Shown here one piece after another: positions 1 through 64,000 of a stretch of DNA of 64,000 nt. The translations under genes and the position numbers were made by a program. The notes beneath the pieces were generated by a model. That model ran no database searches. It saw only the letters and a program-made list of their open reading frames with translations, and was not told where the DNA came from. How positions within the stretch are numbered: the first letter of the stretch is position 1; each line of letters begins with the position of its first letter. The stretch comes from Clostridia bacterium (lineage in GTDB: Bacteria; Bacillota; Clostridia; Oscillospirales; Acutalibacteraceae), in contig JAFYKZ010000010.1 in the NCBI GenBank assembly GCA_017537365.1, forward strand, positions 1 to 64,000, written 5' to 3'.

Positions 1-272
1 ACAATCTTGGCACGATGCAACAGAACAAAGACCGATTTATCGGTGCTATCCGAAGATTTATGGAAATGCAAAAACTGACTGCACCGCTTCTTCGGGAACT
101 GATAGATGAGATAACGGTTTATGAAACCGAAGGTATTGGTAAAAACCGCAGTCAGAGGATTATGATCCATTACAAATTCATTGGGTATATTGAAATACCC
201 GAATGCGGAAGTAATTACAAGGCAGACACACGAAAAGGTGTAGCAGTAGAGTATATCACCAAATCCGCATAA
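1..272 (+). CDS. Large serine recombinase, C-terminal end only (DUF4368-like), cut by window edge
   Basis: The frame is open from the first bases of the window, so this is the tail of a longer gene that starts outside. The last 85 residues carry the pattern of the DUF4368 region at the C-terminus of many Firmicutes transposon-type large serine recombinases (ITVYETEGIGKNRSQR, then IHYKFIGYIEIPE). Such proteins cut and rejoin DNA to move integrative elements. The N-terminal catalytic and zinc-ribbon parts are not visible. The gene marks the right end of a mobile element lying mainly to the left of the window, and it is distinct from the complete recombinase at 10348. I am fairly sure of the family and cannot judge whether the gene is intact. 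Confidence 0.75.
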   Translation, partial: NLGTMQQNKDRFIGAIRRFMEMQKLTAPLLRELIDEITVYETEGIGKNRSQRIMIHYKFIGYIEIPECGSNYKADTRKGVAVEYITKSA

Positions 273-279
273 AACAAAA

Positions 280-300
280 GAGCAGGCTTAAAACCTGCTC
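280..300 (-). terminator. Hairpin, terminator-like on the minus strand
   Basis: A 7-bp stem (GAGCAGG/CCTGCTC) is followed on the minus strand by TTTTGTTTT. It lies just after the stop of the recombinase tail but lacks a T-run in that gene's direction. It would work better as a back-up stop for leftward transcription through tRNA-Pro. Confidence 0.5.
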
Positions 301-333
301 CATACATAACGAAGAAACTCGAAATTACAAAAA

Positions 334-373
334 ATCGAGTGTCCATAACTCAAATCCGTTATGAACACTCGAT
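334..373 (-). terminator. Rho-independent terminator of tRNA-Pro
   Basis: An inverted repeat of about 15 bp (ATCGAGTGT plus CATAAC and their complements) starts 2 bases after the encoded CCA of the tRNA. On the minus strand it is followed by a run of six T. This is a textbook intrinsic terminator for the tRNA transcript. Confidence 0.8.
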
Positions 374-374
374 A

Positions 375-450
375 TGGTCGAGGTGACAGGACTCGAACCT
401 GCGGCATCTAGTTCCCAAAACTAGCGCCCTACCAACTGGGCGACACCTCG
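375..450 (-). tRNA. tRNA-Pro (anticodon UGG)
   Basis: Read on the minus strand, the 76-nt gene has a 7-bp acceptor stem (CGAGGTG with CACCTCG), a GCCC/GGGC D-stem, a CTAGT/ACTAG anticodon stem with loop TTTGGGA (anticodon TGG), a normal T-arm with GGTTCGAGTCC, discriminator A, and an encoded CCA. It is followed directly by an intrinsic terminator. Its 5' half and the 7 bases upstream are repeated exactly at 622-666, where a strong promoter remains. The intact gene may therefore have been separated from its original promoter by 209 bp and rely on read-through or a weak local promoter. Confidence 0.95.
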
Positions 451-457
451 ATATTAA
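413..457. repeat. Direct repeat copy 1 (5' half of tRNA-Pro plus 7 bp upstream)
   Basis: These 45 bp, from the anticodon loop out through the tRNA 5' end, are identical to 622-666. An exact duplication ending inside an anticodon loop is what integration at a tRNA gene leaves behind, so this could be an attachment-site copy. Confidence 0.8.
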
Positions 458-621
458 GTTGTTTTTTGCGTCCAAAAACTGAAAAAATTTTCAATTGTGG
501 GACAAACTGTGGTCAAATTTAATTTTGACCGCTTTTTTGATTTTTGTGAAGTCTCGAAAACTGCATAAATAAAGGGTTTTCGGGGTGGTGTATAATTTTT
601 TGGGTTTTCGTTACTCACGGC
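458..621. other. 164-bp spacer between the tRNA-half repeats, no gene
   Basis: No coding sequence is visible. A hairpin at 511-530 (GGTCAAA/TTTGACC) is followed on the plus strand by GCTTTTTTG, so it resembles a rightward terminator. On the minus strand the same arm supplies a TTGACC that could be a weak -35 for tRNA-Pro, but I see no convincing -10. It may be the remains of an integrated element that has been lost. Confidence 0.4.
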
Positions 622-666
622 TCCCAAAACTAGCGCCCTACCAACTGGGCGACACCTCGATATTAA
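622..666. repeat. Direct repeat copy 2 (orphan 5' half of tRNA-Pro)
   Basis: This is an exact copy of 413-457. It breaks off in the anticodon loop and is followed by unrelated DNA, so it cannot make a tRNA. It keeps the native-looking upstream region, including the strong promoter at 711-739, which suggests that this copy is the original chromosomal 5' half. Confidence 0.8.
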
Positions 667-710
667 ATTTTTGCTATCTCGAAAACAATATTTTTCAAGG
701 CAACATGACT

Positions 711-739
711 ATTATAAATCAAAGAATGCAATTTGTCAA
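711..739 (-). promoter_or_regulatory. Consensus sigma-A promoter facing the orphan tRNA half
   Basis: On the minus strand, TTGACA (734-739) and TATAAT (711-716) are separated by 17 bp, a perfect housekeeping promoter. It fires through the orphan half at 622-666 toward the intact tRNA-Pro at 375-450. Confidence 0.8.
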
Positions 740-755
740 CTAAAAAAACAAAAAA

Positions 756-771
756 GCAGTAAATTTACTGC
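756..771 (-). terminator. Intrinsic terminator of the ruvX operon
   Basis: The palindrome GCAGTAAATTTACTGC is flanked by A-runs and T-runs, so it can stop transcription in both directions. It overlaps the stop codon of ruvX. Confidence 0.75.
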
Positions 772-1187
772 TTTTTGTTTTTTCTGAAATTCAAATAATC
801 CTCTAAAATTATAACTGCGGCAACGGCGTCTACCACTTCTTTTCGCTTTTTGCCTCTTGTATCGGTGAAATTAAGGGCGGTATGTGCTGAAACTGTGGTA
901 CACCGCTCGTCCCACATCACAACTTCCCTTTTCGAAACCTCTTTGATTTTCTCTGCAAGTTCACTGCATTCCTGCGCTCTAAAACCGAGCGAGCCATCCA
1001 TATTCTTCGGAAGTCCCACAACTATAAGCTCAGCCTGATAAATTTCTGCGGCGGCAGAAATTTTTTGCACTAATTTTTCGCTGTTATACTCATGAATTAC
1101 CTCTTTTGGAAAAGCAAAGCTTTCGCCCGAATCCGATACTGCTATACCTGTTCTGGCTTTACCTAAATCGACCGACATTATAATCAT
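765..1187 (-). CDS. ruvX: YqgF/RuvX family pre-16S rRNA nuclease (putative Holliday junction resolvase)
   Basis: This is a 140-residue RNase H-fold protein of normal family length. The metal-binding pattern is visible: Asp7 in VDLGKARTGIA, WDERCTT at 92-98 and VDAVAA at 119-124. In bacteria the family processes the 5' end of 16S rRNA in the cytoplasm; a resolvase role was proposed earlier. The start ATG overlaps the stop of the upstream phosphatase by 4 bp and has a GAGGGGG ribosome site, so the two genes are translated together. The operon ends at the hairpin at 756-771. Identification is secure; the choice between rRNA and DNA substrate comes from family knowledge only. Confidence 0.92.
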   Translation of the reverse strand: MIIMSVDLGKARTGIAVSDSGESFAFPKEVIHEYNSEKLVQKISAAAEIYQAELIVVGLPKNMDGSLGFRAQECSELAEKIKEVSKREVVMWDERCTTVSAHTALNFTDTRGKKRKEVVDAVAAVIILEDYLNFRKNKKQ

Positions 1188-1852
1188 TTTGCATTCCCCC
1201 TCATAAAAGAAGCGAGCCTGGTTTTTCGGTTAACAAACTCCTCAGGCAAATGCGAATAATCATTAAAGTAAACCAAATTAGCCTTAAAATCATCATCAAA
1301 CTCAATGAGCATAACCGCCGTATTTTCACTCCAACTTATATCTTTAAGTTTGTTTATATCATTTTCAATTAAACGGCAAACAAGACAACGAATAACACCG
1401 CCATGAGAGGAAGCGGCAATAGTTTTACCTTTATTATCTCGAGCTATTTTGCATACAGTTTCCCAAATGCGCTCATAAGCATGACGCATAGGCTCGCCGC
1501 CCTCTGGAGCAAAATCTTGAGGGTGATTATCCCAAGCATCTGCCAAACCTTCTATTGAATTAAATGCTTCTGCAAAAGGTTTACCCTCAACAACTCCTCC
1601 ATGAAGCTCGATTAACCCATCACAAGTTTCAACCTCTAAATTCCTGTCGCCAACAACTGCTACAGCAGTTTTAACCGCGCGGATTAAAGGACTTGAATAA
1701 ACCTTATCAATATGAACTTCTGAAAATCTTTTCTTTAAAAATTCTAATTGCTTAGCGCCTAATTCACTAACATCAAGGTCGGTTGACCCCTGAAAAATAC
1801 GCATCACATTCCCCATCGCTTCACAATGGCGAATTAAATAAAATCTTGTCAT
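1184..1852 (-). CDS. Histidine phosphatase family protein (phosphoglycerate mutase superfamily)
   Basis: A 222-residue enzyme with the phosphohistidine motif near its N-terminus (RHCEAMGN, where most members have RHGE) and the second catalytic His in ASSHGGVIR. It probably removes phosphate from a small metabolite; the substrate cannot be read from sequence. An upstream in-frame ATG at 1897 is rejected because it lies inside a good promoter (-35 at 1892-1897, -10 at 1869-1874). The chosen ATG at 1852 comes about 10 bases after the expected transcription start, with GGTGG upstream. It overlaps ruvX by 4 bp, so the two form an operon. Confidence 0.85.
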   Translation of the reverse strand: MTRFYLIRHCEAMGNVMRIFQGSTDLDVSELGAKQLEFLKKRFSEVHIDKVYSSPLIRAVKTAVAVVGDRNLEVETCDGLIELHGGVVEGKPFAEAFNSIEGLADAWDNHPQDFAPEGGEPMRHAYERIWETVCKIARDNKGKTIAASSHGGVIRCLVCRLIENDINKLKDISWSENTAVMLIEFDDDFKANLVYFNDYSHLPEEFVNRKTRLASFMRGNAK

Positions 1853-1868
1853 AAAACCACCGAGAAAC

Positions 1869-1897
1869 ATTATACCATTTAAAGTCCGAAAAAGCAA
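1869..1897 (-). promoter_or_regulatory. Promoter of the phosphatase-ruvX operon
   Basis: On the minus strand, TTGCTT (1892-1897) and TATAAT (1869-1874) are 17 bp apart. This places the transcript start just before the ATG at 1852 and rules out the longer reading frame start. Confidence 0.7.
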
Positions 1898-1907
1898 GGC
1901 GATTTAA

Positions 1908-2888
1908 TCAGACTGAAATTTCATTTTTTAGTTCTTTACCCTCAAAAAAGCTTTCTAAATTTTCCATTGTTGTTTCCGCAATTTTATTCAAAGCCTCACG
2001 TGTTAAAAATGCTTGGTGAGAAGTTACAATAACATTAGGCATTGAAATGAGGGTTGATAATGTATCATCCTTTATAATTTCATCCGAAAAATCTTCAAAG
2101 AAAACCTCGGTCTCCTCCTCATAAACATCAAGACCTGCCGCACCTATTTTACCTGATTTCAACCCCGCAATAACATCGGCAGTATCAACCAATTTGCCAC
2201 GTGAAGTATTAATTATAAAGACACCGTTTTTACATTTTTCAATAGTATTTTTATTTATAAGTTTATAATTTTCCTTAGATAACGGACAATGAAGCGATAT
2301 TATATCACTCTTTTTGAAAAGCTCGTCTAAATCAACATTTTTTCCGCAAAAATTCGAGTTTTTAAAAGGGTCATACCCCAAAATTTCCATACCGAAACCT
2401 CGGCATATTTCCGCCATAGCACATCCGATTTTTCCAGTTCCTATAATTCCTACTGTTTTACCATGCAAATCAAATCCTATCAGGCTTTCAAGTGAAAAAT
2501 TATGGTCTCTGGTTCTGATATATGCTCTGTGAAGCTTGCGGTTCAAGGTTAAAATCATACCCATTGTATGCTCGGCTATAGCATAAGGCGAGTACGCCGG
2601 CACATGACTTACTTTAACCTTACCCTTTGCCGCCTTTAAATCAACATTGTTATAACCTGAGCATCTGAGCGCAATATGACCGACGCCTAGCTCTGATAAT
2701 TCGTTTATAACCTCTTTATCAATACTGTCATTAACAAACACACAAACTGCATCCGCGCCCCGCGCCATACTAACTGTATCAATATTTAATTTATTCTCAA
2801 AAAACCTGATTTTTATATTTTCATTTTCAAATTTATTAAAGCTTTCTTTATCATAGGATTTGGTATCAAAAAAAGCAACTTTATTCAA
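1908..2888 (-). CDS. D-2-hydroxyacid dehydrogenase (D-lactate dehydrogenase-like)
   Basis: A 326-residue NAD-dependent enzyme of the D-lactate dehydrogenase group. The NAD-binding GTGKIG follows HGKTVGII. The catalytic set is present: Arg in INTSRG, Glu in LDVYEEE, His in TSHQAF. It would interconvert a 2-oxoacid such as pyruvate and the D-hydroxyacid, which fits a fermenter. The start is taken as TTG at 2888, because the GTG nine bases earlier is part of the ribosome site AAGGGTG. The gene is divergent from the EIIC-like gene at 3029, and the 130-bp gap holds a repeated ATTATTAGTA motif. The exact substrate is inferred. Confidence 0.85.
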   Translation of the reverse strand: MNKVAFFDTKSYDKESFNKFENENIKIRFFENKLNIDTVSMARGADAVCVFVNDSIDKEVINELSELGVGHIALRCSGYNNVDLKAAKGKVKVSHVPAYSPYAIAEHTMGMILTLNRKLHRAYIRTRDHNFSLESLIGFDLHGKTVGIIGTGKIGCAMAEICRGFGMEILGYDPFKNSNFCGKNVDLDELFKKSDIISLHCPLSKENYKLINKNTIEKCKNGVFIINTSRGKLVDTADVIAGLKSGKIGAAGLDVYEEETEVFFEDFSDEIIKDDTLSTLISMPNVIVTSHQAFLTREALNKIAETTMENLESFFEGKELKNEISV

Positions 2889-2920
2889 AAAAAACACCCT
2901 TTTTAAACTTAAATACTAAA

Positions 2921-2951
2921 TTATTATTAGTATTAACCTTTATTATTAGTA
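2921..2951. repeat. Tandem TTATTATTAGTA motif in the divergent promoter region
   Basis: Two identical 12-bp copies (2921-2932 and 2940-2951) lie 19 bp apart between the dehydrogenase and the EIIC-like gene. The spacing of nearly two helical turns would suit a regulator binding site; this is inference. Confidence 0.35.
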
Positions 2952-2960
2952 GATATACCA

Positions 2961-2989
2961 TTGAAAAAATAATTTTTTTAAATTATAAT
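2961..2989 (+). promoter_or_regulatory. Promoter of the EIIC-like / nth / NlpC operon
   Basis: TTGAAA (2961-2966) and TATAAT (2984-2989) are separated by 17 bp and face the gene at 3029. Confidence 0.7.
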
Positions 2990-3028
2990 AAATATAATTT
3001 AATTTTTTCTTTTGAAAGGATGTTTAAT

Positions 3029-4084
3029 ATGGTAAAGAAGTATTTAAACCGTCTTTTTATTGACGGTCTGTCAGGCATGGCTTACGGACTTTTTTCAACA
3101 CTTATTATCGGCACTATCATTTGCCAGATAGCAAGTATCGTTGGAAACAATATTGCAGGCGACTATTTGAATGCTATCGGCAATTTCGCAAAAACCATTA
3201 CGGGTGCCGGAATTGGCGTTGGTGTTGCTTGTAAATTAAAGTCCTCTCCCCTAACAACCGTTTCTGCGGCAGTTTGCGGTATGATTGGAGCTTTCCCAAG
3301 CATAGCAACCGAAAACTTTGCCATAGGAAAACCGGGCGAGCCTTTGGGCGCTTTTATCGCGGCTTATATTGCTATTGAAATCGGCGCGCTTATTGCAGGT
3401 AAAACTAAGGTTGACATAATACTCACTCCTCTTTCCTGTATTTTGGGCGGTTCAGCCGCAGGATTATTCGTAGGTCCTTATATTTCAACCGCTATGAAAT
3501 GGTTAGGCGAGCTTGTTAACATTAATGTTGAAGCATATCCTTTCTTTGGTGGTATGGCAATTTCAATTCTTATGGGTATAATCTTAACCCTACCTATTTC
3601 CTCTGCGGCAATCGGTGTTTCAATGGGAATCACAGGCTTGGCAGCGGGTGCTGCAACGGTTGGTTGTTGCGCAAATATGGTAGGCTTTGCGGTTATCAGC
3701 TACCGCGAAAACAAGGTTAGCGGACTTATCGCTCAGGGTGTTGGAACATCTATGCTTCAAGTTCCAAACCTAATGAAAAAACCTATTTTATGGTTGCCTC
3801 CTGTTATAACAAGTGCTATTTTAGGACCTGTTTCCTCGTGTCTTCTTAAAATGGTCAGCAACCCCGTAGGCTCAGGTATGGGCTCGGCAGGTCTTGTTGG
3901 TCAGTTTATGGCATACGAAAGCATGATGGCGACAGGAAAGCTCACCTCGGTTGTTGTTTTGCTTGAAATAATATTAATGCATTTCGTTCTCCCTGCTGTT
4001 ATTTCATTAGCTATCGCAGAGGGTATGCGCAAATTAAAGCTTATCAAACCGGGCGACTTAAAGTTGGAGAGCGCTAATGCGTAA
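3029..4084 (+). CDS. Putative PTS EIIC-like integral membrane protein
   Basis: A 351-residue, very hydrophobic protein with many membrane segments and glycine-rich turns (GAGIGVGVACKLKSSP, GGMAISILMGIILTLP). It looks like the EIIC-like family PTS_EIIC_2 (PF13303), whose members lack a linked EIIA/EIIB and are poorly understood. A sugar or small-molecule transport role is possible but not shown. The start is the ATG at 3029, eight bases after AAAGGA; the ATG at 3020 overlaps that ribosome site. The stop overlaps nth by 8 bp, so it leads a three-gene operon with nth and the NlpC-like gene. The family assignment is moderate. Confidence 0.6.
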   Translation: MVKKYLNRLFIDGLSGMAYGLFSTLIIGTIICQIASIVGNNIAGDYLNAIGNFAKTITGAGIGVGVACKLKSSPLTTVSAAVCGMIGAFPSIATENFAIGKPGEPLGAFIAAYIAIEIGALIAGKTKVDIILTPLSCILGGSAAGLFVGPYISTAMKWLGELVNINVEAYPFFGGMAISILMGIILTLPISSAAIGVSMGITGLAAGAATVGCCANMVGFAVISYRENKVSGLIAQGVGTSMLQVPNLMKKPILWLPPVITSAILGPVSSCLLKMVSNPVGSGMGSAGLVGQFMAYESMMATGKLTSVVVLLEIILMHFVLPAVISLAIAEGMRKLKLIKPGDLKLESANA

Positions 4085-4724
4085 AAAAGAACGCGCCGCC
4101 GAAGCGGTTTCAAGGCTCGAAAAGCTTTATCCCGATGCTATATGTTCGCTTGAATACACCGATGCGTTTGAGCTTCTTATCGCAACAAGACTTTCAGCGC
4201 AATGCACCGATAAGCGAGTTAATATGGTAACTCCCAATCTTTTCAAAGAGTTTCCAAACGCTGAAAGTATGGCAAAAGCGGATTTAAAAAGGGTTGAAGA
4301 ATTAATTAAAACCTGCGGTCTTTATAAAACCAAAGCAAAGGATTTAATCGGTATTGCAAAGGGAATTATAGATAATTTTGGCGGTAAAGTTCCTGATACT
4401 ATTGAAGAGCTTACCACCCTCCCCGGTGTTGGCAGAAAAACCGCCAATTTAGTTTGCGGAGATATTTATAAAAAGCCTGCCGTTGTTACCGATACTCATT
4501 TTATAAGAATCTGCAACCGATTAGGTTTTGTTGAAACAACCAATCCTTTAAAGGTTGAAAACGAAATGCGAAAGCTCTTAGACCCTCAAAAATCAAATGA
4601 TTTTTGCCATAGAACAGTGCTTTTTGGAAGAGACATTTGCAAAGCGCCAACTCCAAAATGTGAAAACTGCATTTTGGCGGACATTTGTCCTTCAGCTAAA
4701 AAATTAAAGAAACGAGAAAAATAA
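4077..4724 (+). CDS. nth: Endonuclease III (DNA glycosylase/AP lyase)
   Basis: A 215-residue base-excision repair enzyme that removes oxidised pyrimidines and cuts the abasic site. The helix-hairpin-helix LPGVGRKTANLV holds the catalytic Lys121, and the catalytic Asp139 is in TDTHFIRICNR. The C-terminal Cys188-x6-Cys195-x2-Cys198-x5-Cys204 binds the [4Fe-4S] cluster. The length is normal for the family. It overlaps the upstream membrane gene by 8 bp, and its stop codon touches the ATG of the next gene, so translation of all three is coupled. Confidence 0.97.
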   Translation: MRKKERAAEAVSRLEKLYPDAICSLEYTDAFELLIATRLSAQCTDKRVNMVTPNLFKEFPNAESMAKADLKRVEELIKTCGLYKTKAKDLIGIAKGIIDNFGGKVPDTIEELTTLPGVGRKTANLVCGDIYKKPAVVTDTHFIRICNRLGFVETTNPLKVENEMRKLLDPQKSNDFCHRTVLFGRDICKAPTPKCENCILADICPSAKKLKKREK

Positions 4725-6056
4725 ATGAAAATATTATTAATTATAAAGGATTTTATTATAACCCATAAAATAGTAACCTCTGTTGTGGCTTCGGTTTTAG
4801 CTTTAACCATTGGCACAACCTCGGCGGTTATCGTAATTAACACTAACAAAAATGAAAATAAAGACGATACCTCTTCGAAAACCTCTTCTGTAAGCAGTGT
4901 TGTGTCCGAGGTTGAAAGTGAGGAAGAAAGCGAGCCCGAAGAGTCCTCCGAGCCTGTATCCTCAGAGCAGAAACCTGCAACCTCTAAGCCTGTAACCTCA
5001 AAACCTGCGGTTCCTGCAACCACTCCCTCAAATAATTCTTATTCATACAGCACTAATACCGATATGGATATAGATAATAATGTGTTTATGGATTCCCTTA
5101 TTTATACAGGCTATAATATTAATAAACACCGCTCGGACGGTTTAATGTGGCAATATGTTTTGGCTTCTCAAAAGCGCGGCAAGGGTTGGCTTTCTAAGAT
5201 AAGCTATGCCGGAGGAAGCACAGGATACGAAACCGCAAACGGCAAACCGAATATTGCTCATTTTGAGCGCGGAGGTTTAGTTTGCGCTTCCTATGTAACC
5301 TATGTTTATTTCAATTATCTGCCGAATGTTGCAGGAATTGATACCTCCTCGCTAACCAGACCTGCCGACCCCAAACTTGCAAACTCATGGTATATCGCGG
5401 CTCAAGACTGGGTTAAAAAAGGTTATTCAAAATATATTGATTTCACCTATAATGTAACCGGTTCAGGCTTTATTAACTTCAAAGCAAAGGAATCTATCCC
5501 GATTGGCTCTATTATTTGTATGAGCGATGCCAGAAGACCCGGCAGTACCGCTTGCAGCCATGTATCAATTTATGCCGGCTATAAAAACGGTTATAACTGG
5601 GTTTACCATGTTGGCAACGAAAATGGACCTGAATTTTGCGCTATTGAGCGTATGCACTTCGGTCCTGACCCGCAATTGCCTTTAAAGGTTATAACAACCC
5701 CTGCAAATATCAGAATGTCTGCTTTATTAGAGATTTCGGTTACTGATGATAGCGGAAAACCTATGAGCAATGTTAAATTAAGCCTTAAAAATACTAAAAG
5801 CGGTAAAATCAAGGATTTAGGAAGCACAAATGCCAGCGGTAAGGTTACAGTTTCTAACCTGATTTACGGAAGCTATACCCTAACCCAGACAACACCCACA
5901 GGTTATACCTGCTCTGCTCCATCGCAAAATATAACCCTAACCGCTAAGAATAATAGCTATAATAAATATTCTTTTAAAAATACTAAGATAGTGGTTGAAG
6001 AATCAAAACCCGAATCAGAATCGGAAATCACTTCCGAAACTCCTTTGACGGAATAA
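4725..6056 (+). CDS. Secreted or membrane-anchored NlpC/P60-like protein with Cna-B/SpaA-like domain
   Basis: A 443-residue protein with a hydrophobic N-terminal segment (about 14-38), a Ser/Glu/Pro-rich linker (about 45-105), a cysteine-peptidase-like domain, and a C-terminal Cna-B-like beta domain (about 338-415). The peptidase domain shows a Cys in GGLVCASYVTY (Cys187) and a His in CSHVSIYAG (His279), as in NlpC/P60 cell-wall hydrolases. It probably cuts peptidoglycan stem peptides outside the membrane. The ATG directly follows the nth stop codon, so translation is coupled, and a strong terminator follows. Pairing a wall enzyme with nth is odd functionally and may just reflect operon packing. 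No LPXTG motif is visible. Confidence 0.7.
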   Translation: MKILLIIKDFIITHKIVTSVVASVLALTIGTTSAVIVINTNKNENKDDTSSKTSSVSSVVSEVESEEESEPEESSEPVSSEQKPATSKPVTSKPAVPATTPSNNSYSYSTNTDMDIDNNVFMDSLIYTGYNINKHRSDGLMWQYVLASQKRGKGWLSKISYAGGSTGYETANGKPNIAHFERGGLVCASYVTYVYFNYLPNVAGIDTSSLTRPADPKLANSWYIAAQDWVKKGYSKYIDFTYNVTGSGFINFKAKESIPIGSIICMSDARRPGSTACSHVSIYAGYKNGYNWVYHVGNENGPEFCAIERMHFGPDPQLPLKVITTPANIRMSALLEISVTDDSGKPMSNVKLSLKNTKSGKIKDLGSTNASGKVTVSNLIYGSYTLTQTTPTGYTCSAPSQNITLTAKNNSYNKYSFKNTKIVVEESKPESESEITSETPLTE

Positions 6057-6060
6057 ACTT

Positions 6061-6088
6061 AAACGGTGCCAATTGGCACCGTTTTTTT
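6061..6088 (+). terminator. Intrinsic terminator after the NlpC-like gene
   Basis: The stem ACGGTGCC/GGCACCGT with a short loop is followed by a run of T. Confidence 0.9.
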
Positions 6089-6095
6089 AAATTTA

Positions 6096-6124
6096 TTGAC
6101 ATATTAAATCGTTAATGATAAAAT
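6096..6124 (+). promoter_or_regulatory. Promoter of fucO
   Basis: TTGACA (6096-6101) and TAAAAT (6119-6124) are separated by 17 bp. They sit right after the previous terminator and about 40 bp before the fucO ATG. Confidence 0.75.
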
Positions 6125-6162
6125 AGTATCAAAGATAAATTTTGAAAGGTGTGTCTTTAAAA

Positions 6163-7308
6163 ATGAATAAATTTATGTTAAACGAAACCTCTTACCATGG
6201 TGCAGGCGCTATTAATGCAATCCCCGATGAAATCAAAAATCGCGGATTTAAAAAGGCATTTGTAACTTCTGACCCCGACCTCGTAAAGTTCGGTATTGTT
6301 AAAAAGGTTACCGATTTGCTTGATGCTGCTAATATCGAGTATTCTCTTTATACCGATATTAAAGCCAACCCAACAATCGAGAATGTTCAACACGGTGTTG
6401 AAGAATTCAAGGCTTCGGGTGCTGATTGTATCGTAGCTATCGGCGGCGGTTCTGCTATGGATACCTCTAAGGCTATCGGTATTATTATAACCAACCCCGA
6501 ATTTGCTGATGTTCGCTCATTAGAGGGCGTTGCTCCAACCAAAAATCCTTGCGTTCCGATTATCGCAGTTCCAACTACCGCAGGTACCGCAGCAGAGGTT
6601 ACTATTAACTATGTTATCACCGATGTTGAGAAAAAGCGCAAATTCGTTTGTGTTGACGGTCATGATATTCCTGTTGTTGCAGTTGTTGACCCTGATATGA
6701 TGAACTCTATGCCTGCTGCTTTAACCGCTGCTACCGGTATGGACGCTTTAACTCACGCTATTGAAGGCTATATCACCAAGGGTGCTTGGGAATTATCTGA
6801 TATGTTCCATATCAAAGCTATCGAGATTATCGCTCGTTCTCTTCGCGGCGCAGTTGCTAACACCGCAGAAGGCAGAGAGGGTATGGCTCTCGGTCAATAT
6901 GTTGCAGGTATGGGCTTCTCTAATGTAGGCCTCGGTGTTGACCACTCTATGGCTCACACTCTTTCCGCTTATTACGATACTCCTCACGGTAAGGCTTGCG
7001 CTATCTTGCTTCCCACCATTATGGCTTTCAATGCTGATTACACAGGCGAAAAATATAAGGATATCGCAATCGCCATGGGTGTTGAGGGCGTTGAGAATAT
7101 GACTCAGGCTGAGTACCGCAACGCTGCTGTTGAAGCTGTTCGCAAGCTCGCAGAGGATGTTGGTATCCCCACAACCTTAAAGGGTATTGTTGATGAAAAA
7201 GATATTCCTCAGCTTGCTGCTGATGCTTATGCAGACGCTTGCCGTCCAGGTAACCCAAGAGAAGTTAGCGAAGCAGAAATTGCAGACCTTTACAGAAGTC
7301 TTATGTAA
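6163..7308 (+). CDS. fucO: Lactaldehyde reductase (iron-dependent alcohol dehydrogenase)
   Basis: A 381-residue group III alcohol dehydrogenase, matching the FucO length of about 382. The NAD site is in AIGGGSAMDTSK. The iron-binding set is present: Asp and His in GMDALTHAIEGY, and two His in DHSMAHTLSAYYDTPHGKA. It reduces lactaldehyde to 1,2-propanediol, the end step of anaerobic fucose or rhamnose use. The ATG at 6163 is chosen because it follows AAAGGTG; an upstream TTG overlaps that site. The codons are rich in GCT/GTT/ATC, unlike the AT-rich neighbours, which suggests high expression. It has its own promoter and terminator and no fuc/rha genes nearby. Confidence 0.92.
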   Translation: MNKFMLNETSYHGAGAINAIPDEIKNRGFKKAFVTSDPDLVKFGIVKKVTDLLDAANIEYSLYTDIKANPTIENVQHGVEEFKASGADCIVAIGGGSAMDTSKAIGIIITNPEFADVRSLEGVAPTKNPCVPIIAVPTTAGTAAEVTINYVITDVEKKRKFVCVDGHDIPVVAVVDPDMMNSMPAALTAATGMDALTHAIEGYITKGAWELSDMFHIKAIEIIARSLRGAVANTAEGREGMALGQYVAGMGFSNVGLGVDHSMAHTLSAYYDTPHGKACAILLPTIMAFNADYTGEKYKDIAIAMGVEGVENMTQAEYRNAAVEAVRKLAEDVGIPTTLKGIVDEKDIPQLAADAYADACRPGNPREVSEAEIADLYRSLM

Positions 7309-7336
7309 TTAATATTTAATATTTAACATATTAAAA

Positions 7337-7365
7337 CAGGCGCACCCACGGGTGCGCCTGTTTTT
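7337..7365 (+). terminator. Intrinsic terminator of fucO
   Basis: A strong GC-rich stem (CAGGCGCACC/GGTGCGCCTG) is followed by TTTTT. Confidence 0.92.
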
Positions 7366-7377
7366 GCTAAAATTAAC

Positions 7378-7406
7378 GGGAGGGCACAGAGACCCTCCCC
7401 TACAAT
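7378..7406. repeat. Short dispersed palindromic repeat (GGGAGGG...CCCTCCCCTAC type)
   Basis: A small palindrome with GGGAGGG and CCCTCCC arms ends in CCTACAAT. A related unit with the same CCCTACAAT tail lies at 8022-8048. Such units are scattered through many Clostridia genomes between genes; no function is established. Confidence 0.5.
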
Positions 7407-7414
7407 ATAATAAA

Positions 7415-7648
7415 TTATTTTTCCCCATAAAAAATACTTTCAAAACTTGTATTCAATATTTCCTTTATTAAAATAATCTCATCAGGATATAAATGCCTTT
7501 GACCAACTTCGATTTTTGCAATAGCACTTCTTGTTATATCGCAACCGCCCAGTTGCAATTTTGCAGCAAGTGTTTCCTGAGTCATATTCTGCTTTTCTCT
7601 AATACTACGAATGTTTTGTCCTATTTTCAATTCAATTTCAGAGTTCAT
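7415..7648 (-). CDS. XRE-family helix-turn-helix regulator
   Basis: A 77-residue protein that is almost only a Cro/C1-type DNA-binding domain: helix 1 IGQNIRSIREKQ, turn-helix MTQETLAAKLQLG, recognition helix ITRSAIAKIEVG. It is divergent from a 43-residue acidic protein at 7774. A palindrome at 7720-7741 overlaps both promoters, so the protein most likely represses itself and its neighbour. A second half-site (TTGCACTTA) lies in its own leader at 7663-7671. It has no sensor domain; the signal is unknown. It lies outside the island, next to the split deacetylase gene. Confidence 0.85.
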   Translation of the reverse strand: MNSEIELKIGQNIRSIREKQNMTQETLAAKLQLGGCDITRSAIAKIEVGQRHLYPDEIILIKEILNTSFESIFYGEK

Positions 7649-7687
7649 ACGTCGATTCTCTTTTGCACTTATTTAAGAACAAAGTTC

Positions 7688-7741
7688 TTGACATTATTAT
7701 AATCGCGTGTTATTATATTATTGCACCTATATAAGTGCAAT
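7688..7741. promoter_or_regulatory. Overlapping divergent promoters with shared palindromic operator
   Basis: Rightward, TTGACA (7688-7693) and TATTAT (7711-7716) have 17-bp spacing. Leftward, TTGCAC (7735-7740) and TATAAT (7712-7717) also have 17-bp spacing. The two -10 boxes occupy the same bases, so both promoters cannot be used at once. The palindrome at 7720-7741 (arms ATTGCAC and GTGCAAT) covers the leftward -35 and the rightward start site, which makes it the likely XRE operator. Confidence 0.7.
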
Positions 7742-7773
7742 ATATTTTACTTTTTTATATGGGAGGCGAGAAA

Positions 7774-7905
7774 ATGGGTAAAATGTATGATAGATATTGG
7801 AATATGTTGGAAAGAGGAGAATATGATTCAGTAGATGAATTATGTAATGATTTACAGTTAAATTGGGATGACCTCTATGAAGACGATGATGAGGAAGATG
7901 ATTAG
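7774..7905 (+). CDS. 43-residue acidic small protein, unknown function
   Basis: A short ORF with a perfect ribosome site (GGGAGG, 7 bp before ATG), a consensus promoter, the operator at 7720-7741 and its own terminator at 7946-7969, so it is very likely expressed. The protein starts MGKMYDRYWNMLERGEYD and ends in an acidic tail (YEDDDEEDD). I do not recognise the family. The strongly negative tail would suit a DNA mimic or an anti-regulator of the neighbouring XRE protein, but that is a guess. It has no membrane segment or signal peptide. Confidence 0.7.
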   Translation: MGKMYDRYWNMLERGEYDSVDELCNDLQLNWDDLYEDDDEEDD

Positions 7906-7945
7906 ATAAACACATAGACAGTTCTGCTATGTTATTCTAAAATTT

Positions 7946-7972
7946 AGACGGCGCTTGATAGCGCCGTCTTTT
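7946..7972 (+). terminator. Intrinsic terminator of the small acidic protein gene
   Basis: The stem AGACGGCGCT/AGCGCCGTCT is followed by TTTT. Confidence 0.85.
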
Positions 7973-7982
7973 AACGTTTATA

Positions 7983-8048
7983 GGGTGAGGCTTGCTCTCA
8001 CCACAAATTCGTAATTAAAACGGCAGGAGTAAACCCCTGCCCTACAAT
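7983..8048. repeat. Two adjacent short dispersed palindromes
   Basis: One palindrome (GGGTGAG/CTCACCAC, 7983-8004) and one related to the unit at 7378 (GGCAGG/CCTGCC then CTACAAT, 8022-8048) lie back to back. The second runs into the stop codon of the deacetylase remnant. Confidence 0.45.
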
Positions 8049-8293
8049 TATTCATCTTTAATTCTACACTGCGTTCCGTCGTGGATTATTTGGTAATTAT
8101 CTTTATAAATTAAATCGCTTATAAACACAAACTCATACCCATCATCTTTTAAACATTTTAATATATTTGGTAGCGCGGCAGGGGTGTGATCGGCATCATT
8201 GTGGAAAAGCACGATACTGCCGTTTTTAACCTTGCTTGTTACTCGCTTGCAAATACTGTCAGGCGTGGCATTGTCTTTCCAATCAAGCGAATC
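8048..8293 (-). pseudogene. Polysaccharide deacetylase, C-terminal fragment (81 residues) of the split gene
   Basis: The minus-strand frame reads DSLDWKDNATPDSICKRV, then VLFHNDADHTPAALP, then a GYEFVFISDLIYKDNY-like end and a stop at 8048. This is the C-terminal third of a CE4 polysaccharide deacetylase, including the LFHNDA histidine motif. There is no start codon: upstream of 8293 the frame runs into a TAG at 8318-8320 in island DNA. The missing N-terminal part lies 49 kb away at 57664-58187 on the same strand. Joined at the shared TCA, the two halves give a 255-residue protein, close to the roughly 254 residues of the spore protein PdaB. As it stands the fragment should not be translated. 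Confidence 0.9.
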
Positions 8294-8314
8294 ACCACTG
8301 GCAATGTTTGGAAA
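8268..8314. other. Left attachment site (attL) of the 49-kb island
   Basis: The deacetylase sequence ends at TCA (8292-8294). The island side carries the arm GCAAT..TTGGAAA (8301-8314). This arm mirrors TTTCCAA..ATTGC at 57643-57655, 20-21 bp from the shared core. The predicted crossover is the central TC dinucleotide at 8292-8293. Confidence 0.8.
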
Positions 8315-8353
8315 CCTCTATTTCACTCCTATTATTGCACATTAATATACACA

Positions 8354-8382
8354 AAAACCGCTTCTTTGTCAAGCGGTTTTTT
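8354..8382 (-). terminator. Bidirectional hairpin at the left island end
   Basis: The stem AAAACCGCTT/AAGCGGTTTT has T-runs on both sides. It ends the leftward gene at 8405 and insulates the attachment site. Confidence 0.8.
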
Positions 8383-8404
8383 CTTGTGGTTAAATTTAAA
8401 ATTT

Positions 8405-9976
8405 TTAACTAATTACTTCACCGGTTTTATTATCTACAGTTTCTTTTACGTTCCTAGTGTCAAGACTTACATCTTTAAAAGTTTCTTTAACTAAATTATT
8501 AAGCATAACTTCAAATTTTTCTTTTTCTGTTTCTTCTCTCATTTGTACAGGTTCATCCTTGTATAATTCAGAATAATTTTCTTTAAGTCCCATGCCTATA
8601 AAGTGGTCTAAATATGGTTTATCTCTGCCATCGTGTATACGTCGTACTATCACACGGTCATATTTTAATTCTTTAACTATTCTAGATAGTGTGCCTTGGG
8701 TCAATACTTTTTCATCGGGATAACAGTGATTTAAATATTTCTCAAATGCTTTATGCAGATCTCGTTTGGTACAATCTTTTCCTTCCCCAAAAGTGCAACA
8801 TATTTTAAGAAACTTCTTGACTACTTCTTTTTCGTCTACCGCATAAATATCTGTTATTTTTTTATTTATCTTAACTTCTTTTTTGCCTATGTATAAAAAT
8901 TCATTTCTTAACCAATCGGCAGATTTAGATGATTTTTCAATTATATTAAGTTCTTTAGAAAAAAGTTTAATATCCATAGATTTATACATGTTTCGCATTG
9001 TATTATATTTTCCTTCATCGGATGTAATATAAATTATTGGAAGAGTATTTTTTATAATTAATTCATCACCAAAAAATGGGCTATCAATACGAATTTTTTT
9101 GCCAGTCAACAATCTTCTAAAATATGAATATGCTTCTCCCATTTTATAAATAGTTTTTTCTTTAATAAGAACTAACGGCGGATTTCTTTTAAACTCAAGT
9201 TCTAAGAAATTCGCACGAACTTCCTTTAGACGTAAAGTATTAAAATCTGTCCAAACCAATTCTTCATGCCAATTTGTAAAGTGTATGTACGCTAAAAGAT
9301 CAAAATACTTTCTCAAAGGTTCATGAATTTTTTCATCAGCTAAGATCACAGTTGACAATGATTCTTTTGGGTTATATATAAGTCTATACGATATCTCTGC
9401 TAAAGTTTTAAGTTGATTAATGTCACCATAACATAATTGATATAAAAAATCCACTATTTCTTTTGGAGGACATTGAGGTGCAAAGTTTTGATTAAATTGG
9501 GGGAATTGCCTCGGTTGACAAGGCGGTGGTGTTAAAGCTTTAAAAGTGGTCAATAGATATTGATGCTGATATAACAATTGGAATCTTTGAGAATCAGAGG
9601 GCAAAGGTTCTTCTTTATAAAAATTTTCGTTAACAAAGTCAAGACTTTCTTTCCACTCGTTTAGAATGCGTTCGCCCCTTGAAACAGCCGTTGTAAATTT
9701 CTTGATTTTGCTATAATAATATTCTTTTTCATCATCATTTAAGCTGTCTTGAAAATGATCTTTTTTCATATAGCTTGTTTGATTATTTGCGATATTCATT
9801 ACGCATATATTTTCATTATAAGTGTATAGGAATTTATAGTCGTCTTTCAATTTTAGAAAAGCATCTTGATAATCTTTTAATCGTTTAGTCAAGTTAAGCT
9901 CTTTAAATTTATCACTATAATATACATTATGTTCCTTCATCAAATTTATTTTTTGGATTACGTCAAAAAGCTCCAT
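8405..9976 (-). CDS. Unknown 523-residue protein, possibly related to phage/plasmid primase-helicase C-termini
   Basis: I do not recognise this gene with certainty. The protein is long, hydrophilic and rich in Lys/Glu/Tyr, with no signal peptide or membrane segment. A region near residues 400-470 (CTKRDLHKAFEKYL, then LTQGTLSRIVKELKYDRV, then DKPYLDHFIGMGL) has the shape of the winged-helix domain that ends D5-like phage primases. The middle part (GKKIRIDSPFFGDELIIKN, LPIIYITSDEG) recalls their helicase core, but no P-loop Gx4GKS/T is visible. It could be a degenerate or initiator-like replication protein of the element. The ATG follows AGAGG with 8-bp spacing. It is divergent from the recombinase cassette, with a tandem repeat in front. 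Confidence 0.5.
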   Translation of the reverse strand: MELFDVIQKINLMKEHNVYYSDKFKELNLTKRLKDYQDAFLKLKDDYKFLYTYNENICVMNIANNQTSYMKKDHFQDSLNDDEKEYYYSKIKKFTTAVSRGERILNEWKESLDFVNENFYKEEPLPSDSQRFQLLYQHQYLLTTFKALTPPPCQPRQFPQFNQNFAPQCPPKEIVDFLYQLCYGDINQLKTLAEISYRLIYNPKESLSTVILADEKIHEPLRKYFDLLAYIHFTNWHEELVWTDFNTLRLKEVRANFLELEFKRNPPLVLIKEKTIYKMGEAYSYFRRLLTGKKIRIDSPFFGDELIIKNTLPIIYITSDEGKYNTMRNMYKSMDIKLFSKELNIIEKSSKSADWLRNEFLYIGKKEVKINKKITDIYAVDEKEVVKKFLKICCTFGEGKDCTKRDLHKAFEKYLNHCYPDEKVLTQGTLSRIVKELKYDRVIVRRIHDGRDKPYLDHFIGMGLKENYSELYKDEPVQMREETEKEKFEVMLNNLVKETFKDVSLDTRNVKETVDNKTGEVIS

Positions 9977-10229
9977 AAAACGCGCCTCTTTCCCTTAAAA
10001 TCAGGTGGACCGTAATGTAGTGGTGCACCGTAATTTATATTAACATATAGCCTATATCCCGTCAATACTGTCATATCTAAGATATATAATTATTAAACAT
10101 TAACAGTTATTATTAAATACTTTATTATACTTTTACACAGTAACGAACTTCTAAGTAAATGCATTTGTTATAACCCATAAAAACGATTGCATATTATAGA
10201 AATGAAACTATACTTGGAGGTTTTAAATT
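9977..10229. promoter_or_regulatory. Divergent control region between the 523-residue gene and the recombinase cassette
   Basis: No gene is seen in these 250 bp. Two copies of GTGSACCGTAAT (10005-10016 and 10023-10034) lie 18 bp apart, just before the leftward gene. This looks like a tandem operator or iteron. The rest is AT-rich with several TATA-like boxes and no clear single promoter. Confidence 0.4.
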
Positions 10230-10343
10230 ATGAATGTAACTAATACTTATTTAAATACTGAGCCTAATAAGCGTTTGGAAAAACAAACCGAGCTACACAG
10301 AAAATGTATATTGTTATTACAATCCTCAGACGAGAGGAGGTAA
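10230..10343 (+). CDS. 37-residue ORF translated just ahead of the large serine recombinase
   Basis: A short frame with a good ribosome site (GGAGG at 10216-10220, 9 bp before ATG). It encodes a polar, basic peptide (starts MNVTNTYLNTEPNKRLEKQ, ends SSDERR). Its last codons contain the GAGGAGG ribosome site of the recombinase, whose ATG lies 4 bp after this stop. The two are therefore very likely translated together. It could be a leader that sets recombinase dose, or a small recombination directionality factor, which in serine-integrase elements is often encoded nearby. No similarity supports either role. Confidence 0.55.
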   Translation: MNVTNTYLNTEPNKRLEKQTELHRKCILLLQSSDERR

Positions 10344-10347
10344 TGCT

Positions 10348-11790
10348 ATGAATGCAATATATGTGCGTCAATCTATTGATAAAAAGAACAGTTTGTCTAT
10401 CGAGGGGCAGATAGACATTTGTAAGAAATTAGCGGGAGAGGATGCGGTAGTATATTCTGATAAAGGCTTTTCGGGCAAAAACACAAACCGCCCTGCTTTT
10501 ACGGAACTTATAAATGCAGTGAAATCAGGACAGGTCGAAAAAATCTATGTTTATAGATTAGACAGATTCAGCCGAAGCATTGCCGACTTCAGCAGAATAT
10601 GGGAACTGCTGTCAAAACACAATGTAGAGTTTGTTTCTGCCACCGAAAACTTTGATACTAGCTCACCTATGGGCAGAGCGATGCTTAATATAGTTCAGGT
10701 GTTCGCACAGCTTGAAAGAGAAACAACAGCCGAGCGTGTAAAGGACAATTACATACACCGTTTTAAATTAGGTGCTTGGCCGGGTGGTCCTGCACCGTAC
10801 GGATTTGATTTAATCAAAACTTTTGACAAAGATAAGAAAATATCTTCCCTCATAAAAAACGAAAAATCCGAAACGGTTAAATTTATCTTCGAAGAATATG
10901 CCAAGCCTAAAACTTCACTCGGTAGCATAGCTAAAGAACTCGCCCAGAAAGGAATCCACGGTCCAAAACGTGAAGTTTGGGATAACGTAACACTCTCTCG
11001 CATTCTACATTCGCCTGTATATGTAAAAGCAAATCAAGATGTATATTTCTACTACCTTGCGCTCGGAATGCAAATAGAACATCCGCCAGAGGCTTTCAAT
11101 AGCATACAAGGTTGCAATATAATTGGCCGCCGTAACCGAACAAAGAACAAATATAATGATTTACATGGTCAGATGCTTACCGTTTCAGAACACGAAGGAT
11201 TTATCGAGCCTGATTTATGGTTAAAAGTTCAGTATAAATTATCCAACAATAAGCAAATAGCTAGGGCAAATGCCGGTAAGTACTCTTGGCTTACGGGGCT
11301 TCTAAAATGCGCCAAATGTGGTTATTCGCTTAAAATAAATTATTCAAAATCCGAAAATAGATTTTACTTGATTTGCTCAGGTAAATCTAACTTTGCAATT
11401 TGCGATTGTCGTGTTTCGGTGGATTTGCGTGAGCTTGAAGATTATATAGCAAACGAAATATCGCTAATGCTCAAAGAATCCCCGCCCGATGAAATTCCTA
11501 TATCAAAATCATTTTCAGATAAAATGCTTAGCATCGAGCAAAAAATCGAGCGGCTTATAAGTGCACTCGCTGAGAGTAGCGATGTAGTAGTTTCTTATAT
11601 AAACCATCAAATAGAACTACTGCACAAAGAGCGTGAAGAACTAATAAAACAAAGCCACAGCAGTCCTACAAAAATTAAAGCCTTGGATTTTAAAACACTT
11701 GACTTTGATAAAAAGAAACTTATCGCAGCCGAATTTATAGAAAGAATTTTAATAGAAGGCAAAAACGTAAATATAATCTGGAAAATATAA
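10348..11790 (+). CDS. Large serine recombinase (integrase/excisionase of the island)
   Basis: A 480-residue site-specific recombinase. The N-terminal resolvase domain has the nucleophile Ser9 in YVRQSIDKKNSLSIEGQ and the arginine motif YRLDRFSRS near residue 70. A Recombinase domain follows (about 155-270, GAWPGGPAPYGFDL). A zinc ribbon is at about 319-350 (CAKCGYSLKI ... CSG ... CDC), and a coiled-coil-like stretch lies near 385-435. These enzymes join attP and attB at a central dinucleotide and, with a directionality factor, reverse the reaction. It lies 2 kb from the left end of the island, whose ends show a matching inverted repeat, so it is the natural candidate for inserting this element. 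It starts with ATG 7 bp after GAGGAGG. Confidence 0.95.
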   Translation: MNAIYVRQSIDKKNSLSIEGQIDICKKLAGEDAVVYSDKGFSGKNTNRPAFTELINAVKSGQVEKIYVYRLDRFSRSIADFSRIWELLSKHNVEFVSATENFDTSSPMGRAMLNIVQVFAQLERETTAERVKDNYIHRFKLGAWPGGPAPYGFDLIKTFDKDKKISSLIKNEKSETVKFIFEEYAKPKTSLGSIAKELAQKGIHGPKREVWDNVTLSRILHSPVYVKANQDVYFYYLALGMQIEHPPEAFNSIQGCNIIGRRNRTKNKYNDLHGQMLTVSEHEGFIEPDLWLKVQYKLSNNKQIARANAGKYSWLTGLLKCAKCGYSLKINYSKSENRFYLICSGKSNFAICDCRVSVDLRELEDYIANEISLMLKESPPDEIPISKSFSDKMLSIEQKIERLISALAESSDVVVSYINHQIELLHKEREELIKQSHSSPTKIKALDFKTLDFDKKKLIAAEFIERILIEGKNVNIIWKI

Positions 11791-11831
11791 CCCTGCTAGA
11801 TTCTAACTGAAATCGGGCAGGGCTATTTTTT
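11791..11831 (+). terminator. Intrinsic terminator of the recombinase gene
   Basis: The stem CCCTGC/GCAGGG (11791-11822) is followed by CTATTTTTTT. Confidence 0.75.
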
Positions 11832-11888
11832 TATAGCAAAAGTTAAGTTTTAATAAATATTTAAAAACTAAAACAACATGTAAATAAA

Positions 11889-11938
11889 ATCAGGGGCCCC
11901 TTGGAAGAGTTAATTCTCTTCCCCTTGCGAATATATAG
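11889..11938. other. Candidate origin of transfer (oriT)
   Basis: A 20-bp inverted repeat (arms GGAAGAG/CTCTTCC, 11903-11922) is flanked by a CCCCTTG direct repeat and a GGGGCCCC palindrome, about 90 bp before the relaxase gene. An inverted repeat next to a conserved nick-like tail just upstream of a relaxase gene is the usual oriT layout. The nick site is not determined. Confidence 0.45.
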
Positions 11939-12030
11939 GATATGTGTTTAAAGCCGTGATAGAGACTTCTTATAGCATTATAATACATATCCTTGTATTT
12001 AATATAACATATATAAAGGAGATATATAGT

Positions 12031-12513
12031 ATGGCTATATATTACACAGTAAACAAACGAGAAAAATATCATGATTATGAATCAAAAGAGGATGTTGTGA
12101 ATTATATATTGAATCCTTTTAAAATTCATAATGGATATGTAGGATTTATGAATGTAGATCCTAGAAATCCAGCCCTTAGTATGCACCAATGCTCTGCTGC
12201 TTATGGAAAGGATAAAGGAATTCAGATAAGGCATTTTGTGGTTTCTTTTGGTGTGGGAGAAATAAAAGACTCTGCCACCGCAAATGCAATAGCACAAGAA
12301 TTACTGCTTTATATTGGAAGCCTCTACCCCACGTTTTATGCCGTTCACGAAGACAAAGAAAACATACATTTTCATATGGCATTTAACAACATCGGTTTAA
12401 CGGGTCAGCGTTACCATGGCACCAAGGCAGAATATTATGCAATAATCAACGCGCTCAAATCAATCCTCAGAAAATATGGTATTTATGTTTTACAACTCAA
12501 GTATTATAAGTAA
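12031..12513 (+). CDS. Small relaxase/mobilisation nuclease-like protein
   Basis: A 160-residue protein with the histidine-rich metal site of relaxases (VHEDKENIHFHMAFN: His106, His113, His115), preceded by RHFVVSFG. An N-terminal Tyr pair (Tyr4/Tyr5 in MAIYYTV) could hold the nucleophile. Relaxases nick oriT and lead single-stranded DNA into a recipient. It is short: it has only the catalytic domain and no C-terminal helicase, primase or coupling part. It might be a compact member or a fragment, but it has a good AAAGGAG ribosome site and no disabling mutation. The ATG at 12031 is chosen over an upstream ATG at 11944 that lacks a ribosome site. The oriT-like repeat lies just upstream. Confidence 0.65.
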   Translation: MAIYYTVNKREKYHDYESKEDVVNYILNPFKIHNGYVGFMNVDPRNPALSMHQCSAAYGKDKGIQIRHFVVSFGVGEIKDSATANAIAQELLLYIGSLYPTFYAVHEDKENIHFHMAFNNIGLTGQRYHGTKAEYYAIINALKSILRKYGIYVLQLKYYK

Positions 12514-12584
12514 CCGTTAGAAAATAACATATTATTACTGATATTTATAATTTTAAAAATATTCTTCTATGCAATATATAATTA

Positions 12585-12649
12585 TTGCCAATCCCCCGAT
12601 TTTCAATTATATATTATACCTATGAATCCCAAGCAGAAATGCTTGGGAT
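12585..12649 (+). promoter_or_regulatory. Promoter and leader hairpin of the amidoligase operon
   Basis: TTGCCA (12585-12590) and TATATT (12608-12613) have 17-bp spacing. The transcript would begin almost at once with a 9-bp hairpin (ATCCCAAGC/GCTTGGGAT, 12626-12649) followed by a T-rich run and then the ribosome site AGAAAGG. A 22-codon frame from 12622 runs through the hairpin and overlaps the amidoligase start. This arrangement could act as an attenuator or an mRNA-stabilising 5' structure. Confidence 0.5.
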
Positions 12650-12676
12650 ATCTTATTTTTAGAAAGGTATATATTT

Positions 12677-13795
12677 ATGAAAGAAAGTAAAACAAAATGC
12701 GAATCTTGTAGTATTTGCGGTTCGGTGCATACAGAAGATTTGCTAACCAAATTTGAGGGTGAACAACTTTGTCCTGAATGTTTGGCAAGAGAAACTTTAG
12801 TATGTTCCTGTTGCGGAAAAAGAATATGGTTCGTAAATAATTCAGGCACTTTTAGTTTACCGCTTTGTAGCAGTTGTTATGATGAGTATTACACTAGTTG
12901 TGTTGAATGCGGTAGAATCATACATCGTGAAGATGCTTATTACGATGACGGTAGCGATGAACCTTTATGCTACCGTTGCCATGAAAACAACCGCGGTCAT
13001 GATTACATTGAAGATTATTACTATAAACCCGAACCAATATTTTATGGAATCGGAAAACGTTTCTTTGGAGTTGAACTTGAAGTTGATTGCGGTGGTGAAT
13101 GCGACGATAATGCAGCTGCAGTTATGAGGATTGGTAATGGCAGCGGTCTAGAACATATTTATTGCAAACATGATGGTAGTTTAGATGAGGGTTTTGAAAT
13201 AGTAACACATCCTATGACTATCGATTACCATCTAAAAGAAATGCCGTGGAAGAATGTTCTAACCAGATTGAAGACATTGCATTATTTATCTCATCAAGCG
13301 GGAACTTGCGGTTTACATATTCATGTAAACCGAACATCACTAGGTGAGACCTATGAGGATCAAGAAGAAACTATTGCAAGAATACTGTATTTCTTCGAGA
13401 AAAATTGGGATGAATTACTTAAATTTTCGCGTAGAACTAACCATCAGTTACAACAGTGGGCAGCAAGATATGGTTATAAGGATAAACCAAAGGAAATTCT
13501 CGACCATGCTAAAAACGGTGGTAACAACGGCAGATACTCATGTATAAACCTATATAACAGTAACACCATTGAATTCAGAATGTTTAGAGGCACTTTAAAA
13601 CTAAATACAATAATAGCCACATTACAGCTTGTAAATAAAATCTGTGATGTGGCTTATTCTTTATCCGATGAAGAAATAAAGAATATGTCGTGGACAACAT
13701 TTGTTTCAGGATGTGAAGAACCTGAACTAATTGAATATTTAAAGGAAAGAAGAATCTATGTTAACGAACCCATAGATACCGAGGAGGAAATTTAA
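12677..13795 (+). CDS. Amidoligase-family protein with N-terminal zinc-binding region
   Basis: A 372-residue protein. The first 110 residues hold paired cysteines (CESCSICG, CPECLA, CSCCGKR, CSSCYDEY, CVECGR, CYRCHEN), probably several zinc knuckles. The rest matches the putative amidoligase fold (PF12224), related to glutamine synthetase: FGVELEVD at about 131-138, GLHIHVN at about 212-218, IEFRMFRGTL near 296-305. Such enzymes are predicted to form amide bonds using ATP. The next gene is a class II glutamine amidotransferase, a partner known for this family from comparative genomics (ammonia donor). Substrates remain unknown. The ATG follows AGAAAGG, and the gene belongs to an operon running to 15106. 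Confidence 0.82.
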   Translation: MKESKTKCESCSICGSVHTEDLLTKFEGEQLCPECLARETLVCSCCGKRIWFVNNSGTFSLPLCSSCYDEYYTSCVECGRIIHREDAYYDDGSDEPLCYRCHENNRGHDYIEDYYYKPEPIFYGIGKRFFGVELEVDCGGECDDNAAAVMRIGNGSGLEHIYCKHDGSLDEGFEIVTHPMTIDYHLKEMPWKNVLTRLKTLHYLSHQAGTCGLHIHVNRTSLGETYEDQEETIARILYFFEKNWDELLKFSRRTNHQLQQWAARYGYKDKPKEILDHAKNGGNNGRYSCINLYNSNTIEFRMFRGTLKLNTIIATLQLVNKICDVAYSLSDEEIKNMSWTTFVSGCEEPELIEYLKERRIYVNEPIDTEEEI

Positions 13796-13798
13796 GTT

Positions 13799-14740
13799 AT
13801 GTGTTGTTTATTTGGAATATTAGATTATAATCAAAGCCTTAATTCAAAGCAATTAAATAAGATGGTTGCCATACTTTCAAAAGCCTGTGAAGCAAGAGGA
13901 ACCGATGCTACGGGTATAGCTTATAACTTCAACGATAAACTATGTATTTATAAAAGACCGCTCCCTGCACATAAGCTAAAATATAAAACACCTGATGGTG
14001 TTCATTATATTATGGGTCATACCCGTATGACGACACAGGGTAATGAGAAATTTAATTATAATAACCATCCATTCTTAGGGAAAACAGATAATACAAACTT
14101 CGCGCTTGCGCATAATGGAGTGCTTTACAATGATTACCAGTTGAAACTTATAGAGCATTTACCCGAAACAAATATAGAAACAGATAGCTACGTTGCGGTA
14201 CAACTCATAGAGAAAAGAAGAACATTCAACACTGATAGTTTGAAATTTATCGCTGAACAGTTAGAGGGTTCATTTACAATTAGCACACTTGATGAATATA
14301 ATAATCTTAATTTTATCAAAGGCGATAATCCTATGTGCATTTACCATTTTAAAGATTTAGGTATCTATATCTATGCTTCAACCGATGAAATACTTTTAAA
14401 ATCACTTCAAAAAATGCCTATAAAATTAGGTAAAGGTGAAAAGGTAGATATTAAATGCGGTGAGATTTTAACCATAGATAAATACGGAAATAAAAGCCGA
14501 ACTGAATTTGATACCAAAAATCTTGATGGATATAGTTTTGCTTCATACATTTGGCGTACTTCAACACCAATTAGTGAAACAAAACCAAAGGTATATTCAT
14601 CATATAAAGAAGAATATTTAGATATGTTAAAAACCGAGGCAGAGTATTGTGGATACTCACCTGAACTTATCGATTCTCTTATAGCGGACGGATTTTCAAC
14701 TGACGATATAGAAGAAATGCTATACTGCGGTGCTTACTAG
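13799..14740 (+). CDS. Class II glutamine amidotransferase
   Basis: A 313-residue N-terminal-nucleophile protein. After Met removal the chain begins with Cys2 (MCCLFGILD), the catalytic residue of class II (GlnB/PurF-like) glutaminase domains. Also visible are EARGTDATGIA, GHTRMTTQG and FALAHNGVLYN, which build the glutamine pocket. It would release ammonia from glutamine for a partner enzyme. No sugar-isomerase or phosphoribosyl domain follows, so it is not GlmS or PurF. It starts 3 bp after the amidoligase stop with GAGGAGG inside the previous gene, so the pair is co-translated. The C-terminal 100 residues have no recognised domain. Confidence 0.88.
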   Translation: MCCLFGILDYNQSLNSKQLNKMVAILSKACEARGTDATGIAYNFNDKLCIYKRPLPAHKLKYKTPDGVHYIMGHTRMTTQGNEKFNYNNHPFLGKTDNTNFALAHNGVLYNDYQLKLIEHLPETNIETDSYVAVQLIEKRRTFNTDSLKFIAEQLEGSFTISTLDEYNNLNFIKGDNPMCIYHFKDLGIYIYASTDEILLKSLQKMPIKLGKGEKVDIKCGEILTIDKYGNKSRTEFDTKNLDGYSFASYIWRTSTPISETKPKVYSSYKEEYLDMLKTEAEYCGYSPELIDSLIADGFSTDDIEEMLYCGAY

Positions 14741-14764
14741 CACCGCAAAGAAAGGAGAATTTAT

Positions 14765-15106
14765 TTGAAAATATTAGTAGTTGAACCATTAAAAGAACCT
14801 TACGAAAAAGAAATAGATGGAACGCTAGAAACAATGCAAGAAATCGTTGGCGGGTTAATTCAAGCAATTTATCCTTTTGACCACCCTGAAATCGCGCTTA
14901 TTTGCAATGATGACGGAAAGTTAATGAAATTGCCATTAAACCGAGCGTTATTTGATATGGATGGCAAAATTGTAGATATAATCGCAGGCACGTTTTTTCT
15001 TTGTTCAGCGCCAACCGATTCTGAAAATTTTGGAAGTCTTACTGATGAGCAAATTGAAGAATACAAAACAAGGTTTGAAGCGTTAGAAATATACATAACA
15101 CGATAA
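14765..15106 (+). CDS. DUF3846 family protein
   Basis: A 113-residue soluble protein that looks like DUF3846, a small family common on Firmicutes mobile elements and of unknown function. Typical strings are KILVVEPLKEPYEKEIDGTL, LIQAIYPFDHPEIALICND and LPLNRALFDMDGKIVDIIAG. The start is a TTG 7 bp after AAAGGAG. It is the last gene of the amidoligase/amidotransferase operon, which suggests a shared task, but DUF3846 genes also occur without such partners. Confidence 0.75.
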   Translation: MKILVVEPLKEPYEKEIDGTLETMQEIVGGLIQAIYPFDHPEIALICNDDGKLMKLPLNRALFDMDGKIVDIIAGTFFLCSAPTDSENFGSLTDEQIEEYKTRFEALEIYITR

Positions 15107-15195
15107 AGGCAAACTAAATAGATATAACTGTATATTATATCTATGCTTAAGACCGGACTAGTGCCGTGACCGGAGCATAAAGGAACGTAAAAATA

Positions 15196-15300
15196 TATCC
15201 CATTAGGGTACACTCTAATGAGATACCAAAATTATGTGCCAATAGGGTTGGTTTTAGCGCTTTGGGATATGCCAAAATAAAATCATACCCTATTGGGAAT
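15196..15300. other. res-like recombination site for the adjacent resolvase
   Basis: Several related palindromic units lie just before the resolvase gene: ATTAGGGTACACTCTAAT (about 15205-15222), then GCCAATAGGG (about 15238) and ACCCTATTGGGA (about 15287-15298). Repeated inverted subsites ahead of a small resolvase are the standard res layout, and the last units may also repress the gene. Confidence 0.5.
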
Positions 15301-15312
15301 TGGAGTGATAAT

Positions 15313-15861
15313 TTGAAGATTGGATATATACGCATAAGCACCACAGACCAAAACACAGAAAGGCAAGAAGTCCTAATGAAAGAACTTGGCGTAGAACAAG
15401 TTTATATTGACCGTATGAGCGGTAAGAATACAAACCGTCCTGAACTTAAACGAATGATGAATTATGTTCGCGAGGGGGATGTGGTAATAGTTGAGTCAAT
15501 TTCACGATTTGCAAGGAACACCAAAGACCTACTGGATTTAGTTGAACAATTAACCGCCAAGCAGGTTGAATTTATTTCTAAAAAAGAAGCAATAGATACC
15601 ACAACCCCAACTGGCAAGTTTATGCTTACGATATTTGGCGCAGTTGCTGAACTTGAAAGAGAATATACTTTACAGCGGCAAAAAGAAGGTATTGCCATTG
15701 CAAAAGAAAAAGGTGTCTATAAAGGCAGAAAACCAATAGAACACCCTAAGTTTAATGAGGTTGTATTTCTTTGGAAAAGTGGAGATATTACTGCTACCGA
15801 AGCTATGAAACGCCTTGATATGAAACCGAGTACGTTTTATAGGAAAGTTAAAAAACTTTAA
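15313..15861 (+). CDS. Small serine resolvase/invertase
   Basis: A 182-residue recombinase of the gamma-delta/Hin size class. Nucleophile Ser9 lies in IGYIRISTTDQNTERQ, with the arginine motif VESISRFARN near residue 70. A C-terminal helix-turn-helix ends the protein (TATEAMKRLDMKPSTFYRK). It would resolve dimers or invert DNA at nearby res-type sites. The TTG at 15313 is chosen because GGAG lies 7 bp upstream and the family motif begins at once; a longer frame would add 17 unrelated residues. It could be the element's dimer-resolution system or the relic of a separate insertion. Confidence 0.88.
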   Translation: MKIGYIRISTTDQNTERQEVLMKELGVEQVYIDRMSGKNTNRPELKRMMNYVREGDVVIVESISRFARNTKDLLDLVEQLTAKQVEFISKKEAIDTTTPTGKFMLTIFGAVAELEREYTLQRQKEGIAIAKEKGVYKGRKPIEHPKFNEVVFLWKSGDITATEAMKRLDMKPSTFYRKVKKL

Positions 15862-15878
15862 AATATTTTTTAACTATT

Positions 15879-16034
15879 ATACAAAAAGAGTGTGCTTTAA
15901 TTTAAGCACTCTCTTTTTCAAAAAAACATATCTTTTTAATCAATCCGCATTGAAAATTTGAAATTTGTAAAATACTATACCTTGCAATTTGACAAAGGCT
16001 ATACTCTCTTTAAATCCTTAGCCTTTTAGATATG
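15879..16034. repeat. Noncoding repeat copy A (about 155 bp)
   Basis: A direct repeat of 17438-17589 with only scattered differences. It holds a strong hairpin with T-run (AGAGTG...CACTCT near 15886-15918), which on the minus strand would end a short RNA made from the rest. The conserved part includes ATCCGCATTGAAAA and a GGCTA...TAGCC stem. No ORF is conserved in it. Confidence 0.7.
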
Positions 16035-16053
16035 AAAATTCCCTATTTAACTT

Positions 16054-16393
16054 TTACACTGGTTTGATAATTATTTTATTTTCTGCTTTTTCAAGATTGT
16101 TATATAATGCAATATCAACCGTCTTTAGATAAGACATAGCCGATATATATTTGCAGTATTTGCTCCAATATAAAATAATTAACTCCCAACAAGCCGCAAC
16201 AGTATAATTAACCGCAACGTTATGGCTATATCCACTGCATTTTTATTAGCAACCATATTCTCTTCAAAAGGCAAGGCAAAAGCATCTATCATAGTCAACA
16301 ATTGGCATTTCTGCCTCATAGTTATGAAAAGTTTCTTCGTAGTTTCGATTTTAAATAAAAAATCTTTAGTTGAAAATATAATTTTCCCTCGAA
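16054..16393 (-). pseudogene. Possible degraded coding remnant downstream of yitT
   Basis: In this 340-bp stretch the minus strand has protein-like stretches in more than one frame (for example NYEAEMPIVDYDRCF and later NYTVAACWELIILYW), separated by stops and frame changes. There is no start or ribosome site. It may be a decayed gene left by an earlier rearrangement; I cannot name a family, and it could be chance. Confidence 0.25.
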
Positions 16394-17230
16394 TTACCTA
16401 TATATGTAAAATCCGTTGCCTTGAATTTGTTGAGACTCTGAATACACAATAAAAGCATCTTTATCAATACTTAATATTTTGTCTTGAAAATTTGGAACCT
16501 CGTTTTCCTTCAAAGCACAAAACAAAATTCTTTTCTTTTCAGAACTGTATGCTCCAATTGCCTTAATAATTGTAACTCCTCGCGGAGAGGTTGAAACAAG
16601 ATAATCCGATACCTCTCTGCCCTTTTCAGTAACAACAAAGGCTATTTTTGAAACGTTTAATTTTCTTATCAACCAGTCAATGCAAAATGTTGAAAAGAAA
16701 AGTGAAAATACTCCAAATAAAACAAGCTCAGTATCTTTAAATACAATAAGTGAAGCTATTATTACTAATCCATCAACCAACAAAAGCAATTTTCCGATTG
16801 GAAACTGCGGTAAAAAATATTGGATCAATCTGCTCAATATATCAGTTCCTCCTGTTGAAGCTCCGGAAGCAAAAGCTATACCGATACCGAGTCCATAAAG
16901 AGTTCCTCCAAAAAAAGCAGCTAAAAAAATATTATCAGTAACTGTAGGAAAATATGAAAACAACTGAACAAATAAAGAAAGCATCCCCGCTCCAAATAAT
17001 GTTTTAACAGTAAAATTAACACCTAAAAATTTAATCCCAACAATCAAAAAAGCTATATTTATAACAGCAAAGGTTAAACCAGGAGCAATATTTAATGTTT
17101 GATACAATATTGTGGAAATTCCTGACACTCCGCCGCAGACAATCTTATTCGGTGTTAAAAAAGCACTTACTGCAAATCCGGTCAAAGCTGTACCAATCAT
17201 CGTATATATTAGAGATTTAATTTTTTTCAT
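16394..17230 (-). CDS. YitT family membrane protein (DUF161 + DUF2179)
   Basis: A 278-residue protein. About five to six membrane segments come first (for example FGAGMLSLFVQLFSYFP, GIGIAFASGASTGGTDILS). A soluble C-terminal DUF2179 domain follows (SKIAFVVTEKGREVSDYL ... GVTIIKAIGAYSSEKKR). The family is widespread in Firmicutes; its function is not settled. The ATG follows AAGGAGC at 8-bp spacing. The gene is enclosed by two copies of a 155-bp noncoding repeat (15879 and 17438), so it could have arrived as a unit. It has no evident link to the glycan genes next to it. Confidence 0.9.
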   Translation of the reverse strand: MKKIKSLIYTMIGTALTGFAVSAFLTPNKIVCGGVSGISTILYQTLNIAPGLTFAVINIAFLIVGIKFLGVNFTVKTLFGAGMLSLFVQLFSYFPTVTDNIFLAAFFGGTLYGLGIGIAFASGASTGGTDILSRLIQYFLPQFPIGKLLLLVDGLVIIASLIVFKDTELVLFGVFSLFFSTFCIDWLIRKLNVSKIAFVVTEKGREVSDYLVSTSPRGVTIIKAIGAYSSEKKRILFCALKENEVPNFQDKILSIDKDAFIVYSESQQIQGNGFYIYR

Positions 17231-17437
17231 ACTTTATGCTCCTTGATTTAAAACACAGATAATAAATTAAAGTTAAAATAAACCGCAAAATTTGTTAATA
17301 AACTTTAAAGCTTACCTTTGAGTTTATCCTAAATTCACTAAATATAAATAACTATTTAATACTGTTTTTTGATTCTTTTTCAATTTAAAAATCACTTTAA
17401 TTTTAAATTAAAAAACAGTAAACTCATTTTAATTATC

Positions 17438-17589
17438 ATACAAAAAGAGTGCCCTTAAATTTAAGCACACTCTTTTTCAAAAACATATCTTTTTTCAATC
17501 CGCATTGAAAATTGAAAATTTGTAAAATACTATACTTTGCGAATTGAAAAAGGCTATACTCTCTCTAAATCCTAAGCCTTTTAGATATG
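17438..17589. repeat. Noncoding repeat copy B (about 152 bp), with terminator
   Basis: The second copy of the repeat at 15879-16034, in the same orientation, 1.56 kb away. On the minus strand its hairpin and T-run would end the long operon finishing with the M20 peptidase. The rest of the gap 17231-17437 is AT-rich DNA with an ACTGTTTTTT/AAAAAACAGT inverted repeat and no gene. Confidence 0.7.
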
Positions 17590-17637
17590 TTAATTTTTTA
17601 AAACATATTAATAGCTACTATTGTATGTTTCAAGCAA

Positions 17638-19071
17638 TCAACCATTATCAAGGTCTAATTCAAGCAATATACAAACAAGGATTTTTAACGAAGTTAATAA
17701 ACCTTCTATGCTCAATTTTTCGTCAGGTTGATGCCATTCGCCGTGACCATTAGGTAAATCTATATACTCGTACGGCAAATCAACCACTGTACCTATTGAA
17801 CACGAATTATTAAGCAATCTTGAATAAGTGCCACCGGCAGAAATAATAGGTTGTTTGTCTTTATTTCCTGTAACATAAGCATATGCACTAGAAACCGCCT
17901 TTGGAAGTTGCAAATTACCATCAACATAATATCCATCAGCTGCTCGTTTCAAATCTATATCCCAATTTTCTTGAGCAGCTTCAACTATTTGTTCATGTAT
18001 TTTATTAATGCTTGTGTTTATTCCGCAACGTATATCAAGTCCTAATACAAGTTTACCATCCTTAGTACGAATCAACCCATTACCGCAGGTCAATTTGCCA
18101 AAAATTTCATCGCTATTTTCAATTCCAAAACCAGCACCATAACAATCACCGATAAACTGACCTATTTGTCTTATCATTTCACGTTCATTTTCAGGTATGC
18201 TATTGCATTTTATAAGAACTTTAGAAAGCGTTACCATAGCATTATGAGTATTCTCAATATGAGCAACATGCCCAGACTTACCCTTTGCCGTTACAATTAT
18301 CAATTGGTCACGTTTCTCAAATACTACTTCTGAATTTTCCTTGCAGTTTTCTTTTAATTCCTCAAACAACTCCTCAGAAAACTCAATCTCGGCCGTAACT
18401 TCACCCAAAACGATTGTATAAGATTCGCCGCCATATATGCGCTTGATGGTTTTAAATTGATTTTTTGAAATCAAATCGAGCTTCATCGTACTCTTTTCGC
18501 CACCATAATACGGGTACTCAGCATCAAGCACTAAGCAAAAATCGGGCATTATCTCATTGTTTTTAAAACTCAAAAGATCGTCCATACCGGTTTCTTCATT
18601 ACTTCCGGTCATCATTAGAAGCCGAGATTCAAAAGGCAGTTTCAAATCTCTTATAATTTTTGAAGCATAAAGTGACTCCACTATTCCCGATTTATCATCG
18701 TGGCAACCTCTACCAAATATATACCCATCTTTTATAATCGGTTCAAATGGTTCACAAACAAGCCAATCGTTGCCAACCGGCACCACATCTCCGTGAGCAA
18801 ACAAACCTACCGTTTTATCTCCTTTTCCCCAAGAAGCTAAAACATATTTATTATCTGAACTGATTTGACTTTTAAATCCGTGACGTTCATACAATTTCTT
18901 TGTTTCTTCAAGAACTCGTTTGCATGCTTTTCCATAAGGTGCATCATTTTCAGCATCGGATTGCACCGAAGGAATACGGATAAGCTCCAAAAGATCTTTA
19001 ACTATATCTTCCTTATTTTCACGAATATAGTTATCTATTTGATCTAAAATAACTTTATCTACCATTTTCAT
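17638..19071 (-). CDS. M20 family dipeptidase (PepV/Sapep-like)
   Basis: A 477-residue metallopeptidase without a signal peptide. Zinc ligands are seen in LFAHGDVVPVG, RGCHDDKSG and GSNEETGMDD; a further ligand region is LVLDAEYP. The length and order match dinuclear-zinc dipeptidases of the PepV/Sapep group. It should act in the cytoplasm on short peptides or N-acyl compounds. It lies 15 bp after the giant surface protein gene, last in the long leftward operon. That could mean it processes amino acids from glycopeptides, but an unrelated role is possible. The ribosome site is weak, suggesting low or coupled translation. Confidence 0.85.
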   Translation of the reverse strand: MKMVDKVILDQIDNYIRENKEDIVKDLLELIRIPSVQSDAENDAPYGKACKRVLEETKKLYERHGFKSQISSDNKYVLASWGKGDKTVGLFAHGDVVPVGNDWLVCEPFEPIIKDGYIFGRGCHDDKSGIVESLYASKIIRDLKLPFESRLLMMTGSNEETGMDDLLSFKNNEIMPDFCLVLDAEYPYYGGEKSTMKLDLISKNQFKTIKRIYGGESYTIVLGEVTAEIEFSEELFEELKENCKENSEVVFEKRDQLIIVTAKGKSGHVAHIENTHNAMVTLSKVLIKCNSIPENEREMIRQIGQFIGDCYGAGFGIENSDEIFGKLTCGNGLIRTKDGKLVLGLDIRCGINTSINKIHEQIVEAAQENWDIDLKRAADGYYVDGNLQLPKAVSSAYAYVTGNKDKQPIISAGGTYSRLLNNSCSIGTVVDLPYEYIDLPNGHGEWHQPDEKLSIEGLLTSLKILVCILLELDLDNG

Positions 19072-19086
19072 TATTTATTAACCAAA

Positions 19087-22000
19087 TTAAATTCTAACTT
19101 TATTTCTCTTTCTTATGATAATAAATAAGAATACCGCAAGTGAGGTAGTAGCTAATACAACTACACCTGAAACAGATATCAAAATCCAAGCCCATAAAGA
19201 TAATCCATCTTCTTCAACTTCGGTTTCGGGTTTATAATTATATCCATATTTTAATTTAAGTGTTATAGCGGTATTTTCTTGCAAATTCACTGTTTTTAAT
19301 ACATAGAAACCGCCCTTAACTTTTGTATAAATCTTATATTCAGCGGCGGCAAGTGAATTAAATTCAAAGTTTCCGTCTTTATCGGTAACAACGCTTTGAC
19401 CATTATTAATAAACACTTCTAAATTTGGAACTGGTTTTCTATCAGGGGTATAAACAGTTCCTTTTATCTTACCATAATATACCGTTTCGACATTTTCTTC
19501 AAAAACTCCAGAATTATCAAGCGAATCAAGTGAAACATTTGATATATCACAAACAATATCAAAACTATATGATCCATCTTTAAGTAGAACTACATAAGAA
19601 ACATAATAATCTTCACCATTTGAATCATATACGGATATATCATATTTGCCCGCAGGGATAGAATCAAAGCTGAAAGCTCCATTAAAATCCGTTTTACCTT
19701 TTACTTGATATTCATCCGATAAGAAAGCAAACTCAATATTTGATAACGCTTTTCCGTTGCTATCTTTAAAGGTTCCGCTAACTTTAGCATTCTCAGGTTC
19801 AAGTTCTCCTATATCTTTGTCTTCCCACCATTTGCCATCAACAAAATATCTATCGTCAAAATATGTAACAAGGTTTTTATAGTCATACTTTTTAAGGATG
19901 AGTTTTCCTGTATCGCCTTCCCATTTAACTAGACCTGTGCTATCAGCATCATGGTTAAACCAAATGGTCCATCCCCATATCCATTCATCTAATCCTTGAC
20001 TAAAATCAGGATTAACAAACAAATTGGTTTTATTAGGATCATCAACTTCATATAATTTGAAATCAAAGATTGTTGCCGTTTGTCCCGAAGCAAATTCAAA
20101 ACCAATAAATATCTGATCTTCCACTTCGTTAGGTATCTCGAACTCATAATAAGCATGCTTGTAATATACCTCACCTAGCTCTGTTTCAACTGCAACATCA
20201 ACCACTTTTACAGGATCCAACTTATGAATTGCAACTCTATTACCAGTTGCTCTAACCTGGAGTTGATAATTAACATCAGCAGCCAATGAACACTCAAATG
20301 CATATTTTGTATCAGGCTTAATGATTTTATATAAACGCTGTAAAAATGTTCTATAACCCGAAAAGTTTTCTATATATAGCATCTTTTCGGTACCTAACTC
20401 TTCGGTGGGTTCTTCTATAACCTTATAGAAATACTCATTTTTTCCAATATAATACTGCACCATAGCGGTGATTTTTGAGTTATCGTTAACATTGTTATAT
20501 ATATCTGCATTTTCCGGAGAATAACCATCAATTATCCAGTTATTCAAATGATTTTTGAAATCACCATTTTTAATCAGATTTGAATTAGTATTATCTGATT
20601 TTGTTACAGCAATATTTGAAACGGCAAATGAATAATCACCGCTTATGCTGAAACCAATATAATAATCTCCCGAATTACCGTTAAAACCAAACGAGTAAGT
20701 TCTATGGAAGTAATTTTCATCTTCTGAAACTAAAGAAATTTCGCCATTATCTGCAGAGCAAACCTTATTGCCTTGCGCATCAAAAACGCCTAAAATTATA
20801 CCTTGATCTAATTGACCATAACCATCAATATAATCAAAAGATACGTTATATTTTTTACCTTTCACCAAGGAGACTTTTTGAAGAATGCGCGAGGTGTTTT
20901 CACCCTTATGAGATAAAACAAGTAAATTGTCCGTAGGTTGAGAGTTTGTGTATGTTACTTCATAAACACCCTCAGGAACAACAAGTTTGTTATTATAGGA
21001 ATAGTATGTAATTTTGGATGTGCGTTCCTTTGCAATGGCTGTAAACCCACCGGAAACCTCAAATGTTCCCGGAACATCAGTTGCCGAAAGCATACCGCCG
21101 GATTTATCAGAATACATAAACCAACTGCCTTTAGCCGCATTGATTTCCCTTACTGTATTGCTCACCTTTGAGGATGCAAATCCGTTATTCAAAATCAATT
21201 GATAAGCTCCATTATAGGTGGTAGTATAATCCAAATAAGGATCCAAGAAAGGATCTCCACCATAAACAACACCACCATTAAATGTGAAGCTTACATCCCC
21301 ATTATAAGTGCCTTCAAATACCCAAAATTGATTAAAATATCCGTTGTTCACAACTACATTTATATCACTATTTACAATTCCTTGTCTATTTCTGGGTCCT
21401 ATACGAACATTTGCGCCTTTCCAAGAGTCTTGTCCTAATCCATTTATAGTGATATTGTTATCACTAACTACGCCACTGTCCATATTACCGAAATAAATTG
21501 TTCCGTATGAACCTGACATAGTAATGTTTTCATAGATAACTTCGTTACCATTTGAAATATGACTTACTGTATCATTTATATTAAAGTTCTTAAATGTTGT
21601 GGGGCCTCCCACAGATATTACACTATGAGGTTGAGTAAGGTTTTCTTCACCTGTATTACCTCTAATAGTTATCATTTTAGTATGTGTTGCTGTTGTTAAT
21701 ACCATATCAGTAAGTAAAACAATTTCGCCGGATTCCACACTTGAAGCCTCAATTACTTGTTCAGCCTTTGCGATTGTAGCATAAGGTTTTAACTGTGTTC
21801 CTTTACCGGTACTATCATTACCGGAAGAAGATACATAAATTGTTTTACCCGTATCCGCTGTGATAATTTCAGAAATATTATACTCACCGGGTTTATCGGA
21901 AAGATCAAGATATTTCTCGCCATCAACAGTGGATTCTTCCGAATGGTATATTTCGCTAGGATTTTGAGTGTTTGTTGCTTGAAGATTCAACTCCCCGATC

Positions 22001-22989
22001 ACTTTAAATTTACCGGGCAAATCAGTTGCTTCAAGATAACTATACTCTTTATTGCCTAACATTATCCATTTTCCGCCTTCGGCAGTAGCGTTTCTCACGC
22101 TATCATCAATATTACTGCTTACGGCACCATTATTCATTATAATTTGTAAAGATTTCTTAAAAGTAGAATTATTTTCACCATCAAATGTGATTACCTTTTG
22201 GTCATTAGATTTTATATCTGCAAACCATGAGATTATCACATCATCACCATATAAAGTATTAGTATCTAAAAATGATACTTTTTTAACATCACCCGAATTG
22301 ATGTTAATTTCAATTTTTCCGAGCGCGTTTCCGCAATCTGCGGTATTCTTTTTAGGCAAAACGCCCACTGCAATATCAAGACCTGAAGCCGAATTAACTT
22401 CACCGCTTAATTCAGCCGCATTAACATTAATTATCTGATCTGAAGTTGCAGTTCCATATTCATTAGCTCTTCCGGCAAGGATTCCAAACGAATTTTGATC
22501 AAAGGAAGTTCCTTCGCCGAATAAAATAGATTTTCCTTGTGTTATAATTGAATATTTAAGTGGAGAATCTTGTTCATCCAAAGCTGAAAGTATTTTTATA
22601 TTACTAAAGGTTATATTAGACTTAAGTAAGCATGTTTTTGAACCGTTAGCCTCAAGAGTTCTATCTGAAACCATTTGCAATTCAACATTATCTTCTGTTC
22701 CCTCGATAACAAGGTTACCATCAAATTCAGATTCAAAATCAAATTCTGCATAATCTTTAACTTTTAAGTTGATTATATCAGGATTAGATGATTTTGCTCT
22801 TGTTATTGCATATTCTATCGTTTTATAAGGTCTTGCATTGGTGCCGTTTCGGGTTGAATCGGCACCGTTTTCAGAAACATAAACAGTTTTTGTTACATTC
22901 TCTGCTGCAAGCTTATAAAGCCCTATTTGCGCCATACACATTGTGATGCAAATAACGAGAATTAAAGATAATACTTTTTTACTTTTCAT
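19087..22989 (-). CDS. Giant surface protein with repeated beta-rich modules, CBM-like and Cna-B-like domains, C-terminal membrane anchor
   Basis: A 1300-residue secreted protein. It has a signal peptide (about 1-30) and two modules opening with VYVSENGADSTRNGT and IYVSSSGNDSTGKGT, which recall DUF1565-type parallel beta-helix starts. Two carbohydrate-binding-like regions follow (NLIKNGDFKNHLNNWIIDG; NLFVNPDFSQGLDEWIWGW), then two Cna-B/carboxypeptidase-regulatory-like domains (about 1065-1250). A C-terminal membrane helix (SLWAWILISVSGVVVLATT) ends in basic residues, with no LPXTG. It probably displays glycan-binding domains on the cell. Its modules match those of the next gene upstream at 23118, so one arose from the other. 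ATG 22989 is chosen over GTG 23001 on ribosome-site spacing. Confidence 0.75.
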   Translation of the reverse strand: MKSKKVLSLILVICITMCMAQIGLYKLAAENVTKTVYVSENGADSTRNGTNARPYKTIEYAITRAKSSNPDIINLKVKDYAEFDFESEFDGNLVIEGTEDNVELQMVSDRTLEANGSKTCLLKSNITFSNIKILSALDEQDSPLKYSIITQGKSILFGEGTSFDQNSFGILAGRANEYGTATSDQIINVNAAELSGEVNSASGLDIAVGVLPKKNTADCGNALGKIEININSGDVKKVSFLDTNTLYGDDVIISWFADIKSNDQKVITFDGENNSTFKKSLQIIMNNGAVSSNIDDSVRNATAEGGKWIMLGNKEYSYLEATDLPGKFKVIGELNLQATNTQNPSEIYHSEESTVDGEKYLDLSDKPGEYNISEIITADTGKTIYVSSSGNDSTGKGTQLKPYATIAKAEQVIEASSVESGEIVLLTDMVLTTATHTKMITIRGNTGEENLTQPHSVISVGGPTTFKNFNINDTVSHISNGNEVIYENITMSGSYGTIYFGNMDSGVVSDNNITINGLGQDSWKGANVRIGPRNRQGIVNSDINVVVNNGYFNQFWVFEGTYNGDVSFTFNGGVVYGGDPFLDPYLDYTTTYNGAYQLILNNGFASSKVSNTVREINAAKGSWFMYSDKSGGMLSATDVPGTFEVSGGFTAIAKERTSKITYYSYNNKLVVPEGVYEVTYTNSQPTDNLLVLSHKGENTSRILQKVSLVKGKKYNVSFDYIDGYGQLDQGIILGVFDAQGNKVCSADNGEISLVSEDENYFHRTYSFGFNGNSGDYYIGFSISGDYSFAVSNIAVTKSDNTNSNLIKNGDFKNHLNNWIIDGYSPENADIYNNVNDNSKITAMVQYYIGKNEYFYKVIEEPTEELGTEKMLYIENFSGYRTFLQRLYKIIKPDTKYAFECSLAADVNYQLQVRATGNRVAIHKLDPVKVVDVAVETELGEVYYKHAYYEFEIPNEVEDQIFIGFEFASGQTATIFDFKLYEVDDPNKTNLFVNPDFSQGLDEWIWGWTIWFNHDADSTGLVKWEGDTGKLILKKYDYKNLVTYFDDRYFVDGKWWEDKDIGELEPENAKVSGTFKDSNGKALSNIEFAFLSDEYQVKGKTDFNGAFSFDSIPAGKYDISVYDSNGEDYYVSYVVLLKDGSYSFDIVCDISNVSLDSLDNSGVFEENVETVYYGKIKGTVYTPDRKPVPNLEVFINNGQSVVTDKDGNFEFNSLAAAEYKIYTKVKGGFYVLKTVNLQENTAITLKLKYGYNYKPETEVEEDGLSLWAWILISVSGVVVLATTSLAVFLFIIIRKRNKVRI

Positions 22990-23117
22990 ATTGATAAACA
23001 CCTATCCTTTATTACCGGCATTTAACCGATATATTATTTTAAATATATGAAAATTTCTTTTTTGGGAATTATCCGCTTGCAGCATTTACTAACTTAAAAC
23101 TAAATTAAATTATACTA

Positions 23118-26100
23118 TTATCTGGTGATCCAATTAACTGTTGCAGTAGTATCTACCGTCTGAATAGCAGTAGTAAACTGCGATAGATTGGTTGGAATAA
23201 CATCATCTGTTGTGTCAAGATCATTGCGTATTATTGGATATGCGCAATCGGTAGACTGATAATAAGTATTATTTGAGAAAGTAAAGTCATCATATGCGTT
23301 ATACGCACTGAAATAATAACTGCGAGCGCAATCGAAAATATTATTGCTGATACTTACATTGAAAGTCCAAATGTTATCAGGTTCAAAACCATAACAAAGA
23401 ATATAAGCCTGACTGTAAGTAGCACTGCGTTGTTTTCCAAAGCCATAACCTGAATAACGCCAGATATTGTTGCTAACTGTTATATTATTCATAACAGCAG
23501 TTTTATCATATCCATCGCCATCACCCTCTAAATTATAGCACCATAATTCAAGGTTATATGAAGAATATTCAACAAGGTTATTGCTGAAGGTTACATTGCG
23601 ATAGCTATTGCTATCACTATGACCTTGTAGAGTAAATGCAGCATCATAAATCTGATAAATATGACAATTAGTAACCGAAGCTGTTTCAATTGAGTTCCAG
23701 AACTGAATAGCATTACCATATCTCACTCCGTCAGCATTGGTAGCGCCACCGATCCAACTTAATTTACAACCTGTTATTGTAATATTGCTGCACTCATGGA
23801 AATCAACTGCAGTAAGAGATGCCTGTGTAAATTCAATATTTTCTATCTTTATATTTGAAACCTTAGTAAATTTAGTTTCATAAATAAGATGTGGAGTTGT
23901 TGAAACTTCAATCGAAGTGAAATAAGCACTAGGTTTATATTGATCTAAGAAAAGATATAAGATACCGTCTTCATAGTAGTAATCACCGTTTGAAACAAGT
24001 AATTTAATATCATTCTTGCGATTTCCAATATATGCGCCGTTATCAAACACAACGCCACCAAGATTATCTTTGTTTATTTCAGTTTGCCAAATAGTACCAT
24101 CATCAGAGGTCCATACTGTTGATTCAGCATAGTTCTTAATTGAACCTGAAATTATCGGTTTAGCACCTGTTCCGTAAGCACCAACTTTAACATTATCTTT
24201 AAGATCTAACGGTTCTTCTGTTCTATAAATACCGCCTCTCTCAAAAAGAACGATGCTACCGGACTTTGTAAGTGTATTAACTTTTGCTATTGTTTTAACA
24301 GGAGCGTCGCTTGAAGTACCTGAATTGCTATCGTCTCCGTTTTCTGAAACATAGTATTTTGTTCCGGATTGAGATTTAACCGTATCAGCTAAACTATCAA
24401 TTGTTGCTTTCATGGCAGCGGCTTCACTTTCAGCGCCACCAAAGGTTAAATCAGAACCATCAATCAAGGAAATAGCGTTGCTAGACTGCCAAACAATATT
24501 CTCAACGCCGAGCAAATGTTTTTTAATTATGGTAAGATCAAGTGAGTTAATCTCCAAATCTTCGTCCACATCAGCTGCCCAGAAATAATCTGCATAATCA
24601 GCCATTGTAAGTTTCTTAATTGCGATTAAGTCGATTATACTTATAGCGCCATCGCCATTAATATCACCGAAATGAATGCTATCATAAAGTGTAACATCAT
24701 AGATTCCATCTTCAGCTGACAAATCTAATTCGCCTTCATAAGAGTAAAATACTTCGCCGGTTTCTCTATTAACTGCACGAGCATAATTTGCTCCATCAAA
24801 TGCATAAAGTCCTGCAATATCAGTAGCAACTAAACCGCCATCTGCAGTATCGTTGCAGTAAATATACCAAACGCCTTCAGCGGCATCAATATCAGTGAAT
24901 GCTTCTCCTAATACCTCTTCGCTGATACCTTTGTTCATAATAAACTGAACCGCACCGTTGAATACTGTATTATCATGAACGGAAGTGGAATATTCAGATC
25001 CTTCTGTTTTTGAAATAGTACCACCATTCCAAACAATGCTAACATTACCGTTTATAACTGCTTGCCAGAATTGAAGTTGTCTAAATCTACCACCGTTGAT
25101 AGTAAGGTTAACATCGCCCATTGCTCTGTCTGAATTATTTCCAAATGCACCGATTCTAACAAATGCACCTTTCCAGAGGTTGGAAGCAAATGAATTTATA
25201 GTTACATTCTCGGCTTTTTCAGAACTGCTGCTGTTATCTTTATTACCAACGTAATAATAACTATCTTTACCTTCAAGTGGAGTAATATCATCGCCAAGTA
25301 CCATCTCATTACCATTGGTTAGCAACTTAGTTTCATCTAACGCAATGTTAGCAAAGGTTGTTGGACCTTGGAGCGCGATATGACCATAAATTTGAGAATC
25401 ATACTGTCCTGTTGTATCATAAATAAGGGAAGCTGTTCCATCGCCCTTAATTGTGATCATATCTTCATGAGCTTGACCGCCATCAAACCCAACTTCACCG
25501 CTAACGATTATAGTTTTATCAGTTGCAGTGCTATAATTAAGCCAAGCTTGAGCATGATCGATAGTAGCAAATGCAGTTTCCGGAGTTAAACCATCATTAG
25601 AATCGTTTCCGTTTGCTGAAACATAAAAGGTTGAAACATCATTAGCTGCATAACCAAAAGATACATTATATTTACCCGCAGGAACGGTAAGAACGCCTTT
25701 CGATGAAGAATAACTTACTCCTGTTGAAACATTGGTTGCGATTGCAGAAAAAGTACCGTTAACATTGAATGTTCCGGGTATATCGGTTGTAGAAAGCATA
25801 CCACCGGAATCATCGCAATACATAAGCCATTTTCCGCCTGCTGCGGTTATATTATCAACACTTGGGCTGATTTTTGAGGAAGAAAATCCATTATTGAGAA
25901 TTACTTGATATGCACCATTATAGGTAGTAGTATAATTTGTATATGGATCTAAGAAAGGATCAGTACCGTAAACTGTTCCGCCATTAAATGTGAAGCTCAC
26001 ATTACCGTTATAAGTGCCTTCATGTACCCAGAACTGATAAAAATATCCTTTATTTACAACAACATTCAAGTCGCTGTTCATAACGCCCTGTCTGGTAGCC

Positions 26101-27626
26101 GGACCTATACGAACATTTGCGCCTTTATTAACATTCAATCCTAATCCATTAAGTGTGATATTGTTAGGAGTTGTAACACTGCTATCAATATTACCAAAAT
26201 AGAACATACCTTTAGTACCTGTAAAGGTTATATTTTCATATATAACTTCATTACCATCAGTAGCTATCTTGAAGGTATCGTTTATACTAAAATCCTTAAA
26301 TGTTGTGGGTCCTGCCGCAGACATTATATTTCCGGATGGTTTAGTAAGATTTTCTGCGCCGGTTGCACCCTTAATCGTAATCATTTTAGTATGTGGTGCA
26401 GAAGTGAAGGTCATATCTGTAAGCATAATGATTTGACCAGACTCAGCATTTGATGCCTCGATCACAGTTTCAGCCTGCGCGATAGTTGCAAATGGTGTTT
26501 CAGCAGTTAAACCATTGTCAGAATCATTTCCGTTTGCTGAAACATAGAAAACAACTTCTTTTAAATCATCATCTTCTTCTGATGATGCCACTTCATAAGT
26601 TACCTCGTATTTTCCAGCAGGAACAGTTAAAGTTCTTTTAGCAGATTTATACTTTGCGCCGGTTGAAGTATTTGTTGCAATAGCATTATAGCCTTCATTT
26701 ACCGCGAATGTTCCGGGTGTATTGGTTGTAGAAAGCATACCACCGGAATTATCGCAATACATAAACCAACTACCCTCTGCCGCATTGATTTTTTCCACTT
26801 CTGAAACATATACATTCGAAGTTGCGAAGCCATTATTGAGCAACAATTGGAACGCGCCATTATAGGTTGATTTGTTAACACCATAGAAGTCAAATTGACA
26901 GTTATTATACATCTTAGCGCCATTTAATGTAACATTAAGGTCACCATTATAAGTACCGTTAAGCATCCAAAACTGATTAAAATAACCGCTATTTACTACG
27001 ATATTAATATCACTGTTTATTGTACCGTTTGTAGCGTTTGTGCTTGCACTTGCGCCAGAAGTAAGTGGTCCTATACGAACATTTGCGCCTAAATTAACTT
27101 TCTTTCCAAATCCGTTAAGTGTGATATTGTTAGGTGTTGTAACACTGCTATCAATATTACCAAAATAGAAAGTACCTTTAGAACCTGTAAAGGTTATATT
27201 TTCATATATAACATCATTACCATTGGTGGCAATATTAGTTGTATCGTTTATAGTAAAATCCTTAAATGTTGTAGGTCCTGCCACAGATTTTACTTTACCG
27301 GTCTGATTAAGATTTTCAGCACCGGTTGCGCCTTTAATCGTAATCATTTTTGTGTGAGTTGCAGAAGTGAAGGTCATATCTGTAAGCATAATGATCTCAC
27401 CTGCATTAGCAGAAGAATTTGCTTCTATTATCTCCTCTGCCTTAGAAATACTTGCATAGGGGTTTGCTTGTGTGCCGTCACCAGTACTGTCATTACCTGC
27501 AGAAGAAACATAAACAGTTGCCACGCCGGTATCAGCCGCGCTAACCGTAAACAACGCGAATGTTGGAAATGCTGATAAAACCAGCAAAACCGATAACAAT
27601 ACTGCAAATAGTTTTTTTGCTTTCAT
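23118..27626 (-). CDS. Giant secreted dockerin protein with three repeated modules and a C-terminal beta-helix domain
   Basis: A 1502-residue protein. The signal peptide is MKAKKLFAVLLSVLLVLS onward. Three related modules of about 320 residues follow, each opening with YVSxxGNDS. Then comes a type I dockerin near residues 1015-1075 (GDINGDGAISIIDLIAIKKL and DVDEDLEINSLDLTIIKKH, two calcium-binding repeats). Last is a right-handed beta-helix domain of about 390 residues opening with YYVSENGDDSNSGTSSDAP. A dockerin docks enzymes onto cohesin scaffolds, so this should join a cellulosome-like complex; no cohesin is encoded here. The beta-helix domain is shared with 37762 and 39153 and may be the enzyme. 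The ATG at 27626 follows AAAGGAG. Confidence 0.8.
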   Translation of the reverse strand: MKAKKLFAVLLSVLLVLSAFPTFALFTVSAADTGVATVYVSSAGNDSTGDGTQANPYASISKAEEIIEANSSANAGEIIMLTDMTFTSATHTKMITIKGATGAENLNQTGKVKSVAGPTTFKDFTINDTTNIATNGNDVIYENITFTGSKGTFYFGNIDSSVTTPNNITLNGFGKKVNLGANVRIGPLTSGASASTNATNGTINSDINIVVNSGYFNQFWMLNGTYNGDLNVTLNGAKMYNNCQFDFYGVNKSTYNGAFQLLLNNGFATSNVYVSEVEKINAAEGSWFMYCDNSGGMLSTTNTPGTFAVNEGYNAIATNTSTGAKYKSAKRTLTVPAGKYEVTYEVASSEEDDDLKEVVFYVSANGNDSDNGLTAETPFATIAQAETVIEASNAESGQIIMLTDMTFTSAPHTKMITIKGATGAENLTKPSGNIMSAAGPTTFKDFSINDTFKIATDGNEVIYENITFTGTKGMFYFGNIDSSVTTPNNITLNGLGLNVNKGANVRIGPATRQGVMNSDLNVVVNKGYFYQFWVHEGTYNGNVSFTFNGGTVYGTDPFLDPYTNYTTTYNGAYQVILNNGFSSSKISPSVDNITAAGGKWLMYCDDSGGMLSTTDIPGTFNVNGTFSAIATNVSTGVSYSSSKGVLTVPAGKYNVSFGYAANDVSTFYVSANGNDSNDGLTPETAFATIDHAQAWLNYSTATDKTIIVSGEVGFDGGQAHEDMITIKGDGTASLIYDTTGQYDSQIYGHIALQGPTTFANIALDETKLLTNGNEMVLGDDITPLEGKDSYYYVGNKDNSSSSEKAENVTINSFASNLWKGAFVRIGAFGNNSDRAMGDVNLTINGGRFRQLQFWQAVINGNVSIVWNGGTISKTEGSEYSTSVHDNTVFNGAVQFIMNKGISEEVLGEAFTDIDAAEGVWYIYCNDTADGGLVATDIAGLYAFDGANYARAVNRETGEVFYSYEGELDLSAEDGIYDVTLYDSIHFGDINGDGAISIIDLIAIKKLTMADYADYFWAADVDEDLEINSLDLTIIKKHLLGVENIVWQSSNAISLIDGSDLTFGGAESEAAAMKATIDSLADTVKSQSGTKYYVSENGDDSNSGTSSDAPVKTIAKVNTLTKSGSIVLFERGGIYRTEEPLDLKDNVKVGAYGTGAKPIISGSIKNYAESTVWTSDDGTIWQTEINKDNLGGVVFDNGAYIGNRKNDIKLLVSNGDYYYEDGILYLFLDQYKPSAYFTSIEVSTTPHLIYETKFTKVSNIKIENIEFTQASLTAVDFHECSNITITGCKLSWIGGATNADGVRYGNAIQFWNSIETASVTNCHIYQIYDAAFTLQGHSDSNSYRNVTFSNNLVEYSSYNLELWCYNLEGDGDGYDKTAVMNNITVSNNIWRYSGYGFGKQRSATYSQAYILCYGFEPDNIWTFNVSISNNIFDCARSYYFSAYNAYDDFTFSNNTYYQSTDCAYPIIRNDLDTTDDVIPTNLSQFTTAIQTVDTTATVNWITR

Positions 27627-27755
27627 AATTTTTCTCCTTTTACTAAATTTTTTGTTTTTATTGCCCAACTAAACCTCAATCATAGATTCACCTCTTATTC
27701 CGTTTTTATAGTCGTTGTTTAAAAACAATAAATATATAACCGTTCAAAAAAAGTG

Positions 27756-28637
27756 TTATTCCCACTTCTTTTTACTAAACCTATTAAAGAGAACAAAAAC
27801 TGTTCCAATAACTGAGATTACAATAACGAAATAGAACCAAAGCATTGCAGAACTTTCTCCAAATTTTTGAGATACCATAAGACTGTAAGCATTGGTTACA
27901 ACCACATTTTCAGATGAAGTGAATAGCTCAATCATTGTAAATACAATTACAAGGGAAATAATATTACGCAAACAAGGAATAGTTATCATCCAAAATTCTT
28001 CCCATTTATTAGCACCCTCGATTTTTGAAACCTCATAAAGAGAATCGGGTATGCTTTGAAGTCCGGCCAAGAATAGAATTATCTGAACACCACAATTCCA
28101 AACCAAACTCATAACGCTACTTAACATAAATGTTAAAAACGGAGTTATCATTGAAGGAACATCAAGATTAGTGATAATACTTTCATAATCAATCATGCCT
28201 TCACCCGAAGTAAGATTCATATATATAGGAGAATCGGTAAGTATCCTAATAACTGCCGATGATGAAATAAGAACTGGAAGGAAAAATATTGAACGAAATA
28301 TTGCTCTGCCTCGAAATTTTTTATTAAGAAGAACTGCCAAAACCAAACTTAAGGCAATTATTATTGGCAATGAATACAGTAATTGAACCACCGAATCTCT
28401 CAAGTTATCTAAATAATTCGGATCCTCAATTAAAATTTTCTTAAAATAAACAAGTCCAACAAATTCTTTGTCTATCGTTCCGCTGCCAATTGTTACATCA
28501 TTAAAAGCATAAATAATAGATGAAAAAAGCGGATAGGCGAAAAATAGTATAAGGCCCAATGCCCAATGGGTTACGAAAATATAACCATAACGCCTTCTCT
28601 TTGTTTCAAGACCTACGGGTTTTTTATTTTTCTTCAT
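27756..28637 (-). CDS. ABC sugar transporter permease (UgpA/LplB type)
   Basis: A 293-residue membrane protein with six predicted helices and the ATPase-contact loop EVSKIEGANKWEEFWMITIP, a variant of the EAA motif. It belongs to the MalF/UgpA side of carbohydrate importers. Its start overlaps the stop of the DUF5696 gene by one base (TAATG), so they are co-translated. The locus has two UgpA-type and two UgpE-type permeases, which could make two importers or a mixed one. The EAA loop differs from the usual EAAxxDGA at its first residues. Confidence 0.88.
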   Translation of the reverse strand: MKKNKKPVGLETKRRRYGYIFVTHWALGLILFFAYPLFSSIIYAFNDVTIGSGTIDKEFVGLVYFKKILIEDPNYLDNLRDSVVQLLYSLPIIIALSLVLAVLLNKKFRGRAIFRSIFFLPVLISSSAVIRILTDSPIYMNLTSGEGMIDYESIITNLDVPSMITPFLTFMLSSVMSLVWNCGVQIILFLAGLQSIPDSLYEVSKIEGANKWEEFWMITIPCLRNIISLVIVFTMIELFTSSENVVVTNAYSLMVSQKFGESSAMLWFYFVIVISVIGTVFVLFNRFSKKKWE

Positions 28638-30892
28638 TATTCCGCCTCCCCTATATTAAATTCATATGCAGAAAGCATACCTATTGGAGATTCGCAAGAT
28701 TTCTCAGTATGATTGGCATAAACTTTTACGCCATTTGAGAAGACCGATAAGCTAACGCCATTTTCCAAAATTTCATAACGCTCAAGCGAAGCATTACTTA
28801 TTTTTGAGAAATAATCAATATAACCATCTGCATTTAAAATGTTTTCAATTTTATTTTCATTGTATTCTCGCGGAGTGGCATATAGTTTATATGTATCAAA
28901 ATCATTACTTTGAGAGTTATATTTACCTGTAAGCGTAAACCCAAGACCAATACCGCTTGAAGCTGCCATTGCTAACGCTTTATCAGAATTTGGCGCGAAA
29001 TTTATGCTTTGGCTATACATTGGAACATAACCGCTAAAAATCATTTGATAAAAAGGAATGGTATTGCTAAAACAAAGCGCATCATCATTTTCGCAAGAAA
29101 CCTCAAAAATAACATCAGATATACCGGCACAAAAAGCATTTGCATCAGAAGATGCAACCGCTTTTTCCTTTTTAGCTTTCAAAATCAGGTCGGCAACCTG
29201 CTTTTCCATACTTGTTCTTGAAGAATTTTCATAACCGTAATCGGAATAAAGAGAGTTTGAAATTGTTGCCAAACTCAAAGCATCAAGATTAAATTTATCA
29301 GCTTTCTTAAGAGTTTTTTCAAGACCTGAACTTAACTCGTTGCGAGAAATAACATAGTATTTCGCTTTTTCATCAAAAATTCTATTTGGAGAACTCTCTT
29401 TTTTCTCGGAATCATATTTGATAGCGGTTTTAGCAGAATCAGCGCTAATCTTAACTCCATTACCACTTTTACCGAAATATACCAAATCAAAATCAAAGAA
29501 AAGTTTTGTTTTATTATTCTTAATAAGATCAAGCAATTCTGATAGATCAGAAGATTTACCATAAACGGATTTGATGTTTTTTCCGCCAAGATATGTACTA
29601 GGAGTAAGTCCGCCATCGCCGAAATTAAGCAATCTAACATAAGGCGCGGCACCAACCGAGCTTGTTATTTTTTCTACGCTGTCTTTGGCATCATTAAAGG
29701 TTGTTAAAGCAACAAGTTCGGTAGTTGGAATACCTAATATAGAATTATTTACATTTGTTCCACCGATATACGATATAGCATACGGCGAATAATCAAGGTT
29801 AGATTTAACAAGTTTATTATTTGTTTTCAAATAATCGCGATAAAGCTTTGCCATACCGTTATAATCGGCACTTTCGCCATCTAAGAAATAATATCTAATC
29901 TTAGCGGTATATTTATCAATATCTTTTGAATGCTGAGTTAAAATAGATTGTCCATAAATTTGAGAACCATGCCAATAAGAATCATGACCACGAACAAAGA
30001 ACTCGGGATAAACGGCAGAACGTCCCATCTTATGATTACCCGCCTCAGCCACAATAGCTGAATTTCCGGCAGCAGATTCAATTATTCCGAAAATTCCATT
30101 ATTGCCATCCTTAGCTCCAAAAACCGGAAGACGAACGCCAACAGTGTTAGTCATCGTTTCGGTTCTAAGCATTGAAACATCATCACCGTAAACCTCACCG
30201 CTCCATTTTCGTGCACCATCAGGGGTAATATCCGTATTCATTAGCGCGCCTTGCCCTGATGGAACGAACAAATATCCATCTTGATTATCGTTAGCTGATG
30301 AACAAAGCAACGGTGTTGGAGCAAACTCAGCAAGAATAAAGCCGCTATCACCCTCTCGTATCATTTCGGTTTTAACAGTCACGGTCAAAGAATCTTCTTC
30401 TAATATATAATCAACAGGAATAGAAATCTTTTGCACATCAAAATAATAGATAACTCTAACACCATTGTCGAGTTTTTGAGCAATAATTTGCCCACCATCC
30501 ATAAGTGCAGCATAAGAAGTTATAGTGTCTTCCACAAGCAATGTAGAATCAACAACCTTAATTATCATAGAAGAATTCGCATAAACACTTGTGCTTCCTT
30601 CTTGATACATTTCATAAGAAATATTCGACCAAACTTTACCTGTTTTGAGGCATTTGATTTGAACACTCTTTGCCTCATCATCCCATGAAAGCGAATAATT
30701 ATCATTAGTATAAACTTCGCCACTTTGAAGGAAAGCACCTGCAGGCGGCAATCTATATTTATTTGTTACAACCTCGGAATTACATCCGGAAAGCAAAGAT
30801 ATAATTATTGCCATAACAATCAAAGCGGCAACCGTTCTATTATGTCCCCACTTAAATATGTCATTTAAACTCTTTGCCATTTTTACGGTCAT
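28637..30892 (-). CDS. DUF5696 lipoprotein, transporter-associated
   Basis: A 751-residue lipoprotein: a hydrophobic stretch (VAALIVMAIIISLLSGC) ends in a lipobox with Cys near residue 38. The long exported part resembles DUF5696, a family found in Firmicutes next to carbohydrate ABC permeases and Yip1-like genes, with no proven role. Parts look like a glycosidase-type barrel (PYVRLLNFGDGGLTPS, FFDFDLVYFG, NLDALSLATISNSLY), so it might bind or cut a glycan outside the membrane. The ATG at 30892 is 8 bp from GGAGG; the upstream GTG overlaps that site. It sits between the NHL/Yip1 gene and a permease. Confidence 0.7.
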   Translation of the reverse strand: MTVKMAKSLNDIFKWGHNRTVAALIVMAIIISLLSGCNSEVVTNKYRLPPAGAFLQSGEVYTNDNYSLSWDDEAKSVQIKCLKTGKVWSNISYEMYQEGSTSVYANSSMIIKVVDSTLLVEDTITSYAALMDGGQIIAQKLDNGVRVIYYFDVQKISIPVDYILEEDSLTVTVKTEMIREGDSGFILAEFAPTPLLCSSANDNQDGYLFVPSGQGALMNTDITPDGARKWSGEVYGDDVSMLRTETMTNTVGVRLPVFGAKDGNNGIFGIIESAAGNSAIVAEAGNHKMGRSAVYPEFFVRGHDSYWHGSQIYGQSILTQHSKDIDKYTAKIRYYFLDGESADYNGMAKLYRDYLKTNNKLVKSNLDYSPYAISYIGGTNVNNSILGIPTTELVALTTFNDAKDSVEKITSSVGAAPYVRLLNFGDGGLTPSTYLGGKNIKSVYGKSSDLSELLDLIKNNKTKLFFDFDLVYFGKSGNGVKISADSAKTAIKYDSEKKESSPNRIFDEKAKYYVISRNELSSGLEKTLKKADKFNLDALSLATISNSLYSDYGYENSSRTSMEKQVADLILKAKKEKAVASSDANAFCAGISDVIFEVSCENDDALCFSNTIPFYQMIFSGYVPMYSQSINFAPNSDKALAMAASSGIGLGFTLTGKYNSQSNDFDTYKLYATPREYNENKIENILNADGYIDYFSKISNASLERYEILENGVSLSVFSNGVKVYANHTEKSCESPIGMLSAYEFNIGEAE

Positions 30893-30934
30893 AAACACAA
30901 CCTCCGAACAATTTGAGAAAATACCATTAAAATT

Positions 30935-33067
30935 CTACCTATAACCCATTTCAGTATAAATAGATTTTAAGAACACCCAAGTCTGCTTTAACATAAGTGC
31001 GCAGACAAAAATTAAAAATACTACTAAAAGCATGAGAAGGAAGGTTACTACCGCTGTCCATGCGAACTTAAAAAAGTCATATTCATGAACAACCATCATT
31101 CCAACTATCAGCAAAAATCCTGTTAATATCCAAATAGCAATATCCACGCCTGAAACTAATCCTGATGCCGAAAGTGGCAAGAAATTAGCAAAAATAACAC
31201 GGATAAAGTTATAAATTATAAGCGGTATAAGAGAATAAGATGTTGCCACAAACACTTCTTTTAATGTTCCCTTACCCGAAGCTAACGAACACACAAGCCA
31301 ATTACATATACACCATAAAACCAACAAACCGATAGTTTTAAATATCGTATAAATTGAATTATAGTTTCGCATATCAACCGTTGAATACAAAAATCCTGAA
31401 GCTACATCTCTTAAGAAGAATGAAATATACAATAAAACTGTAACTACTGATACAATTACCATAGATCCCATTTTTTTATATTTAATATCGTTAAATGAAT
31501 CAAACGGATGAATCATTACCTTAAATGCCACTTTAACATTAGGATTTTTAAGCAAAACTATGTTATTTTTCTTGATTTTAAAAACCGCAAATGCTATAAG
31601 ACCTATAACAATAAATAACATTAACAATATCCAAACAAAGTTATCTGCAAGGTTTTTCTTAAACACCTCTTGATGTGCAAGGTCATAAACAGAATAATCG
31701 GCAGCATTTTTTGCAAATTCCATTGCTTTTTTATATTCGCCTTTATTGTAATAAACCATTGCAAGTCCTCTATAAGCTAGTTGATTGTCAGCATCATAGG
31801 TTAAAACTTGATTCCACAAAGGTTCAGCATCATCATAGTTGCCTCGCAAATACTGAGTTTGCGCCATCTTCAACAATTTACCATATTCTGTTACGGAAAA
31901 TATTGTTATTGAATTATTCACGGTATCTGCAACTAAAATATTATCACCATTTAATTCAATAACGCTAGGATTAGAAAATGTTCCTAACTGAGTTCCCTGT
32001 TTATAACCACCACCAAAGGCATTAAGAAGATTTGATTCATTATCATATACATAAATGTAACCATTCACTTGATCAAGCGCATAAATAAAATTATCATCAT
32101 CTACTGCAATAGATACCATATTTTGCGAAACGGAATTACCTGTACGCTCTTCTTTTAAAAGAAGCTTATCTTCAAGATAGTTAACATCCTGCGATGAAGC
32201 ATAATCTCCATAAACCGTACGCTTAAAAAGAATATTAGTGCCGTTATAGCTGATTTTTCTTATTTGACCCTGACCGTTCTTCTTAGTATCAGTTTGACCG
32301 GTGCAAGTTACAAGATAATCTTCGAAATCAAAATCAAAATCAACAAAAGAATAAGGAAGAGTCTTTACTGAAGCTCTTTTCTTGGTTTCATTACTCGTAA
32401 GTTTTTCCCATAAATACTGAAGTGTATCTAAAGCGTTTGCCTCAACAGTATTCGAACCGTAAAATCCAACAAATTCACCTTTAGGATTATACATTAGAGC
32501 ACCATAATATGATCCTAAACTTAAAATGTATAAATAATCATTACTATCTTTTGCTAATTTAGTTGGCTGATAGAGAAAATCTTCAGGTATCAATTCCGAT
32601 TCAGGTTTATTCATCATTTTAATAACATTACCATTATTATCGGTAACTATAACTCGGAAATTCTTTGTATCAGCGATATAAAGTGTACCATCTTTATCAC
32701 AAAAAACACCCTTAGCACCCTCAATACTAATTTCAGAGCCATCAGTATCTCTAACAGTGATCTGTTTTAAAAGCTTATAGTCAGCATCTAAAACAATTAT
32801 CTTAGGGTAAACTTCGGAAATAACATAAGTTTTACCATCGCCCGGACAAAAAATATCTGAAATACCTTCAAGACTTTCATCCAATCCGAGAGAATTTGCA
32901 TCGATATATTTTATTGCGTGGTACATTTCACGCGATAAATGCAATGCGTTAGTTCCGTCATATAAATCAACACGAGTATATGCATCTGTTGGCGCAGCCA
33001 AAACAGATGTGCTCAAAGATAAACACAATATAAGGATTGTAAACAATGCTGTTAATTTCTTTAGCAA
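30935..33067 (-). CDS. NHL-repeat / TPR / Yip1-like membrane protein, transporter-associated
   Basis: A 710-residue protein in three parts. A signal peptide and an extracellular beta-propeller with NHL-like repeats come first (GVFCDKDGTLYIADTKNFRV, DDDNFIYALDQVNGYIYVY). A TPR-like pair lies near 420-480 (NQLAYRGLAMVYYNKGEYKK). A membrane helix and a Yip1-like five-helix domain finish the chain (HPFDSFNDIKYKKMGSM ...). Together with DUF5696 and the flanking permeases it forms a recurring Firmicutes cluster whose role is unknown. It could be a scaffold or receptor that gathers substrate near the importer. The likely start is TTG at 33067. Confidence 0.7.
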   Translation of the reverse strand: MLKKLTALFTILILCLSLSTSVLAAPTDAYTRVDLYDGTNALHLSREMYHAIKYIDANSLGLDESLEGISDIFCPGDGKTYVISEVYPKIIVLDADYKLLKQITVRDTDGSEISIEGAKGVFCDKDGTLYIADTKNFRVIVTDNNGNVIKMMNKPESELIPEDFLYQPTKLAKDSNDYLYILSLGSYYGALMYNPKGEFVGFYGSNTVEANALDTLQYLWEKLTSNETKKRASVKTLPYSFVDFDFDFEDYLVTCTGQTDTKKNGQGQIRKISYNGTNILFKRTVYGDYASSQDVNYLEDKLLLKEERTGNSVSQNMVSIAVDDDNFIYALDQVNGYIYVYDNESNLLNAFGGGYKQGTQLGTFSNPSVIELNGDNILVADTVNNSITIFSVTEYGKLLKMAQTQYLRGNYDDAEPLWNQVLTYDADNQLAYRGLAMVYYNKGEYKKAMEFAKNAADYSVYDLAHQEVFKKNLADNFVWILLMLFIVIGLIAFAVFKIKKNNIVLLKNPNVKVAFKVMIHPFDSFNDIKYKKMGSMVIVSVVTVLLYISFFLRDVASGFLYSTVDMRNYNSIYTIFKTIGLLVLWCICNWLVCSLASGKGTLKEVFVATSYSLIPLIIYNFIRVIFANFLPLSASGLVSGVDIAIWILTGFLLIVGMMVVHEYDFFKFAWTAVVTFLLMLLVVFLIFVCALMLKQTWVFLKSIYTEMGYR

Positions 33068-33084
33068 CTCTTATCTTCCCTTCA

Positions 33085-33948
33085 TCATTTTATCCCTGAA
33101 CTGCTCATAGTTTCCATAACATTGCTCTGAGTTACAAGGAATACCACAACAGGTGGAATGAGCAAAATAACCGTTATCGCCATCGCACTTCCGGAACGAG
33201 CAATACCTCCGGCAGCAACCGAACTCATTACATAAGGTAATGTTTTTAATTTTTCACTAAAAATTGTACCGCCAGGAACGGTGGACCACATTGATTGGAA
33301 GGAGAAAAGCAAAACTGTCATCCATGCCGGTTTAAGTATCGGCATTACTATCTTCCAATACATCGTAACAACTCCCGCTCCATCAATCCGCGCTGCTTCA
33401 AGCAAAGCATCGGGAACACTTCCATCAAGAAACTGCTTCATAAGAAAACAGTTAACCGCTGATGGAATAGCGGGTAAAATATAAACCCAATATGTATCAA
33501 TCATATGCGTTTTACTGAAAATAAGGTATTGCGGTACAGCCAATGTAACAACGTTATATAAAAGCATTACCTGCACAACTGTAAAAAGCAAATTTCTTGA
33601 TTTTAAATGCGATTTCGAAAATACAAAAGCTGCCATTGAACCTGCTAAAATAGATAATGTAGTGGAAGCAGCCGTAATTAGAAGGGTATTAAATAAATAC
33701 CTCGAAATCGGAACATTTAAATTACTAAGAAGTGATGGTATTACCAAAAAGTTTTTAAAAGTCGGTCTTTTTACATAAAATCGCGGAGGGAAAATCAGTA
33801 ACTCATCAAGCGGCTTAAAAGCAGTGACGATACAGTAAACCAGCGGTAATAGCATAAATGCACCCGCTAAGATCAAAATCGTAAAATATGTAATGTTTCC
33901 GATTTTAGAACGCGTAAAGCGTTTATATTGTGCCTTTTTCTTTATCAT
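33085..33948 (-). CDS. ABC sugar transporter permease (UgpE/MalG type)
   Basis: A 287-residue permease with six helices and a clear EAA loop (EAARIDGAGVVTMYWKIVMP). The ATG follows AGGAGA. It is separated by 58 bp from the UgpA-type partner at 34007, and those two with the binding protein at 34951 form a normal importer trio. Confidence 0.9.
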   Translation of the reverse strand: MIKKKAQYKRFTRSKIGNITYFTILILAGAFMLLPLVYCIVTAFKPLDELLIFPPRFYVKRPTFKNFLVIPSLLSNLNVPISRYLFNTLLITAASTTLSILAGSMAAFVFSKSHLKSRNLLFTVVQVMLLYNVVTLAVPQYLIFSKTHMIDTYWVYILPAIPSAVNCFLMKQFLDGSVPDALLEAARIDGAGVVTMYWKIVMPILKPAWMTVLLFSFQSMWSTVPGGTIFSEKLKTLPYVMSSVAAGGIARSGSAMAITVILLIPPVVVFLVTQSNVMETMSSSGIK

Positions 33949-34006
33949 TACTTTCTTCTCCTAAAGCCTATGTTAAACATTATATATGCAACTATTGCGA
34001 ATGATT

Positions 34007-34927
34007 TTATTCGTTTTTCCCAACTATTTTTAACACAACACCAACGATATAACGAATAAACAAAATTATCATAAACAAGATTACCGATAGCGAACAAGCA
34101 TATCCCATCTCGTATCTAGTTGTACCAACATCTGAAATATATGATACTATTGTATCAACCGAATTATCTACACTTGGATAACCTACCAATGTAGTTATCA
34201 ATGTACTCACTGAGAAAACAGACTGTATTTGCATTACCGCACTGAAAAGCAAAATATTTTTCATAGAGGGTAATGTGATATACCAAAGTTCATGCCAACG
34301 AGTTCTCACACCATCAATAGCACCCGCTTCATAAAGTTCAACATTCACATTTTGCAAACCGGCTATATTTGCAAGGAAACAAATACCCATACTCATCCAA
34401 AGTTGTACTAACAAGATAAGCAACATATTATAGTCAGTGTTTTGAAACCATTGAATCGGCTCATTTATAAAACCAAAACTTATTAAAAAGCTGTTGATAT
34501 ATCCATAGCTATCGCTTGAAAACATTATCTGCCAAATATAAAGAGCATTTGTTGAAAGCGAAGGAACGAAAAATATAAATGTAAGTATAATCCTCACAAT
34601 TGGTCCAAAATCATTTATCATCCAAGCCAAAAGGAAAGCAAATATGTAACCTAGCGGTCCTGCAATGATTGCAAATTTTAAGGTTGTTCCTATTGTTTTC
34701 AAAAATACCGCATCAGCTGTAAACATTCTGATATAGTTATCAACTCCTATAAAAATTGGACTTGAAACCATATCATAATCAAACAAGCTAAGACCCATTG
34801 AAGATAAAATAGGGAGAATACTAAAGAAAAAGAATGTTACCATAAACGGTAAAAGCAAAATAGCAAATACCTTATCTTCCTTCTTATATATACCATCTTT
34901 TTCTTTGAACATTTTTGGTAGTTGCAT
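34007..34927 (-). CDS. ABC sugar transporter permease (UgpA type)
   Basis: A 306-residue permease. It has an N-terminal hydrophilic stretch, six helices and the EAA-type loop EAGAIDGVRTRWHELWYITLP. It lies 23 bp after the large binding-protein gene and before the UgpE-type permease at 33085. It is expected to pair with that permease and to use an ATPase encoded elsewhere, as is usual for MsmX/UgpC-type shared ATPases. Confidence 0.9.
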   Translation of the reverse strand: MQLPKMFKEKDGIYKKEDKVFAILLLPFMVTFFFFSILPILSSMGLSLFDYDMVSSPIFIGVDNYIRMFTADAVFLKTIGTTLKFAIIAGPLGYIFAFLLAWMINDFGPIVRIILTFIFFVPSLSTNALYIWQIMFSSDSYGYINSFLISFGFINEPIQWFQNTDYNMLLILLVQLWMSMGICFLANIAGLQNVNVELYEAGAIDGVRTRWHELWYITLPSMKNILLFSAVMQIQSVFSVSTLITTLVGYPSVDNSVDTIVSYISDVGTTRYEMGYACSLSVILFMIILFIRYIVGVVLKIVGKNE

Positions 34928-34950
34928 CTTTTCACCCCATCTTAAACAAA

Positions 34951-37740
34951 TTATCTATTATAATATTGTTCCCATTTTCTTGCTATCTCGTCATCGGCTT
35001 CCTTGCCATACTTAGCTAACATTTCTTTGGGATTCTTATTTTTTTGAACTACATTCCAAAACGCTTGATAAACCGAACGAGAAACATAATAACTACCAGG
35101 ATACTCCGGTATTTCTTTTACATTTTCCCAAGCATTTAATAATTCTTCAATTGTACCATCAGACCACGAAAGCGATTTGATAGCATTCACATTTGATAAA
35201 GCTACTCGACCTGAAGGTCCCAATATTGATTCAACATCTATCGAAAAAGTAAGTTGAGTATCTTCATCAGTCCACCACTTAAGGAATTCCCATGCCAATT
35301 CAGGATGCTTGGAATCTTTCATAATACAACAACCTGTTCCGCCGCCCGAAGAAGTATGATCAATTGTTCCATCCTCTTTTTCAGTTCCGGGTATAGTAGT
35401 CATAGCCCATTGACCTGAAATTTCAGGAGCAGCAACCTGCAAAGTTGTATATAAAGTATAAGGTGCTATTCCAAGTGGTGTAGTTCCTGTTCTAAATCTA
35501 TTATAAAAATCAAGTGATTTCGGGAATTTCATCTTATTGTAATATCCCGTCCATTCACTGAAAATATCAGAAGTTTCAGCGGAAGTTAGATTTGTTGCTT
35601 TTCCATCACTTGAATATATATCAATATCTTTTTGCATAAGAAGTGATGGGAAAATATTAACGCTTCCTATTCCGTGATTTATCTGAGTATTATCTATAAT
35701 CGTGTTATTTGGGAACCAAACGTTCATATTATTTCTTGAAAGCAATTTTGTAACAATTTTGAGTTCATTCCATGTTTTAGGAACAGAAAGCTCTAATTCC
35801 TCAAAAACATCTTTTCTATAAAACATCATAAAATATGTTTGCGTATCAGGCAAAGCATATAATGAATCTTTATACACATACGGTATTTCAGCACCGTTTT
35901 GAAATCTTTTTAATACTTCGTCGCAATCATCAAAACTTGACAAATCGTAAAGCACTCCACGCATTGCAAGGTTAACAGGCTCGGAGCGTGTTCGCTGCAA
36001 TATACAGTCAGGTCCTGTACCGGAAACCACAGCTTGAACAACACTTGCATTTGTGAGTTTAATATCAACATTTATACCGGTCTTTGCCGTAAATGAACGC
36101 TTTACTAATGAATCAAGCACCTGTGCTTGATCACGACCCCAGTTAACCCAAACGGTTAAACTATCTTCACCATTATCCATTTGATTATAGTCTTCCACAA
36201 ATGAATAAACAAATCTCTTAGCAGAAAAAACTATCGAATCTATAACCGATGTTTCACCCAATGCATCTTTATCATTTTCTGAAAAAAGAACGATTTTATC
36301 GAGACTGAGCGGCATCTCTTTCATATCCTGAAGAACCGAAGAAACCGAACAGTAATTACTATAAAAATAACTCTTATATTTATGTGCCTCATACTTATTA
36401 TCAAGCATCTGATCAACAACTTCGAGCAAATTCATGATAACAGAATAGTTTGAGCCACTTGTTGTGCCGGTTACTTCTAATAGATCATCGGCAGATTTTT
36501 TTAAATATTTTCTTATTTTCTTTAATCGCGTTTCCATATCCTTAATTTGCGAAAAAAGATCATAATCACGATAAATATCAACATTTTCGCCGGTTATCAT
36601 ATTAATATCTAGATATAATCTATTAATCATCGTAATCGCTTCAGATAATTCCGAGCGAATTGCCGCCATATTACCCGCTGTTACGGAAAGAGATATCACA
36701 TGTTCTCCTTCAGAAAAGTAAACATAGTAAGGCTTTCCTTCTTCATTGGAATAAGTTTTCTTCTGCCAATTATCATCATAAGAAAAACCAATATTTTCAG
36801 CTTCTGAAAATGGTATTTCTCCATCTATTTTCAAAGTACGATATGTTTTTGCACCGATCTGAGAATTTTGTTTATATGAAAAACCTATACAATAATACCC
36901 TGCTTTAAGATAAGGTGTTTTCCAATAAATAGTGTCTCCCATGCTACTCCAGTTGCCGCCACCTATGTAATTAAGCACAGAACTTGTGGCATTATAAGGT
37001 GTAACATCGGTAGTTGAATTATCGTTTCTAGCAACTAAGAAATAGTTTGATTTAAGATTTGCTTTCTCCGCCTCAATAGTTATAGATTCACCTTTATATA
37101 ACTGGCTATTATCAGGTTCTGAATATTTTTCAGTCTCTTTGGTATAATCAAATTTAACATAATCCACATCCATCACACCATTTGTAACGCTGATAGATAT
37201 ATTATGCTTACCGGAACTTAGATAAAAACGAAGAGGCAAATTAAACTCGGAATCCGAATCAGTTGTAACATTATAGCAATACTCCTCTGCTTGAATCTGA
37301 GTAGGAGAAAATTGATTTCCGTTATTATCAGTACGGATTGTATGCTCATCTTGCCACATACGCGGAAAAACTAATTTTTCAGAAAGCTCATACGGATATT
37401 GACCATCTATCATAAGGGCAACTTTAAAAGAATCAATGCCGTTATCTGCCGCCTTATATAGCATACCGAAAGTATATAGACCATCATTTGCAACATCAAT
37501 AATAAATTCCTTTTTATCGGAACCCACAACGCTATTTACTTTAATCTCAACGCTTTCGGTAGATAGCGGAGCATTCCCATAAGCCTCCATATACGCCGCA
37601 TAGTTTTCATTTTTAATAGCTGATTCTATTGAACTATATTTGCTATAGGCAGCTGTTTCAGCAGCGAAAGTAGGAATTGAAATAGTATTCAACAATATTG
37701 AACATACTATAATAAATGCTACCGCATATTTTTTAAACAT
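34951..37740 (-). CDS. Large extracellular solute-binding protein with N-terminal carbohydrate-binding-like domains
   Basis: A 929-residue exported protein, about twice the usual length. A signal peptide (to about residue 27, FAAETA) comes first. Two beta-sandwich regions resembling family 6/35 carbohydrate-binding modules follow (TFGMLYKAADNG ... VDYVKFDYTKE; YYCIGFSYKQNS). Then a helical linker, and a family 1 binding-protein domain from about 560 (LTVWVNWGRDQAQVLDSLVK, ALPDTQTYFMMFYRKDVFEE, WEFLKWWTDEDTQLTFS). It has no lipobox, so it is probably released or held by partners. It may capture a long glycan and hand it to the permeases next to it. Confidence 0.82.
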   Translation of the reverse strand: MFKKYAVAFIIVCSILLNTISIPTFAAETAAYSKYSSIESAIKNENYAAYMEAYGNAPLSTESVEIKVNSVVGSDKKEFIIDVANDGLYTFGMLYKAADNGIDSFKVALMIDGQYPYELSEKLVFPRMWQDEHTIRTDNNGNQFSPTQIQAEEYCYNVTTDSDSEFNLPLRFYLSSGKHNISISVTNGVMDVDYVKFDYTKETEKYSEPDNSQLYKGESITIEAEKANLKSNYFLVARNDNSTTDVTPYNATSSVLNYIGGGNWSSMGDTIYWKTPYLKAGYYCIGFSYKQNSQIGAKTYRTLKIDGEIPFSEAENIGFSYDDNWQKKTYSNEEGKPYYVYFSEGEHVISLSVTAGNMAAIRSELSEAITMINRLYLDINMITGENVDIYRDYDLFSQIKDMETRLKKIRKYLKKSADDLLEVTGTTSGSNYSVIMNLLEVVDQMLDNKYEAHKYKSYFYSNYCSVSSVLQDMKEMPLSLDKIVLFSENDKDALGETSVIDSIVFSAKRFVYSFVEDYNQMDNGEDSLTVWVNWGRDQAQVLDSLVKRSFTAKTGINVDIKLTNASVVQAVVSGTGPDCILQRTRSEPVNLAMRGVLYDLSSFDDCDEVLKRFQNGAEIPYVYKDSLYALPDTQTYFMMFYRKDVFEELELSVPKTWNELKIVTKLLSRNNMNVWFPNNTIIDNTQINHGIGSVNIFPSLLMQKDIDIYSSDGKATNLTSAETSDIFSEWTGYYNKMKFPKSLDFYNRFRTGTTPLGIAPYTLYTTLQVAAPEISGQWAMTTIPGTEKEDGTIDHTSSGGGTGCCIMKDSKHPELAWEFLKWWTDEDTQLTFSIDVESILGPSGRVALSNVNAIKSLSWSDGTIEELLNAWENVKEIPEYPGSYYVSRSVYQAFWNVVQKNKNPKEMLAKYGKEADDEIARKWEQYYNR

Positions 37741-37761
37741 TGATCTAAGTCACCCTTTTCT

Positions 37762-39138
37762 CTATTGCATCCATTTAATTACATTAGGTTTTGAATCAAA
37801 TAGTCTTATCGCATCTTCAAACTCGGTTTGATTATGCGCATTTATATCTAGAACGCGAATGATTTGATTATGAGTATTTTTACCAGTCGGTTCTCTTTGG
37901 AAATAACTGTTATGCGTTACATATAGTCCTTTTTGCATACTAGGAGGAATAGCATAAATCATACTGCAATCTGCAGTATCGAATATGTTGTCCATAATGT
38001 AAAAGTCCTTCATAACATCTTCACGAAAAACAGTATTCCAACATAGCAAAAATGCCTGATCAGGTTTAACAAGTCGTTGAATTCCACCCCAACCGTAACC
38101 GGCACATCGCAGAATATTATCGCAAAATCTTATGCCGTGCATAAAGCCAATTTGCATCTTTTCTCTTTTCTCATTAAAAAATCGAACCCAATATTCAAAA
38201 TTCATTGAGCAATATTCAATCAAATTATTTTCAAAATGAATATTTTTAAATGTAGTAATACCGGGTCCATCACCCTGAAATGTTAATGCAGCATCAAAAG
38301 CTTGATATATCCAGCAATTCTCAACAATTATATTTTCGGCCCTATACCAAAACTCTATCGCATTACCATAGCGGTTTTCAAGGGAATCTTTTACAAATAT
38401 TCCGCCTACCCAACCTATCTCGCAATTTCTTATGGTAATATCATTAACATCTGCGCAGATTATTCCGTGACATGCAGCATATTTCATACAAAGATTTTCT
38501 ATAGTAACATTATTCGTATTATTCGTTTTGAAAATATAAGAAGTTGTTGCTATCTCGATATTATCAAACACACTACCCGGATTTCCAAGCGAACATTTAA
38601 GATACAAAACACCCTCATCAGTATCATGGTAAAAATCGCCGTTGTCTACTACCTCGGAATAAAGTGCCTTTTTCACACCAAGATATGTATCATTATTAAA
38701 ATTCATCATACTTGCAGATGATAATGGAAGTTTTAAAACCCAAATATCTTTTTCTTTCTCAGACCAAATATTTGGATCGGCATAATCTCTTATTGAACCT
38801 AATAGTTTTGGTTTTTCACCCGAACCATAAGCACCGTAAAATAATCCGCCATTTGCAATAATGGTTTTAGGAATACGAAATGTTCCACCGCGTTCAAAAA
38901 GAATTGCATGACCGTGAAGAATATCTCCAATTTTAAGTCCATATACAGTTTTAAGTGGTTTTTCAGGACTTAAACCATCATTGTTATCATCGCCATTTTC
39001 AGATATATAGTGTTTTATTTTCCAACTAATATCTGAATCTGATGTTGTTAATACCTGATTTTTTAATTCTGCCGCTTCACAAACAGCACCCGTATTATCA
39101 AGAGATAAAACTTTTTGAAAATCGATATATTCGTTCAC
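37762..39138 (-). CDS. Right-handed beta-helix protein without signal peptide
   Basis: A 458-residue protein similar to the lipoprotein at 39153 and to the C-terminal domain of the dockerin protein at 23118. Shared features are YISENGDDNNDGLSPEKPL, AILFERGGTFR, YGAYGSGEKPK, and GNAIEFWY followed by NCWIYQAFDAALTFQG. The fold is that of pectate-lyase-like and hexuronate-acting enzymes, but no lyase family can be fixed. It lacks a signal peptide, so it should stay in the cytoplasm, unlike its two relatives. The GTG at 39138 is chosen because GAAAGGG lies 9 bp upstream, inside the end of the previous gene. Confidence 0.7.
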   Translation of the reverse strand: MNEYIDFQKVLSLDNTGAVCEAAELKNQVLTTSDSDISWKIKHYISENGDDNNDGLSPEKPLKTVYGLKIGDILHGHAILFERGGTFRIPKTIIANGGLFYGAYGSGEKPKLLGSIRDYADPNIWSEKEKDIWVLKLPLSSASMMNFNNDTYLGVKKALYSEVVDNGDFYHDTDEGVLYLKCSLGNPGSVFDNIEIATTSYIFKTNNTNNVTIENLCMKYAACHGIICADVNDITIRNCEIGWVGGIFVKDSLENRYGNAIEFWYRAENIIVENCWIYQAFDAALTFQGDGPGITTFKNIHFENNLIEYCSMNFEYWVRFFNEKREKMQIGFMHGIRFCDNILRCAGYGWGGIQRLVKPDQAFLLCWNTVFREDVMKDFYIMDNIFDTADCSMIYAIPPSMQKGLYVTHNSYFQREPTGKNTHNQIIRVLDINAHNQTEFEDAIRLFDSKPNVIKWMQ

Positions 39139-39152
39139 TTTTACAAACCCTT

Positions 39153-40808
39153 TCAATCTAACCACTTAATTACTAAAGGATCGCTATCAAACGCTTTCCA
39201 AGCTGCTTCAAGTCCAATTTGATCAGTAACAAAATACTCTTTTTGGTCAAAAATAATGTCTGCATATACTGTGTAATGTTTTGAACTTTGGTATATACTA
39301 TTACCCTTAACTTGAACCCTTCCAGTGCTCATTATTGCATTTGGCCATTTAACATTCGAGCAATATGAAGTTTCGAATATGTTTTTCAAAATATAAATAC
39401 CGTTTTTGCCTAATGTATTTGCAGGCACATCAAATCTTATATGTCCCTCAATACCACGAATACCATCATCATAAGAACGATTGCCAAATCCATAGGCTGA
39501 TGCGCGCATTATATTATTCTCAATTCGAATATTATCAAAGGTTACCGGATTATTCTTTGCATAGTCCCACATTTCAAAACTACAGCAACTATACTCAATA
39601 AGATTATTTATAAAATCAAAATTATAATAATCTCCGCCTAATTCACCTTGAGGACTTATAGCACTATCAAATATTTGATATAACCAACAGTTATCCACTA
39701 AATTGTCATGAGAAGCATTCCACCATTGTATTCCGTTTCCATGTCTTGTTGGATTTCCTCTACCGCCTATCCAAGCGATTATACAATTTGTAACCTCAAC
39801 ATAATTATTAGCATTCAAACATGAAATACCATGTGAAGCCGAGTATTTAAGGGTTAAATTATCAATCTTCACACCCGAAACACCGGAACTTAAAACAAAT
39901 ATACTTACATCAGGACAAATCTCTATATCATTGTAATAATCTCCGGGATTTCCTTTATCAAAATATAAATATAAATACGCATCATCGGAATTATGATAGA
40001 AATAACCGTTAGTGGTTAGCTGATGTATTCCGGCCTGCTTTTTAACTCCGGCATCTTCTCCGTGATTGAAAACTATATTTCCTGCATCACCATACGGGAA
40101 ATCCGTACGCCAAACATTTTTCTTATTTGTTGGGGTCCACAAAGATTTTTTAGCATAATTTTTTGGTGAAGCGTATATTTCAGGCTTATCGCCTGTTCCG
40201 TAAGCACCATATGTAACATACGGAACAGCAGATATTGCTTCAGTAATTCTAAATACCGAATTACGTTCAAATAAAACTGCATCACCTTGTTCCAAATATA
40301 AATCATCAAGTGTACGCTTAGCGGTTTCAGGAGATAAACCATCGTTATTATCATCACCGCCGGGAGAAATATAATAAGTAACACCTTTGACATCATACTT
40401 AGGACTCTTAGTATTCATTACCGCATTTCTTTTAGAAATAACTGTGCTATTTATCTCGCTAGGTTGAACAACACCAGTTTTAGAATTACAAATAAGATTA
40501 TCTGCATATTTGAACCTAAATTCATCTTTATCACTTCGCGGTAATGTGCTATTTGCATCTACGTTATATGTGCCATTTTGTATTTTATCATCCATTGTTA
40601 ACGCATTTTTAGAAGATTCAATTTCTTCCTCTTCCACCTGCGAAGTTGTTCCTGTTGGACTAGAAGATGTTTCAGGTTTTTTGTTATTACCTCGTTCTTC
40701 TTTTTCTGCTGAACATCCGGAAAGCATAATAAGCATTAACGATAATAAAATTGCTAAAACTTTTGTTATACTTTTACCGTCAATTTTGTTTTTAAAACGA
40801 ATTGACAT
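39153..40808 (-). CDS. Right-handed beta-helix lipoprotein
   Basis: A 551-residue lipoprotein. The signal ends at the lipobox LMLSGC, followed by a Ser/Thr/Glu-rich tether of about 60 residues. The beta-helix domain opens with YYISPGGDDNNDGLSPETA and contains GNGIQWWN and NCWLYQIFDSAISPQG. It is anchored on the outer face of the membrane next to the transporter. With 37762 and 23118 it forms a three-member set. The repeated W and D/E positions in the shared GNxIxxW...YQxxDxA motif are candidate active-site residues. The reaction (lyase, epimerase or hydrolase) is unknown. The ATG follows AAGGAG. Confidence 0.75.
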   Translation of the reverse strand: MSIRFKNKIDGKSITKVLAILLSLMLIMLSGCSAEKEERGNNKKPETSSSPTGTTSQVEEEEIESSKNALTMDDKIQNGTYNVDANSTLPRSDKDEFRFKYADNLICNSKTGVVQPSEINSTVISKRNAVMNTKSPKYDVKGVTYYISPGGDDNNDGLSPETAKRTLDDLYLEQGDAVLFERNSVFRITEAISAVPYVTYGAYGTGDKPEIYASPKNYAKKSLWTPTNKKNVWRTDFPYGDAGNIVFNHGEDAGVKKQAGIHQLTTNGYFYHNSDDAYLYLYFDKGNPGDYYNDIEICPDVSIFVLSSGVSGVKIDNLTLKYSASHGISCLNANNYVEVTNCIIAWIGGRGNPTRHGNGIQWWNASHDNLVDNCWLYQIFDSAISPQGELGGDYYNFDFINNLIEYSCCSFEMWDYAKNNPVTFDNIRIENNIMRASAYGFGNRSYDDGIRGIEGHIRFDVPANTLGKNGIYILKNIFETSYCSNVKWPNAIMSTGRVQVKGNSIYQSSKHYTVYADIIFDQKEYFVTDQIGLEAAWKAFDSDPLVIKWLD

Positions 40809-40833
40809 TCTTGTGTCTCCTTAAACTAATTTT

Positions 40834-42264
40834 CTATTTAAGTTTTGCCAAAATATCATTCAAATTCTTAACACGGTTATCAACCAACGGTTTAATTTGG
40901 TCAATTACAGACTTAGCTTGTTCACTTGTTGCATTTTGAATTGCTTTACCAATGCCAGGATCGGTTATCTTAGTAAATTTCTCATGGTCAGCTTCGCCTG
41001 CACTCCAAACTTTATTGTTGCTTGACATTAAAGACTCATATACTTCTTTTGCTTGAGCATTTGCAAAGAAAGCTGTTGTATCATAGTTTGCACTATCTAG
41101 GAAGAATCTTAAGAAATATGGAGCAGCCTTTGGATTCTTCGCACCTTTAGCCAATCCGTATGCTTCAAGTTCGCCAAACATAGTTGTGTTTTTTGTGCCA
41201 CTAACAGGAGGAAGCGGAACAACGCCTAAAGAGTTTGAACTCTTTAAATTTTGGAAATAAGAATTCATTCTTCTTATATGAATTCCGCTGCATATAAACA
41301 TAAGCACCTTATTGGCATCAAATCCCTCGGTATCATAAGTTGGAGCGTAAATCTTTTTGTTATTTGATAAATCACAGTAATTTTGCAAACCGGTGAGCAT
41401 ATCTGCATCGTTCATAGCGCTTACGAACTTTTTGCCATCATATTTTACAGTGCCGGCAATTCCTACAAGAGCAATTTCAGCTGATGATCCAGTTATAGCA
41501 TAATCACTTCCAGCCTCTTTCTTATACTCTTGGCAAAGATTTATCATAGCATCATATGTCCACTTATTTGATTTCCATAACTGATATGGATCACTTAAAT
41601 CATATTTTCTAATCAATGATTTGTTATATGACAACATAATTGGTGAAGAAATATGAGTTCCCGATAATGATACACCAAAGGTCTTACCGTTGAAGGTATA
41701 AGAATCCATAACCCATTTATCCCATGCTCCATCTGAGAAATCAAATTTCATAGCATCAATTGGCTGAATTGAAGTGAGCGAAGTGGGCATTGGATTGCGA
41801 AGTCTTACAAGGTCAGGAGAATTGCCCGCTGCAACACGGCTTGCTAATTTATTGAGATAATTATCAAAGTTTTCAGTTGTCCATTTAACTTTAATACCTG
41901 TTTGCTTTGTGAATTCTTGAATAACCTTTGGAGCTCCTGTATATTCATTTGCAGGGTTCCAGTTGAAAATTTCTATTGTTGTATTACTTAAATCTGACGG
42001 CATAGAAGCAAGAATATCTTTCCACTTCTTTTCACCGCTTCCGGTATTACTTCCCGAACCATTTCCAGAAGAGCCGGTATTAGAATTGCTATTTGTTCCG
42101 GTTGAAGAATCACCCAAAACTTCTATACTTTCAATTGTTTCGGTAAAGTAATCGTCGTCATCTTCAACATTAGTAGGTTTACTCTCGGTCTTTCCACAAC
42201 CTACAACGCTGAAAAGCATTGCGATCGACAATAAAATTGCCAATGTTTTTAATAGTTTTTTCAT
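40834..42264 (-). CDS. Extracellular sugar-binding lipoprotein (family 1 SBP)
   Basis: A 476-residue lipoprotein. MKKLLKTLAILLSIAML and lipobox SVVGC are followed by a Gly/Ser/Asn-rich tether and a typical ABC binding-protein fold (TIEIFNWNPANEYTGAPK, GNSPDLVRLRNPMPTSL, AKGAKNPKAAPYFLRFFLD). It hands a sugar to the permeases at this locus. The ATG at 42264 is chosen because AAAGGAAC lies just upstream; longer starts lack a ribosome site. It is the second binding protein of the locus and much shorter than the one at 34951. Confidence 0.9.
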   Translation of the reverse strand: MKKLLKTLAILLSIAMLFSVVGCGKTESKPTNVEDDDDYFTETIESIEVLGDSSTGTNSNSNTGSSGNGSGSNTGSGEKKWKDILASMPSDLSNTTIEIFNWNPANEYTGAPKVIQEFTKQTGIKVKWTTENFDNYLNKLASRVAAGNSPDLVRLRNPMPTSLTSIQPIDAMKFDFSDGAWDKWVMDSYTFNGKTFGVSLSGTHISSPIMLSYNKSLIRKYDLSDPYQLWKSNKWTYDAMINLCQEYKKEAGSDYAITGSSAEIALVGIAGTVKYDGKKFVSAMNDADMLTGLQNYCDLSNNKKIYAPTYDTEGFDANKVLMFICSGIHIRRMNSYFQNLKSSNSLGVVPLPPVSGTKNTTMFGELEAYGLAKGAKNPKAAPYFLRFFLDSANYDTTAFFANAQAKEVYESLMSSNNKVWSAGEADHEKFTKITDPGIGKAIQNATSEQAKSVIDQIKPLVDNRVKNLNDILAKLK

Positions 42265-42322
42265 TATAATCGTTCCTTTCATTATTAAATCTTGAAAAAC
42301 AAGATAAAAATACAAATAATTT

Positions 42323-43285
42323 TTATCCTACTATTCCACTGTTAGCAACACTTGCTATAAACTTTCGTTGTATCAACAAATAGAATATCAGCATTGGGAT
42401 AAGAAAAATCACACAAACAGACAATGTAATTGATACATAGTTTAGATTTGCTTGAGTGAGACCATCGCCACCTAAAACCTGAACTATTTCATTTAAATTA
42501 AAATTATTTAATTCTACACTGATGGTTGGTGTTGTTGAGGTGTACATTTGCGCTAAATAATAATCATTCCAATGCCAAACAATAGAAAACAGCAAAACTG
42601 TTATTGCGGCAGGTCCTGAAGAAGGAGCAACAATTCTTACAAATGTTTTAATTGGTCCCGCACCGTCAACCCAAGCTGCTTCCTCAAGTTCTTTTGGAAT
42701 ACTCTTATAAAACTGTGAGAATATGTAAATAAATAAACCGCCTTTAAGTCCCACTCCTAAAAAGGAAGGTAAATAAAATACGCCTGGTGTATCAATAAGA
42801 CTCGGTCTTATATCGTGACCTACAATTTTTGATATAAGAGACAGTATTCCCAAAATATCCATACGACTAAAATTTACATACGATGGTATTATTATCATAG
42901 TTACGGGAACCAAAATATTCAGTATCATAGCAAAATACATTATTTTTCTACCCTTAAAATTAAACCTTGATAAACCATAACCTGCAACAGCACATGAAAT
43001 AAACTGAAGAATTGCAGCTACAATCTCAAGATAAAATGTATTCCAAATAGAATTCTTAAGGTCAAGAACTTTAACTGCATAAGCAAAGTTGCTAAAATCA
43101 ATATTCTTAGGTAGCCATTCAACTGTTGGATCAAAAATATCCGTTGGGCTTTTTATCGCACCTACAACCATATAAATAAACGGATATAGCAATACATAAC
43201 TAAATGATATAAAAAATACATAACGCAATACGCTCAAAAATATTTCGGTTGTTTTCTTACGGATTTTCAAAGTGCTATATTTCAA
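42323..43285 (-). CDS. ABC sugar transporter permease (UgpE/MalG type), first gene of the long operon
   Basis: A 320-residue permease with six helices and EAA loop EEAAWVDGAGPIKTFVRIVAP. It is preceded by a promoter at 43359-43386 and starts with TTG behind a G-rich ribosome site. It is followed after 58 bp by the binding lipoprotein at 40834. No UgpA-type gene lies next to it; the nearest unpaired one is at 27756, some 14 kb downstream in the same direction, so the two may work together. Confidence 0.9.
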   Translation of the reverse strand: MKYSTLKIRKKTTEIFLSVLRYVFFISFSYVLLYPFIYMVVGAIKSPTDIFDPTVEWLPKNIDFSNFAYAVKVLDLKNSIWNTFYLEIVAAILQFISCAVAGYGLSRFNFKGRKIMYFAMILNILVPVTMIIIPSYVNFSRMDILGILSLISKIVGHDIRPSLIDTPGVFYLPSFLGVGLKGGLFIYIFSQFYKSIPKELEEAAWVDGAGPIKTFVRIVAPSSGPAAITVLLFSIVWHWNDYYLAQMYTSTTPTISVELNNFNLNEIVQVLGGDGLTQANLNYVSITLSVCVIFLIPMLIFYLLIQRKFIASVANSGIVG

Positions 43286-43358
43286 GAAATACCATCCCCC
43301 CTACATATAAAAATCATTTTTTAACACTAAAAATTGCATATAAAAATATCATAATTTA

Positions 43359-43386
43359 ATAATATACTATTGATAATTTTTTTCAA
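43359..43386 (-). promoter_or_regulatory. Likely promoter of the long transporter/surface operon
   Basis: On the minus strand, TTGAAA (43381-43386) and TATTAT (43359-43364) have 16-bp spacing, about 75 bp before the first permease. The region between the AraC gene and this operon has no other gene. Confidence 0.5.
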
Positions 43387-43528
43387 TATCATTTTGTTGC
43401 CAATGTATTCTCATTTGCGACTAATTTTGTGCACTTTGTTATAAGAATATATAAAATCAACTGTTTTTTTAATAATTTGTATCAAAAAAGTTCTCTTTTA
43501 TATCCCCTGTATTTCAAAACTGCAAACC

Positions 43529-44365
43529 TTATTCAACGCTATCTTCATTCAGTAAATCCCTGTACTCTCCGGGCGCTTTTCCTGTATAAATCTTAAATAT
43601 CCTTAAAAATGTAGGATAATTCAAAAAGCCAAGATGTCTAGAAATTTTTGAAAAAGACATATCAGTATTTAAAATCATTTGTTTCGCCTTTTCTACTTTT
43701 AACATCATAATATACGACTTTATGCTCACACCGTGTTTTTTCTTAAACATACGGAAAAGATGATTTCGATTTATGTTATAATGATCTGCAATTTCTCCTA
43801 CTTGGATACTCTCGGTATAATGCTCCAAAATATATTCCTCAACCTGAGATAATAAAGCATTATCAACAACATAGTCTATATATTCATTATCGCTAACAAA
43901 CTCAGATAAAAGCCTAAAAAGACATTCAAGTGAAAAAACTCTTACAGATTTACATTTATCTATTTTTGATACAAATTCTTCAATAATACGAAAAACTGCA
44001 TCTTCCTCCATACTATAAATGGGAGAATTATTAAAAACCAAATCCTTCAAAATCATTTCCATAAGGACACCGGAAAAGGAAAAATAAGCATAATCACAAG
44101 TATCATTACTATCCGCTATATAGTTTGCTTTTTGATTAGGTTTTATTAAAAAAGCATCATTATTTTTCAAATTGTACATTTGATTATCTATTGTAAGAAT
44201 GCCCTTGCCACGATTGATAACATATATAGTATAATAACTATCAAATAAATCAGAATCGGAATGAGAAATCAATGTATTACCTTCTACCCAGCCCACCTCA
44301 ATTAAAGAAATATACGGATTTTTATATTTCAAAAACGAGCGTTGCTCATGCATATGGTTTTTCAA
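43529..44365 (-). CDS. AraC-family transcriptional regulator
   Basis: A 278-residue regulator. The N-terminal cupin-like sensor comes first (YYTIYVINRGKGILTIDNQ, NDAFLIKPNQKANYI). The C-terminal double helix-turn-helix follows (IQVGEIADHYNINRNHLFRMF and MSFSKISRHLGFLNYPTFLR). It probably senses a sugar and controls the transporter operon that begins just downstream at 43285. The start codon is not certain: TTG at 44365 lies 8 bp after GAGGAG, while GTG 44374 overlaps that site. Transcription may also come from the operon upstream. Confidence 0.9.
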   Translation of the reverse strand: MKNHMHEQRSFLKYKNPYISLIEVGWVEGNTLISHSDSDLFDSYYTIYVINRGKGILTIDNQMYNLKNNDAFLIKPNQKANYIADSNDTCDYAYFSFSGVLMEMILKDLVFNNSPIYSMEEDAVFRIIEEFVSKIDKCKSVRVFSLECLFRLLSEFVSDNEYIDYVVDNALLSQVEEYILEHYTESIQVGEIADHYNINRNHLFRMFKKKHGVSIKSYIMMLKVEKAKQMILNTDMSFSKISRHLGFLNYPTFLRIFKIYTGKAPGEYRDLLNEDSVE

Positions 44366-44448
44366 CAATCTCACTCCTCAAAATAACAATTCTTTCAAAA
44401 ATAAATCGTCATTATAATCAAAAAACAAATAACAAATAAAACTTACAC

Positions 44449-45525
44449 TTAGAATTTAACAAATTTTCCTGTTTGGATGCTTTCATATACCGCATTCATA
44501 GCCTCAATAGTTCTTCTATGCCAACGAAGGTTAATGAGAGGGGTCTTGTTATTGCGAATATTATCAACAAATTCATCGATTAGACCTATCCACTCATCAA
44601 AATATGTGTATTGAACGGTGTAACGGTCGTTTGGCAGTCCATTATGATAAACATTAGGTCCAAAACAATCTGCCATAAGAGTTCCCTTTTCACCATTTAA
44701 AGTGATATTAACTTCCATTCGTTTCGGGAAAACCTCCCAACCTGGACCCGGAACTTTAAGACGTTCTTCCATTTTAGACCAAGATGGGTCAAGAGAAAAA
44801 ATAGTTCCATCTTTCATTTTGCCAATAACGGAAAGCATATCTTCTTCCTCTATGTCAGGACGGATATTAGGCGCTACCTCAGCGTAAACACTTTCAAAAT
44901 CACTACCTGTCATATGGCGAATCATATCAAAAATATGCGGATGGTCGCAAAGCGCGCCGCCTCTAAAACGATGATCGCCGTCTTTAATAGAAACTCGCTT
45001 ACCATAGCTCTTTTCAGGAACACCCTGCCAAGGGAATGCCCAAACAGGTGAAAGAGTGATATTAGTAGCGTTAAAAGACTTTATTTTACCAATTTCACCA
45101 TTTGCAATCATTTCCTTCATTCGAACGATTACAGGATTATAATGCATTTCAAGTTCGATTTGGCAAACTAAATTATTCTTTTCAACAATATCAATCATCT
45201 CATCATATTCTTCCATATCGAAAGTAGGAATTTTCATAGAAAGAATATGTATTCCGCGTTCTGCGCAAAGTTTCATTTGGCGAAGATGTTCGCTATTTTC
45301 ACTTGCAAGTACAACCGCTTCAATTTCAGGATGAGCATCGAGCATTTCAATTTCGCTATCATAGCAAGGAATACCCTTTACGCTATTAAGAAAAATTTCT
45401 TTAACTTCATCATTAGCAGTAGCAACCGCAACCCAATCAAGTTTTGGATTATCCATTAATGTTTGATAATATTTTCTTGTATGACCATGAGTCATACTCA
45501 TCATAGCAATTTTTAATGGTTTCAT
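44449..45525 (-). CDS. Gfo/Idh/MocA family oxidoreductase
   Basis: A 358-residue NAD(P)-dependent sugar oxidoreductase. The Rossmann start is MKPLKIAMMSMTHGHTRKYY, without the usual GxGxxG; the AVVLASENSEH and MKIPTFDMEEY regions match the cofactor and catalytic segments (EKP-type Lys replaced by MKIP). The C-terminal half has GGALCDHPHIFDMIRHM, where the His is expected to be catalytic. It would oxidise or epimerise a sugar or sugar derivative. The stop of the unknown gene upstream is 1 bp from its ATG, so these two are coupled. Confidence 0.88.
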   Translation of the reverse strand: MKPLKIAMMSMTHGHTRKYYQTLMDNPKLDWVAVATANDEVKEIFLNSVKGIPCYDSEIEMLDAHPEIEAVVLASENSEHLRQMKLCAERGIHILSMKIPTFDMEEYDEMIDIVEKNNLVCQIELEMHYNPVIVRMKEMIANGEIGKIKSFNATNITLSPVWAFPWQGVPEKSYGKRVSIKDGDHRFRGGALCDHPHIFDMIRHMTGSDFESVYAEVAPNIRPDIEEEDMLSVIGKMKDGTIFSLDPSWSKMEERLKVPGPGWEVFPKRMEVNITLNGEKGTLMADCFGPNVYHNGLPNDRYTVQYTYFDEWIGLIDEFVDNIRNNKTPLINLRWHRRTIEAMNAVYESIQTGKFVKF

Positions 45526-45526
45526 T

Positions 45527-46219
45527 TTAGATTACCTGCCTTTCACCTGTTTTAACAGATTCTTTTGCTTTTTCAACCATCAATTTAAGTTCTTTATCAA
45601 AAGTTAACATTAAGTCTGCACTTTTGTTTTGAGCAATTTGGAAAGCTGAACGAACAACCGCAATATCTTCAACCGAAAGACCGTATAATTCAAAGTCAAC
45701 ATCGGTGAATTTTTTATTCTCTTCACCAAAGAAATAAATTGAATCTTGCTTTAATTGAGTATCTACAACAACATCACAAGCAATACCTCTTTGCGATATT
45801 ATTTCATGTTTATCTTTTGGTTTTTCTCCATCAGATAAGGTTGCAGAGATTTCTATTGTGCAAACAATTCCTGTTTCAGCAGTAGCAATAACATTAAGAG
45901 TATTTTCGTTCTGAACAGCGGTAATTGCTACTATTTCTTTTCCAAGTATAAAACGGCATAAATCAAGTTCTCTATATAACTCATCAAATATATTTGCATT
46001 CTTATTCACTATACGAGCCACACGCATTACGCTAACACCAAAAAGTGTGCCGCCCTGAACAATGTTTTTAAGTTCAATAAATCTTCTCTCTAATCTATGA
46101 GAAAGAATAGGTGTAACAACACCGTCAATCACTGCAGTTTTGCAGTCCTTGAGTTCTGCTTTTGTATCGACAGAATACTTATCAAGCAAAAAATCTAATT
46201 TTTCTTGCAAATAAATCAT
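45527..46219 (-). CDS. Unknown 230-residue protein coupled to the Gfo/Idh/MocA gene
   Basis: I do not recognise it with confidence. It is soluble, without signal peptide, and opens MIYLQEKLDFLLDKYSVD. Parts such as TLFGVSVMRVARIV, NTLNVIATAETGIVCTIEIS and FGEENKKFTDVDFELYG resemble the beta-sheet C-terminal domain of Gfo/Idh/MocA oxidoreductases without a Rossmann domain. It is translated just before a complete oxidoreductase of that family. It may therefore be a regulatory or substrate-binding partner subunit, but that is inference. Confidence 0.5.
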   Translation of the reverse strand: MIYLQEKLDFLLDKYSVDTKAELKDCKTAVIDGVVTPILSHRLERRFIELKNIVQGGTLFGVSVMRVARIVNKNANIFDELYRELDLCRFILGKEIVAITAVQNENTLNVIATAETGIVCTIEISATLSDGEKPKDKHEIISQRGIACDVVVDTQLKQDSIYFFGEENKKFTDVDFELYGLSVEDIAVVRSAFQIAQNKSADLMLTFDKELKLMVEKAKESVKTGERQVI

Positions 46220-46293
46220 TTTTCTATCCTCCGTAATTTGCTAACTTATAATTTTTAAAGTGATGTCTAAAAAAACAACACTTATTAACTTTA

Positions 46294-48582
46294 TCAATAA
46301 ATAACCAAAATATTGCAAGTTTCATCATTGGACTTAACAATATTTCCATCTATCTTTTTACCATCAACGAAAATACCTTTATCTTCACCTTTTTGGAATT
46401 TAATAGAATAACTTGTTCCCTGAACAACTCTTTTAACAGTATATTCATTCCAATCGGCGATATTATGTGGCTCAATCTTTATGCCATCATAATCCGCTTT
46501 CACGCCTAAAAGATAATCAAATCCGCAATGAATAAGCCAAGAAGGAGTTGCTGTAAACCAAGTGTATAAATTCATACCATGGCACGGATGCTCCACGCCA
46601 AAATAAACATTACCTATACTATATGGTTCGCTTGTTCTTCTGGAATCATTATTATCATAATGCCCCGGCAAAATACGACTTAACAAATCATAAGCACCAT
46701 CATAATTACCAACCGCACAATCCGCCGCCACCTTAAACGATGCTGCATGCAAATATATTGCAGAATTTGCAAAAGTACCCGGCCTTTGCCTTTGAATTCT
46801 TCCACATTTTTCACCGTATTTGGTATATGCAGGAGCTAAAAGCATAGGACCATACATTGTATCAAGATAGATACTTATAGATCGGTATATCTTCTTTATT
46901 TTTTCTTCATCATCGCATATACCCGAAAGCAATGCCCAAGACTGTGGATTTATATAAATTTTACCCTCATGGCACTTATGAGAGCCTATTGGCTCATCAT
47001 CAATAAATGCACGTGCATACCAATTACCATCCCAGCCAACCGTATTAACGATTTGCTTATATTCCGCAGAACGTTTACGCAACATATCTGCTATTTCGGT
47101 TTTACCTATTTTTTCACATAACTCAATAATGATATTTTGCGCATTAAACGCGGCAATAGTACCCCAAACGGTAGTAGCTTCTCCAAATTTATTGATACCC
47201 GTAAGACCATCTAGCCAATCACCGCTACGCATAAGTATAAGACCATTTTTACCTCTTGAATTATATAAGTAATCCAATGATACTAGGATATGGTCAAGCA
47301 CCGTATCTTTTTTCTGGCTATTATAATATCCAACTTCTGTATCAATTAAACCGAAATCACCGGTTTCTTTAATATAATCGCAAACAGCGTATGGAATCCA
47401 TAAAGGACTGTCCATAAAATCATTTTCATCAAGTATTCCTGAAAATTTATCATATTGACGCGGACATCTTCCATCCTCATACATATAAGAAAGCGCTTCA
47501 AGAAAATATTTTTTAGAATCGTTAGGGTCAACAAATAAATGTCCCCAAGAATCTTGCAATACATCACGATAGCCAAAAATATGAAATCTGTTATACCTCA
47601 AAGTTAACTTAATTTGATTTTTAAGCCATACATTTAAAAAACTTTGCAATCGCTTATCCGGAAGTTCACAACTGTTACGCTCAATAATTGTTTTCCATTT
47701 TTCAGATACCCCTTTTTTTTCGGCATCTATGTTTCTTGCATTAGAAAAATAATCATTTAGTTTTTTTGCATCTTCTAAAGTATCGGCGGCGCCAAATATA
47801 ACATAGGATTTATTTGTGCTTTCCAATGAAACTTTTTTAGAGACATCAACTTCAATATGCGGTTTAATTTCGCCGTCACGACCCTCTTCAGTAACATTGG
47901 TATGTCCAACTTTTCCTCCCTGCATTGAAAAAAATGCCGCAAGGCTTTTACCTTCTAAAAATTTCTTGCATGTGGCAAAAAAAGCCCCATCTTCAATTGA
48001 TATTTCACATTCGGGATGAAGTGGAATATTCCAAGGTTCCTGATAAGCTAAGGCTATATCTTGTCCAACCTTAAGTTCATACTCCTTGCTGTTTCCGTTT
48101 TTAAGCTCTATAACCCAAAACTCACAAGATTTTTCATTTGGAACAAAGAGATTAACTGAAAAATCTACACCGTCCATTACACCACTATATATTACTTCAC
48201 CTGCTTTAACGGTAAACTGCATGTTTTCACAATCACGAAGAAGATCAAATTCTTTATTAGTTGAAAGATTTTTAATTATAATTTTTCTTCTTCCATTCAA
48301 ATCTCGAAGGAGATAATCACCGGGAGCATTACTGTATTTAGTGAGCCTTGCATCAAATGTTTTGTAAGCGGAAAGTCCTGCACCGTTATTTGCCGCAACA
48401 CAAGCATAATTATCATTAACCATAAAGTTAAACCATTGTCGCGGAGTATTTCTATCTGTTACTGTGTAAGTTTCATAATCTTCACTAAACTCACCAAAAA
48501 TCTTTTCAAAGTTAGTATATTGTTCATAATTAACATTGTGTCGTGAAAGATCAATACCATATACTGCATTTGGATTTTCCAT
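46294..48582 (-). CDS. GH94 family glycoside phosphorylase (cellobiose/chitobiose phosphorylase-like)
   Basis: A 762-residue enzyme of the GH94 type. An N-terminal beta-sandwich comes first (VYGIDLSRHNVNYEQYTNFEK, PRQWFNFMVNDNYACVAAN). An (alpha/alpha)6 barrel follows (FGYRDVLQDSWGHLF, RSGDWLDGL, EGKIYINPQSWALLSG, PGTFANSAIYLHAA). These enzymes split a beta-linked disaccharide with phosphate, releasing a sugar-1-phosphate and saving ATP. There is no signal peptide, so it acts after import. Next to GH20 and SIS genes, an N-acetylhexosamine-containing disaccharide is plausible; cellobiose-type sugars are the alternative. ATG 48582 follows AAGGGTG. Confidence 0.87.
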   Translation of the reverse strand: MENPNAVYGIDLSRHNVNYEQYTNFEKIFGEFSEDYETYTVTDRNTPRQWFNFMVNDNYACVAANNGAGLSAYKTFDARLTKYSNAPGDYLLRDLNGRRKIIIKNLSTNKEFDLLRDCENMQFTVKAGEVIYSGVMDGVDFSVNLFVPNEKSCEFWVIELKNGNSKEYELKVGQDIALAYQEPWNIPLHPECEISIEDGAFFATCKKFLEGKSLAAFFSMQGGKVGHTNVTEEGRDGEIKPHIEVDVSKKVSLESTNKSYVIFGAADTLEDAKKLNDYFSNARNIDAEKKGVSEKWKTIIERNSCELPDKRLQSFLNVWLKNQIKLTLRYNRFHIFGYRDVLQDSWGHLFVDPNDSKKYFLEALSYMYEDGRCPRQYDKFSGILDENDFMDSPLWIPYAVCDYIKETGDFGLIDTEVGYYNSQKKDTVLDHILVSLDYLYNSRGKNGLILMRSGDWLDGLTGINKFGEATTVWGTIAAFNAQNIIIELCEKIGKTEIADMLRKRSAEYKQIVNTVGWDGNWYARAFIDDEPIGSHKCHEGKIYINPQSWALLSGICDDEEKIKKIYRSISIYLDTMYGPMLLAPAYTKYGEKCGRIQRQRPGTFANSAIYLHAASFKVAADCAVGNYDGAYDLLSRILPGHYDNNDSRRTSEPYSIGNVYFGVEHPCHGMNLYTWFTATPSWLIHCGFDYLLGVKADYDGIKIEPHNIADWNEYTVKRVVQGTSYSIKFQKGEDKGIFVDGKKIDGNIVKSNDETCNILVIY

Positions 48583-48626
48583 AAAAATCACCCTTACTTA
48601 ATTCTCACTTTATAAATAAGCTATAC

Positions 48627-49307
48627 TTATCCAAAAGAAGCACTACCATGATAATTATCCGTAGTAGTATTCTTTTCTTTTTTATTAGTAGTATTTCTTA
48701 ATAACCATGAATACACTTGGTTGTTTGCATAGGTATCACTCCAAGCATCATGGCCGTTTTCAGGATATATTGTAATTTTAGCATTTCCGCCGTTTTCATT
48801 TACTGCATCCACCATTTTTTGCGATTCTTCAGGAAGAACGCAACCATCTTTGCCACCATGAAAAGCCCATATCGGTATATTCACAAGACGACCTGCATTC
48901 CAATACATTCCGCCACCACAAATAGGTACTATTGCCGAAAAACAATCTGGTATAGTCATCGCCAACTGCCAAGTGGCATATCCACCCATGCTCGCACCCA
49001 TCAAATAAAATCTATCCGTATCAACAAATTCAAACTTTCTACAATGAAAAACAAAATTTTGCAACTTTTCAAAAACATCATACCAAGTGTTTTTATTGCA
49101 TAACGGAGCAATAGTTATAAATGGAAATTCAACCATTTTCTCTGTAATAACAAAATACGGATTGCCTTCAAGTAACTGTAAATTATCTCCCCTTGAACCT
49201 GCTCCATGAAGAAAAAATATTACAGGATATTTTTTATCTTTATCGTAATTATTCGGATAGCTAATTATATATTTCATTCCTTCAAATAAACAATATTCTT
49301 TTTTCAT
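48627..49307 (-). CDS. Alpha/beta hydrolase, CE1/feruloyl-esterase-like
   Basis: A 226-residue hydrolase. The nucleophile elbow is GASMGGYATW (Ser), the acid is in HGGKDGCVLP (Asp) and the base in PENGHDAWSD (His), with the oxyanion loop FFLHGAGSRGDN. It resembles PHB-depolymerase/CE1-type esterases that remove acyl groups from sugars. With no signal peptide it should act in the cytoplasm, perhaps on imported acetylated or acylated oligosaccharides. A peptidase role is less likely given the neighbours. Confidence 0.8.
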   Translation of the reverse strand: MKKEYCLFEGMKYIISYPNNYDKDKKYPVIFFLHGAGSRGDNLQLLEGNPYFVITEKMVEFPFITIAPLCNKNTWYDVFEKLQNFVFHCRKFEFVDTDRFYLMGASMGGYATWQLAMTIPDCFSAIVPICGGGMYWNAGRLVNIPIWAFHGGKDGCVLPEESQKMVDAVNENGGNAKITIYPENGHDAWSDTYANNQVYSWLLRNTTNKKEKNTTTDNYHGSASFG

Positions 49308-49337
49308 ATAATCCCTACCCTTTCTAAAACGATATAA

Positions 49338-50087
49338 TTAAAGCATTTTTATACGCGGTCTATACTTTTCTAAATATGCCGCATTTTTCTCATCGCCGCC
49401 CGGAGTATTAGCGCTTGACCAAACAGGTGGTGTTATACCTCTATCAATACACTGCTTAACACACTCGATTTCAAGCAAATGAGCAATATAAAAATCAATA
49501 ACATTTGATACCGGTGCAATAGGTGTATCAAGACCGGGCACATTAACAACTGCATCACCAACAGGATTAAAGTCATCAATGCAAACATCAGCATAATCAA
49601 AGAGATTAGTTTTATTTGGATGACGAATAAAGTGATCCTCGGGCATTTCATTTTGCCAATAGCTACTTGAAACCGCAATAATTTTAACACCATTTTTCTT
49701 AGCTTCCATAACCGCATCAATAGTTGCAGGGTTAATACCAATATTATGGAAAACAATCAAAAGGTCATCTTTTTTAAGGTCATAATATTTCATAATAGCG
49801 CTGCCGTAATTAACAGTTCTTTCAAGTTCCAAATACTTAAGAGCTTGATTAAATACCGAAAGACCTGTTTCCATAATAGGATTTATACAAGAAAGTCCAC
49901 CTGCTCTAAAGAACATTTCACCCATACAAAGTGTGGTATGTCCTCCACCGCCGTAAACATTTATAAGGCGGTCATTCTCAATCGCATCTGCCATTAAAGA
50001 TGCGGCTTTTTTAATGTTTTCACCCTGTGTTTCGTTTACAACTTTAAAGTTTTCCATTAGACTTTCAAAATAACCGAAATCATTCAT
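49338..50087 (-). CDS. SIS-domain phosphosugar-binding protein (UPF0309-like), copy 1
   Basis: A 249-residue SIS-domain protein (INVYGGGGHTTLCMGEMFFRAGG, then LLIVFHNIGINPATIDAV). The family binds phosphosugars as isomerase, deaminase or regulator; the Ser-rich binding loop usual in isomerases is altered here (FHNIGINPA). It is a paralog of the gene at 50936, and the PfkB kinase lies between them. ATG 50087 is chosen; its first codons overlap the end of the kinase gene by 8 bp, so translation is coupled. Confidence 0.85.
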   Translation of the reverse strand: MNDFGYFESLMENFKVVNETQGENIKKAASLMADAIENDRLINVYGGGGHTTLCMGEMFFRAGGLSCINPIMETGLSVFNQALKYLELERTVNYGSAIMKYYDLKKDDLLIVFHNIGINPATIDAVMEAKKNGVKIIAVSSSYWQNEMPEDHFIRHPNKTNLFDYADVCIDDFNPVGDAVVNVPGLDTPIAPVSNVIDFYIAHLLEIECVKQCIDRGITPPVWSSANTPGGDEKNAAYLEKYRPRIKML

Positions 50088-50925
50088 TTCCCATTTTCCT
50101 TTCAATTTCTTCTCTTGTTGGTATTGCGGTTAATACACCTTTTTTAGTTACACTTATTCCCGATGCACAAACCGCGTATTTACAAGCCGTTTCAATATCC
50201 ATACCCTCTGCTAAACATACCGCAAACACACCATTAAAAGTATCTCCTGCGCCTGTTGTGTCGATCGGGTTTACCTTAATTGCTTTTATAAAGTTTTTAT
50301 CGTTTATGCTGCAACCGTTTTTGCCAAGAGTTGTTATAACATTTTTAAATTGATTTATATTTATCGCTTGTCTTTCTTGTTCGTTAGGTGTAACAGCAAA
50401 GATAACCTCAGCATTTTTATCAGCTATCGGTCTTATAGGTGCGGGATTTAAAATAACCTTCACATTATGTTTTTTAGCTATTTCTATTGCGCATTCATTA
50501 ACTTCTTCGGGAACTTCGTGTTGCAAAAGCAAGATATCACTGTTTGCAATTTCATCCTCAAAATCTAAAACATCTTTTGCTTCAAGTTCGGCGCTTCTAA
50601 AACCCGTAACCTGATTTTCGCCATTTTTATCGGTTAAAATCACCGCAAAGGTAGTTCTCATTTTGTTTTTTTGCGCAAAAAATCCATTTATACCATATTC
50701 TTTTGCGGTTTGACGGCATTTTTCACCGTCGCCATCATCACCAATAGCGCCAAGAAAAGATACATTCGCACCCATTTTAGCAGCTGCTACCGCTTGGTTA
50801 ATGCCTTTGCCGCCTATTTCTTCAAATACGCTATTGGCAGCAATAGTTTCACCTTTTTGATGAAAATGGTCCACATTCATAAAAATAGAGTTTCCGCAAA
50901 TTCCAATAACCGCAATTTTAACCAT
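50080..50925 (-). CDS. PfkB-family carbohydrate kinase (ribokinase-like)
   Basis: A 281-residue kinase with the two PfkB signatures: GGKGINQAVAAAKMGANVSF near the N-terminus and DTTGAGDTFNGVFAVCL near the C-terminus, the latter with the catalytic Asp. It phosphorylates a sugar using ATP. Flanked by two SIS proteins in one operon, it most likely makes the phosphosugar they handle. The true substrate (ribose, fructose-type or amino sugar) cannot be told. Confidence 0.92.
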   Translation of the reverse strand: MVKIAVIGICGNSIFMNVDHFHQKGETIAANSVFEEIGGKGINQAVAAAKMGANVSFLGAIGDDGDGEKCRQTAKEYGINGFFAQKNKMRTTFAVILTDKNGENQVTGFRSAELEAKDVLDFEDEIANSDILLLQHEVPEEVNECAIEIAKKHNVKVILNPAPIRPIADKNAEVIFAVTPNEQERQAININQFKNVITTLGKNGCSINDKNFIKAIKVNPIDTTGAGDTFNGVFAVCLAEGMDIETACKYAVCASGISVTKKGVLTAIPTREEIERKMGNE

Positions 50926-50935
50926 TTCACTTTCC

Positions 50936-51658
50936 TCACAGGTGTTTTATTCGAGGGAGATATTTCTTGATAAGCGCCTTATTAAACTCAGCTCCGCCAT
51001 CAACATTTCCGCTTTTATAAATTGGAAGCTCTGCGCCATTTTTTGCCGCTTTTTCTGCCGCTTCTATCAAAACGGATTGCAATATAAAGGAACTAGCCGC
51101 AGTTGAAACGCTACCCATTTTAACATCAGTTCCGGTAATATCCATAACTGCATCACCATGCGGAACACAGTTATCAATATACATATCACTACACTGATAA
51201 AGTTTTGGCATATCGGTTTTATCATTAAAATAAGCACTCGATACAACCGAAATATTAGGAACACCGTTTTTAGTGGCAACAGCCGCCATTTCGCAAGGTA
51301 CGGCATTTTTGCCACTTGTTGAAACAGTAATCAAAATATCTTTTTCGGTTATGCAGTATCGCTCAAAAATGCTTTCAGCGATACCGCTCATTTTTTCCAT
51401 TTTACTGCTTTTTGCTGCACCATTATGTAACATCAAATCGGTATCAAGCATAGCGCTAACATTAACAAGTCCTCCTGCTCTATAAAAACAGTCTAGTCCT
51501 ATTAAATGGGAATGTCCGCAACCAAAAATGTAGATTATACCATCATTTTCAATTACCTTTGATACCATATTTGCAGCAGTTTCAATTTTTTCTTTTTGAG
51601 TGTTTTTAATTTTTTCTAAAACATTTAATATTTCAGAATAATACTTTTCAAAAATCAT
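50936..51658 (-). CDS. SIS-domain phosphosugar-binding protein (UPF0309-like), copy 2
   Basis: A 240-residue SIS protein (IIYIFGCGHSHLIGLDCFYRAGG, ILITVSTSGKNAVPCEMA). Unlike copy 1 it keeps the STSGKN phosphate loop, so it is the better candidate for the active isomerase. The CGHSH motif is typical of UPF0309. Its start overlaps the stop of the TIM-barrel gene by 4 bp. The pair may form a heteromer, one subunit catalytic and one regulatory. Confidence 0.88.
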   Translation of the reverse strand: MIFEKYYSEILNVLEKIKNTQKEKIETAANMVSKVIENDGIIYIFGCGHSHLIGLDCFYRAGGLVNVSAMLDTDLMLHNGAAKSSKMEKMSGIAESIFERYCITEKDILITVSTSGKNAVPCEMAAVATKNGVPNISVVSSAYFNDKTDMPKLYQCSDMYIDNCVPHGDAVMDITGTDVKMGSVSTAASSFILQSVLIEAAEKAAKNGAELPIYKSGNVDGGAEFNKALIKKYLPRIKHL

Positions 51659-52686
51659 TTTTTAAGCACTCTTTTATAGTTTCTACCAATGTTATCCCAA
51701 AGTTCAAGCGGATCTTTTGCAGCAACTATAGTTCCGTAACCGCCGCGATATGTCCAAGTAGCAAGACGGTCAACGCCTAATTCTTCATACATATCAACAA
51801 CCTTGTCAATTTGAGCAAAGTCATCAGGGCGCTTATTATAACCCATAAGCCAACGTTCACTTTGTTTACCGTATTTCTTAGCCATTTCAACAGTACGCTC
51901 TGTAATCTCACGGAAGAAACTTTCAGGCAATGTCCAGTTGATAATGGTGGTTGAGAATACATCGAAATAAGGGCAAGAAGCCACCATATCCCAATTATCA
52001 TAACCACGAAGCTCGGTTACATAGTAGCTGTTAAGTGTTGCGTGAACACAGCAAGTGATTTCAAGGTTAGGATTATATTCCTTAAGTGCTTTTGATGTAT
52101 CAGATAGAGTAAAGAGAGCCTCACGCCATCTAAACTGCTTAACATCATCATTCATAAATTTAGGCATTTCATAGCCATAATATTCTTCAAATTTCTTCAT
52201 ACATTCAGGACAACGACAAGCCCAATCATCTCCTGCGCCACCTGTTATAGATGCATAAGATTTTGGATATGCATAGTGTGGTTCATCCCAGAAGAAACCG
52301 TCAACTTCGGTATTCTTTGCTATTTTAAGGCAAATGTTTTTAAAATAATCGCGGAAAGAATTTGTATTAAAACAAGCAGCATTTAAAACCTCGCCTGTGT
52401 ATGCAGATACTTGACGATGGTGAATATTATTCTGCAAGAATAAACTTACTTGCTCACCACCGAAGTATTTACCAATACCCCAAGGGTCTGCAATAACGCG
52501 AAGACCTAAATCGTGAGCTGCTTTAACAATATTGTTTAGGTTTGGGAACCAGAAGTCCATATCAAATTCTGTGATAGCCAAAATAACTGTATCACATCCA
52601 TGGTCCTTCATTTCCTTAAAATCTTCGATTGCATGTTCTACATAGTTCATTCCGTAGTAACTAACAGCAGTATGTTTAATTGACAT
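51655..52686 (-). CDS. Putative TIM-barrel glycoside hydrolase, family unclear
   Basis: A 343-residue cytoplasmic protein with a barrel pattern: CDTVILAITEFDMDFWFPN, GLRVIADPWGIGKYFGG, EVDGFFWDEPHYAYP (a likely catalytic Asp/Glu pair), LEITCCVHATLNS, and RLATWTYRGGYGT at the last strand. A CRCPECMKKFEEYYGYE segment looks like the metal- or substrate-loop CxxC seen in some uncharacterised barrel glycosidases. It fits between GH20 and the SIS gene, and overlaps the latter by 4 bp. I cannot name the GH family. Confidence 0.6.
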   Translation of the reverse strand: MSIKHTAVSYYGMNYVEHAIEDFKEMKDHGCDTVILAITEFDMDFWFPNLNNIVKAAHDLGLRVIADPWGIGKYFGGEQVSLFLQNNIHHRQVSAYTGEVLNAACFNTNSFRDYFKNICLKIAKNTEVDGFFWDEPHYAYPKSYASITGGAGDDWACRCPECMKKFEEYYGYEMPKFMNDDVKQFRWREALFTLSDTSKALKEYNPNLEITCCVHATLNSYYVTELRGYDNWDMVASCPYFDVFSTTIINWTLPESFFREITERTVEMAKKYGKQSERWLMGYNKRPDDFAQIDKVVDMYEELGVDRLATWTYRGGYGTIVAAKDPLELWDNIGRNYKRVLKK

Positions 52687-52700
52687 AATTATTTCTCCTT

Positions 52701-54092
52701 TTAAAAAGTCTTGTTTCCTATTTCATAAGGCGCCCAACCTGATCTCTCATAATCACCATGAAGATTACTTGTTTTCCTGATTAGGTTCGCTGTTTTTGTT
52801 CTAATTTCAGCATAAACAGGTATGTTTTCATTACTAGTCCAACACAAATCAGCTGCTCTTGTAACATCAGGCATACCTGAAGAAAGTGTATGCCAAGTTG
52901 TATGCAATAATCCAAAAAGTGAGTAATCGCTAACCGTTTTTGCACACGGCACTAATGAATCGTCGCCATACACTATATCCCATGGACAAAGCATAACATC
53001 GAAACCTGCTTCTTTAAAAACAATAGCTGTTTCTACCGGTGCGGTTTTTACATTATATTGCCAATCGGCAATTACAATGTTTTTATCAAGATTTAGTAAA
53101 ATCTCTTTTTGTACCGCTTCATCAGGGCAAGACATAATATAGCAATTATCTTTATTAAATTCCGGTTTTTCTGCAATAAACATATCTCCCCAAACTATTG
53201 CACGCCTACCATCCATTTTAAGTTCATCGCTGATTTCATTTAAAAATTCTGTTACTATATGTGCAGTTTCAAGATTTAAATCAAAATTATAGGACTCATC
53301 GCAGCCCAGATGGAAATATTCACCATCACCGCAAAGTTCCATAAGTTCATTACGAATTTGGCGCATAAGATTGCGAACAGCATCAGTTTCAATTCTCCAT
53401 GTCCAACCGTCATCACTGAAAAGCGGTTGCAATTTCAAATTTTGATCCAAAACAACATGTTTACCGTGAACAACACGAGAAGCCGATGCGTGTCCCCAAT
53501 GGTTAAACATCGGAATTATCTCAATTCCCATATCGTTTGCTTCATCAATCAACGGCTTTATTTCGTCTTTTGTAAAAGCGTGAGGCCATGCAAGTTCTTT
53601 CAAAGCATCGAATTTAAGCATTCCCCAAAATTCAATTACGATATGTGTATATCTTAATGCGCCGCAAAGTCGAATAAATTTTTGAATCTCATATAACTTC
53701 GTATCAGGGAAAACACAAAAATGCACCATTCTGTTACGAATAAGCGGAGAAAATGCCTTAGAGCAATACTCTATTCCAAATAATTCCTGTCCTTCGTCAG
53801 TTGATATAACTTTTATTCGTTGAAGCAAATCCATATATCCGCAAATAAGACCTTTTTCATCATTTGCATATACCGCAACACCATTAGCATCTACTTGTAT
53901 GTAATAAAGTTCTTTATTGATTTTTACTATCTCCGGTTCTCCAATAACGAACTGATAGCACTCAATATTCTCGACACTAATATTAGAAGAATGACAAGTA
54001 AAACCATCCCAAAATTCCTTAAAAACGGTTTTGTTTAAGCAAGAGTTTGCCTTAGCTTGAATTTGCTTTTTAAAATAATAGATATTTTCCAA
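52701..54092 (-). CDS. GH20-like beta-N-acetylhexosaminidase
   Basis: A 463-residue enzyme without signal peptide. The family 20 catalytic Asp-Glu pair stands in YFHLGCDESYNF near residue 260, preceded by IIPMFNHWGHASASR and followed by RRAIVWGDMFI. The N-terminal 90 residues fit the small alpha/beta domain that precedes GH20 barrels. It would remove beta-linked GlcNAc/GalNAc from imported oligosaccharides by substrate-assisted catalysis. It is the first gene of the leftward enzyme operon and is divergent from the AraC gene at 54296. Confidence 0.82.
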   Translation of the reverse strand: MENIYYFKKQIQAKANSCLNKTVFKEFWDGFTCHSSNISVENIECYQFVIGEPEIVKINKELYYIQVDANGVAVYANDEKGLICGYMDLLQRIKVISTDEGQELFGIEYCSKAFSPLIRNRMVHFCVFPDTKLYEIQKFIRLCGALRYTHIVIEFWGMLKFDALKELAWPHAFTKDEIKPLIDEANDMGIEIIPMFNHWGHASASRVVHGKHVVLDQNLKLQPLFSDDGWTWRIETDAVRNLMRQIRNELMELCGDGEYFHLGCDESYNFDLNLETAHIVTEFLNEISDELKMDGRRAIVWGDMFIAEKPEFNKDNCYIMSCPDEAVQKEILLNLDKNIVIADWQYNVKTAPVETAIVFKEAGFDVMLCPWDIVYGDDSLVPCAKTVSDYSLFGLLHTTWHTLSSGMPDVTRAADLCWTSNENIPVYAEIRTKTANLIRKTSNLHGDYERSGWAPYEIGNKTF

Positions 54093-54118
54093 CTGTACTC
54101 ACCCCCTTTTCAATTACA

Positions 54119-54212
54119 AGTATAATGTATTTTTCAAATAAAGTAAACTCACAAAACGACAGTAAAAGTGGATATTTCAACACTTGAATTTTTTTCCATT
54201 TTAATATATAAT
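54119..54212. promoter_or_regulatory. Divergent promoters between the GH20 operon and araC-type gene
   Basis: Rightward, TTGAAT (54184-54189) and TATAAT (54207-54212) have 17-bp spacing. Leftward, TTTACT (54142-54147) and TATACT (54119-54124) also have 17-bp spacing. The inverted pair TAGTG(T)GGT...ACCACTA just after the rightward -10 could be the binding site of the AraC-type regulator. Confidence 0.6.
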
Positions 54213-54295
54213 AGTGTGGTATCAAATGTGTTATGCTAACCACTAAGTGTAAAAAACATTACAAATAATATTTTTTAGAAATCTAGGTGATTTTT

Positions 54296-55045
54296 GTGTT
54301 TTTAAATTTTGACAATTATGTTATTGATATAACTAACATAACTCATGTTTCTTGGAAAAAACAAAAGGTTACCATTCCTCCAAGAGAGTTTTGCGCCCTT
54401 GCTTTTAGAATAAAAGGAAGCGGAAACATTAGTTTCAACCAAAACAAGATATCTTTATCAACAAACGATGTATTATATTTACCGCAAAATATAGGCTACA
54501 CCGCCAAATACAGTGATACCGAAATTATTGCGATTCATTTCAAAACCGCAAATTCAGACAGTTTTGCTAAAGTTTTCTCACCAAAAAACTCCGAAAAAAT
54601 CTACAAACTTTTCTTAGAAGCACTTTATATTTGGCAAGCAAAAGAAGTAGGTTATCAAGAACTTGCTATATCCGTTTTATATAAAATACTCGGAACCCTC
54701 AGCAAAGACAATCAAGAACAAACTTTGCAAAACAATTTCATAAATGCGCAATCTATAATCAATTCAAGATTCAGAGATAGCTCATTATCTATTAAAGACG
54801 TTTGTCGCGAAGCAAAAATCTCCGAAACTTATTTTAGAAAACTGTTTTCAGAACATTTCGGCAAAACTCCAACCGCCTATATTACACAACTAAGAATCGA
54901 ACACGCCCAAAACTTAATCTCTAACGGCACCAGTATCAATGATGCTGCATACTCTAGCGGTTTTAATGATCCTAAATATTTTTCACGGGTAGTAAAAAAG
55001 CACTTAAACTGCACGCCAAAAGAGTTCAAATCATACGGAAAATAA
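54296..55045 (+). CDS. AraC-family transcriptional regulator (second)
   Basis: A 249-residue regulator. The N-terminal cupin-like domain comes first (FCALAFRIKGSGNISFNQNK, TNDVLYLPQNIGYTAKYSD). The double HTH follows (LSIKDVCREAKISETYFRKLF; INDAAYSSGFNDPKYFSRVVK) and ends in the AraC signature. It is the only gene of the locus read rightward and shares a promoter gap with the enzyme operon, so it probably activates or represses that operon. The start is GTG at 54296, five to six bases after AGGTGA. Confidence 0.9.
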   Translation: MFLNFDNYVIDITNITHVSWKKQKVTIPPREFCALAFRIKGSGNISFNQNKISLSTNDVLYLPQNIGYTAKYSDTEIIAIHFKTANSDSFAKVFSPKNSEKIYKLFLEALYIWQAKEVGYQELAISVLYKILGTLSKDNQEQTLQNNFINAQSIINSRFRDSSLSIKDVCREAKISETYFRKLFSEHFGKTPTAYITQLRIEHAQNLISNGTSINDAAYSSGFNDPKYFSRVVKKHLNCTPKEFKSYGK

Positions 55046-55092
55046 CTAAAAACGAAATCTCTATTCTCACAAGTTCTTACGATATGATAGCC

Positions 55093-55121
55093 TTGACTCG
55101 TTTTAAATTTTATGCTATAAT
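55093..55121 (+). promoter_or_regulatory. Promoter of the PHP-domain gene
   Basis: TTGACT (55093-55098) and TATAAT (55116-55121) are separated by 17 bp and face the gene at 55158. Confidence 0.75.
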
Positions 55122-55157
55122 GCGCTCGTATTAATGAAAAATAGGAGGTAAATTTCT

Positions 55158-55835
55158 ATGTATAAGTATGAAACACATTCACACACTTCCCCTGTCAGCA
55201 GATGTGCAGGAGCATCTGTTGAAGATACCGTAAAGTTCTACAAAGAAATGAACTACGACGGTATTTTTATCACTAATCATTTTCTTGGCGGTAATATAAA
55301 TATTGATTCTTCTCGTCCCTATGAAGAAAAAATAGAATATTATTTTTCAGATTATGAAAAAGCTCTTGAACTAAGCAAAGAAATTGGTATAAAAGTTTTT
55401 TGCGCTCTGGAAATGCCACATGATGGTAGTGATTTTTTGATATATGGCCTAGATAAGAAATGGTTCCTTAAGCATCCTGAAATTATGGATATTGAAAAAG
55501 ATAAAAAACTAAATTATCTAAGAGAAAACGGCGCTTTTATCGTTCATGCGCATCCATTCCGTAATGCCGTTCAGTATGATGATGTTAAACTATTCCAAAA
55601 CAATGTAGATGGCGTAGAAATCATAAACGCTTCAATGGATGATTATAAAAACGATTTTGCTAAAATCTATGCCGAAAAGAATAATCTTATTATGTCCGCA
55701 GGTTCTGATAATCATTTCGCTGAACACAAAAAAGATTTAGCAGGTGTGAGTTTTGATAAACCAATTTTAGATGAACAAGATTTTATAAATCAGCTAAAAG
55801 CCGGAAAAGCAAAAATTTTTACAATTAGCCGCTAA
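55158..55835 (+). CDS. PHP-domain phosphoesterase
   Basis: A 225-residue PHP protein. HSHTSPVSRC (metal His pair), FITNHF, ALEMPH, VHAHPFRN and SAGSDNHFAEH make the usual set of metal ligands. PHP enzymes hydrolyse phosphate esters or nucleotides. It has its own consensus promoter, an AGGAGG ribosome site and a terminator, so it is separate from the glycan operons. A histidinol-phosphatase-like or nucleotide-phosphatase role is possible. Confidence 0.85.
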   Translation: MYKYETHSHTSPVSRCAGASVEDTVKFYKEMNYDGIFITNHFLGGNINIDSSRPYEEKIEYYFSDYEKALELSKEIGIKVFCALEMPHDGSDFLIYGLDKKWFLKHPEIMDIEKDKKLNYLRENGAFIVHAHPFRNAVQYDDVKLFQNNVDGVEIINASMDDYKNDFAKIYAEKNNLIMSAGSDNHFAEHKKDLAGVSFDKPILDEQDFINQLKAGKAKIFTISR

Positions 55836-55883
55836 TTTTTCAAATAAATATAAAACCATTTGAAAAATAATCAAATAGTTAAA

Positions 55884-55927
55884 AAAGCCGCCAAACAACA
55901 AATTTTTAGATGTTGTTTGACGGCTTT
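55884..55927 (+). terminator. Intrinsic terminator after the PHP gene
   Basis: A 17-bp stem with one mismatch (AAAGCCGCCAAACAACA with its complement) is followed by TATATTTTG; the other side has AAAAAA, so it can also work leftward. Confidence 0.8.
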
Positions 55928-55953
55928 ATATTTTGTTTGTAACAAAATTGAAA

Positions 55954-55988
55954 AAATGTCAAGTAAAAATAGATTTTACTTGACATTT
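55954..55988 (-). terminator. Perfect 15-bp inverted repeat, terminator of the HipA-like operon
   Basis: The arms AAATGTCAAGTAAAA and complement with a 5-base loop are followed on the minus strand by TTTTTTC. It ends the leftward operon at 56051. Confidence 0.7.
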
Positions 55989-56050
55989 AAAGGTTGATTT
56001 TTTGTTTATAAAGTTTTTTCATAATAAATTTCTACTGAATTTGTTTTATT

Positions 56051-56872
56051 TTACTTATTAAACTTTTGTCTTGTTTTTATGCACTCAACAACTCGGTCTG
56101 TTATTGTTCCTCTATCACGTTCTGAGTAGTAATCAAGCAAAGGTTTAAGTTCGAATACAATCTCTTGAGTAGTAAGTTGGGGCATAATAAGTTGTCTGCC
56201 GTAAAGTTCACAAGCAGTATTCATTTGCCTTGTAAAACTTGTATTAAACGGACGAGCTACAATATCCTTAATTAACCCCTTAGGTTGAATGTCCATTGGA
56301 GAATATTGGACGTTTGAAAGCAAAGCGGCACCGTTGTCAAAAATGGGGCAGTAACTGTACTTTCCGTTCTTTTCAATAACCGCAATGTTGTTAAGGTGTC
56401 GGTCATCGTTTAGGAACAATGCATCTATTTCAAAAAGCAATGTTAAATATTGTGGGAATTCTTTTAGTCCTGTGATTTTGGCTGTTTCCTCGGCGATATA
56501 CAGAATACGTTTTTTGTCGCTTGAAAGTTTTTCAAGAGTTGTTTTTAACGAACCACCGAGATTGCGAGAGAATAGGTGACTAATGGTAATAATAGACTCA
56601 CCCGATTTTAAGAAATTTTCGCTTGAACAACCGGTGCGCTCCCTACCGTGAACCTTTAGCTTTTCCATCTCATATTTAACAAAATCAAAAGGCGTATCTT
56701 TTTTAACATTGCTTTTTTCTAGCAGTTTGGAAATTAAGGCTTCGGCAAGTGCTTCATAGCCAAATTGGTCCAATTTATACCACTTGTTTGTATCTTTTTC
56801 ATACCATTTTTCCTGGTTGCCTTTTGATGAAGTTTCGGCAACTTTATCGTTTGTAAAAAGTTTAACCGTCAT
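56051..56872 (-). CDS. HipA-like kinase (toxin candidate)
   Basis: A 273-residue protein with the kinase core of HipA: FLNDDRHLNNIAVI (catalytic Asp and Asn, residues 153-166) and CPIFDNGAAL (metal-binding Asp179), in the order of the HipA C-terminal domain. It lacks the HipA N-terminal subdomain, so it is shorter than classical HipA (about 440). HipA kinases phosphorylate a tRNA synthetase and stop growth. It shares one base with the stop/start of the upstream AbrB-like gene, the usual antitoxin-toxin order. Its place next to the right attachment site suggests element maintenance. Confidence 0.72.
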   Translation of the reverse strand: MTVKLFTNDKVAETSSKGNQEKWYEKDTNKWYKLDQFGYEALAEALISKLLEKSNVKKDTPFDFVKYEMEKLKVHGRERTGCSSENFLKSGESIITISHLFSRNLGGSLKTTLEKLSSDKKRILYIAEETAKITGLKEFPQYLTLLFEIDALFLNDDRHLNNIAVIEKNGKYSYCPIFDNGAALLSNVQYSPMDIQPKGLIKDIVARPFNTSFTRQMNTACELYGRQLIMPQLTTQEIVFELKPLLDYYSERDRGTITDRVVECIKTRQKFNK

Positions 56873-57402
56873 TATATCTCCTCCAATCTAATCCATTGGT
56901 CATCTTCAGCCATTCTTCCTTGTGTCTTTTTAATAATCTCTAAGGGATCATATTCTTCAACACCGATTGTTTCAAGATACTCTCGTAGTCCACTGCGACT
57001 ACGAGGTATGCAACGCTCTTCTAAAAAGTTTTCAAAGTCTTGCCAAGTTGGAACTTCGTTTTTACCAAAAGCTGTTTTAACAAGATGGTCAGTATAATTT
57101 TCCACGGCTAAATTTTGCTCGGTGTAGTCGGCACAAATTTTAGTGCAACTGATATCACCATTAAAAAATTCTATCAATAACAATTTGTGACTTGCATCTT
57201 TTTTAGCTTTAATAAAAGAATCTAAAGGCAAGTGGGGTGTTATAATAATCTTATCACCATCAAAACATAAATCAATTTTATGCTCGGTTAGATGCATTTT
57301 GTTTATCCATTTAGAAGGTAATGAGATTTTATAAGTTTTACTTCCTTTACCAGCTGTTCCTCCTGCGGAACTCGTTATAACTTTACTAATTCTTTTCTCC
57401 AC
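56872..57402 (-). CDS. AbrB/MazE-like antitoxin candidate
   Basis: A 176-residue protein. The first half has the swapped-hairpin DNA-binding pattern (YKISLPSKWINKMHLTEHKI ... DGDKIIITPH). The second half is acidic and ends GRMAEDDQWIRLEEI, which could bind the kinase encoded next. A palindrome (TATTCG...CGAATA) fills the spacer of its promoter, as expected for an autoregulated toxin-antitoxin operon. The start is GTG, only about 9 bases after the expected transcript start, so it is nearly leaderless. Confidence 0.68.
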   Translation of the reverse strand: MEKRISKVITSSAGGTAGKGSKTYKISLPSKWINKMHLTEHKIDLCFDGDKIIITPHLPLDSFIKAKKDASHKLLLIEFFNGDISCTKICADYTEQNLAVENYTDHLVKTAFGKNEVPTWQDFENFLEERCIPRSRSGLREYLETIGVEEYDPLEIIKKTQGRMAEDDQWIRLEEI

Positions 57403-57417
57403 AGTATCACCAATTAA

Positions 57418-57446
57418 AATATATCATATTCGATACGAATAGTCAA
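57418..57446 (-). promoter_or_regulatory. Promoter and operator of the AbrB-like/HipA-like operon
   Basis: On the minus strand, TTGACT (57441-57446) and TATATT (57418-57423) have 17-bp spacing. The inverted repeat TATTCG/CGAATA at 57427-57441 lies between the two boxes, so binding there would block RNA polymerase. Confidence 0.7.
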
Positions 57447-57569
57447 GAATTTAAAAGAAGTAGTAAAAATACCACTCCTTTTAGCAATAAACATTAATTT
57501 CAATAGTGTAAAATATTTATATTAGAGTTTAACCGACCTGCTTTTTAGACGTCGGCTGAGGATTTTTCA

Positions 57570-58187
57570 TCAGCAGAGTTTCGGCAAACCTTCTATTTTT
57601 GGGGGGAATTTTGACTCCTCACAGCCCCAGTATTCATGCACCTTTCCAACTATTGCGTACGGTTCAACATCCCATTGAATTGTATCCATTTTAAGCTCTT
57701 TTGTTGTTTCTAAAACGACATTATCATAATCGCCATACGGGGCGCGCAAAAGTGTTGGTGTTTTGCCGGTTATATCGGCAATTTTTTTATTGCAGCTTTC
57801 TAATTCATCAATAATTTGTGTTTTTGATAGTTGCGTCATGTGAGGATGTGTGTTAGAATGGTTTTGTATCTGATGCCCTGCATCTGATAAAGCTTTAACC
57901 GATTCGGGATATTTATCCACCCACGCACCGACCACGAAGAAGGTTGCCGGAACATCATATTCCTTCAAAATTTTTATAAGCTGCTCGGTATCGTCATTCC
58001 CCCAGGCCGCGTCGAAAGAAATTGCAACTTGTTTTTTATCGGTTTCTACGCAGTATATAGGCAATTTTCGGTCTGTGTTTGCGAAAACACTAACCGAGCC
58101 CACCACCGTAACCGTTATGCCTAAAACCAAGCATATCATTAGCATTATTTGCTTTTTTGTTACAATAAAAAGCTTCATATTTTTCAC
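57570..58187 (-). pseudogene. Polysaccharide deacetylase, N-terminal fragment (174 native residues plus island-coded tail)
   Basis: The frame begins with a membrane/signal segment (KKQIMLMICLVLGITVTVVG), then the CE4 motifs: VAISFDAAWG (catalytic Asp), NHSNTHPHMTQ (metal His pair), LLRAPYGDYD. Native sequence stops after IQWDV at 57666; the last 31 residues (PYAIVGKVHEYWGCEES onward) come from the island. The missing C-terminus with the VLFHNDA histidine is at 8048-8293. The truncated product keeps the signal and metal site but lacks the last strands and catalytic His, so it should be inactive. Restored length is 255, like the late-sporulation protein PdaB. Confidence 0.9.
57643..57690. other. 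Right attachment site (attR) of the 49-kb island
   Basis: The island arm TTTCCAA..ATTGC (57643-57655) meets the shared core TCA (57664-57666), then native deacetylase DNA. Within the native sequence, CAAT lies 8 bp outside the central dinucleotide on both halves of the reconstructed attB, a weak symmetry expected for a serine-integrase target. Confidence 0.8.
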
Positions 58188-58327
58188 CCTTTTAAATTTG
58201 TTTAGTAATCAATATGAGCATTAGCTTGTATTATATTACGCAAAGTTTACCGAAAATTCACATATTTTATTAAGAAATGAAATAAAATAAATGTAAAATA
58301 AATCAATCTTTAAAAACGGAGGATATT

Positions 58328-59548
58328 ATGGAAGAATATAACAATTTCCCTAATACGAATGATACACCCAATTATAGCTACCAAAAGCCCCAGAAACCTA
58401 AAAAAAGCAAAAAAAATATCGGGTTTGGGATAGGCGTTGTTGTTATAGCCTGCGTACTTTCTCTTATAATAGGAACTGTAAGCGGCGGTATAATTTCATT
58501 TGTTGTTAGCAGTATCGTTTCGGATTCTGATTCAACCCAAATAGCCGATATCGGAACAACAACCAATAAAAATGTAAACATAAATGTTGACGAAACTGCT
58601 GAAACTGTTGTTGAAGCGGTTGCTAAAAAGGTTACACCAAGTGTTGTTGGTATCAGAACAACCACCTCAGTTATGAACTTCTTTGGCGGCACCAGTGAAG
58701 CCAGCGGTAATGGTAGCGGTGTTGTTTACTCTAAGGATGGATATATTATAACAAACTACCATGTTATAAGCTCAACCCTAGGCAACAGCTCTTCCAAAAT
58801 AGAAATTTTTATGGATAGCGATAGCGAAACTGCATACAGCGCAACACTTGTTGGCTATAATATTTCTTCCGACCTAGCCGTTCTTAAAATAAATGCAAAA
58901 AATCTTACTCCAATCGAATTTGCCGATTCCGACTCGCTTAAAGTTGGTCAATATGTGATAACGGTTGGAAGTCCCGGTGGACTTGAATTTATGGATAGCG
59001 TTACCTATGGCGTTATAAGCGGACTCAACCGCGTTGTTTCTTCTGACAGCGATATTAAACTTATTCAAACCGATGCCGCAATAAACCCCGGAAACTCAGG
59101 TGGTGCATTAGTTAACTCAAAGGGACGCCTCGTTGGTATAAACAGTTCTAAAATAGTAGCAGAAGAATTTGAGGGTATGGGTTTTGCAATCCCCTCTAAT
59201 ACGGTTAAAAAAAACTGCGATAACATTATTTCAAAAGAAAACTCACCCGAACCTTATATCGGAATTTCAATAAGCGAAAAATACACTGCCGAGGTGCTTG
59301 AATATTACGGTTATCCCGCAGGCGCGGTTGTTCTTACAGTTGCTGAGAATAGTCCGGCTAAGGAAGCGGGACTTTTAAAGGGCGATATTATAACCGAATT
59401 TAACGGTGTTGAAATAAAGGAATATACTAAGCTCGAAGATGCAGTTAGAGATTGTGTTCCCGGTCAAACAGTTAAATTAAAGGTTTACCGAGACGGTAAA
59501 TTATACAGCGCAAAAATAACCGTTAGCTCAAATAACGAAGTAAATTAA
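58328..59548 (+). CDS. HtrA/DegP-like membrane-anchored serine protease with PDZ domain
   Basis: A 406-residue protease: a cytoplasmic proline/lysine-rich head, one membrane helix (about 33-62), a trypsin-like domain and a C-terminal PDZ domain (about 305-400). The triad is visible: His145 in ITNYHVI, Asp182 in ISSDLAVLK, Ser257 in NPGNSGGAL. It works outside the membrane in protein quality control. It is divergent from the split deacetylase gene with a 140-bp gap, has a GGAGG ribosome site, and ends at the hairpin at 59559. Confidence 0.95.
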   Translation: MEEYNNFPNTNDTPNYSYQKPQKPKKSKKNIGFGIGVVVIACVLSLIIGTVSGGIISFVVSSIVSDSDSTQIADIGTTTNKNVNINVDETAETVVEAVAKKVTPSVVGIRTTTSVMNFFGGTSEASGNGSGVVYSKDGYIITNYHVISSTLGNSSSKIEIFMDSDSETAYSATLVGYNISSDLAVLKINAKNLTPIEFADSDSLKVGQYVITVGSPGGLEFMDSVTYGVISGLNRVVSSDSDIKLIQTDAAINPGNSGGALVNSKGRLVGINSSKIVAEEFEGMGFAIPSNTVKKNCDNIISKENSPEPYIGISISEKYTAEVLEYYGYPAGAVVLTVAENSPAKEAGLLKGDIITEFNGVEIKEYTKLEDAVRDCVPGQTVKLKVYRDGKLYSAKITVSSNNEVN

Positions 59549-59558
59549 ATCCAAATAG

Positions 59559-59586
59559 AAAACGGAGATGCAATGCATCTCCGTTT
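59559..59586. terminator. Bidirectional terminator between htrA-like and plsC genes
   Basis: The stem AAAACGGAGATGC with its complement is bounded by A and T runs. It ends both the rightward protease gene and the leftward acyltransferase operon. Confidence 0.85.
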
Positions 59587-59589
59587 TGT

Positions 59590-60423
59590 TTAATATTTAA
59601 GTTTTTTAAGCTCAGTTACGCCCTCTTGCATAATCTTATGTATCATATCCCCGATTTCTACTGTGGACATCCCCTCGTATTGCTCGGGATAAATAACCTC
59701 CAAAAGTCTGAACTCTATTCTGGTTGTTCTTCTGAACGCGTTTTTAACAATACTCTTTGTATTATTAATCGCGCAAACCGCAATAGGCACCTGAGTTTTG
59801 GTTGCTATTTTAAAGCTTCCGTTTCTAAACGGTAACAAGGTATCATCGTTATAATTTGTATACCCTTCAGGGAAAAGCGCTATTGAAGCAACCTTATTTT
59901 TAATAGTTTTGATAGCTTTTATTATAGTCTTTGCCGCCTCGCGGTCGTTTTCCCTGTCAATTGGAAAAGAGTTTAAATTATGCATTGCCTTGCCTATAAA
60001 AGGCATTTCTTTATAAATTTCCTTTTTACCAATAAATCCGATTCTGGAATCAGGGAATACCATTAGCATAACCGCAGGGTCAAAATTATGCTGATGATTG
60101 CAAACAAAGAGCATTTCGGTATCTTGCGGAAGCTTTTCTACCCCTTCGCTTACTATTTTAACTCTCGCCGCACCCGCTATAATCGGCAAGGTTATTTTTG
60201 CCATATAGCGAAAGAACTTCGTATTCTCGCGAGGCTCTTTTTTAGTATCTGTAAAAACTATCATACTTACAAACAAAGCAAAATGAAGCACCATAAATAC
60301 CAAGAAAAAACCAACCAACATTAACGGCACAAGCCACCATGAATAGCTTTGCTTTAAAATATCGAAAAAGTTATTAAGAACCAGAACAATAACTGCGCTG
60401 AGCACAACATACGCGTAATACAT
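59590..60423 (-). CDS. plsC: 1-acylglycerol-3-phosphate acyltransferase family (PlsC)
   Basis: A 277-residue membrane enzyme. Two N-terminal helices come first. The acyltransferase motif CNHQHNFDP (NHx4D) and the glycerophosphate motif LFPEGYTN follow, in the usual order. It adds the second acyl chain to make phosphatidic acid at the inner face of the membrane. It is about 10 bp after the DUF6472 gene and last in the trkA-trkH operon, an arrangement that may be passive. Confidence 0.9.
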   Translation of the reverse strand: MYYAYVVLSAVIVLVLNNFFDILKQSYSWWLVPLMLVGFFLVFMVLHFALFVSMIVFTDTKKEPRENTKFFRYMAKITLPIIAGAARVKIVSEGVEKLPQDTEMLFVCNHQHNFDPAVMLMVFPDSRIGFIGKKEIYKEMPFIGKAMHNLNSFPIDRENDREAAKTIIKAIKTIKNKVASIALFPEGYTNYNDDTLLPFRNGSFKIATKTQVPIAVCAINNTKSIVKNAFRRTTRIEFRLLEVIYPEQYEGMSTVEIGDMIHKIMQEGVTELKKLKY

Positions 60424-60432
60424 AAAACACCT

Positions 60433-60609
60433 CTAATTTTGTTTTCTGACAATACTATATTCATCATAAAAGCTGAAATACGGACAAGATTTATTATCAC
60501 CCTTTAAAAAGCGATACATTTCGTCCTCATCAAGCATTGCATCACAGCAATAGCTTTCAGATTCATCATCATAAATATAGTTGGAACAATTTTCGCAAAT
60601 AGTTTTCAT
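60433..60609 (-). CDS. Small DUF6472-like zinc-binding protein
   Basis: A 58-residue protein. CENCSNYIYDDE near its N-terminus, CCDAMLDEDEMYRFL and SCPYFSFYDEY match a small Clostridia family (DUF6472) with conserved cysteines that may bind zinc. It shares one base with the trkH stop (TAATG) and its 3' end supplies the ribosome-site region of plsC, so it is translated with both. The function is unknown. Confidence 0.75.
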   Translation of the reverse strand: MKTICENCSNYIYDDESESYCCDAMLDEDEMYRFLKGDNKSCPYFSFYDEYSIVRKQN

Positions 60610-62078
60610 TATATTCTTCTTTTCTTTTTTATCTTTTTAATCTTTATCCAAGCCGATGGAGCAAAAAGCAAAATCATAGGTAAAATTTCAAGTCTGCCTA
60701 AAAGCATAGCAGCCGATAGAATCCATTTTGAAATTTCCGAATAACAAGAATAATTACTTGCAGGACCTATCTTATCAAAGCCGGGACCTATATTATTAAA
60801 GCAAGCTGCTGCCGCCGAAACATTGGTTTCTATTGAAAAGTTATCTATTATACTTATACTGAAAAAGATAACTATAAAACAAAGACAATATAGACATAAA
60901 TATGAGGTTACATTTATAACAGTAGCCGAATCAACCGTTTTACCCTCGAATTTAACCGAAGAAATAGAACGGGTATGAATCATTTGCCTTAAATTTGCCT
61001 TAATTTGCTTATATAGAATTATAACGCGAGAGACCTTAATGCCACCCGCAGTTGAACCTGCGCAAGCTCCTATAAACATAATTAATAATAAAACCGCTTT
61101 TGCTGCCGAAGGCCATAGGTTAAAGTCTGCCGTTGTAAATCCTGTTGTTGAAATAATTGATGCCACCTGAAAAGAAGAACTTCTGAATGCATCGGCAAGA
61201 TTATCAAATCTAGGATAAATATATGCAGTTATAACTCCTATCGAAACTGCTACTATTCCAAAATAAGTCCACATTTCTTCGCTTTTAAATATCGACTTAA
61301 ATTTACGCATAAGCATTAAATAATAAATATTAAAGTTTATACCAAAAAGAACCATAAATATAGCAATAACCCATTGGCAAAACGGCGAATATCCTGCAAG
61401 TCCATCTGATTTCATACCGAAACCGCCCGTACCCGCAGTACCGAAAGCGTGGAAAACGCTATCAAACAAAGGCATACCGCCTATTAAAAGCAACACCATT
61501 TCAATTAGTGTCATAAACACATAAATAAGATAAAGTATTTTTGCCGTTGTTGTTATTCTCGGAACCAATTTTCCAATAATAGGACCAGGCATCTCCGCTC
61601 TCATTATATGCATAGAACGCCCTGTATCATTAGGAACTATCGCCATAACGAGCACCAAAACTCCCATACCGCCAACCCAATGGGTAAAGCTTCGCCACAA
61701 ATGGATACTATAAGGAACAACCTCAACATCCTTTATAACAGAAGCGCCCGTTGTTGTAAAACCGCTGACAGTTTCGAAAAATGCCTCAGTATAATTTGGC
61801 AAAACACCGCTAAATACAAACGGCAATGCGCCGATAGCAGACATTGCTATCCAAGCAAGCGCTACAATAGCAAAACCCTCGCGAGCAAAAATTGTTTTTT
61901 CTCTGGGTCTGCTTATTAGGGTTAATAACCCGCCTGAAAAGGCAGAAATCGCAATAGTATATGCAAATTCGATAGCAGTATCTCTATAAATCAAACCGCA
62001 CACAAAAGGCAAAATCAAAAGAACTGATTCAAGCAACATAATTTTGCCGAGCATATAAAAAACCATTCTTCTGTTCAT
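60609..62078 (-). CDS. trkH: TrkH/KtrB-type potassium transporter, membrane subunit
   Basis: A 489-residue protein with about ten membrane segments and repeated pore-loop motifs (ETVSGFTTTGASV, FHAFGTAGTGGFGMKSDG, ISTTGFTTADFNLWPS, CFNNIGPGFDKIGP), the four selectivity filters of the K+ transporter family. It is 10 bp downstream of the gene for its regulatory partner TrkA. It takes up K+ using the membrane potential. Confidence 0.95.
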   Translation of the reverse strand: MNRRMVFYMLGKIMLLESVLLILPFVCGLIYRDTAIEFAYTIAISAFSGGLLTLISRPREKTIFAREGFAIVALAWIAMSAIGALPFVFSGVLPNYTEAFFETVSGFTTTGASVIKDVEVVPYSIHLWRSFTHWVGGMGVLVLVMAIVPNDTGRSMHIMRAEMPGPIIGKLVPRITTTAKILYLIYVFMTLIEMVLLLIGGMPLFDSVFHAFGTAGTGGFGMKSDGLAGYSPFCQWVIAIFMVLFGINFNIYYLMLMRKFKSIFKSEEMWTYFGIVAVSIGVITAYIYPRFDNLADAFRSSSFQVASIISTTGFTTADFNLWPSAAKAVLLLIMFIGACAGSTAGGIKVSRVIILYKQIKANLRQMIHTRSISSVKFEGKTVDSATVINVTSYLCLYCLCFIVIFFSISIIDNFSIETNVSAAAACFNNIGPGFDKIGPASNYSCYSEISKWILSAAMLLGRLEILPMILLFAPSAWIKIKKIKKKRRI

Positions 62079-62088
62079 TTATATTACC

Positions 62089-63447
62089 TCATTTAAGTAT
62101 ATCACTTAAAGTATTTATACGCTGATTAGCGGCTAAAATTATAACTCTATCCCCTGCCAAAAGCATATCATCACCTGCAGGAATTATTGATTCTCTATCT
62201 CTCATAATACCTGCTATTAGCACATTCTTTTTAAGTTTAAGCTCTTTAAAAGGTACTTTAAGCATTGGAAAATCTGCCTTAACCTTAAATTCCAAAGCCT
62301 CAACCTTATCATCCATAAGCTTATAAAGGGTTTCCATACTGCTTCCCGCCGAGTTTTCGAGCGCTCTAGCATATTTAACAACCGAATCGGCAACTGTTTT
62401 TTTAGGGGTTACAATACAGTCTAATCCCCAATGGTCTGCAAGAGATATGAGTTCTTCTCGGTTGACCTTTGTTATAACCTTTGGAACATTTTTAGACTGA
62501 GCAAAAGCAGAAACCAAAATATTTTCTTCGTCCATACCCGTAAGACTTACAAAGGCATCAACCGATAAAAGACCTTCTTCTAATAAAATCTCCTGTTCGG
62601 CTCCATCTCCATTAATAATAACTGCCTTAGGTAATGCCTCGCAAAGTTCCTCGCAAACCTCACGGTCGCGTTCTATAATCGTTATAGAAATTCCGGCATT
62701 GATAAGCATTTTTGCAAGATAATATGCAATTCTGCCTCCGCCGAGTATCATAATATTACGCGCTTTCTTTTGACCTACACCAAGCTCTTTTATAAATTTA
62801 GTGATTTCGGTATGCTTAGCGCTAAGACCTATCCTGTCTCCGCTTTTTAAAACAAATTCACCGTCAGGAATATATGCCTCGTCCCCTCTTTTAACGGCGC
62901 AAATAAGCACTTTTGCTTTAAATTTATTTCTAAGGTCTGATATTTTAACACCGTCAAGCAATGAATCTGCTCTGAGCTTAAATTCTATAACTTCAAAATT
63001 TCTTCCTGAAAATGTTTCAATTTTATCGGCAGAAGGCAATTTCAATATATTAAATAGCTCGCGCGCCGCCAAAAGCTCAGGATTTATAGCAATAGAAATA
63101 TCCAATTGCTTACGCATAAATATAAGACTGTTATCGTTATATTCAGGGTTTCTGATGCGCGCTATAGTATATTTCGCACCCATACGCTTTGCAATATAAC
63201 AGCTAAGCATATTAACCTCATCAGAATTAGTGCAAGCAACCACCAAATCAGCTTTGCTTACCCCTGCTTCCTCTAAGGTTTCGCAATCTGCACCGTTACT
63301 GCAAACACCCATAACATCATAAATATTATTGGTTTCCTCAATAACCTCAGGATTAGTATCAACCGCCATAACATTATGGCCCTCTGCTACTAAATTAGAA
63401 AGAATCGTTAAACCTATCTTGCCGCAACCCACAACAATAATATTCAT
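62089..63447 (-). CDS. trkA: TrkA potassium-uptake regulatory subunit
   Basis: A 452-residue cytoplasmic protein with two NAD-binding RCK domains (MNIIVVGCGKIGLTIL and NIMILGGGRIAYYLAKML), each followed by an RCK_C domain, the full TrkA layout. It gates TrkH in response to nucleotide. The ATG follows GGAGG. The terminator-like hairpin at 63470 separates it from the antiporter gene upstream. Confidence 0.95.
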   Translation of the reverse strand: MNIIVVGCGKIGLTILSNLVAEGHNVMAVDTNPEVIEETNNIYDVMGVCSNGADCETLEEAGVSKADLVVACTNSDEVNMLSCYIAKRMGAKYTIARIRNPEYNDNSLIFMRKQLDISIAINPELLAARELFNILKLPSADKIETFSGRNFEVIEFKLRADSLLDGVKISDLRNKFKAKVLICAVKRGDEAYIPDGEFVLKSGDRIGLSAKHTEITKFIKELGVGQKKARNIMILGGGRIAYYLAKMLINAGISITIIERDREVCEELCEALPKAVIINGDGAEQEILLEEGLLSVDAFVSLTGMDEENILVSAFAQSKNVPKVITKVNREELISLADHWGLDCIVTPKKTVADSVVKYARALENSAGSSMETLYKLMDDKVEALEFKVKADFPMLKVPFKELKLKKNVLIAGIMRDRESIIPAGDDMLLAGDRVIILAANQRINTLSDILK

Positions 63448-63469
63448 TTAAATCCTCCACAATTTAAAA

Positions 63470-63507
63470 AAACTGTATAGATATCAATATTAATACCTAT
63501 ACAGTTT
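63470..63507 (-). terminator. Intrinsic terminator after the antiporter gene
   Basis: An 11-bp stem (AAACTGTATAG with its complement) is followed on the minus strand by TTTTTTTAAATT, just upstream of trkA. Confidence 0.75.
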
Positions 63508-63557
63508 AACACCAAATTATAAAATTTACAACATTAATCTATAAATTAGATTAAATT

Positions 63558-64000
63558 TTAAGCTTTTTGCGCTAAGTTTTCCATCTTTCTTGCACTAGTT
63601 TTGCCATCAGGTTTAATTTCACCTGCTTTAAGCAACGAAATTTTAGTGAGATAAGGACCCACTAATTCATAAACCAATACCGAGAACAAGGTTATGTTAG
63701 CAACAACCGTTCCAAGCTCACCCAACGCTTCTGCCTTCATGGCCATACCGAGAGCAACTCCTGCTTGAGGGAAAAGGGTTACACCTAGATATTTAACGAT
63801 ATTTTTATCGCATTTAACAGCAGAAGAGCTTGTAAATGCACCGAAATACTTACCTATACAACGAGAAATAATATATACTCCGCCTATCAGCACAATTATC
63901 GGGTCTTTAAACAACGAAAGCTTTAATTCTGCACCGCTTAAAACAAAGAAAAGAATAAAAATCGGCGCAGTCCAACGGTCTATTCTATCCATAAGTTCTT
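63558..64000 (-). CDS. Cation:proton antiporter (CPA2-like), C-terminal part, cut by window edge
   Basis: The frame is open to the window end, so only the last 147 or so residues are visible. Several membrane segments are seen (APIFILFFVLSGAELKL, GVTLFPQAGVALGMAMK, ITLFSVLVYELVGPYL), matching the second half of Na+/H+ exchangers. The tail is soluble and basic. The gene precedes trkA/trkH, so the region handles monovalent cations. The start lies outside the window. Confidence 0.8.
   Translation of the reverse strand, partial: ELMDRIDRWTAPIFILFFVLSGAELKLSLFKDPIIVLIGGVYIISRCIGKYFGAFTSSSAVKCDKNIVKYLGVTLFPQAGVALGMAMKAEALGELGTVVANITLFSVLVYELVGPYLTKISLLKAGEIKPDGKTSARKMENLAQKA

Follow-up and report, generated by a model that had tools for sequence, protein, structure and literature searches.

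A probable integrative mobilizable element with glycan-use cargo interrupts a PdaB-like deacetylase gene in a Clostridia bacterium

Introduction

The window, which is the whole 64,000-nucleotide stretch of DNA analyzed here, contains the two parts of a CE4 deacetylase gene at opposite ends of a 49-kb island. What is this island, how did it come to lie inside the gene, and can the gene be restored? A preliminary description had read it as a large glycan-use locus, with no prophage, that may be cut out of a sporulation gene by a serine recombinase. We compared the locus with 70 genomes of the same genus and with published elements.

Results

The 5′ part of the gene (57666..58187, minus strand) holds the N-terminal 171 codons counted from ATG 58178 and ends in ...IQWDV at 57666. 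The 3′ part (8048..8293, minus strand) holds the C-terminal 81 codons and the stop codon. Read on the minus strand, the trinucleotide common to both joints is TGA. Joined in frame, the halves gave 255 codons from GTG 58187, as claimed in the preliminary description together with these positions and this strand, or 252 codons from ATG 58178, the likelier start. Neither half contained a stop or a frameshift, and the source contig crosses both joints unbroken. No joined copy was present in the source assembly, which holds the two halves only. The joined protein covered the TIGR02764 model end to end, the N half matching positions 1-128 and the C half positions 129-191. Among the models listed, TIGR02764 scored best. 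The score was 222.7 bits, below the curated cut-off of 237.4; two intact relatives scored 208 and 223. PdaB, named earlier among CE4 proteins of this size, was the nearest relative, and we classed the predicted product as PdaB-like rather than as PdaB because it scored under the equivalog cut-off.

A 95-residue query spanning the joint was searched against the 70 genus genomes. An uninterrupted match was found in 46 of them. These uncut orthologues ruled out two unrelated genes and, with the fit of both halves to one family model, bore out the earlier view of a single interrupted gene. It is one gene, cut in two and rejoinable in frame.

The inserted element spans 8294..57665 (49,372 bp, core G to core G). 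Its attL-type junction (57640..57690, minus strand) consists of the gene N half, GA and the attP right arm (ACCGTACGCAATAGTTGGAAAGG), and its attR-type junction (8268..8318, minus strand) of the attP left arm (AGGTTTCCAAACATTGCCAGTGGT), GA and the gene C half. The crossover dinucleotide is likely the GA inside TGA, at 57665-57664 and 8293-8292. The rebuilt attP formed a dyad centred on the GA common to both joints, with 15 of 22 positions symmetric. None of 5000 shuffles matched this symmetry, and the best of 16 other centres reached 9. For attP sites rebuilt from the same gene in three other genomes, the symmetric positions numbered 13 (G037; 4/5000 shuffles as good), 18 (G026; 1/5000) and 17 (G034; 0/5000). 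The attB had no symmetry of its own (7/22 positions, 1699/5000 shuffles as good), which we counted against the element reading. Neither a free attP nor relatives of the recombinase were found in the viral contigs of the collection searched. The island is bounded by serine-integrase sites.

A 523-aa protein adjoining the C half (8405..9976, minus strand) had a sub-cut-off NCBIfam primase match and no match in Pfam or PADLOC. On the plus strand, a large serine recombinase of 480 aa (10348..11790) carries Resolvase, Recombinase and Zn_ribbon_recom domains and is 77% identical to that of the G037 element. Since its presence and the attP agree, the earlier attribution to a serine recombinase was upheld. 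At E 1e-100, the only copies in the 70 genus genomes were those of the island and G037. A 37-aa ORF (10230..10343, plus strand) directly precedes it, as a similar ORF precedes the G037 recombinase, and its product is possibly an accessory factor. Also on the plus strand are a MobA/VirD2-like relaxase (11944..12513; Pfam Relaxase 74.4 bits; 41% identical in the G037 element), two proteins of the element core, one amidoligase-family (12677..13795; 68%) and one glutamine amidotransferase-like (13799..14740; 57%), and a small serine resolvase of 199 aa (15262..15861; 87%).

The remainder is mostly a glycan-use locus (16394..54092, minus strand) with GH94- and GH20-type enzymes, SIS and PfkB proteins, four ABC permeases, two binding proteins, an AraC regulator and large surface proteins. 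It is followed by an AraC-type regulator and a PHP-domain protein at the cargo end (54287..55835, plus strand), and then by a two-gene module (56051..57402, minus strand) with weak likeness to the candidate defence system PDC-M03 (A 48.5 bits, B 17.7 bits). At E 1e-40, no homologue of the GH94 protein in the genus exceeded 33% identity. The GC content of the element was 0.32-0.37, against 0.38-0.40 in the left flank, and little below the 0.36-0.37 of the right flank. The glycan locus is best read as foreign cargo. Scanned with Pfam, the main element proteins showed no phage structural family, and we rejected a prophage identity on this ground. The earlier picture held for the glycan cargo; the relaxase and other mobile-element genes aboard indicate that the island is more than a glycan locus.

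The site is used repeatedly in the genus. Among the 24 genomes lacking an uninterrupted match, 8 gave no match and 16 gave partial ones. In eight of the latter, the N half gave way to element sequence at the core, the break falling at one base and after one and the same codon; five showed a C half only, behind an attP half; and three were cut by contig ends (G008, G010 and G096), in G008 9 normal bases past the core. In the sister species G037, a different element of 13 kb occupies the identical base, and the flanks on both sides are common to it and the window (HtrA 96%, Fe-ADH 99% protein identity). Recombinases of at least three lineages use the core base. The 8 split N halves required at least 7 changes on a 58-row gene tree, which excludes duplicate records and those N halves that lie at contig ends. 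The contigs of G030 and G010 stop exactly after the core GA. At that end, the G030 contig shares a 141-bp overlap with the next one, suggesting that the sequence continued in alternative ways in the sample. The core base is a recurrent target of mobile DNA in the genus.

Second C halves were also found. In 14 distinct related loci, one lay behind the first at a distance of 0.5-2.6 kb, separated from it by one or two unrelated genes (Pfam on 7 of the 14). This set leaves out L042, in which ordinary metabolic genes separate C-half pieces by 4 kb and the arm is of type A, and L064, which has the end of a C half only. A type-B attP half abutted the second C half in 13 of the 14 loci (11 by pattern, 2 by eye). 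Counting duplicate records, the pattern, which was itself drawn from these cassette sites, matched 25 times in 1.86 Mb of loci. Of these matches, 22 were followed by a C half in frame, 3 by decayed or shifted copies, and none lay elsewhere. The deacetylase gene was restored in 11 of the 14 loci. These arrangements look like integrase-less, gene-restoring cassettes.

Divergence was compared between the halves. Between the window and G037, dS was 0.23-0.50 for the N half and flank genes and 1.67-2.03 for the C halves, indicating that the C halves have a separate history. The first and second C halves within a genome were nearest to each other in 9 of 11 pairs (identity 0.80-0.95; two out-of-register pairs were dropped and L054 was not included). 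This would also fit local conversion or duplication and counts against cassettes. For 48 uncut genes, nucleotide distance correlations were 0.51 within the N half and 0.23-0.27 between N and C halves, whereas synonymous distances gave no difference (0.22 vs 0.21), a weak test because synonymous sites are near saturation.

The preliminary description had suggested looking for spo0A and sigK, and the source genome contains a Spo0A domain and a SigK-type sigma factor. The Spo0A_C domain was found in 55 of 61 genomes, the source genome among them, and in B. subtilis alone of 14 controls. The SigK-type factor of the source genome scored 298.3 bits, just under the cut-off of 298.65, which was exceeded in 14 of the 61 genomes and 0 of 14 controls. 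Upstream of the deacetylase gene lies a conserved promoter-like motif, TAATATAATACAAGC-N7-CATA (58213..58238, minus strand). The form ACAAGC-N7..9-CATA precedes both the deacetylase gene and sigK in this genome. It had 19 matches genome-wide, compared with 7 in a reversed control, and by eye it stood just before a real gene start only at these two genes, on which the case for its specificity depends. In B. subtilis, pdaB is reported to belong to the sigma-E regulon (PMC4703394). By its family likeness and the motif common with sigK, the deacetylase gene looks like a mother-cell sporulation gene.

Discussion

Together with the serine-integrase att sites, the large serine recombinase and the relaxase make an integrative mobilizable element the best reading of the island, and we consider it highly probable that such an element integrated in the PdaB-like gene by its own recombinase. 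The shortness of the relaxase (189 aa) counts against this reading, as do the lack of a joined copy in the source assembly and the unbroken course of the contig through both joints. The recombinase would have joined a circular attP, with its dyad around GA, to attB inside the gene, which accounts for the present order of N half, element and C half. With a directionality factor, none being identified in the island, it would excise the island precisely and restore the gene. We infer that the present copy is still able to excise.

When excision would occur is a separate matter. As an ordinary mobile element, the island would excise occasionally and for transfer only, and the broken deacetylase would be dispensable, with sporulation uninvolved. 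The relaxase and recombinase aboard agree with this, as do the many relatives that keep the gene uncut and the recombinases, 92-99.6% identical, that occupy the site in four species and point to horizontal spread. However, the intact reading frames of both halves and the restored gene in most cassette-type loci suggest that loss of the gene is costly. We give this explanation a chance only a little short of even.

Alternatively, excision may be programmed in the terminal mother cell; the deacetylase would be made there only, and the element would pass intact through the spore. Programmed excision is reported for skin, SPbeta/spsM, gin/gerE and vfbin, all in mother-cell genes (PMC4191935, PMC5595907). 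It is consistent with the motif common with sigK, and a sigma-E-type pattern occurred in 21 of 62 upstream regions, compared with 0.3 on average over 50 shuffles. In three genus-mates, sigK itself is split, and a serine recombinase adjoins its C half. The dN/dS of the N half against G037 was also low (0.016; 28 synonymous and 2 other changes), but this may only reflect a young insertion. Moreover, neither a pattern scan of the element nor a comparison of the sequences upstream of the recombinases established a consistent sporulation-specific promoter for the recombinase or any directionality factor, and the gene is uncut in most of the genus genomes. Programmed excision thus seems to us tenable, though rather doubtful.

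An immobile remnant that has killed the gene permanently would explain why the integrated form alone is in the source assembly; it is improbable, given the full-length recombinase, the symmetric att arms and the undamaged halves. A chimera of two unrelated pieces, conceivable in a 31-contig draft with metagenome-assembled close relatives, was ruled out as extremely improbable, since G037 has matching flanks on both sides within a single locus and the joint agrees with the att dyad and the recombinase.

The second C halves allow a further proposal. Serine integrases may run an integron-like cassette system at this gene, with its 3′ third as the landing pad; we see equal chances for and against this. 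A unit would comprise a complete C-terminal half, one or two unrelated genes and an attP half, with no integrase. On insertion at the core GA, the gene would regain a new C-terminal third, and the old third would be displaced downstream. Full elements that occupy the site, such as those of G089 and G037, could take units with them through canonical attL x distal-attR excision followed by attL x proximal-attR excision.

What is new is the target gene, the probably mobilizable glycan cargo and the second-C-half units at 14 related loci. Serine-recombinase elements tied to sporulation genes are known in Bacillus and a few Clostridia; our results suggest that such ties exist in uncultured gut Clostridia as well, involve a new target gene and take in mobilizable elements with nutrient-use genes. 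With such an island tied to a spore gene, vegetative cells would keep the sugar genes, and the dying mother cell would lose them if excision were timed. One base reused by distant recombinases, together with gene-restoring units, would make a serine-integrase cassette system a testable idea. The matches listed from the open-access literature included neither an element in pdaB or a CE4 gene nor a cassette system run by a serine integrase.

A passenger other than a prophage inside a sporulation gene had been thought new, but gin in gerE of Bacillus cereus ATCC10987, 28.6 kb without phage genes, is already published (PMC5595907). As described there, gin resembles the island in being non-phage, tens of kb long, equipped with serine recombinase(s) and located inside a mother-cell sporulation gene, and in having an attP inverted repeat around the crossover dinucleotide and precise rejoining. 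Its excision during sporulation was demonstrated, whereas that of the island is inferred. The island differs from gin in its target gene and host class, and also in its relaxase and its glycan cargo; for gin, the authors report no structural conjugation genes (PMC5595907).

According to the accounts cited, skin in sigK of B. subtilis and C. difficile shares with the island a large serine recombinase and a split, restorable sporulation gene, and differs in its prophage-like cargo and its target (PMC5025042); splits of sigK next to a serine recombinase are also present in the island's own genus. In C. difficile, the directionality factor is known and is under sigma-E and SpoIIID (PMC5025042), a counterpart of which was not identified for the island. 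The SPbeta prophage in spsM is likewise reported to have a serine integrase, an envelope-polysaccharide gene as target and precise restoration, but it is an active phage (PMC4191935), whereas the main proteins of the island gave no phage structural family in Pfam. Streptococcal integrative mobilizable elements, some with serine integrases, combine an integrase, a relaxase, cargo and site-specific insertion, as the island does (PMC5357655). From those described there, the island is set apart by its sporulation-type CE4 target and by a 38-kb glycan locus as cargo.

The split deacetylase gene

The preliminary description held that the island interrupts one polysaccharide deacetylase gene whose halves rejoin in frame. 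Both parts were confirmed on the minus strand, the 5' part (N half) at 57666..58187 and the 3' part (C half) at 8048..8293, with 49,372 bp separating the two copies of the core dinucleotide GA. Joining the halves at GA gave a single frame of 255 codons from the GTG at 58187, the length counted before, or 252 codons from the ATG at 58178. The best family model for the joined protein was PdaB (TIGR02764), of which the N half covered positions 1–128 and the C half 129–191. The proposed likeness to PdaB held in that this was the top model, but the score, 222.7 bits, was below the cut-off of 237.4, as were those of two uncut relatives (208 and 223 bits). The joined protein also aligned to a solved CE4 deacetylase, with the alignment running over the joint. 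The split assigns the LFHND stretch, taken to be the C-terminal active-site stretch, to the C half, so an N half by itself would be expected to lack activity.

The joined gene was then sought in 70 genus genomes with a 95-residue query spanning the joint (E up to 1e-9). An uninterrupted match was found in 46 genomes, a partial match only in 16, and no match in 8. In eight partial genomes (G000, G037, G021, G026, G034, G084, G086, and G089), the N half gave way at the core to element sequence. In five (G015, G016, G018, G022, and G080), what was seen was a C half alone, preceded by an attP half; the N half of G022 stops with its contig at the core, and that of G015 before it. The other three (G008, G010, and G096) were cut by contig ends, and the G008 sequence was normal for 9 bases beyond the core. 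The gene's neighbours on both sides are common to the window and the sister species G037, whose element is 13 kb, differs from the window's, and sits at the same base, indicating that both island ends belong to one locus. Among the matches listed, close relatives were Clostridia/Oscillospiraceae genomes assembled from metagenomes; where a source was named, it was the gut of ruminants or other animals.

Element content and repeated use of one base

Inwards from the C half, the window element encodes a 523-aa protein of unknown function, a 37-aa open reading frame (10230–10343), and, directly after it, a large serine recombinase, followed by a short relaxase, an amidoligase-like protein, an amidotransferase-like protein, and a small resolvase. 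The last five were 77, 41, 68, 57, and 87% identical to their counterparts in the G037 element, whereas two compared host flank proteins were 96 and 99% identical, suggesting that the two elements probably came separately. The amidoligase and amidotransferase pair (12677–14740) is conserved in the element core, G037 included. Alike 37-aa frames directly precede the recombinase in both type-A elements (window 10230–10343; L024:14698, minus), and their product is a candidate directionality or regulatory peptide. The cargo beyond the core spans about 38 kb and encodes enzymes of the GH94 and GH20 types, SIS and PfkB proteins, components of ABC transporters, regulators of the AraC type, and large surface proteins. 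The GH94 protein had no relative above 33% identity in the 70 genus genomes (E 1e-40). A gene pair at the right end (56051–57402) showed weak likeness to the candidate defence system PDC-M03. Judged from its sequence, the island would be an integrative mobilizable element.

The window attP, rebuilt by joining the element ends, was symmetric around GA at 15 of 22 positions; none of 5000 shuffles was as good, and 16 other centres scored 9 at best. Around the same GA, the attPs of G037, G026, and G034 had 13, 18, and 17 symmetric positions (4, 1, and 0 of 5000 shuffles as good, respectively). The recombinases fell into three lineages: the window and G037 (77% identical); G026, G086, G089, and G084 (92–99.6%); and G034 (49% identical to the second lineage). 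Four attPs from three recombinase lineages indicated that a single base of a single gene is the common target. A quick tree built from 58 N halves, of which 50 counted as uncut and 8 as split (contig-end N halves and duplicate records left out), required at least seven changes; 25 of its 55 inner branches were poorly supported.

Possible excision of the window element

We infer that the window element can still excise. Its recombinase is full-length, the att arms are symmetric, and neither gene half contains stops. The dN/dS of the N half against G037 was 0.016, near those of two flank genes (0.042 and 0.024), although a young insertion could also give a low value. Contigs of G030 and G010 stop exactly after GA, for which strain mixture could be another cause, and two G030 contigs share a 141-bp overlap at GA, implying alternative continuations in the sampled population. 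Against excision, the own assembly was without a joined copy, no directionality factor was identified in the element, and a pattern scan of element and recombinase upstream regions gave no consistent sporulation promoter.

Contigs L028, L038, L034, and L040 (from G030, G010, G022, and G008, respectively) stop at the core or at most 9 bases away. Such ends point to alternative joints among the cells that were sampled.

Possible links to sporulation

Of the sporulation regulators named in the preliminary description, spo0A and sigK were covered. A Spo0A domain was present in the own genome and in 55 of the 61 genus genomes searched. The own genome also had a SigK-type sigma factor, but at 298.3 bits it was just below the cut-off of 298.65; this model also matches other sigma factors, and its cut-off was passed in 14 of 61 genomes. 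According to passages in the literature, pdaB of B. subtilis belongs to the sigma-E regulon (PMC4703394), and sigma-E and SpoIIID control three polysaccharide deacetylases of C. difficile (PMC3789822).

A conserved motif, ATATTATACAAGC-N7-CATA, was found upstream of the deacetylase gene (54 of 62 different upstream regions anchored, 8 dropped). A sigma-E-like pattern matched 21 of the 62 regions, versus 0.3 on average across 50 shuffles; the sigma-G, sigma-K, and sigma-A patterns matched 2, 6, and 0 regions (shuffle means 0.2, 1.4, and 0.3), respectively. In the own genome, ACAAGC-N7..9-CATA was common to the upstream regions of the deacetylase gene (58170–58240) and sigK (L129), and similar sequences precede split sigK genes in three relatives. 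The motif may include a promoter for sigma-E and a box resembling that of SpoIIID. The letters of the assumed SpoIIID consensus were not found in PMC517825. By eye, an inverted repeat covering the deacetylase ribosome-binding site follows ACAAGC-N7..9-CATA in some relatives.

In G001, G082, and G091 (L130–L135), sigK is split near residues CIEN, and its C half adjoins a large serine recombinase. These are skin-like elements within the same genus. The recombinases of G001 and G082 were 97% identical, and that of G091 53% identical, to a 611-aa one on contig C18 of the own genome. There (L128:10464–12630), it lies beside a diverged sigK C half; an uncut sigK is on contig C26, and no second sigK N half was found in the own assembly.

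Second C halves

A second C half lay 0.5–2.6 kb behind the first in 14 distinct loci. Eleven of the 70 genus genomes supplied L013/L032/L060, L019/L033, L024, L029, L030, L044/L139, L054/L145, L056/L144, L062/L143, L138, and L142; the other loci are L065, L075, and L085. The stretches between the two C halves have one or two main open reading frames, mutually unlike by eye. A Pfam scan of 7 of the 14 gave barstar-like, ATPase/STAS-like, DUF6883, and sub-cut-off zinc ribbon matches and three without a match; several of the remaining stretches encode lipoprotein-like starts. Five recombinase queries had no match within these stretches.

The type-B attP-half pattern, derived from the same sites that it was counted in, directly preceded the second C half in 11 of 14 loci; by eye, L024 and L033 had a similar sequence there, and L054 was without an attP half. 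The 1.86 Mb of fetched loci (duplicate records included) held 25 matches, 22 followed by an in-frame C half, 3 by decayed or shifted copies, and none elsewhere. The decayed or frame-shifted copies at L005:3273 (= L049:6249) and L138:2123, each behind a type-B attP half, are past events at the same site.

The first C half completed the gene in 11 of 14 loci; in G089 and G037 a full element precedes the second-C-half unit, and G080 was without an N half. Between the window and G037, dS was 1.67 and 2.03 for C halves, far above the 0.23–0.50 of the N half and flanks, indicating a separate history of the C halves. Homologous exchange is a real rival explanation for the second C halves, because the first and second C halves of one genome were nearest each other in 9 of 11 pairs tested. 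The units are possible gene-restoring cassettes. An integrated element would exit via the distal attR, carrying the unit, and would later exit the new host via the proximal attR, leaving the unit behind. Both steps of this proposed route, which starts from an existing unit, are canonical.

Comparison with known systems

The nearest known kinds are gin in gerE (PMC5595907), skin in sigK (PMC5025042), and SPbeta in spsM (PMC4191935), and the window element has the same anatomy. Timed excision has been demonstrated for them and would so far be a prediction for the window element. With gin among them, the novelty first claimed for a non-prophage passenger is reduced. Among the open-access literature matches listed, nothing was found on such a target, cargo, hotspot, or cassettes. 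As far as could be seen, what is new is the target gene, the glycan-use genes as cargo of a mobilizable element, the insertion hotspot, and the possible cassettes.
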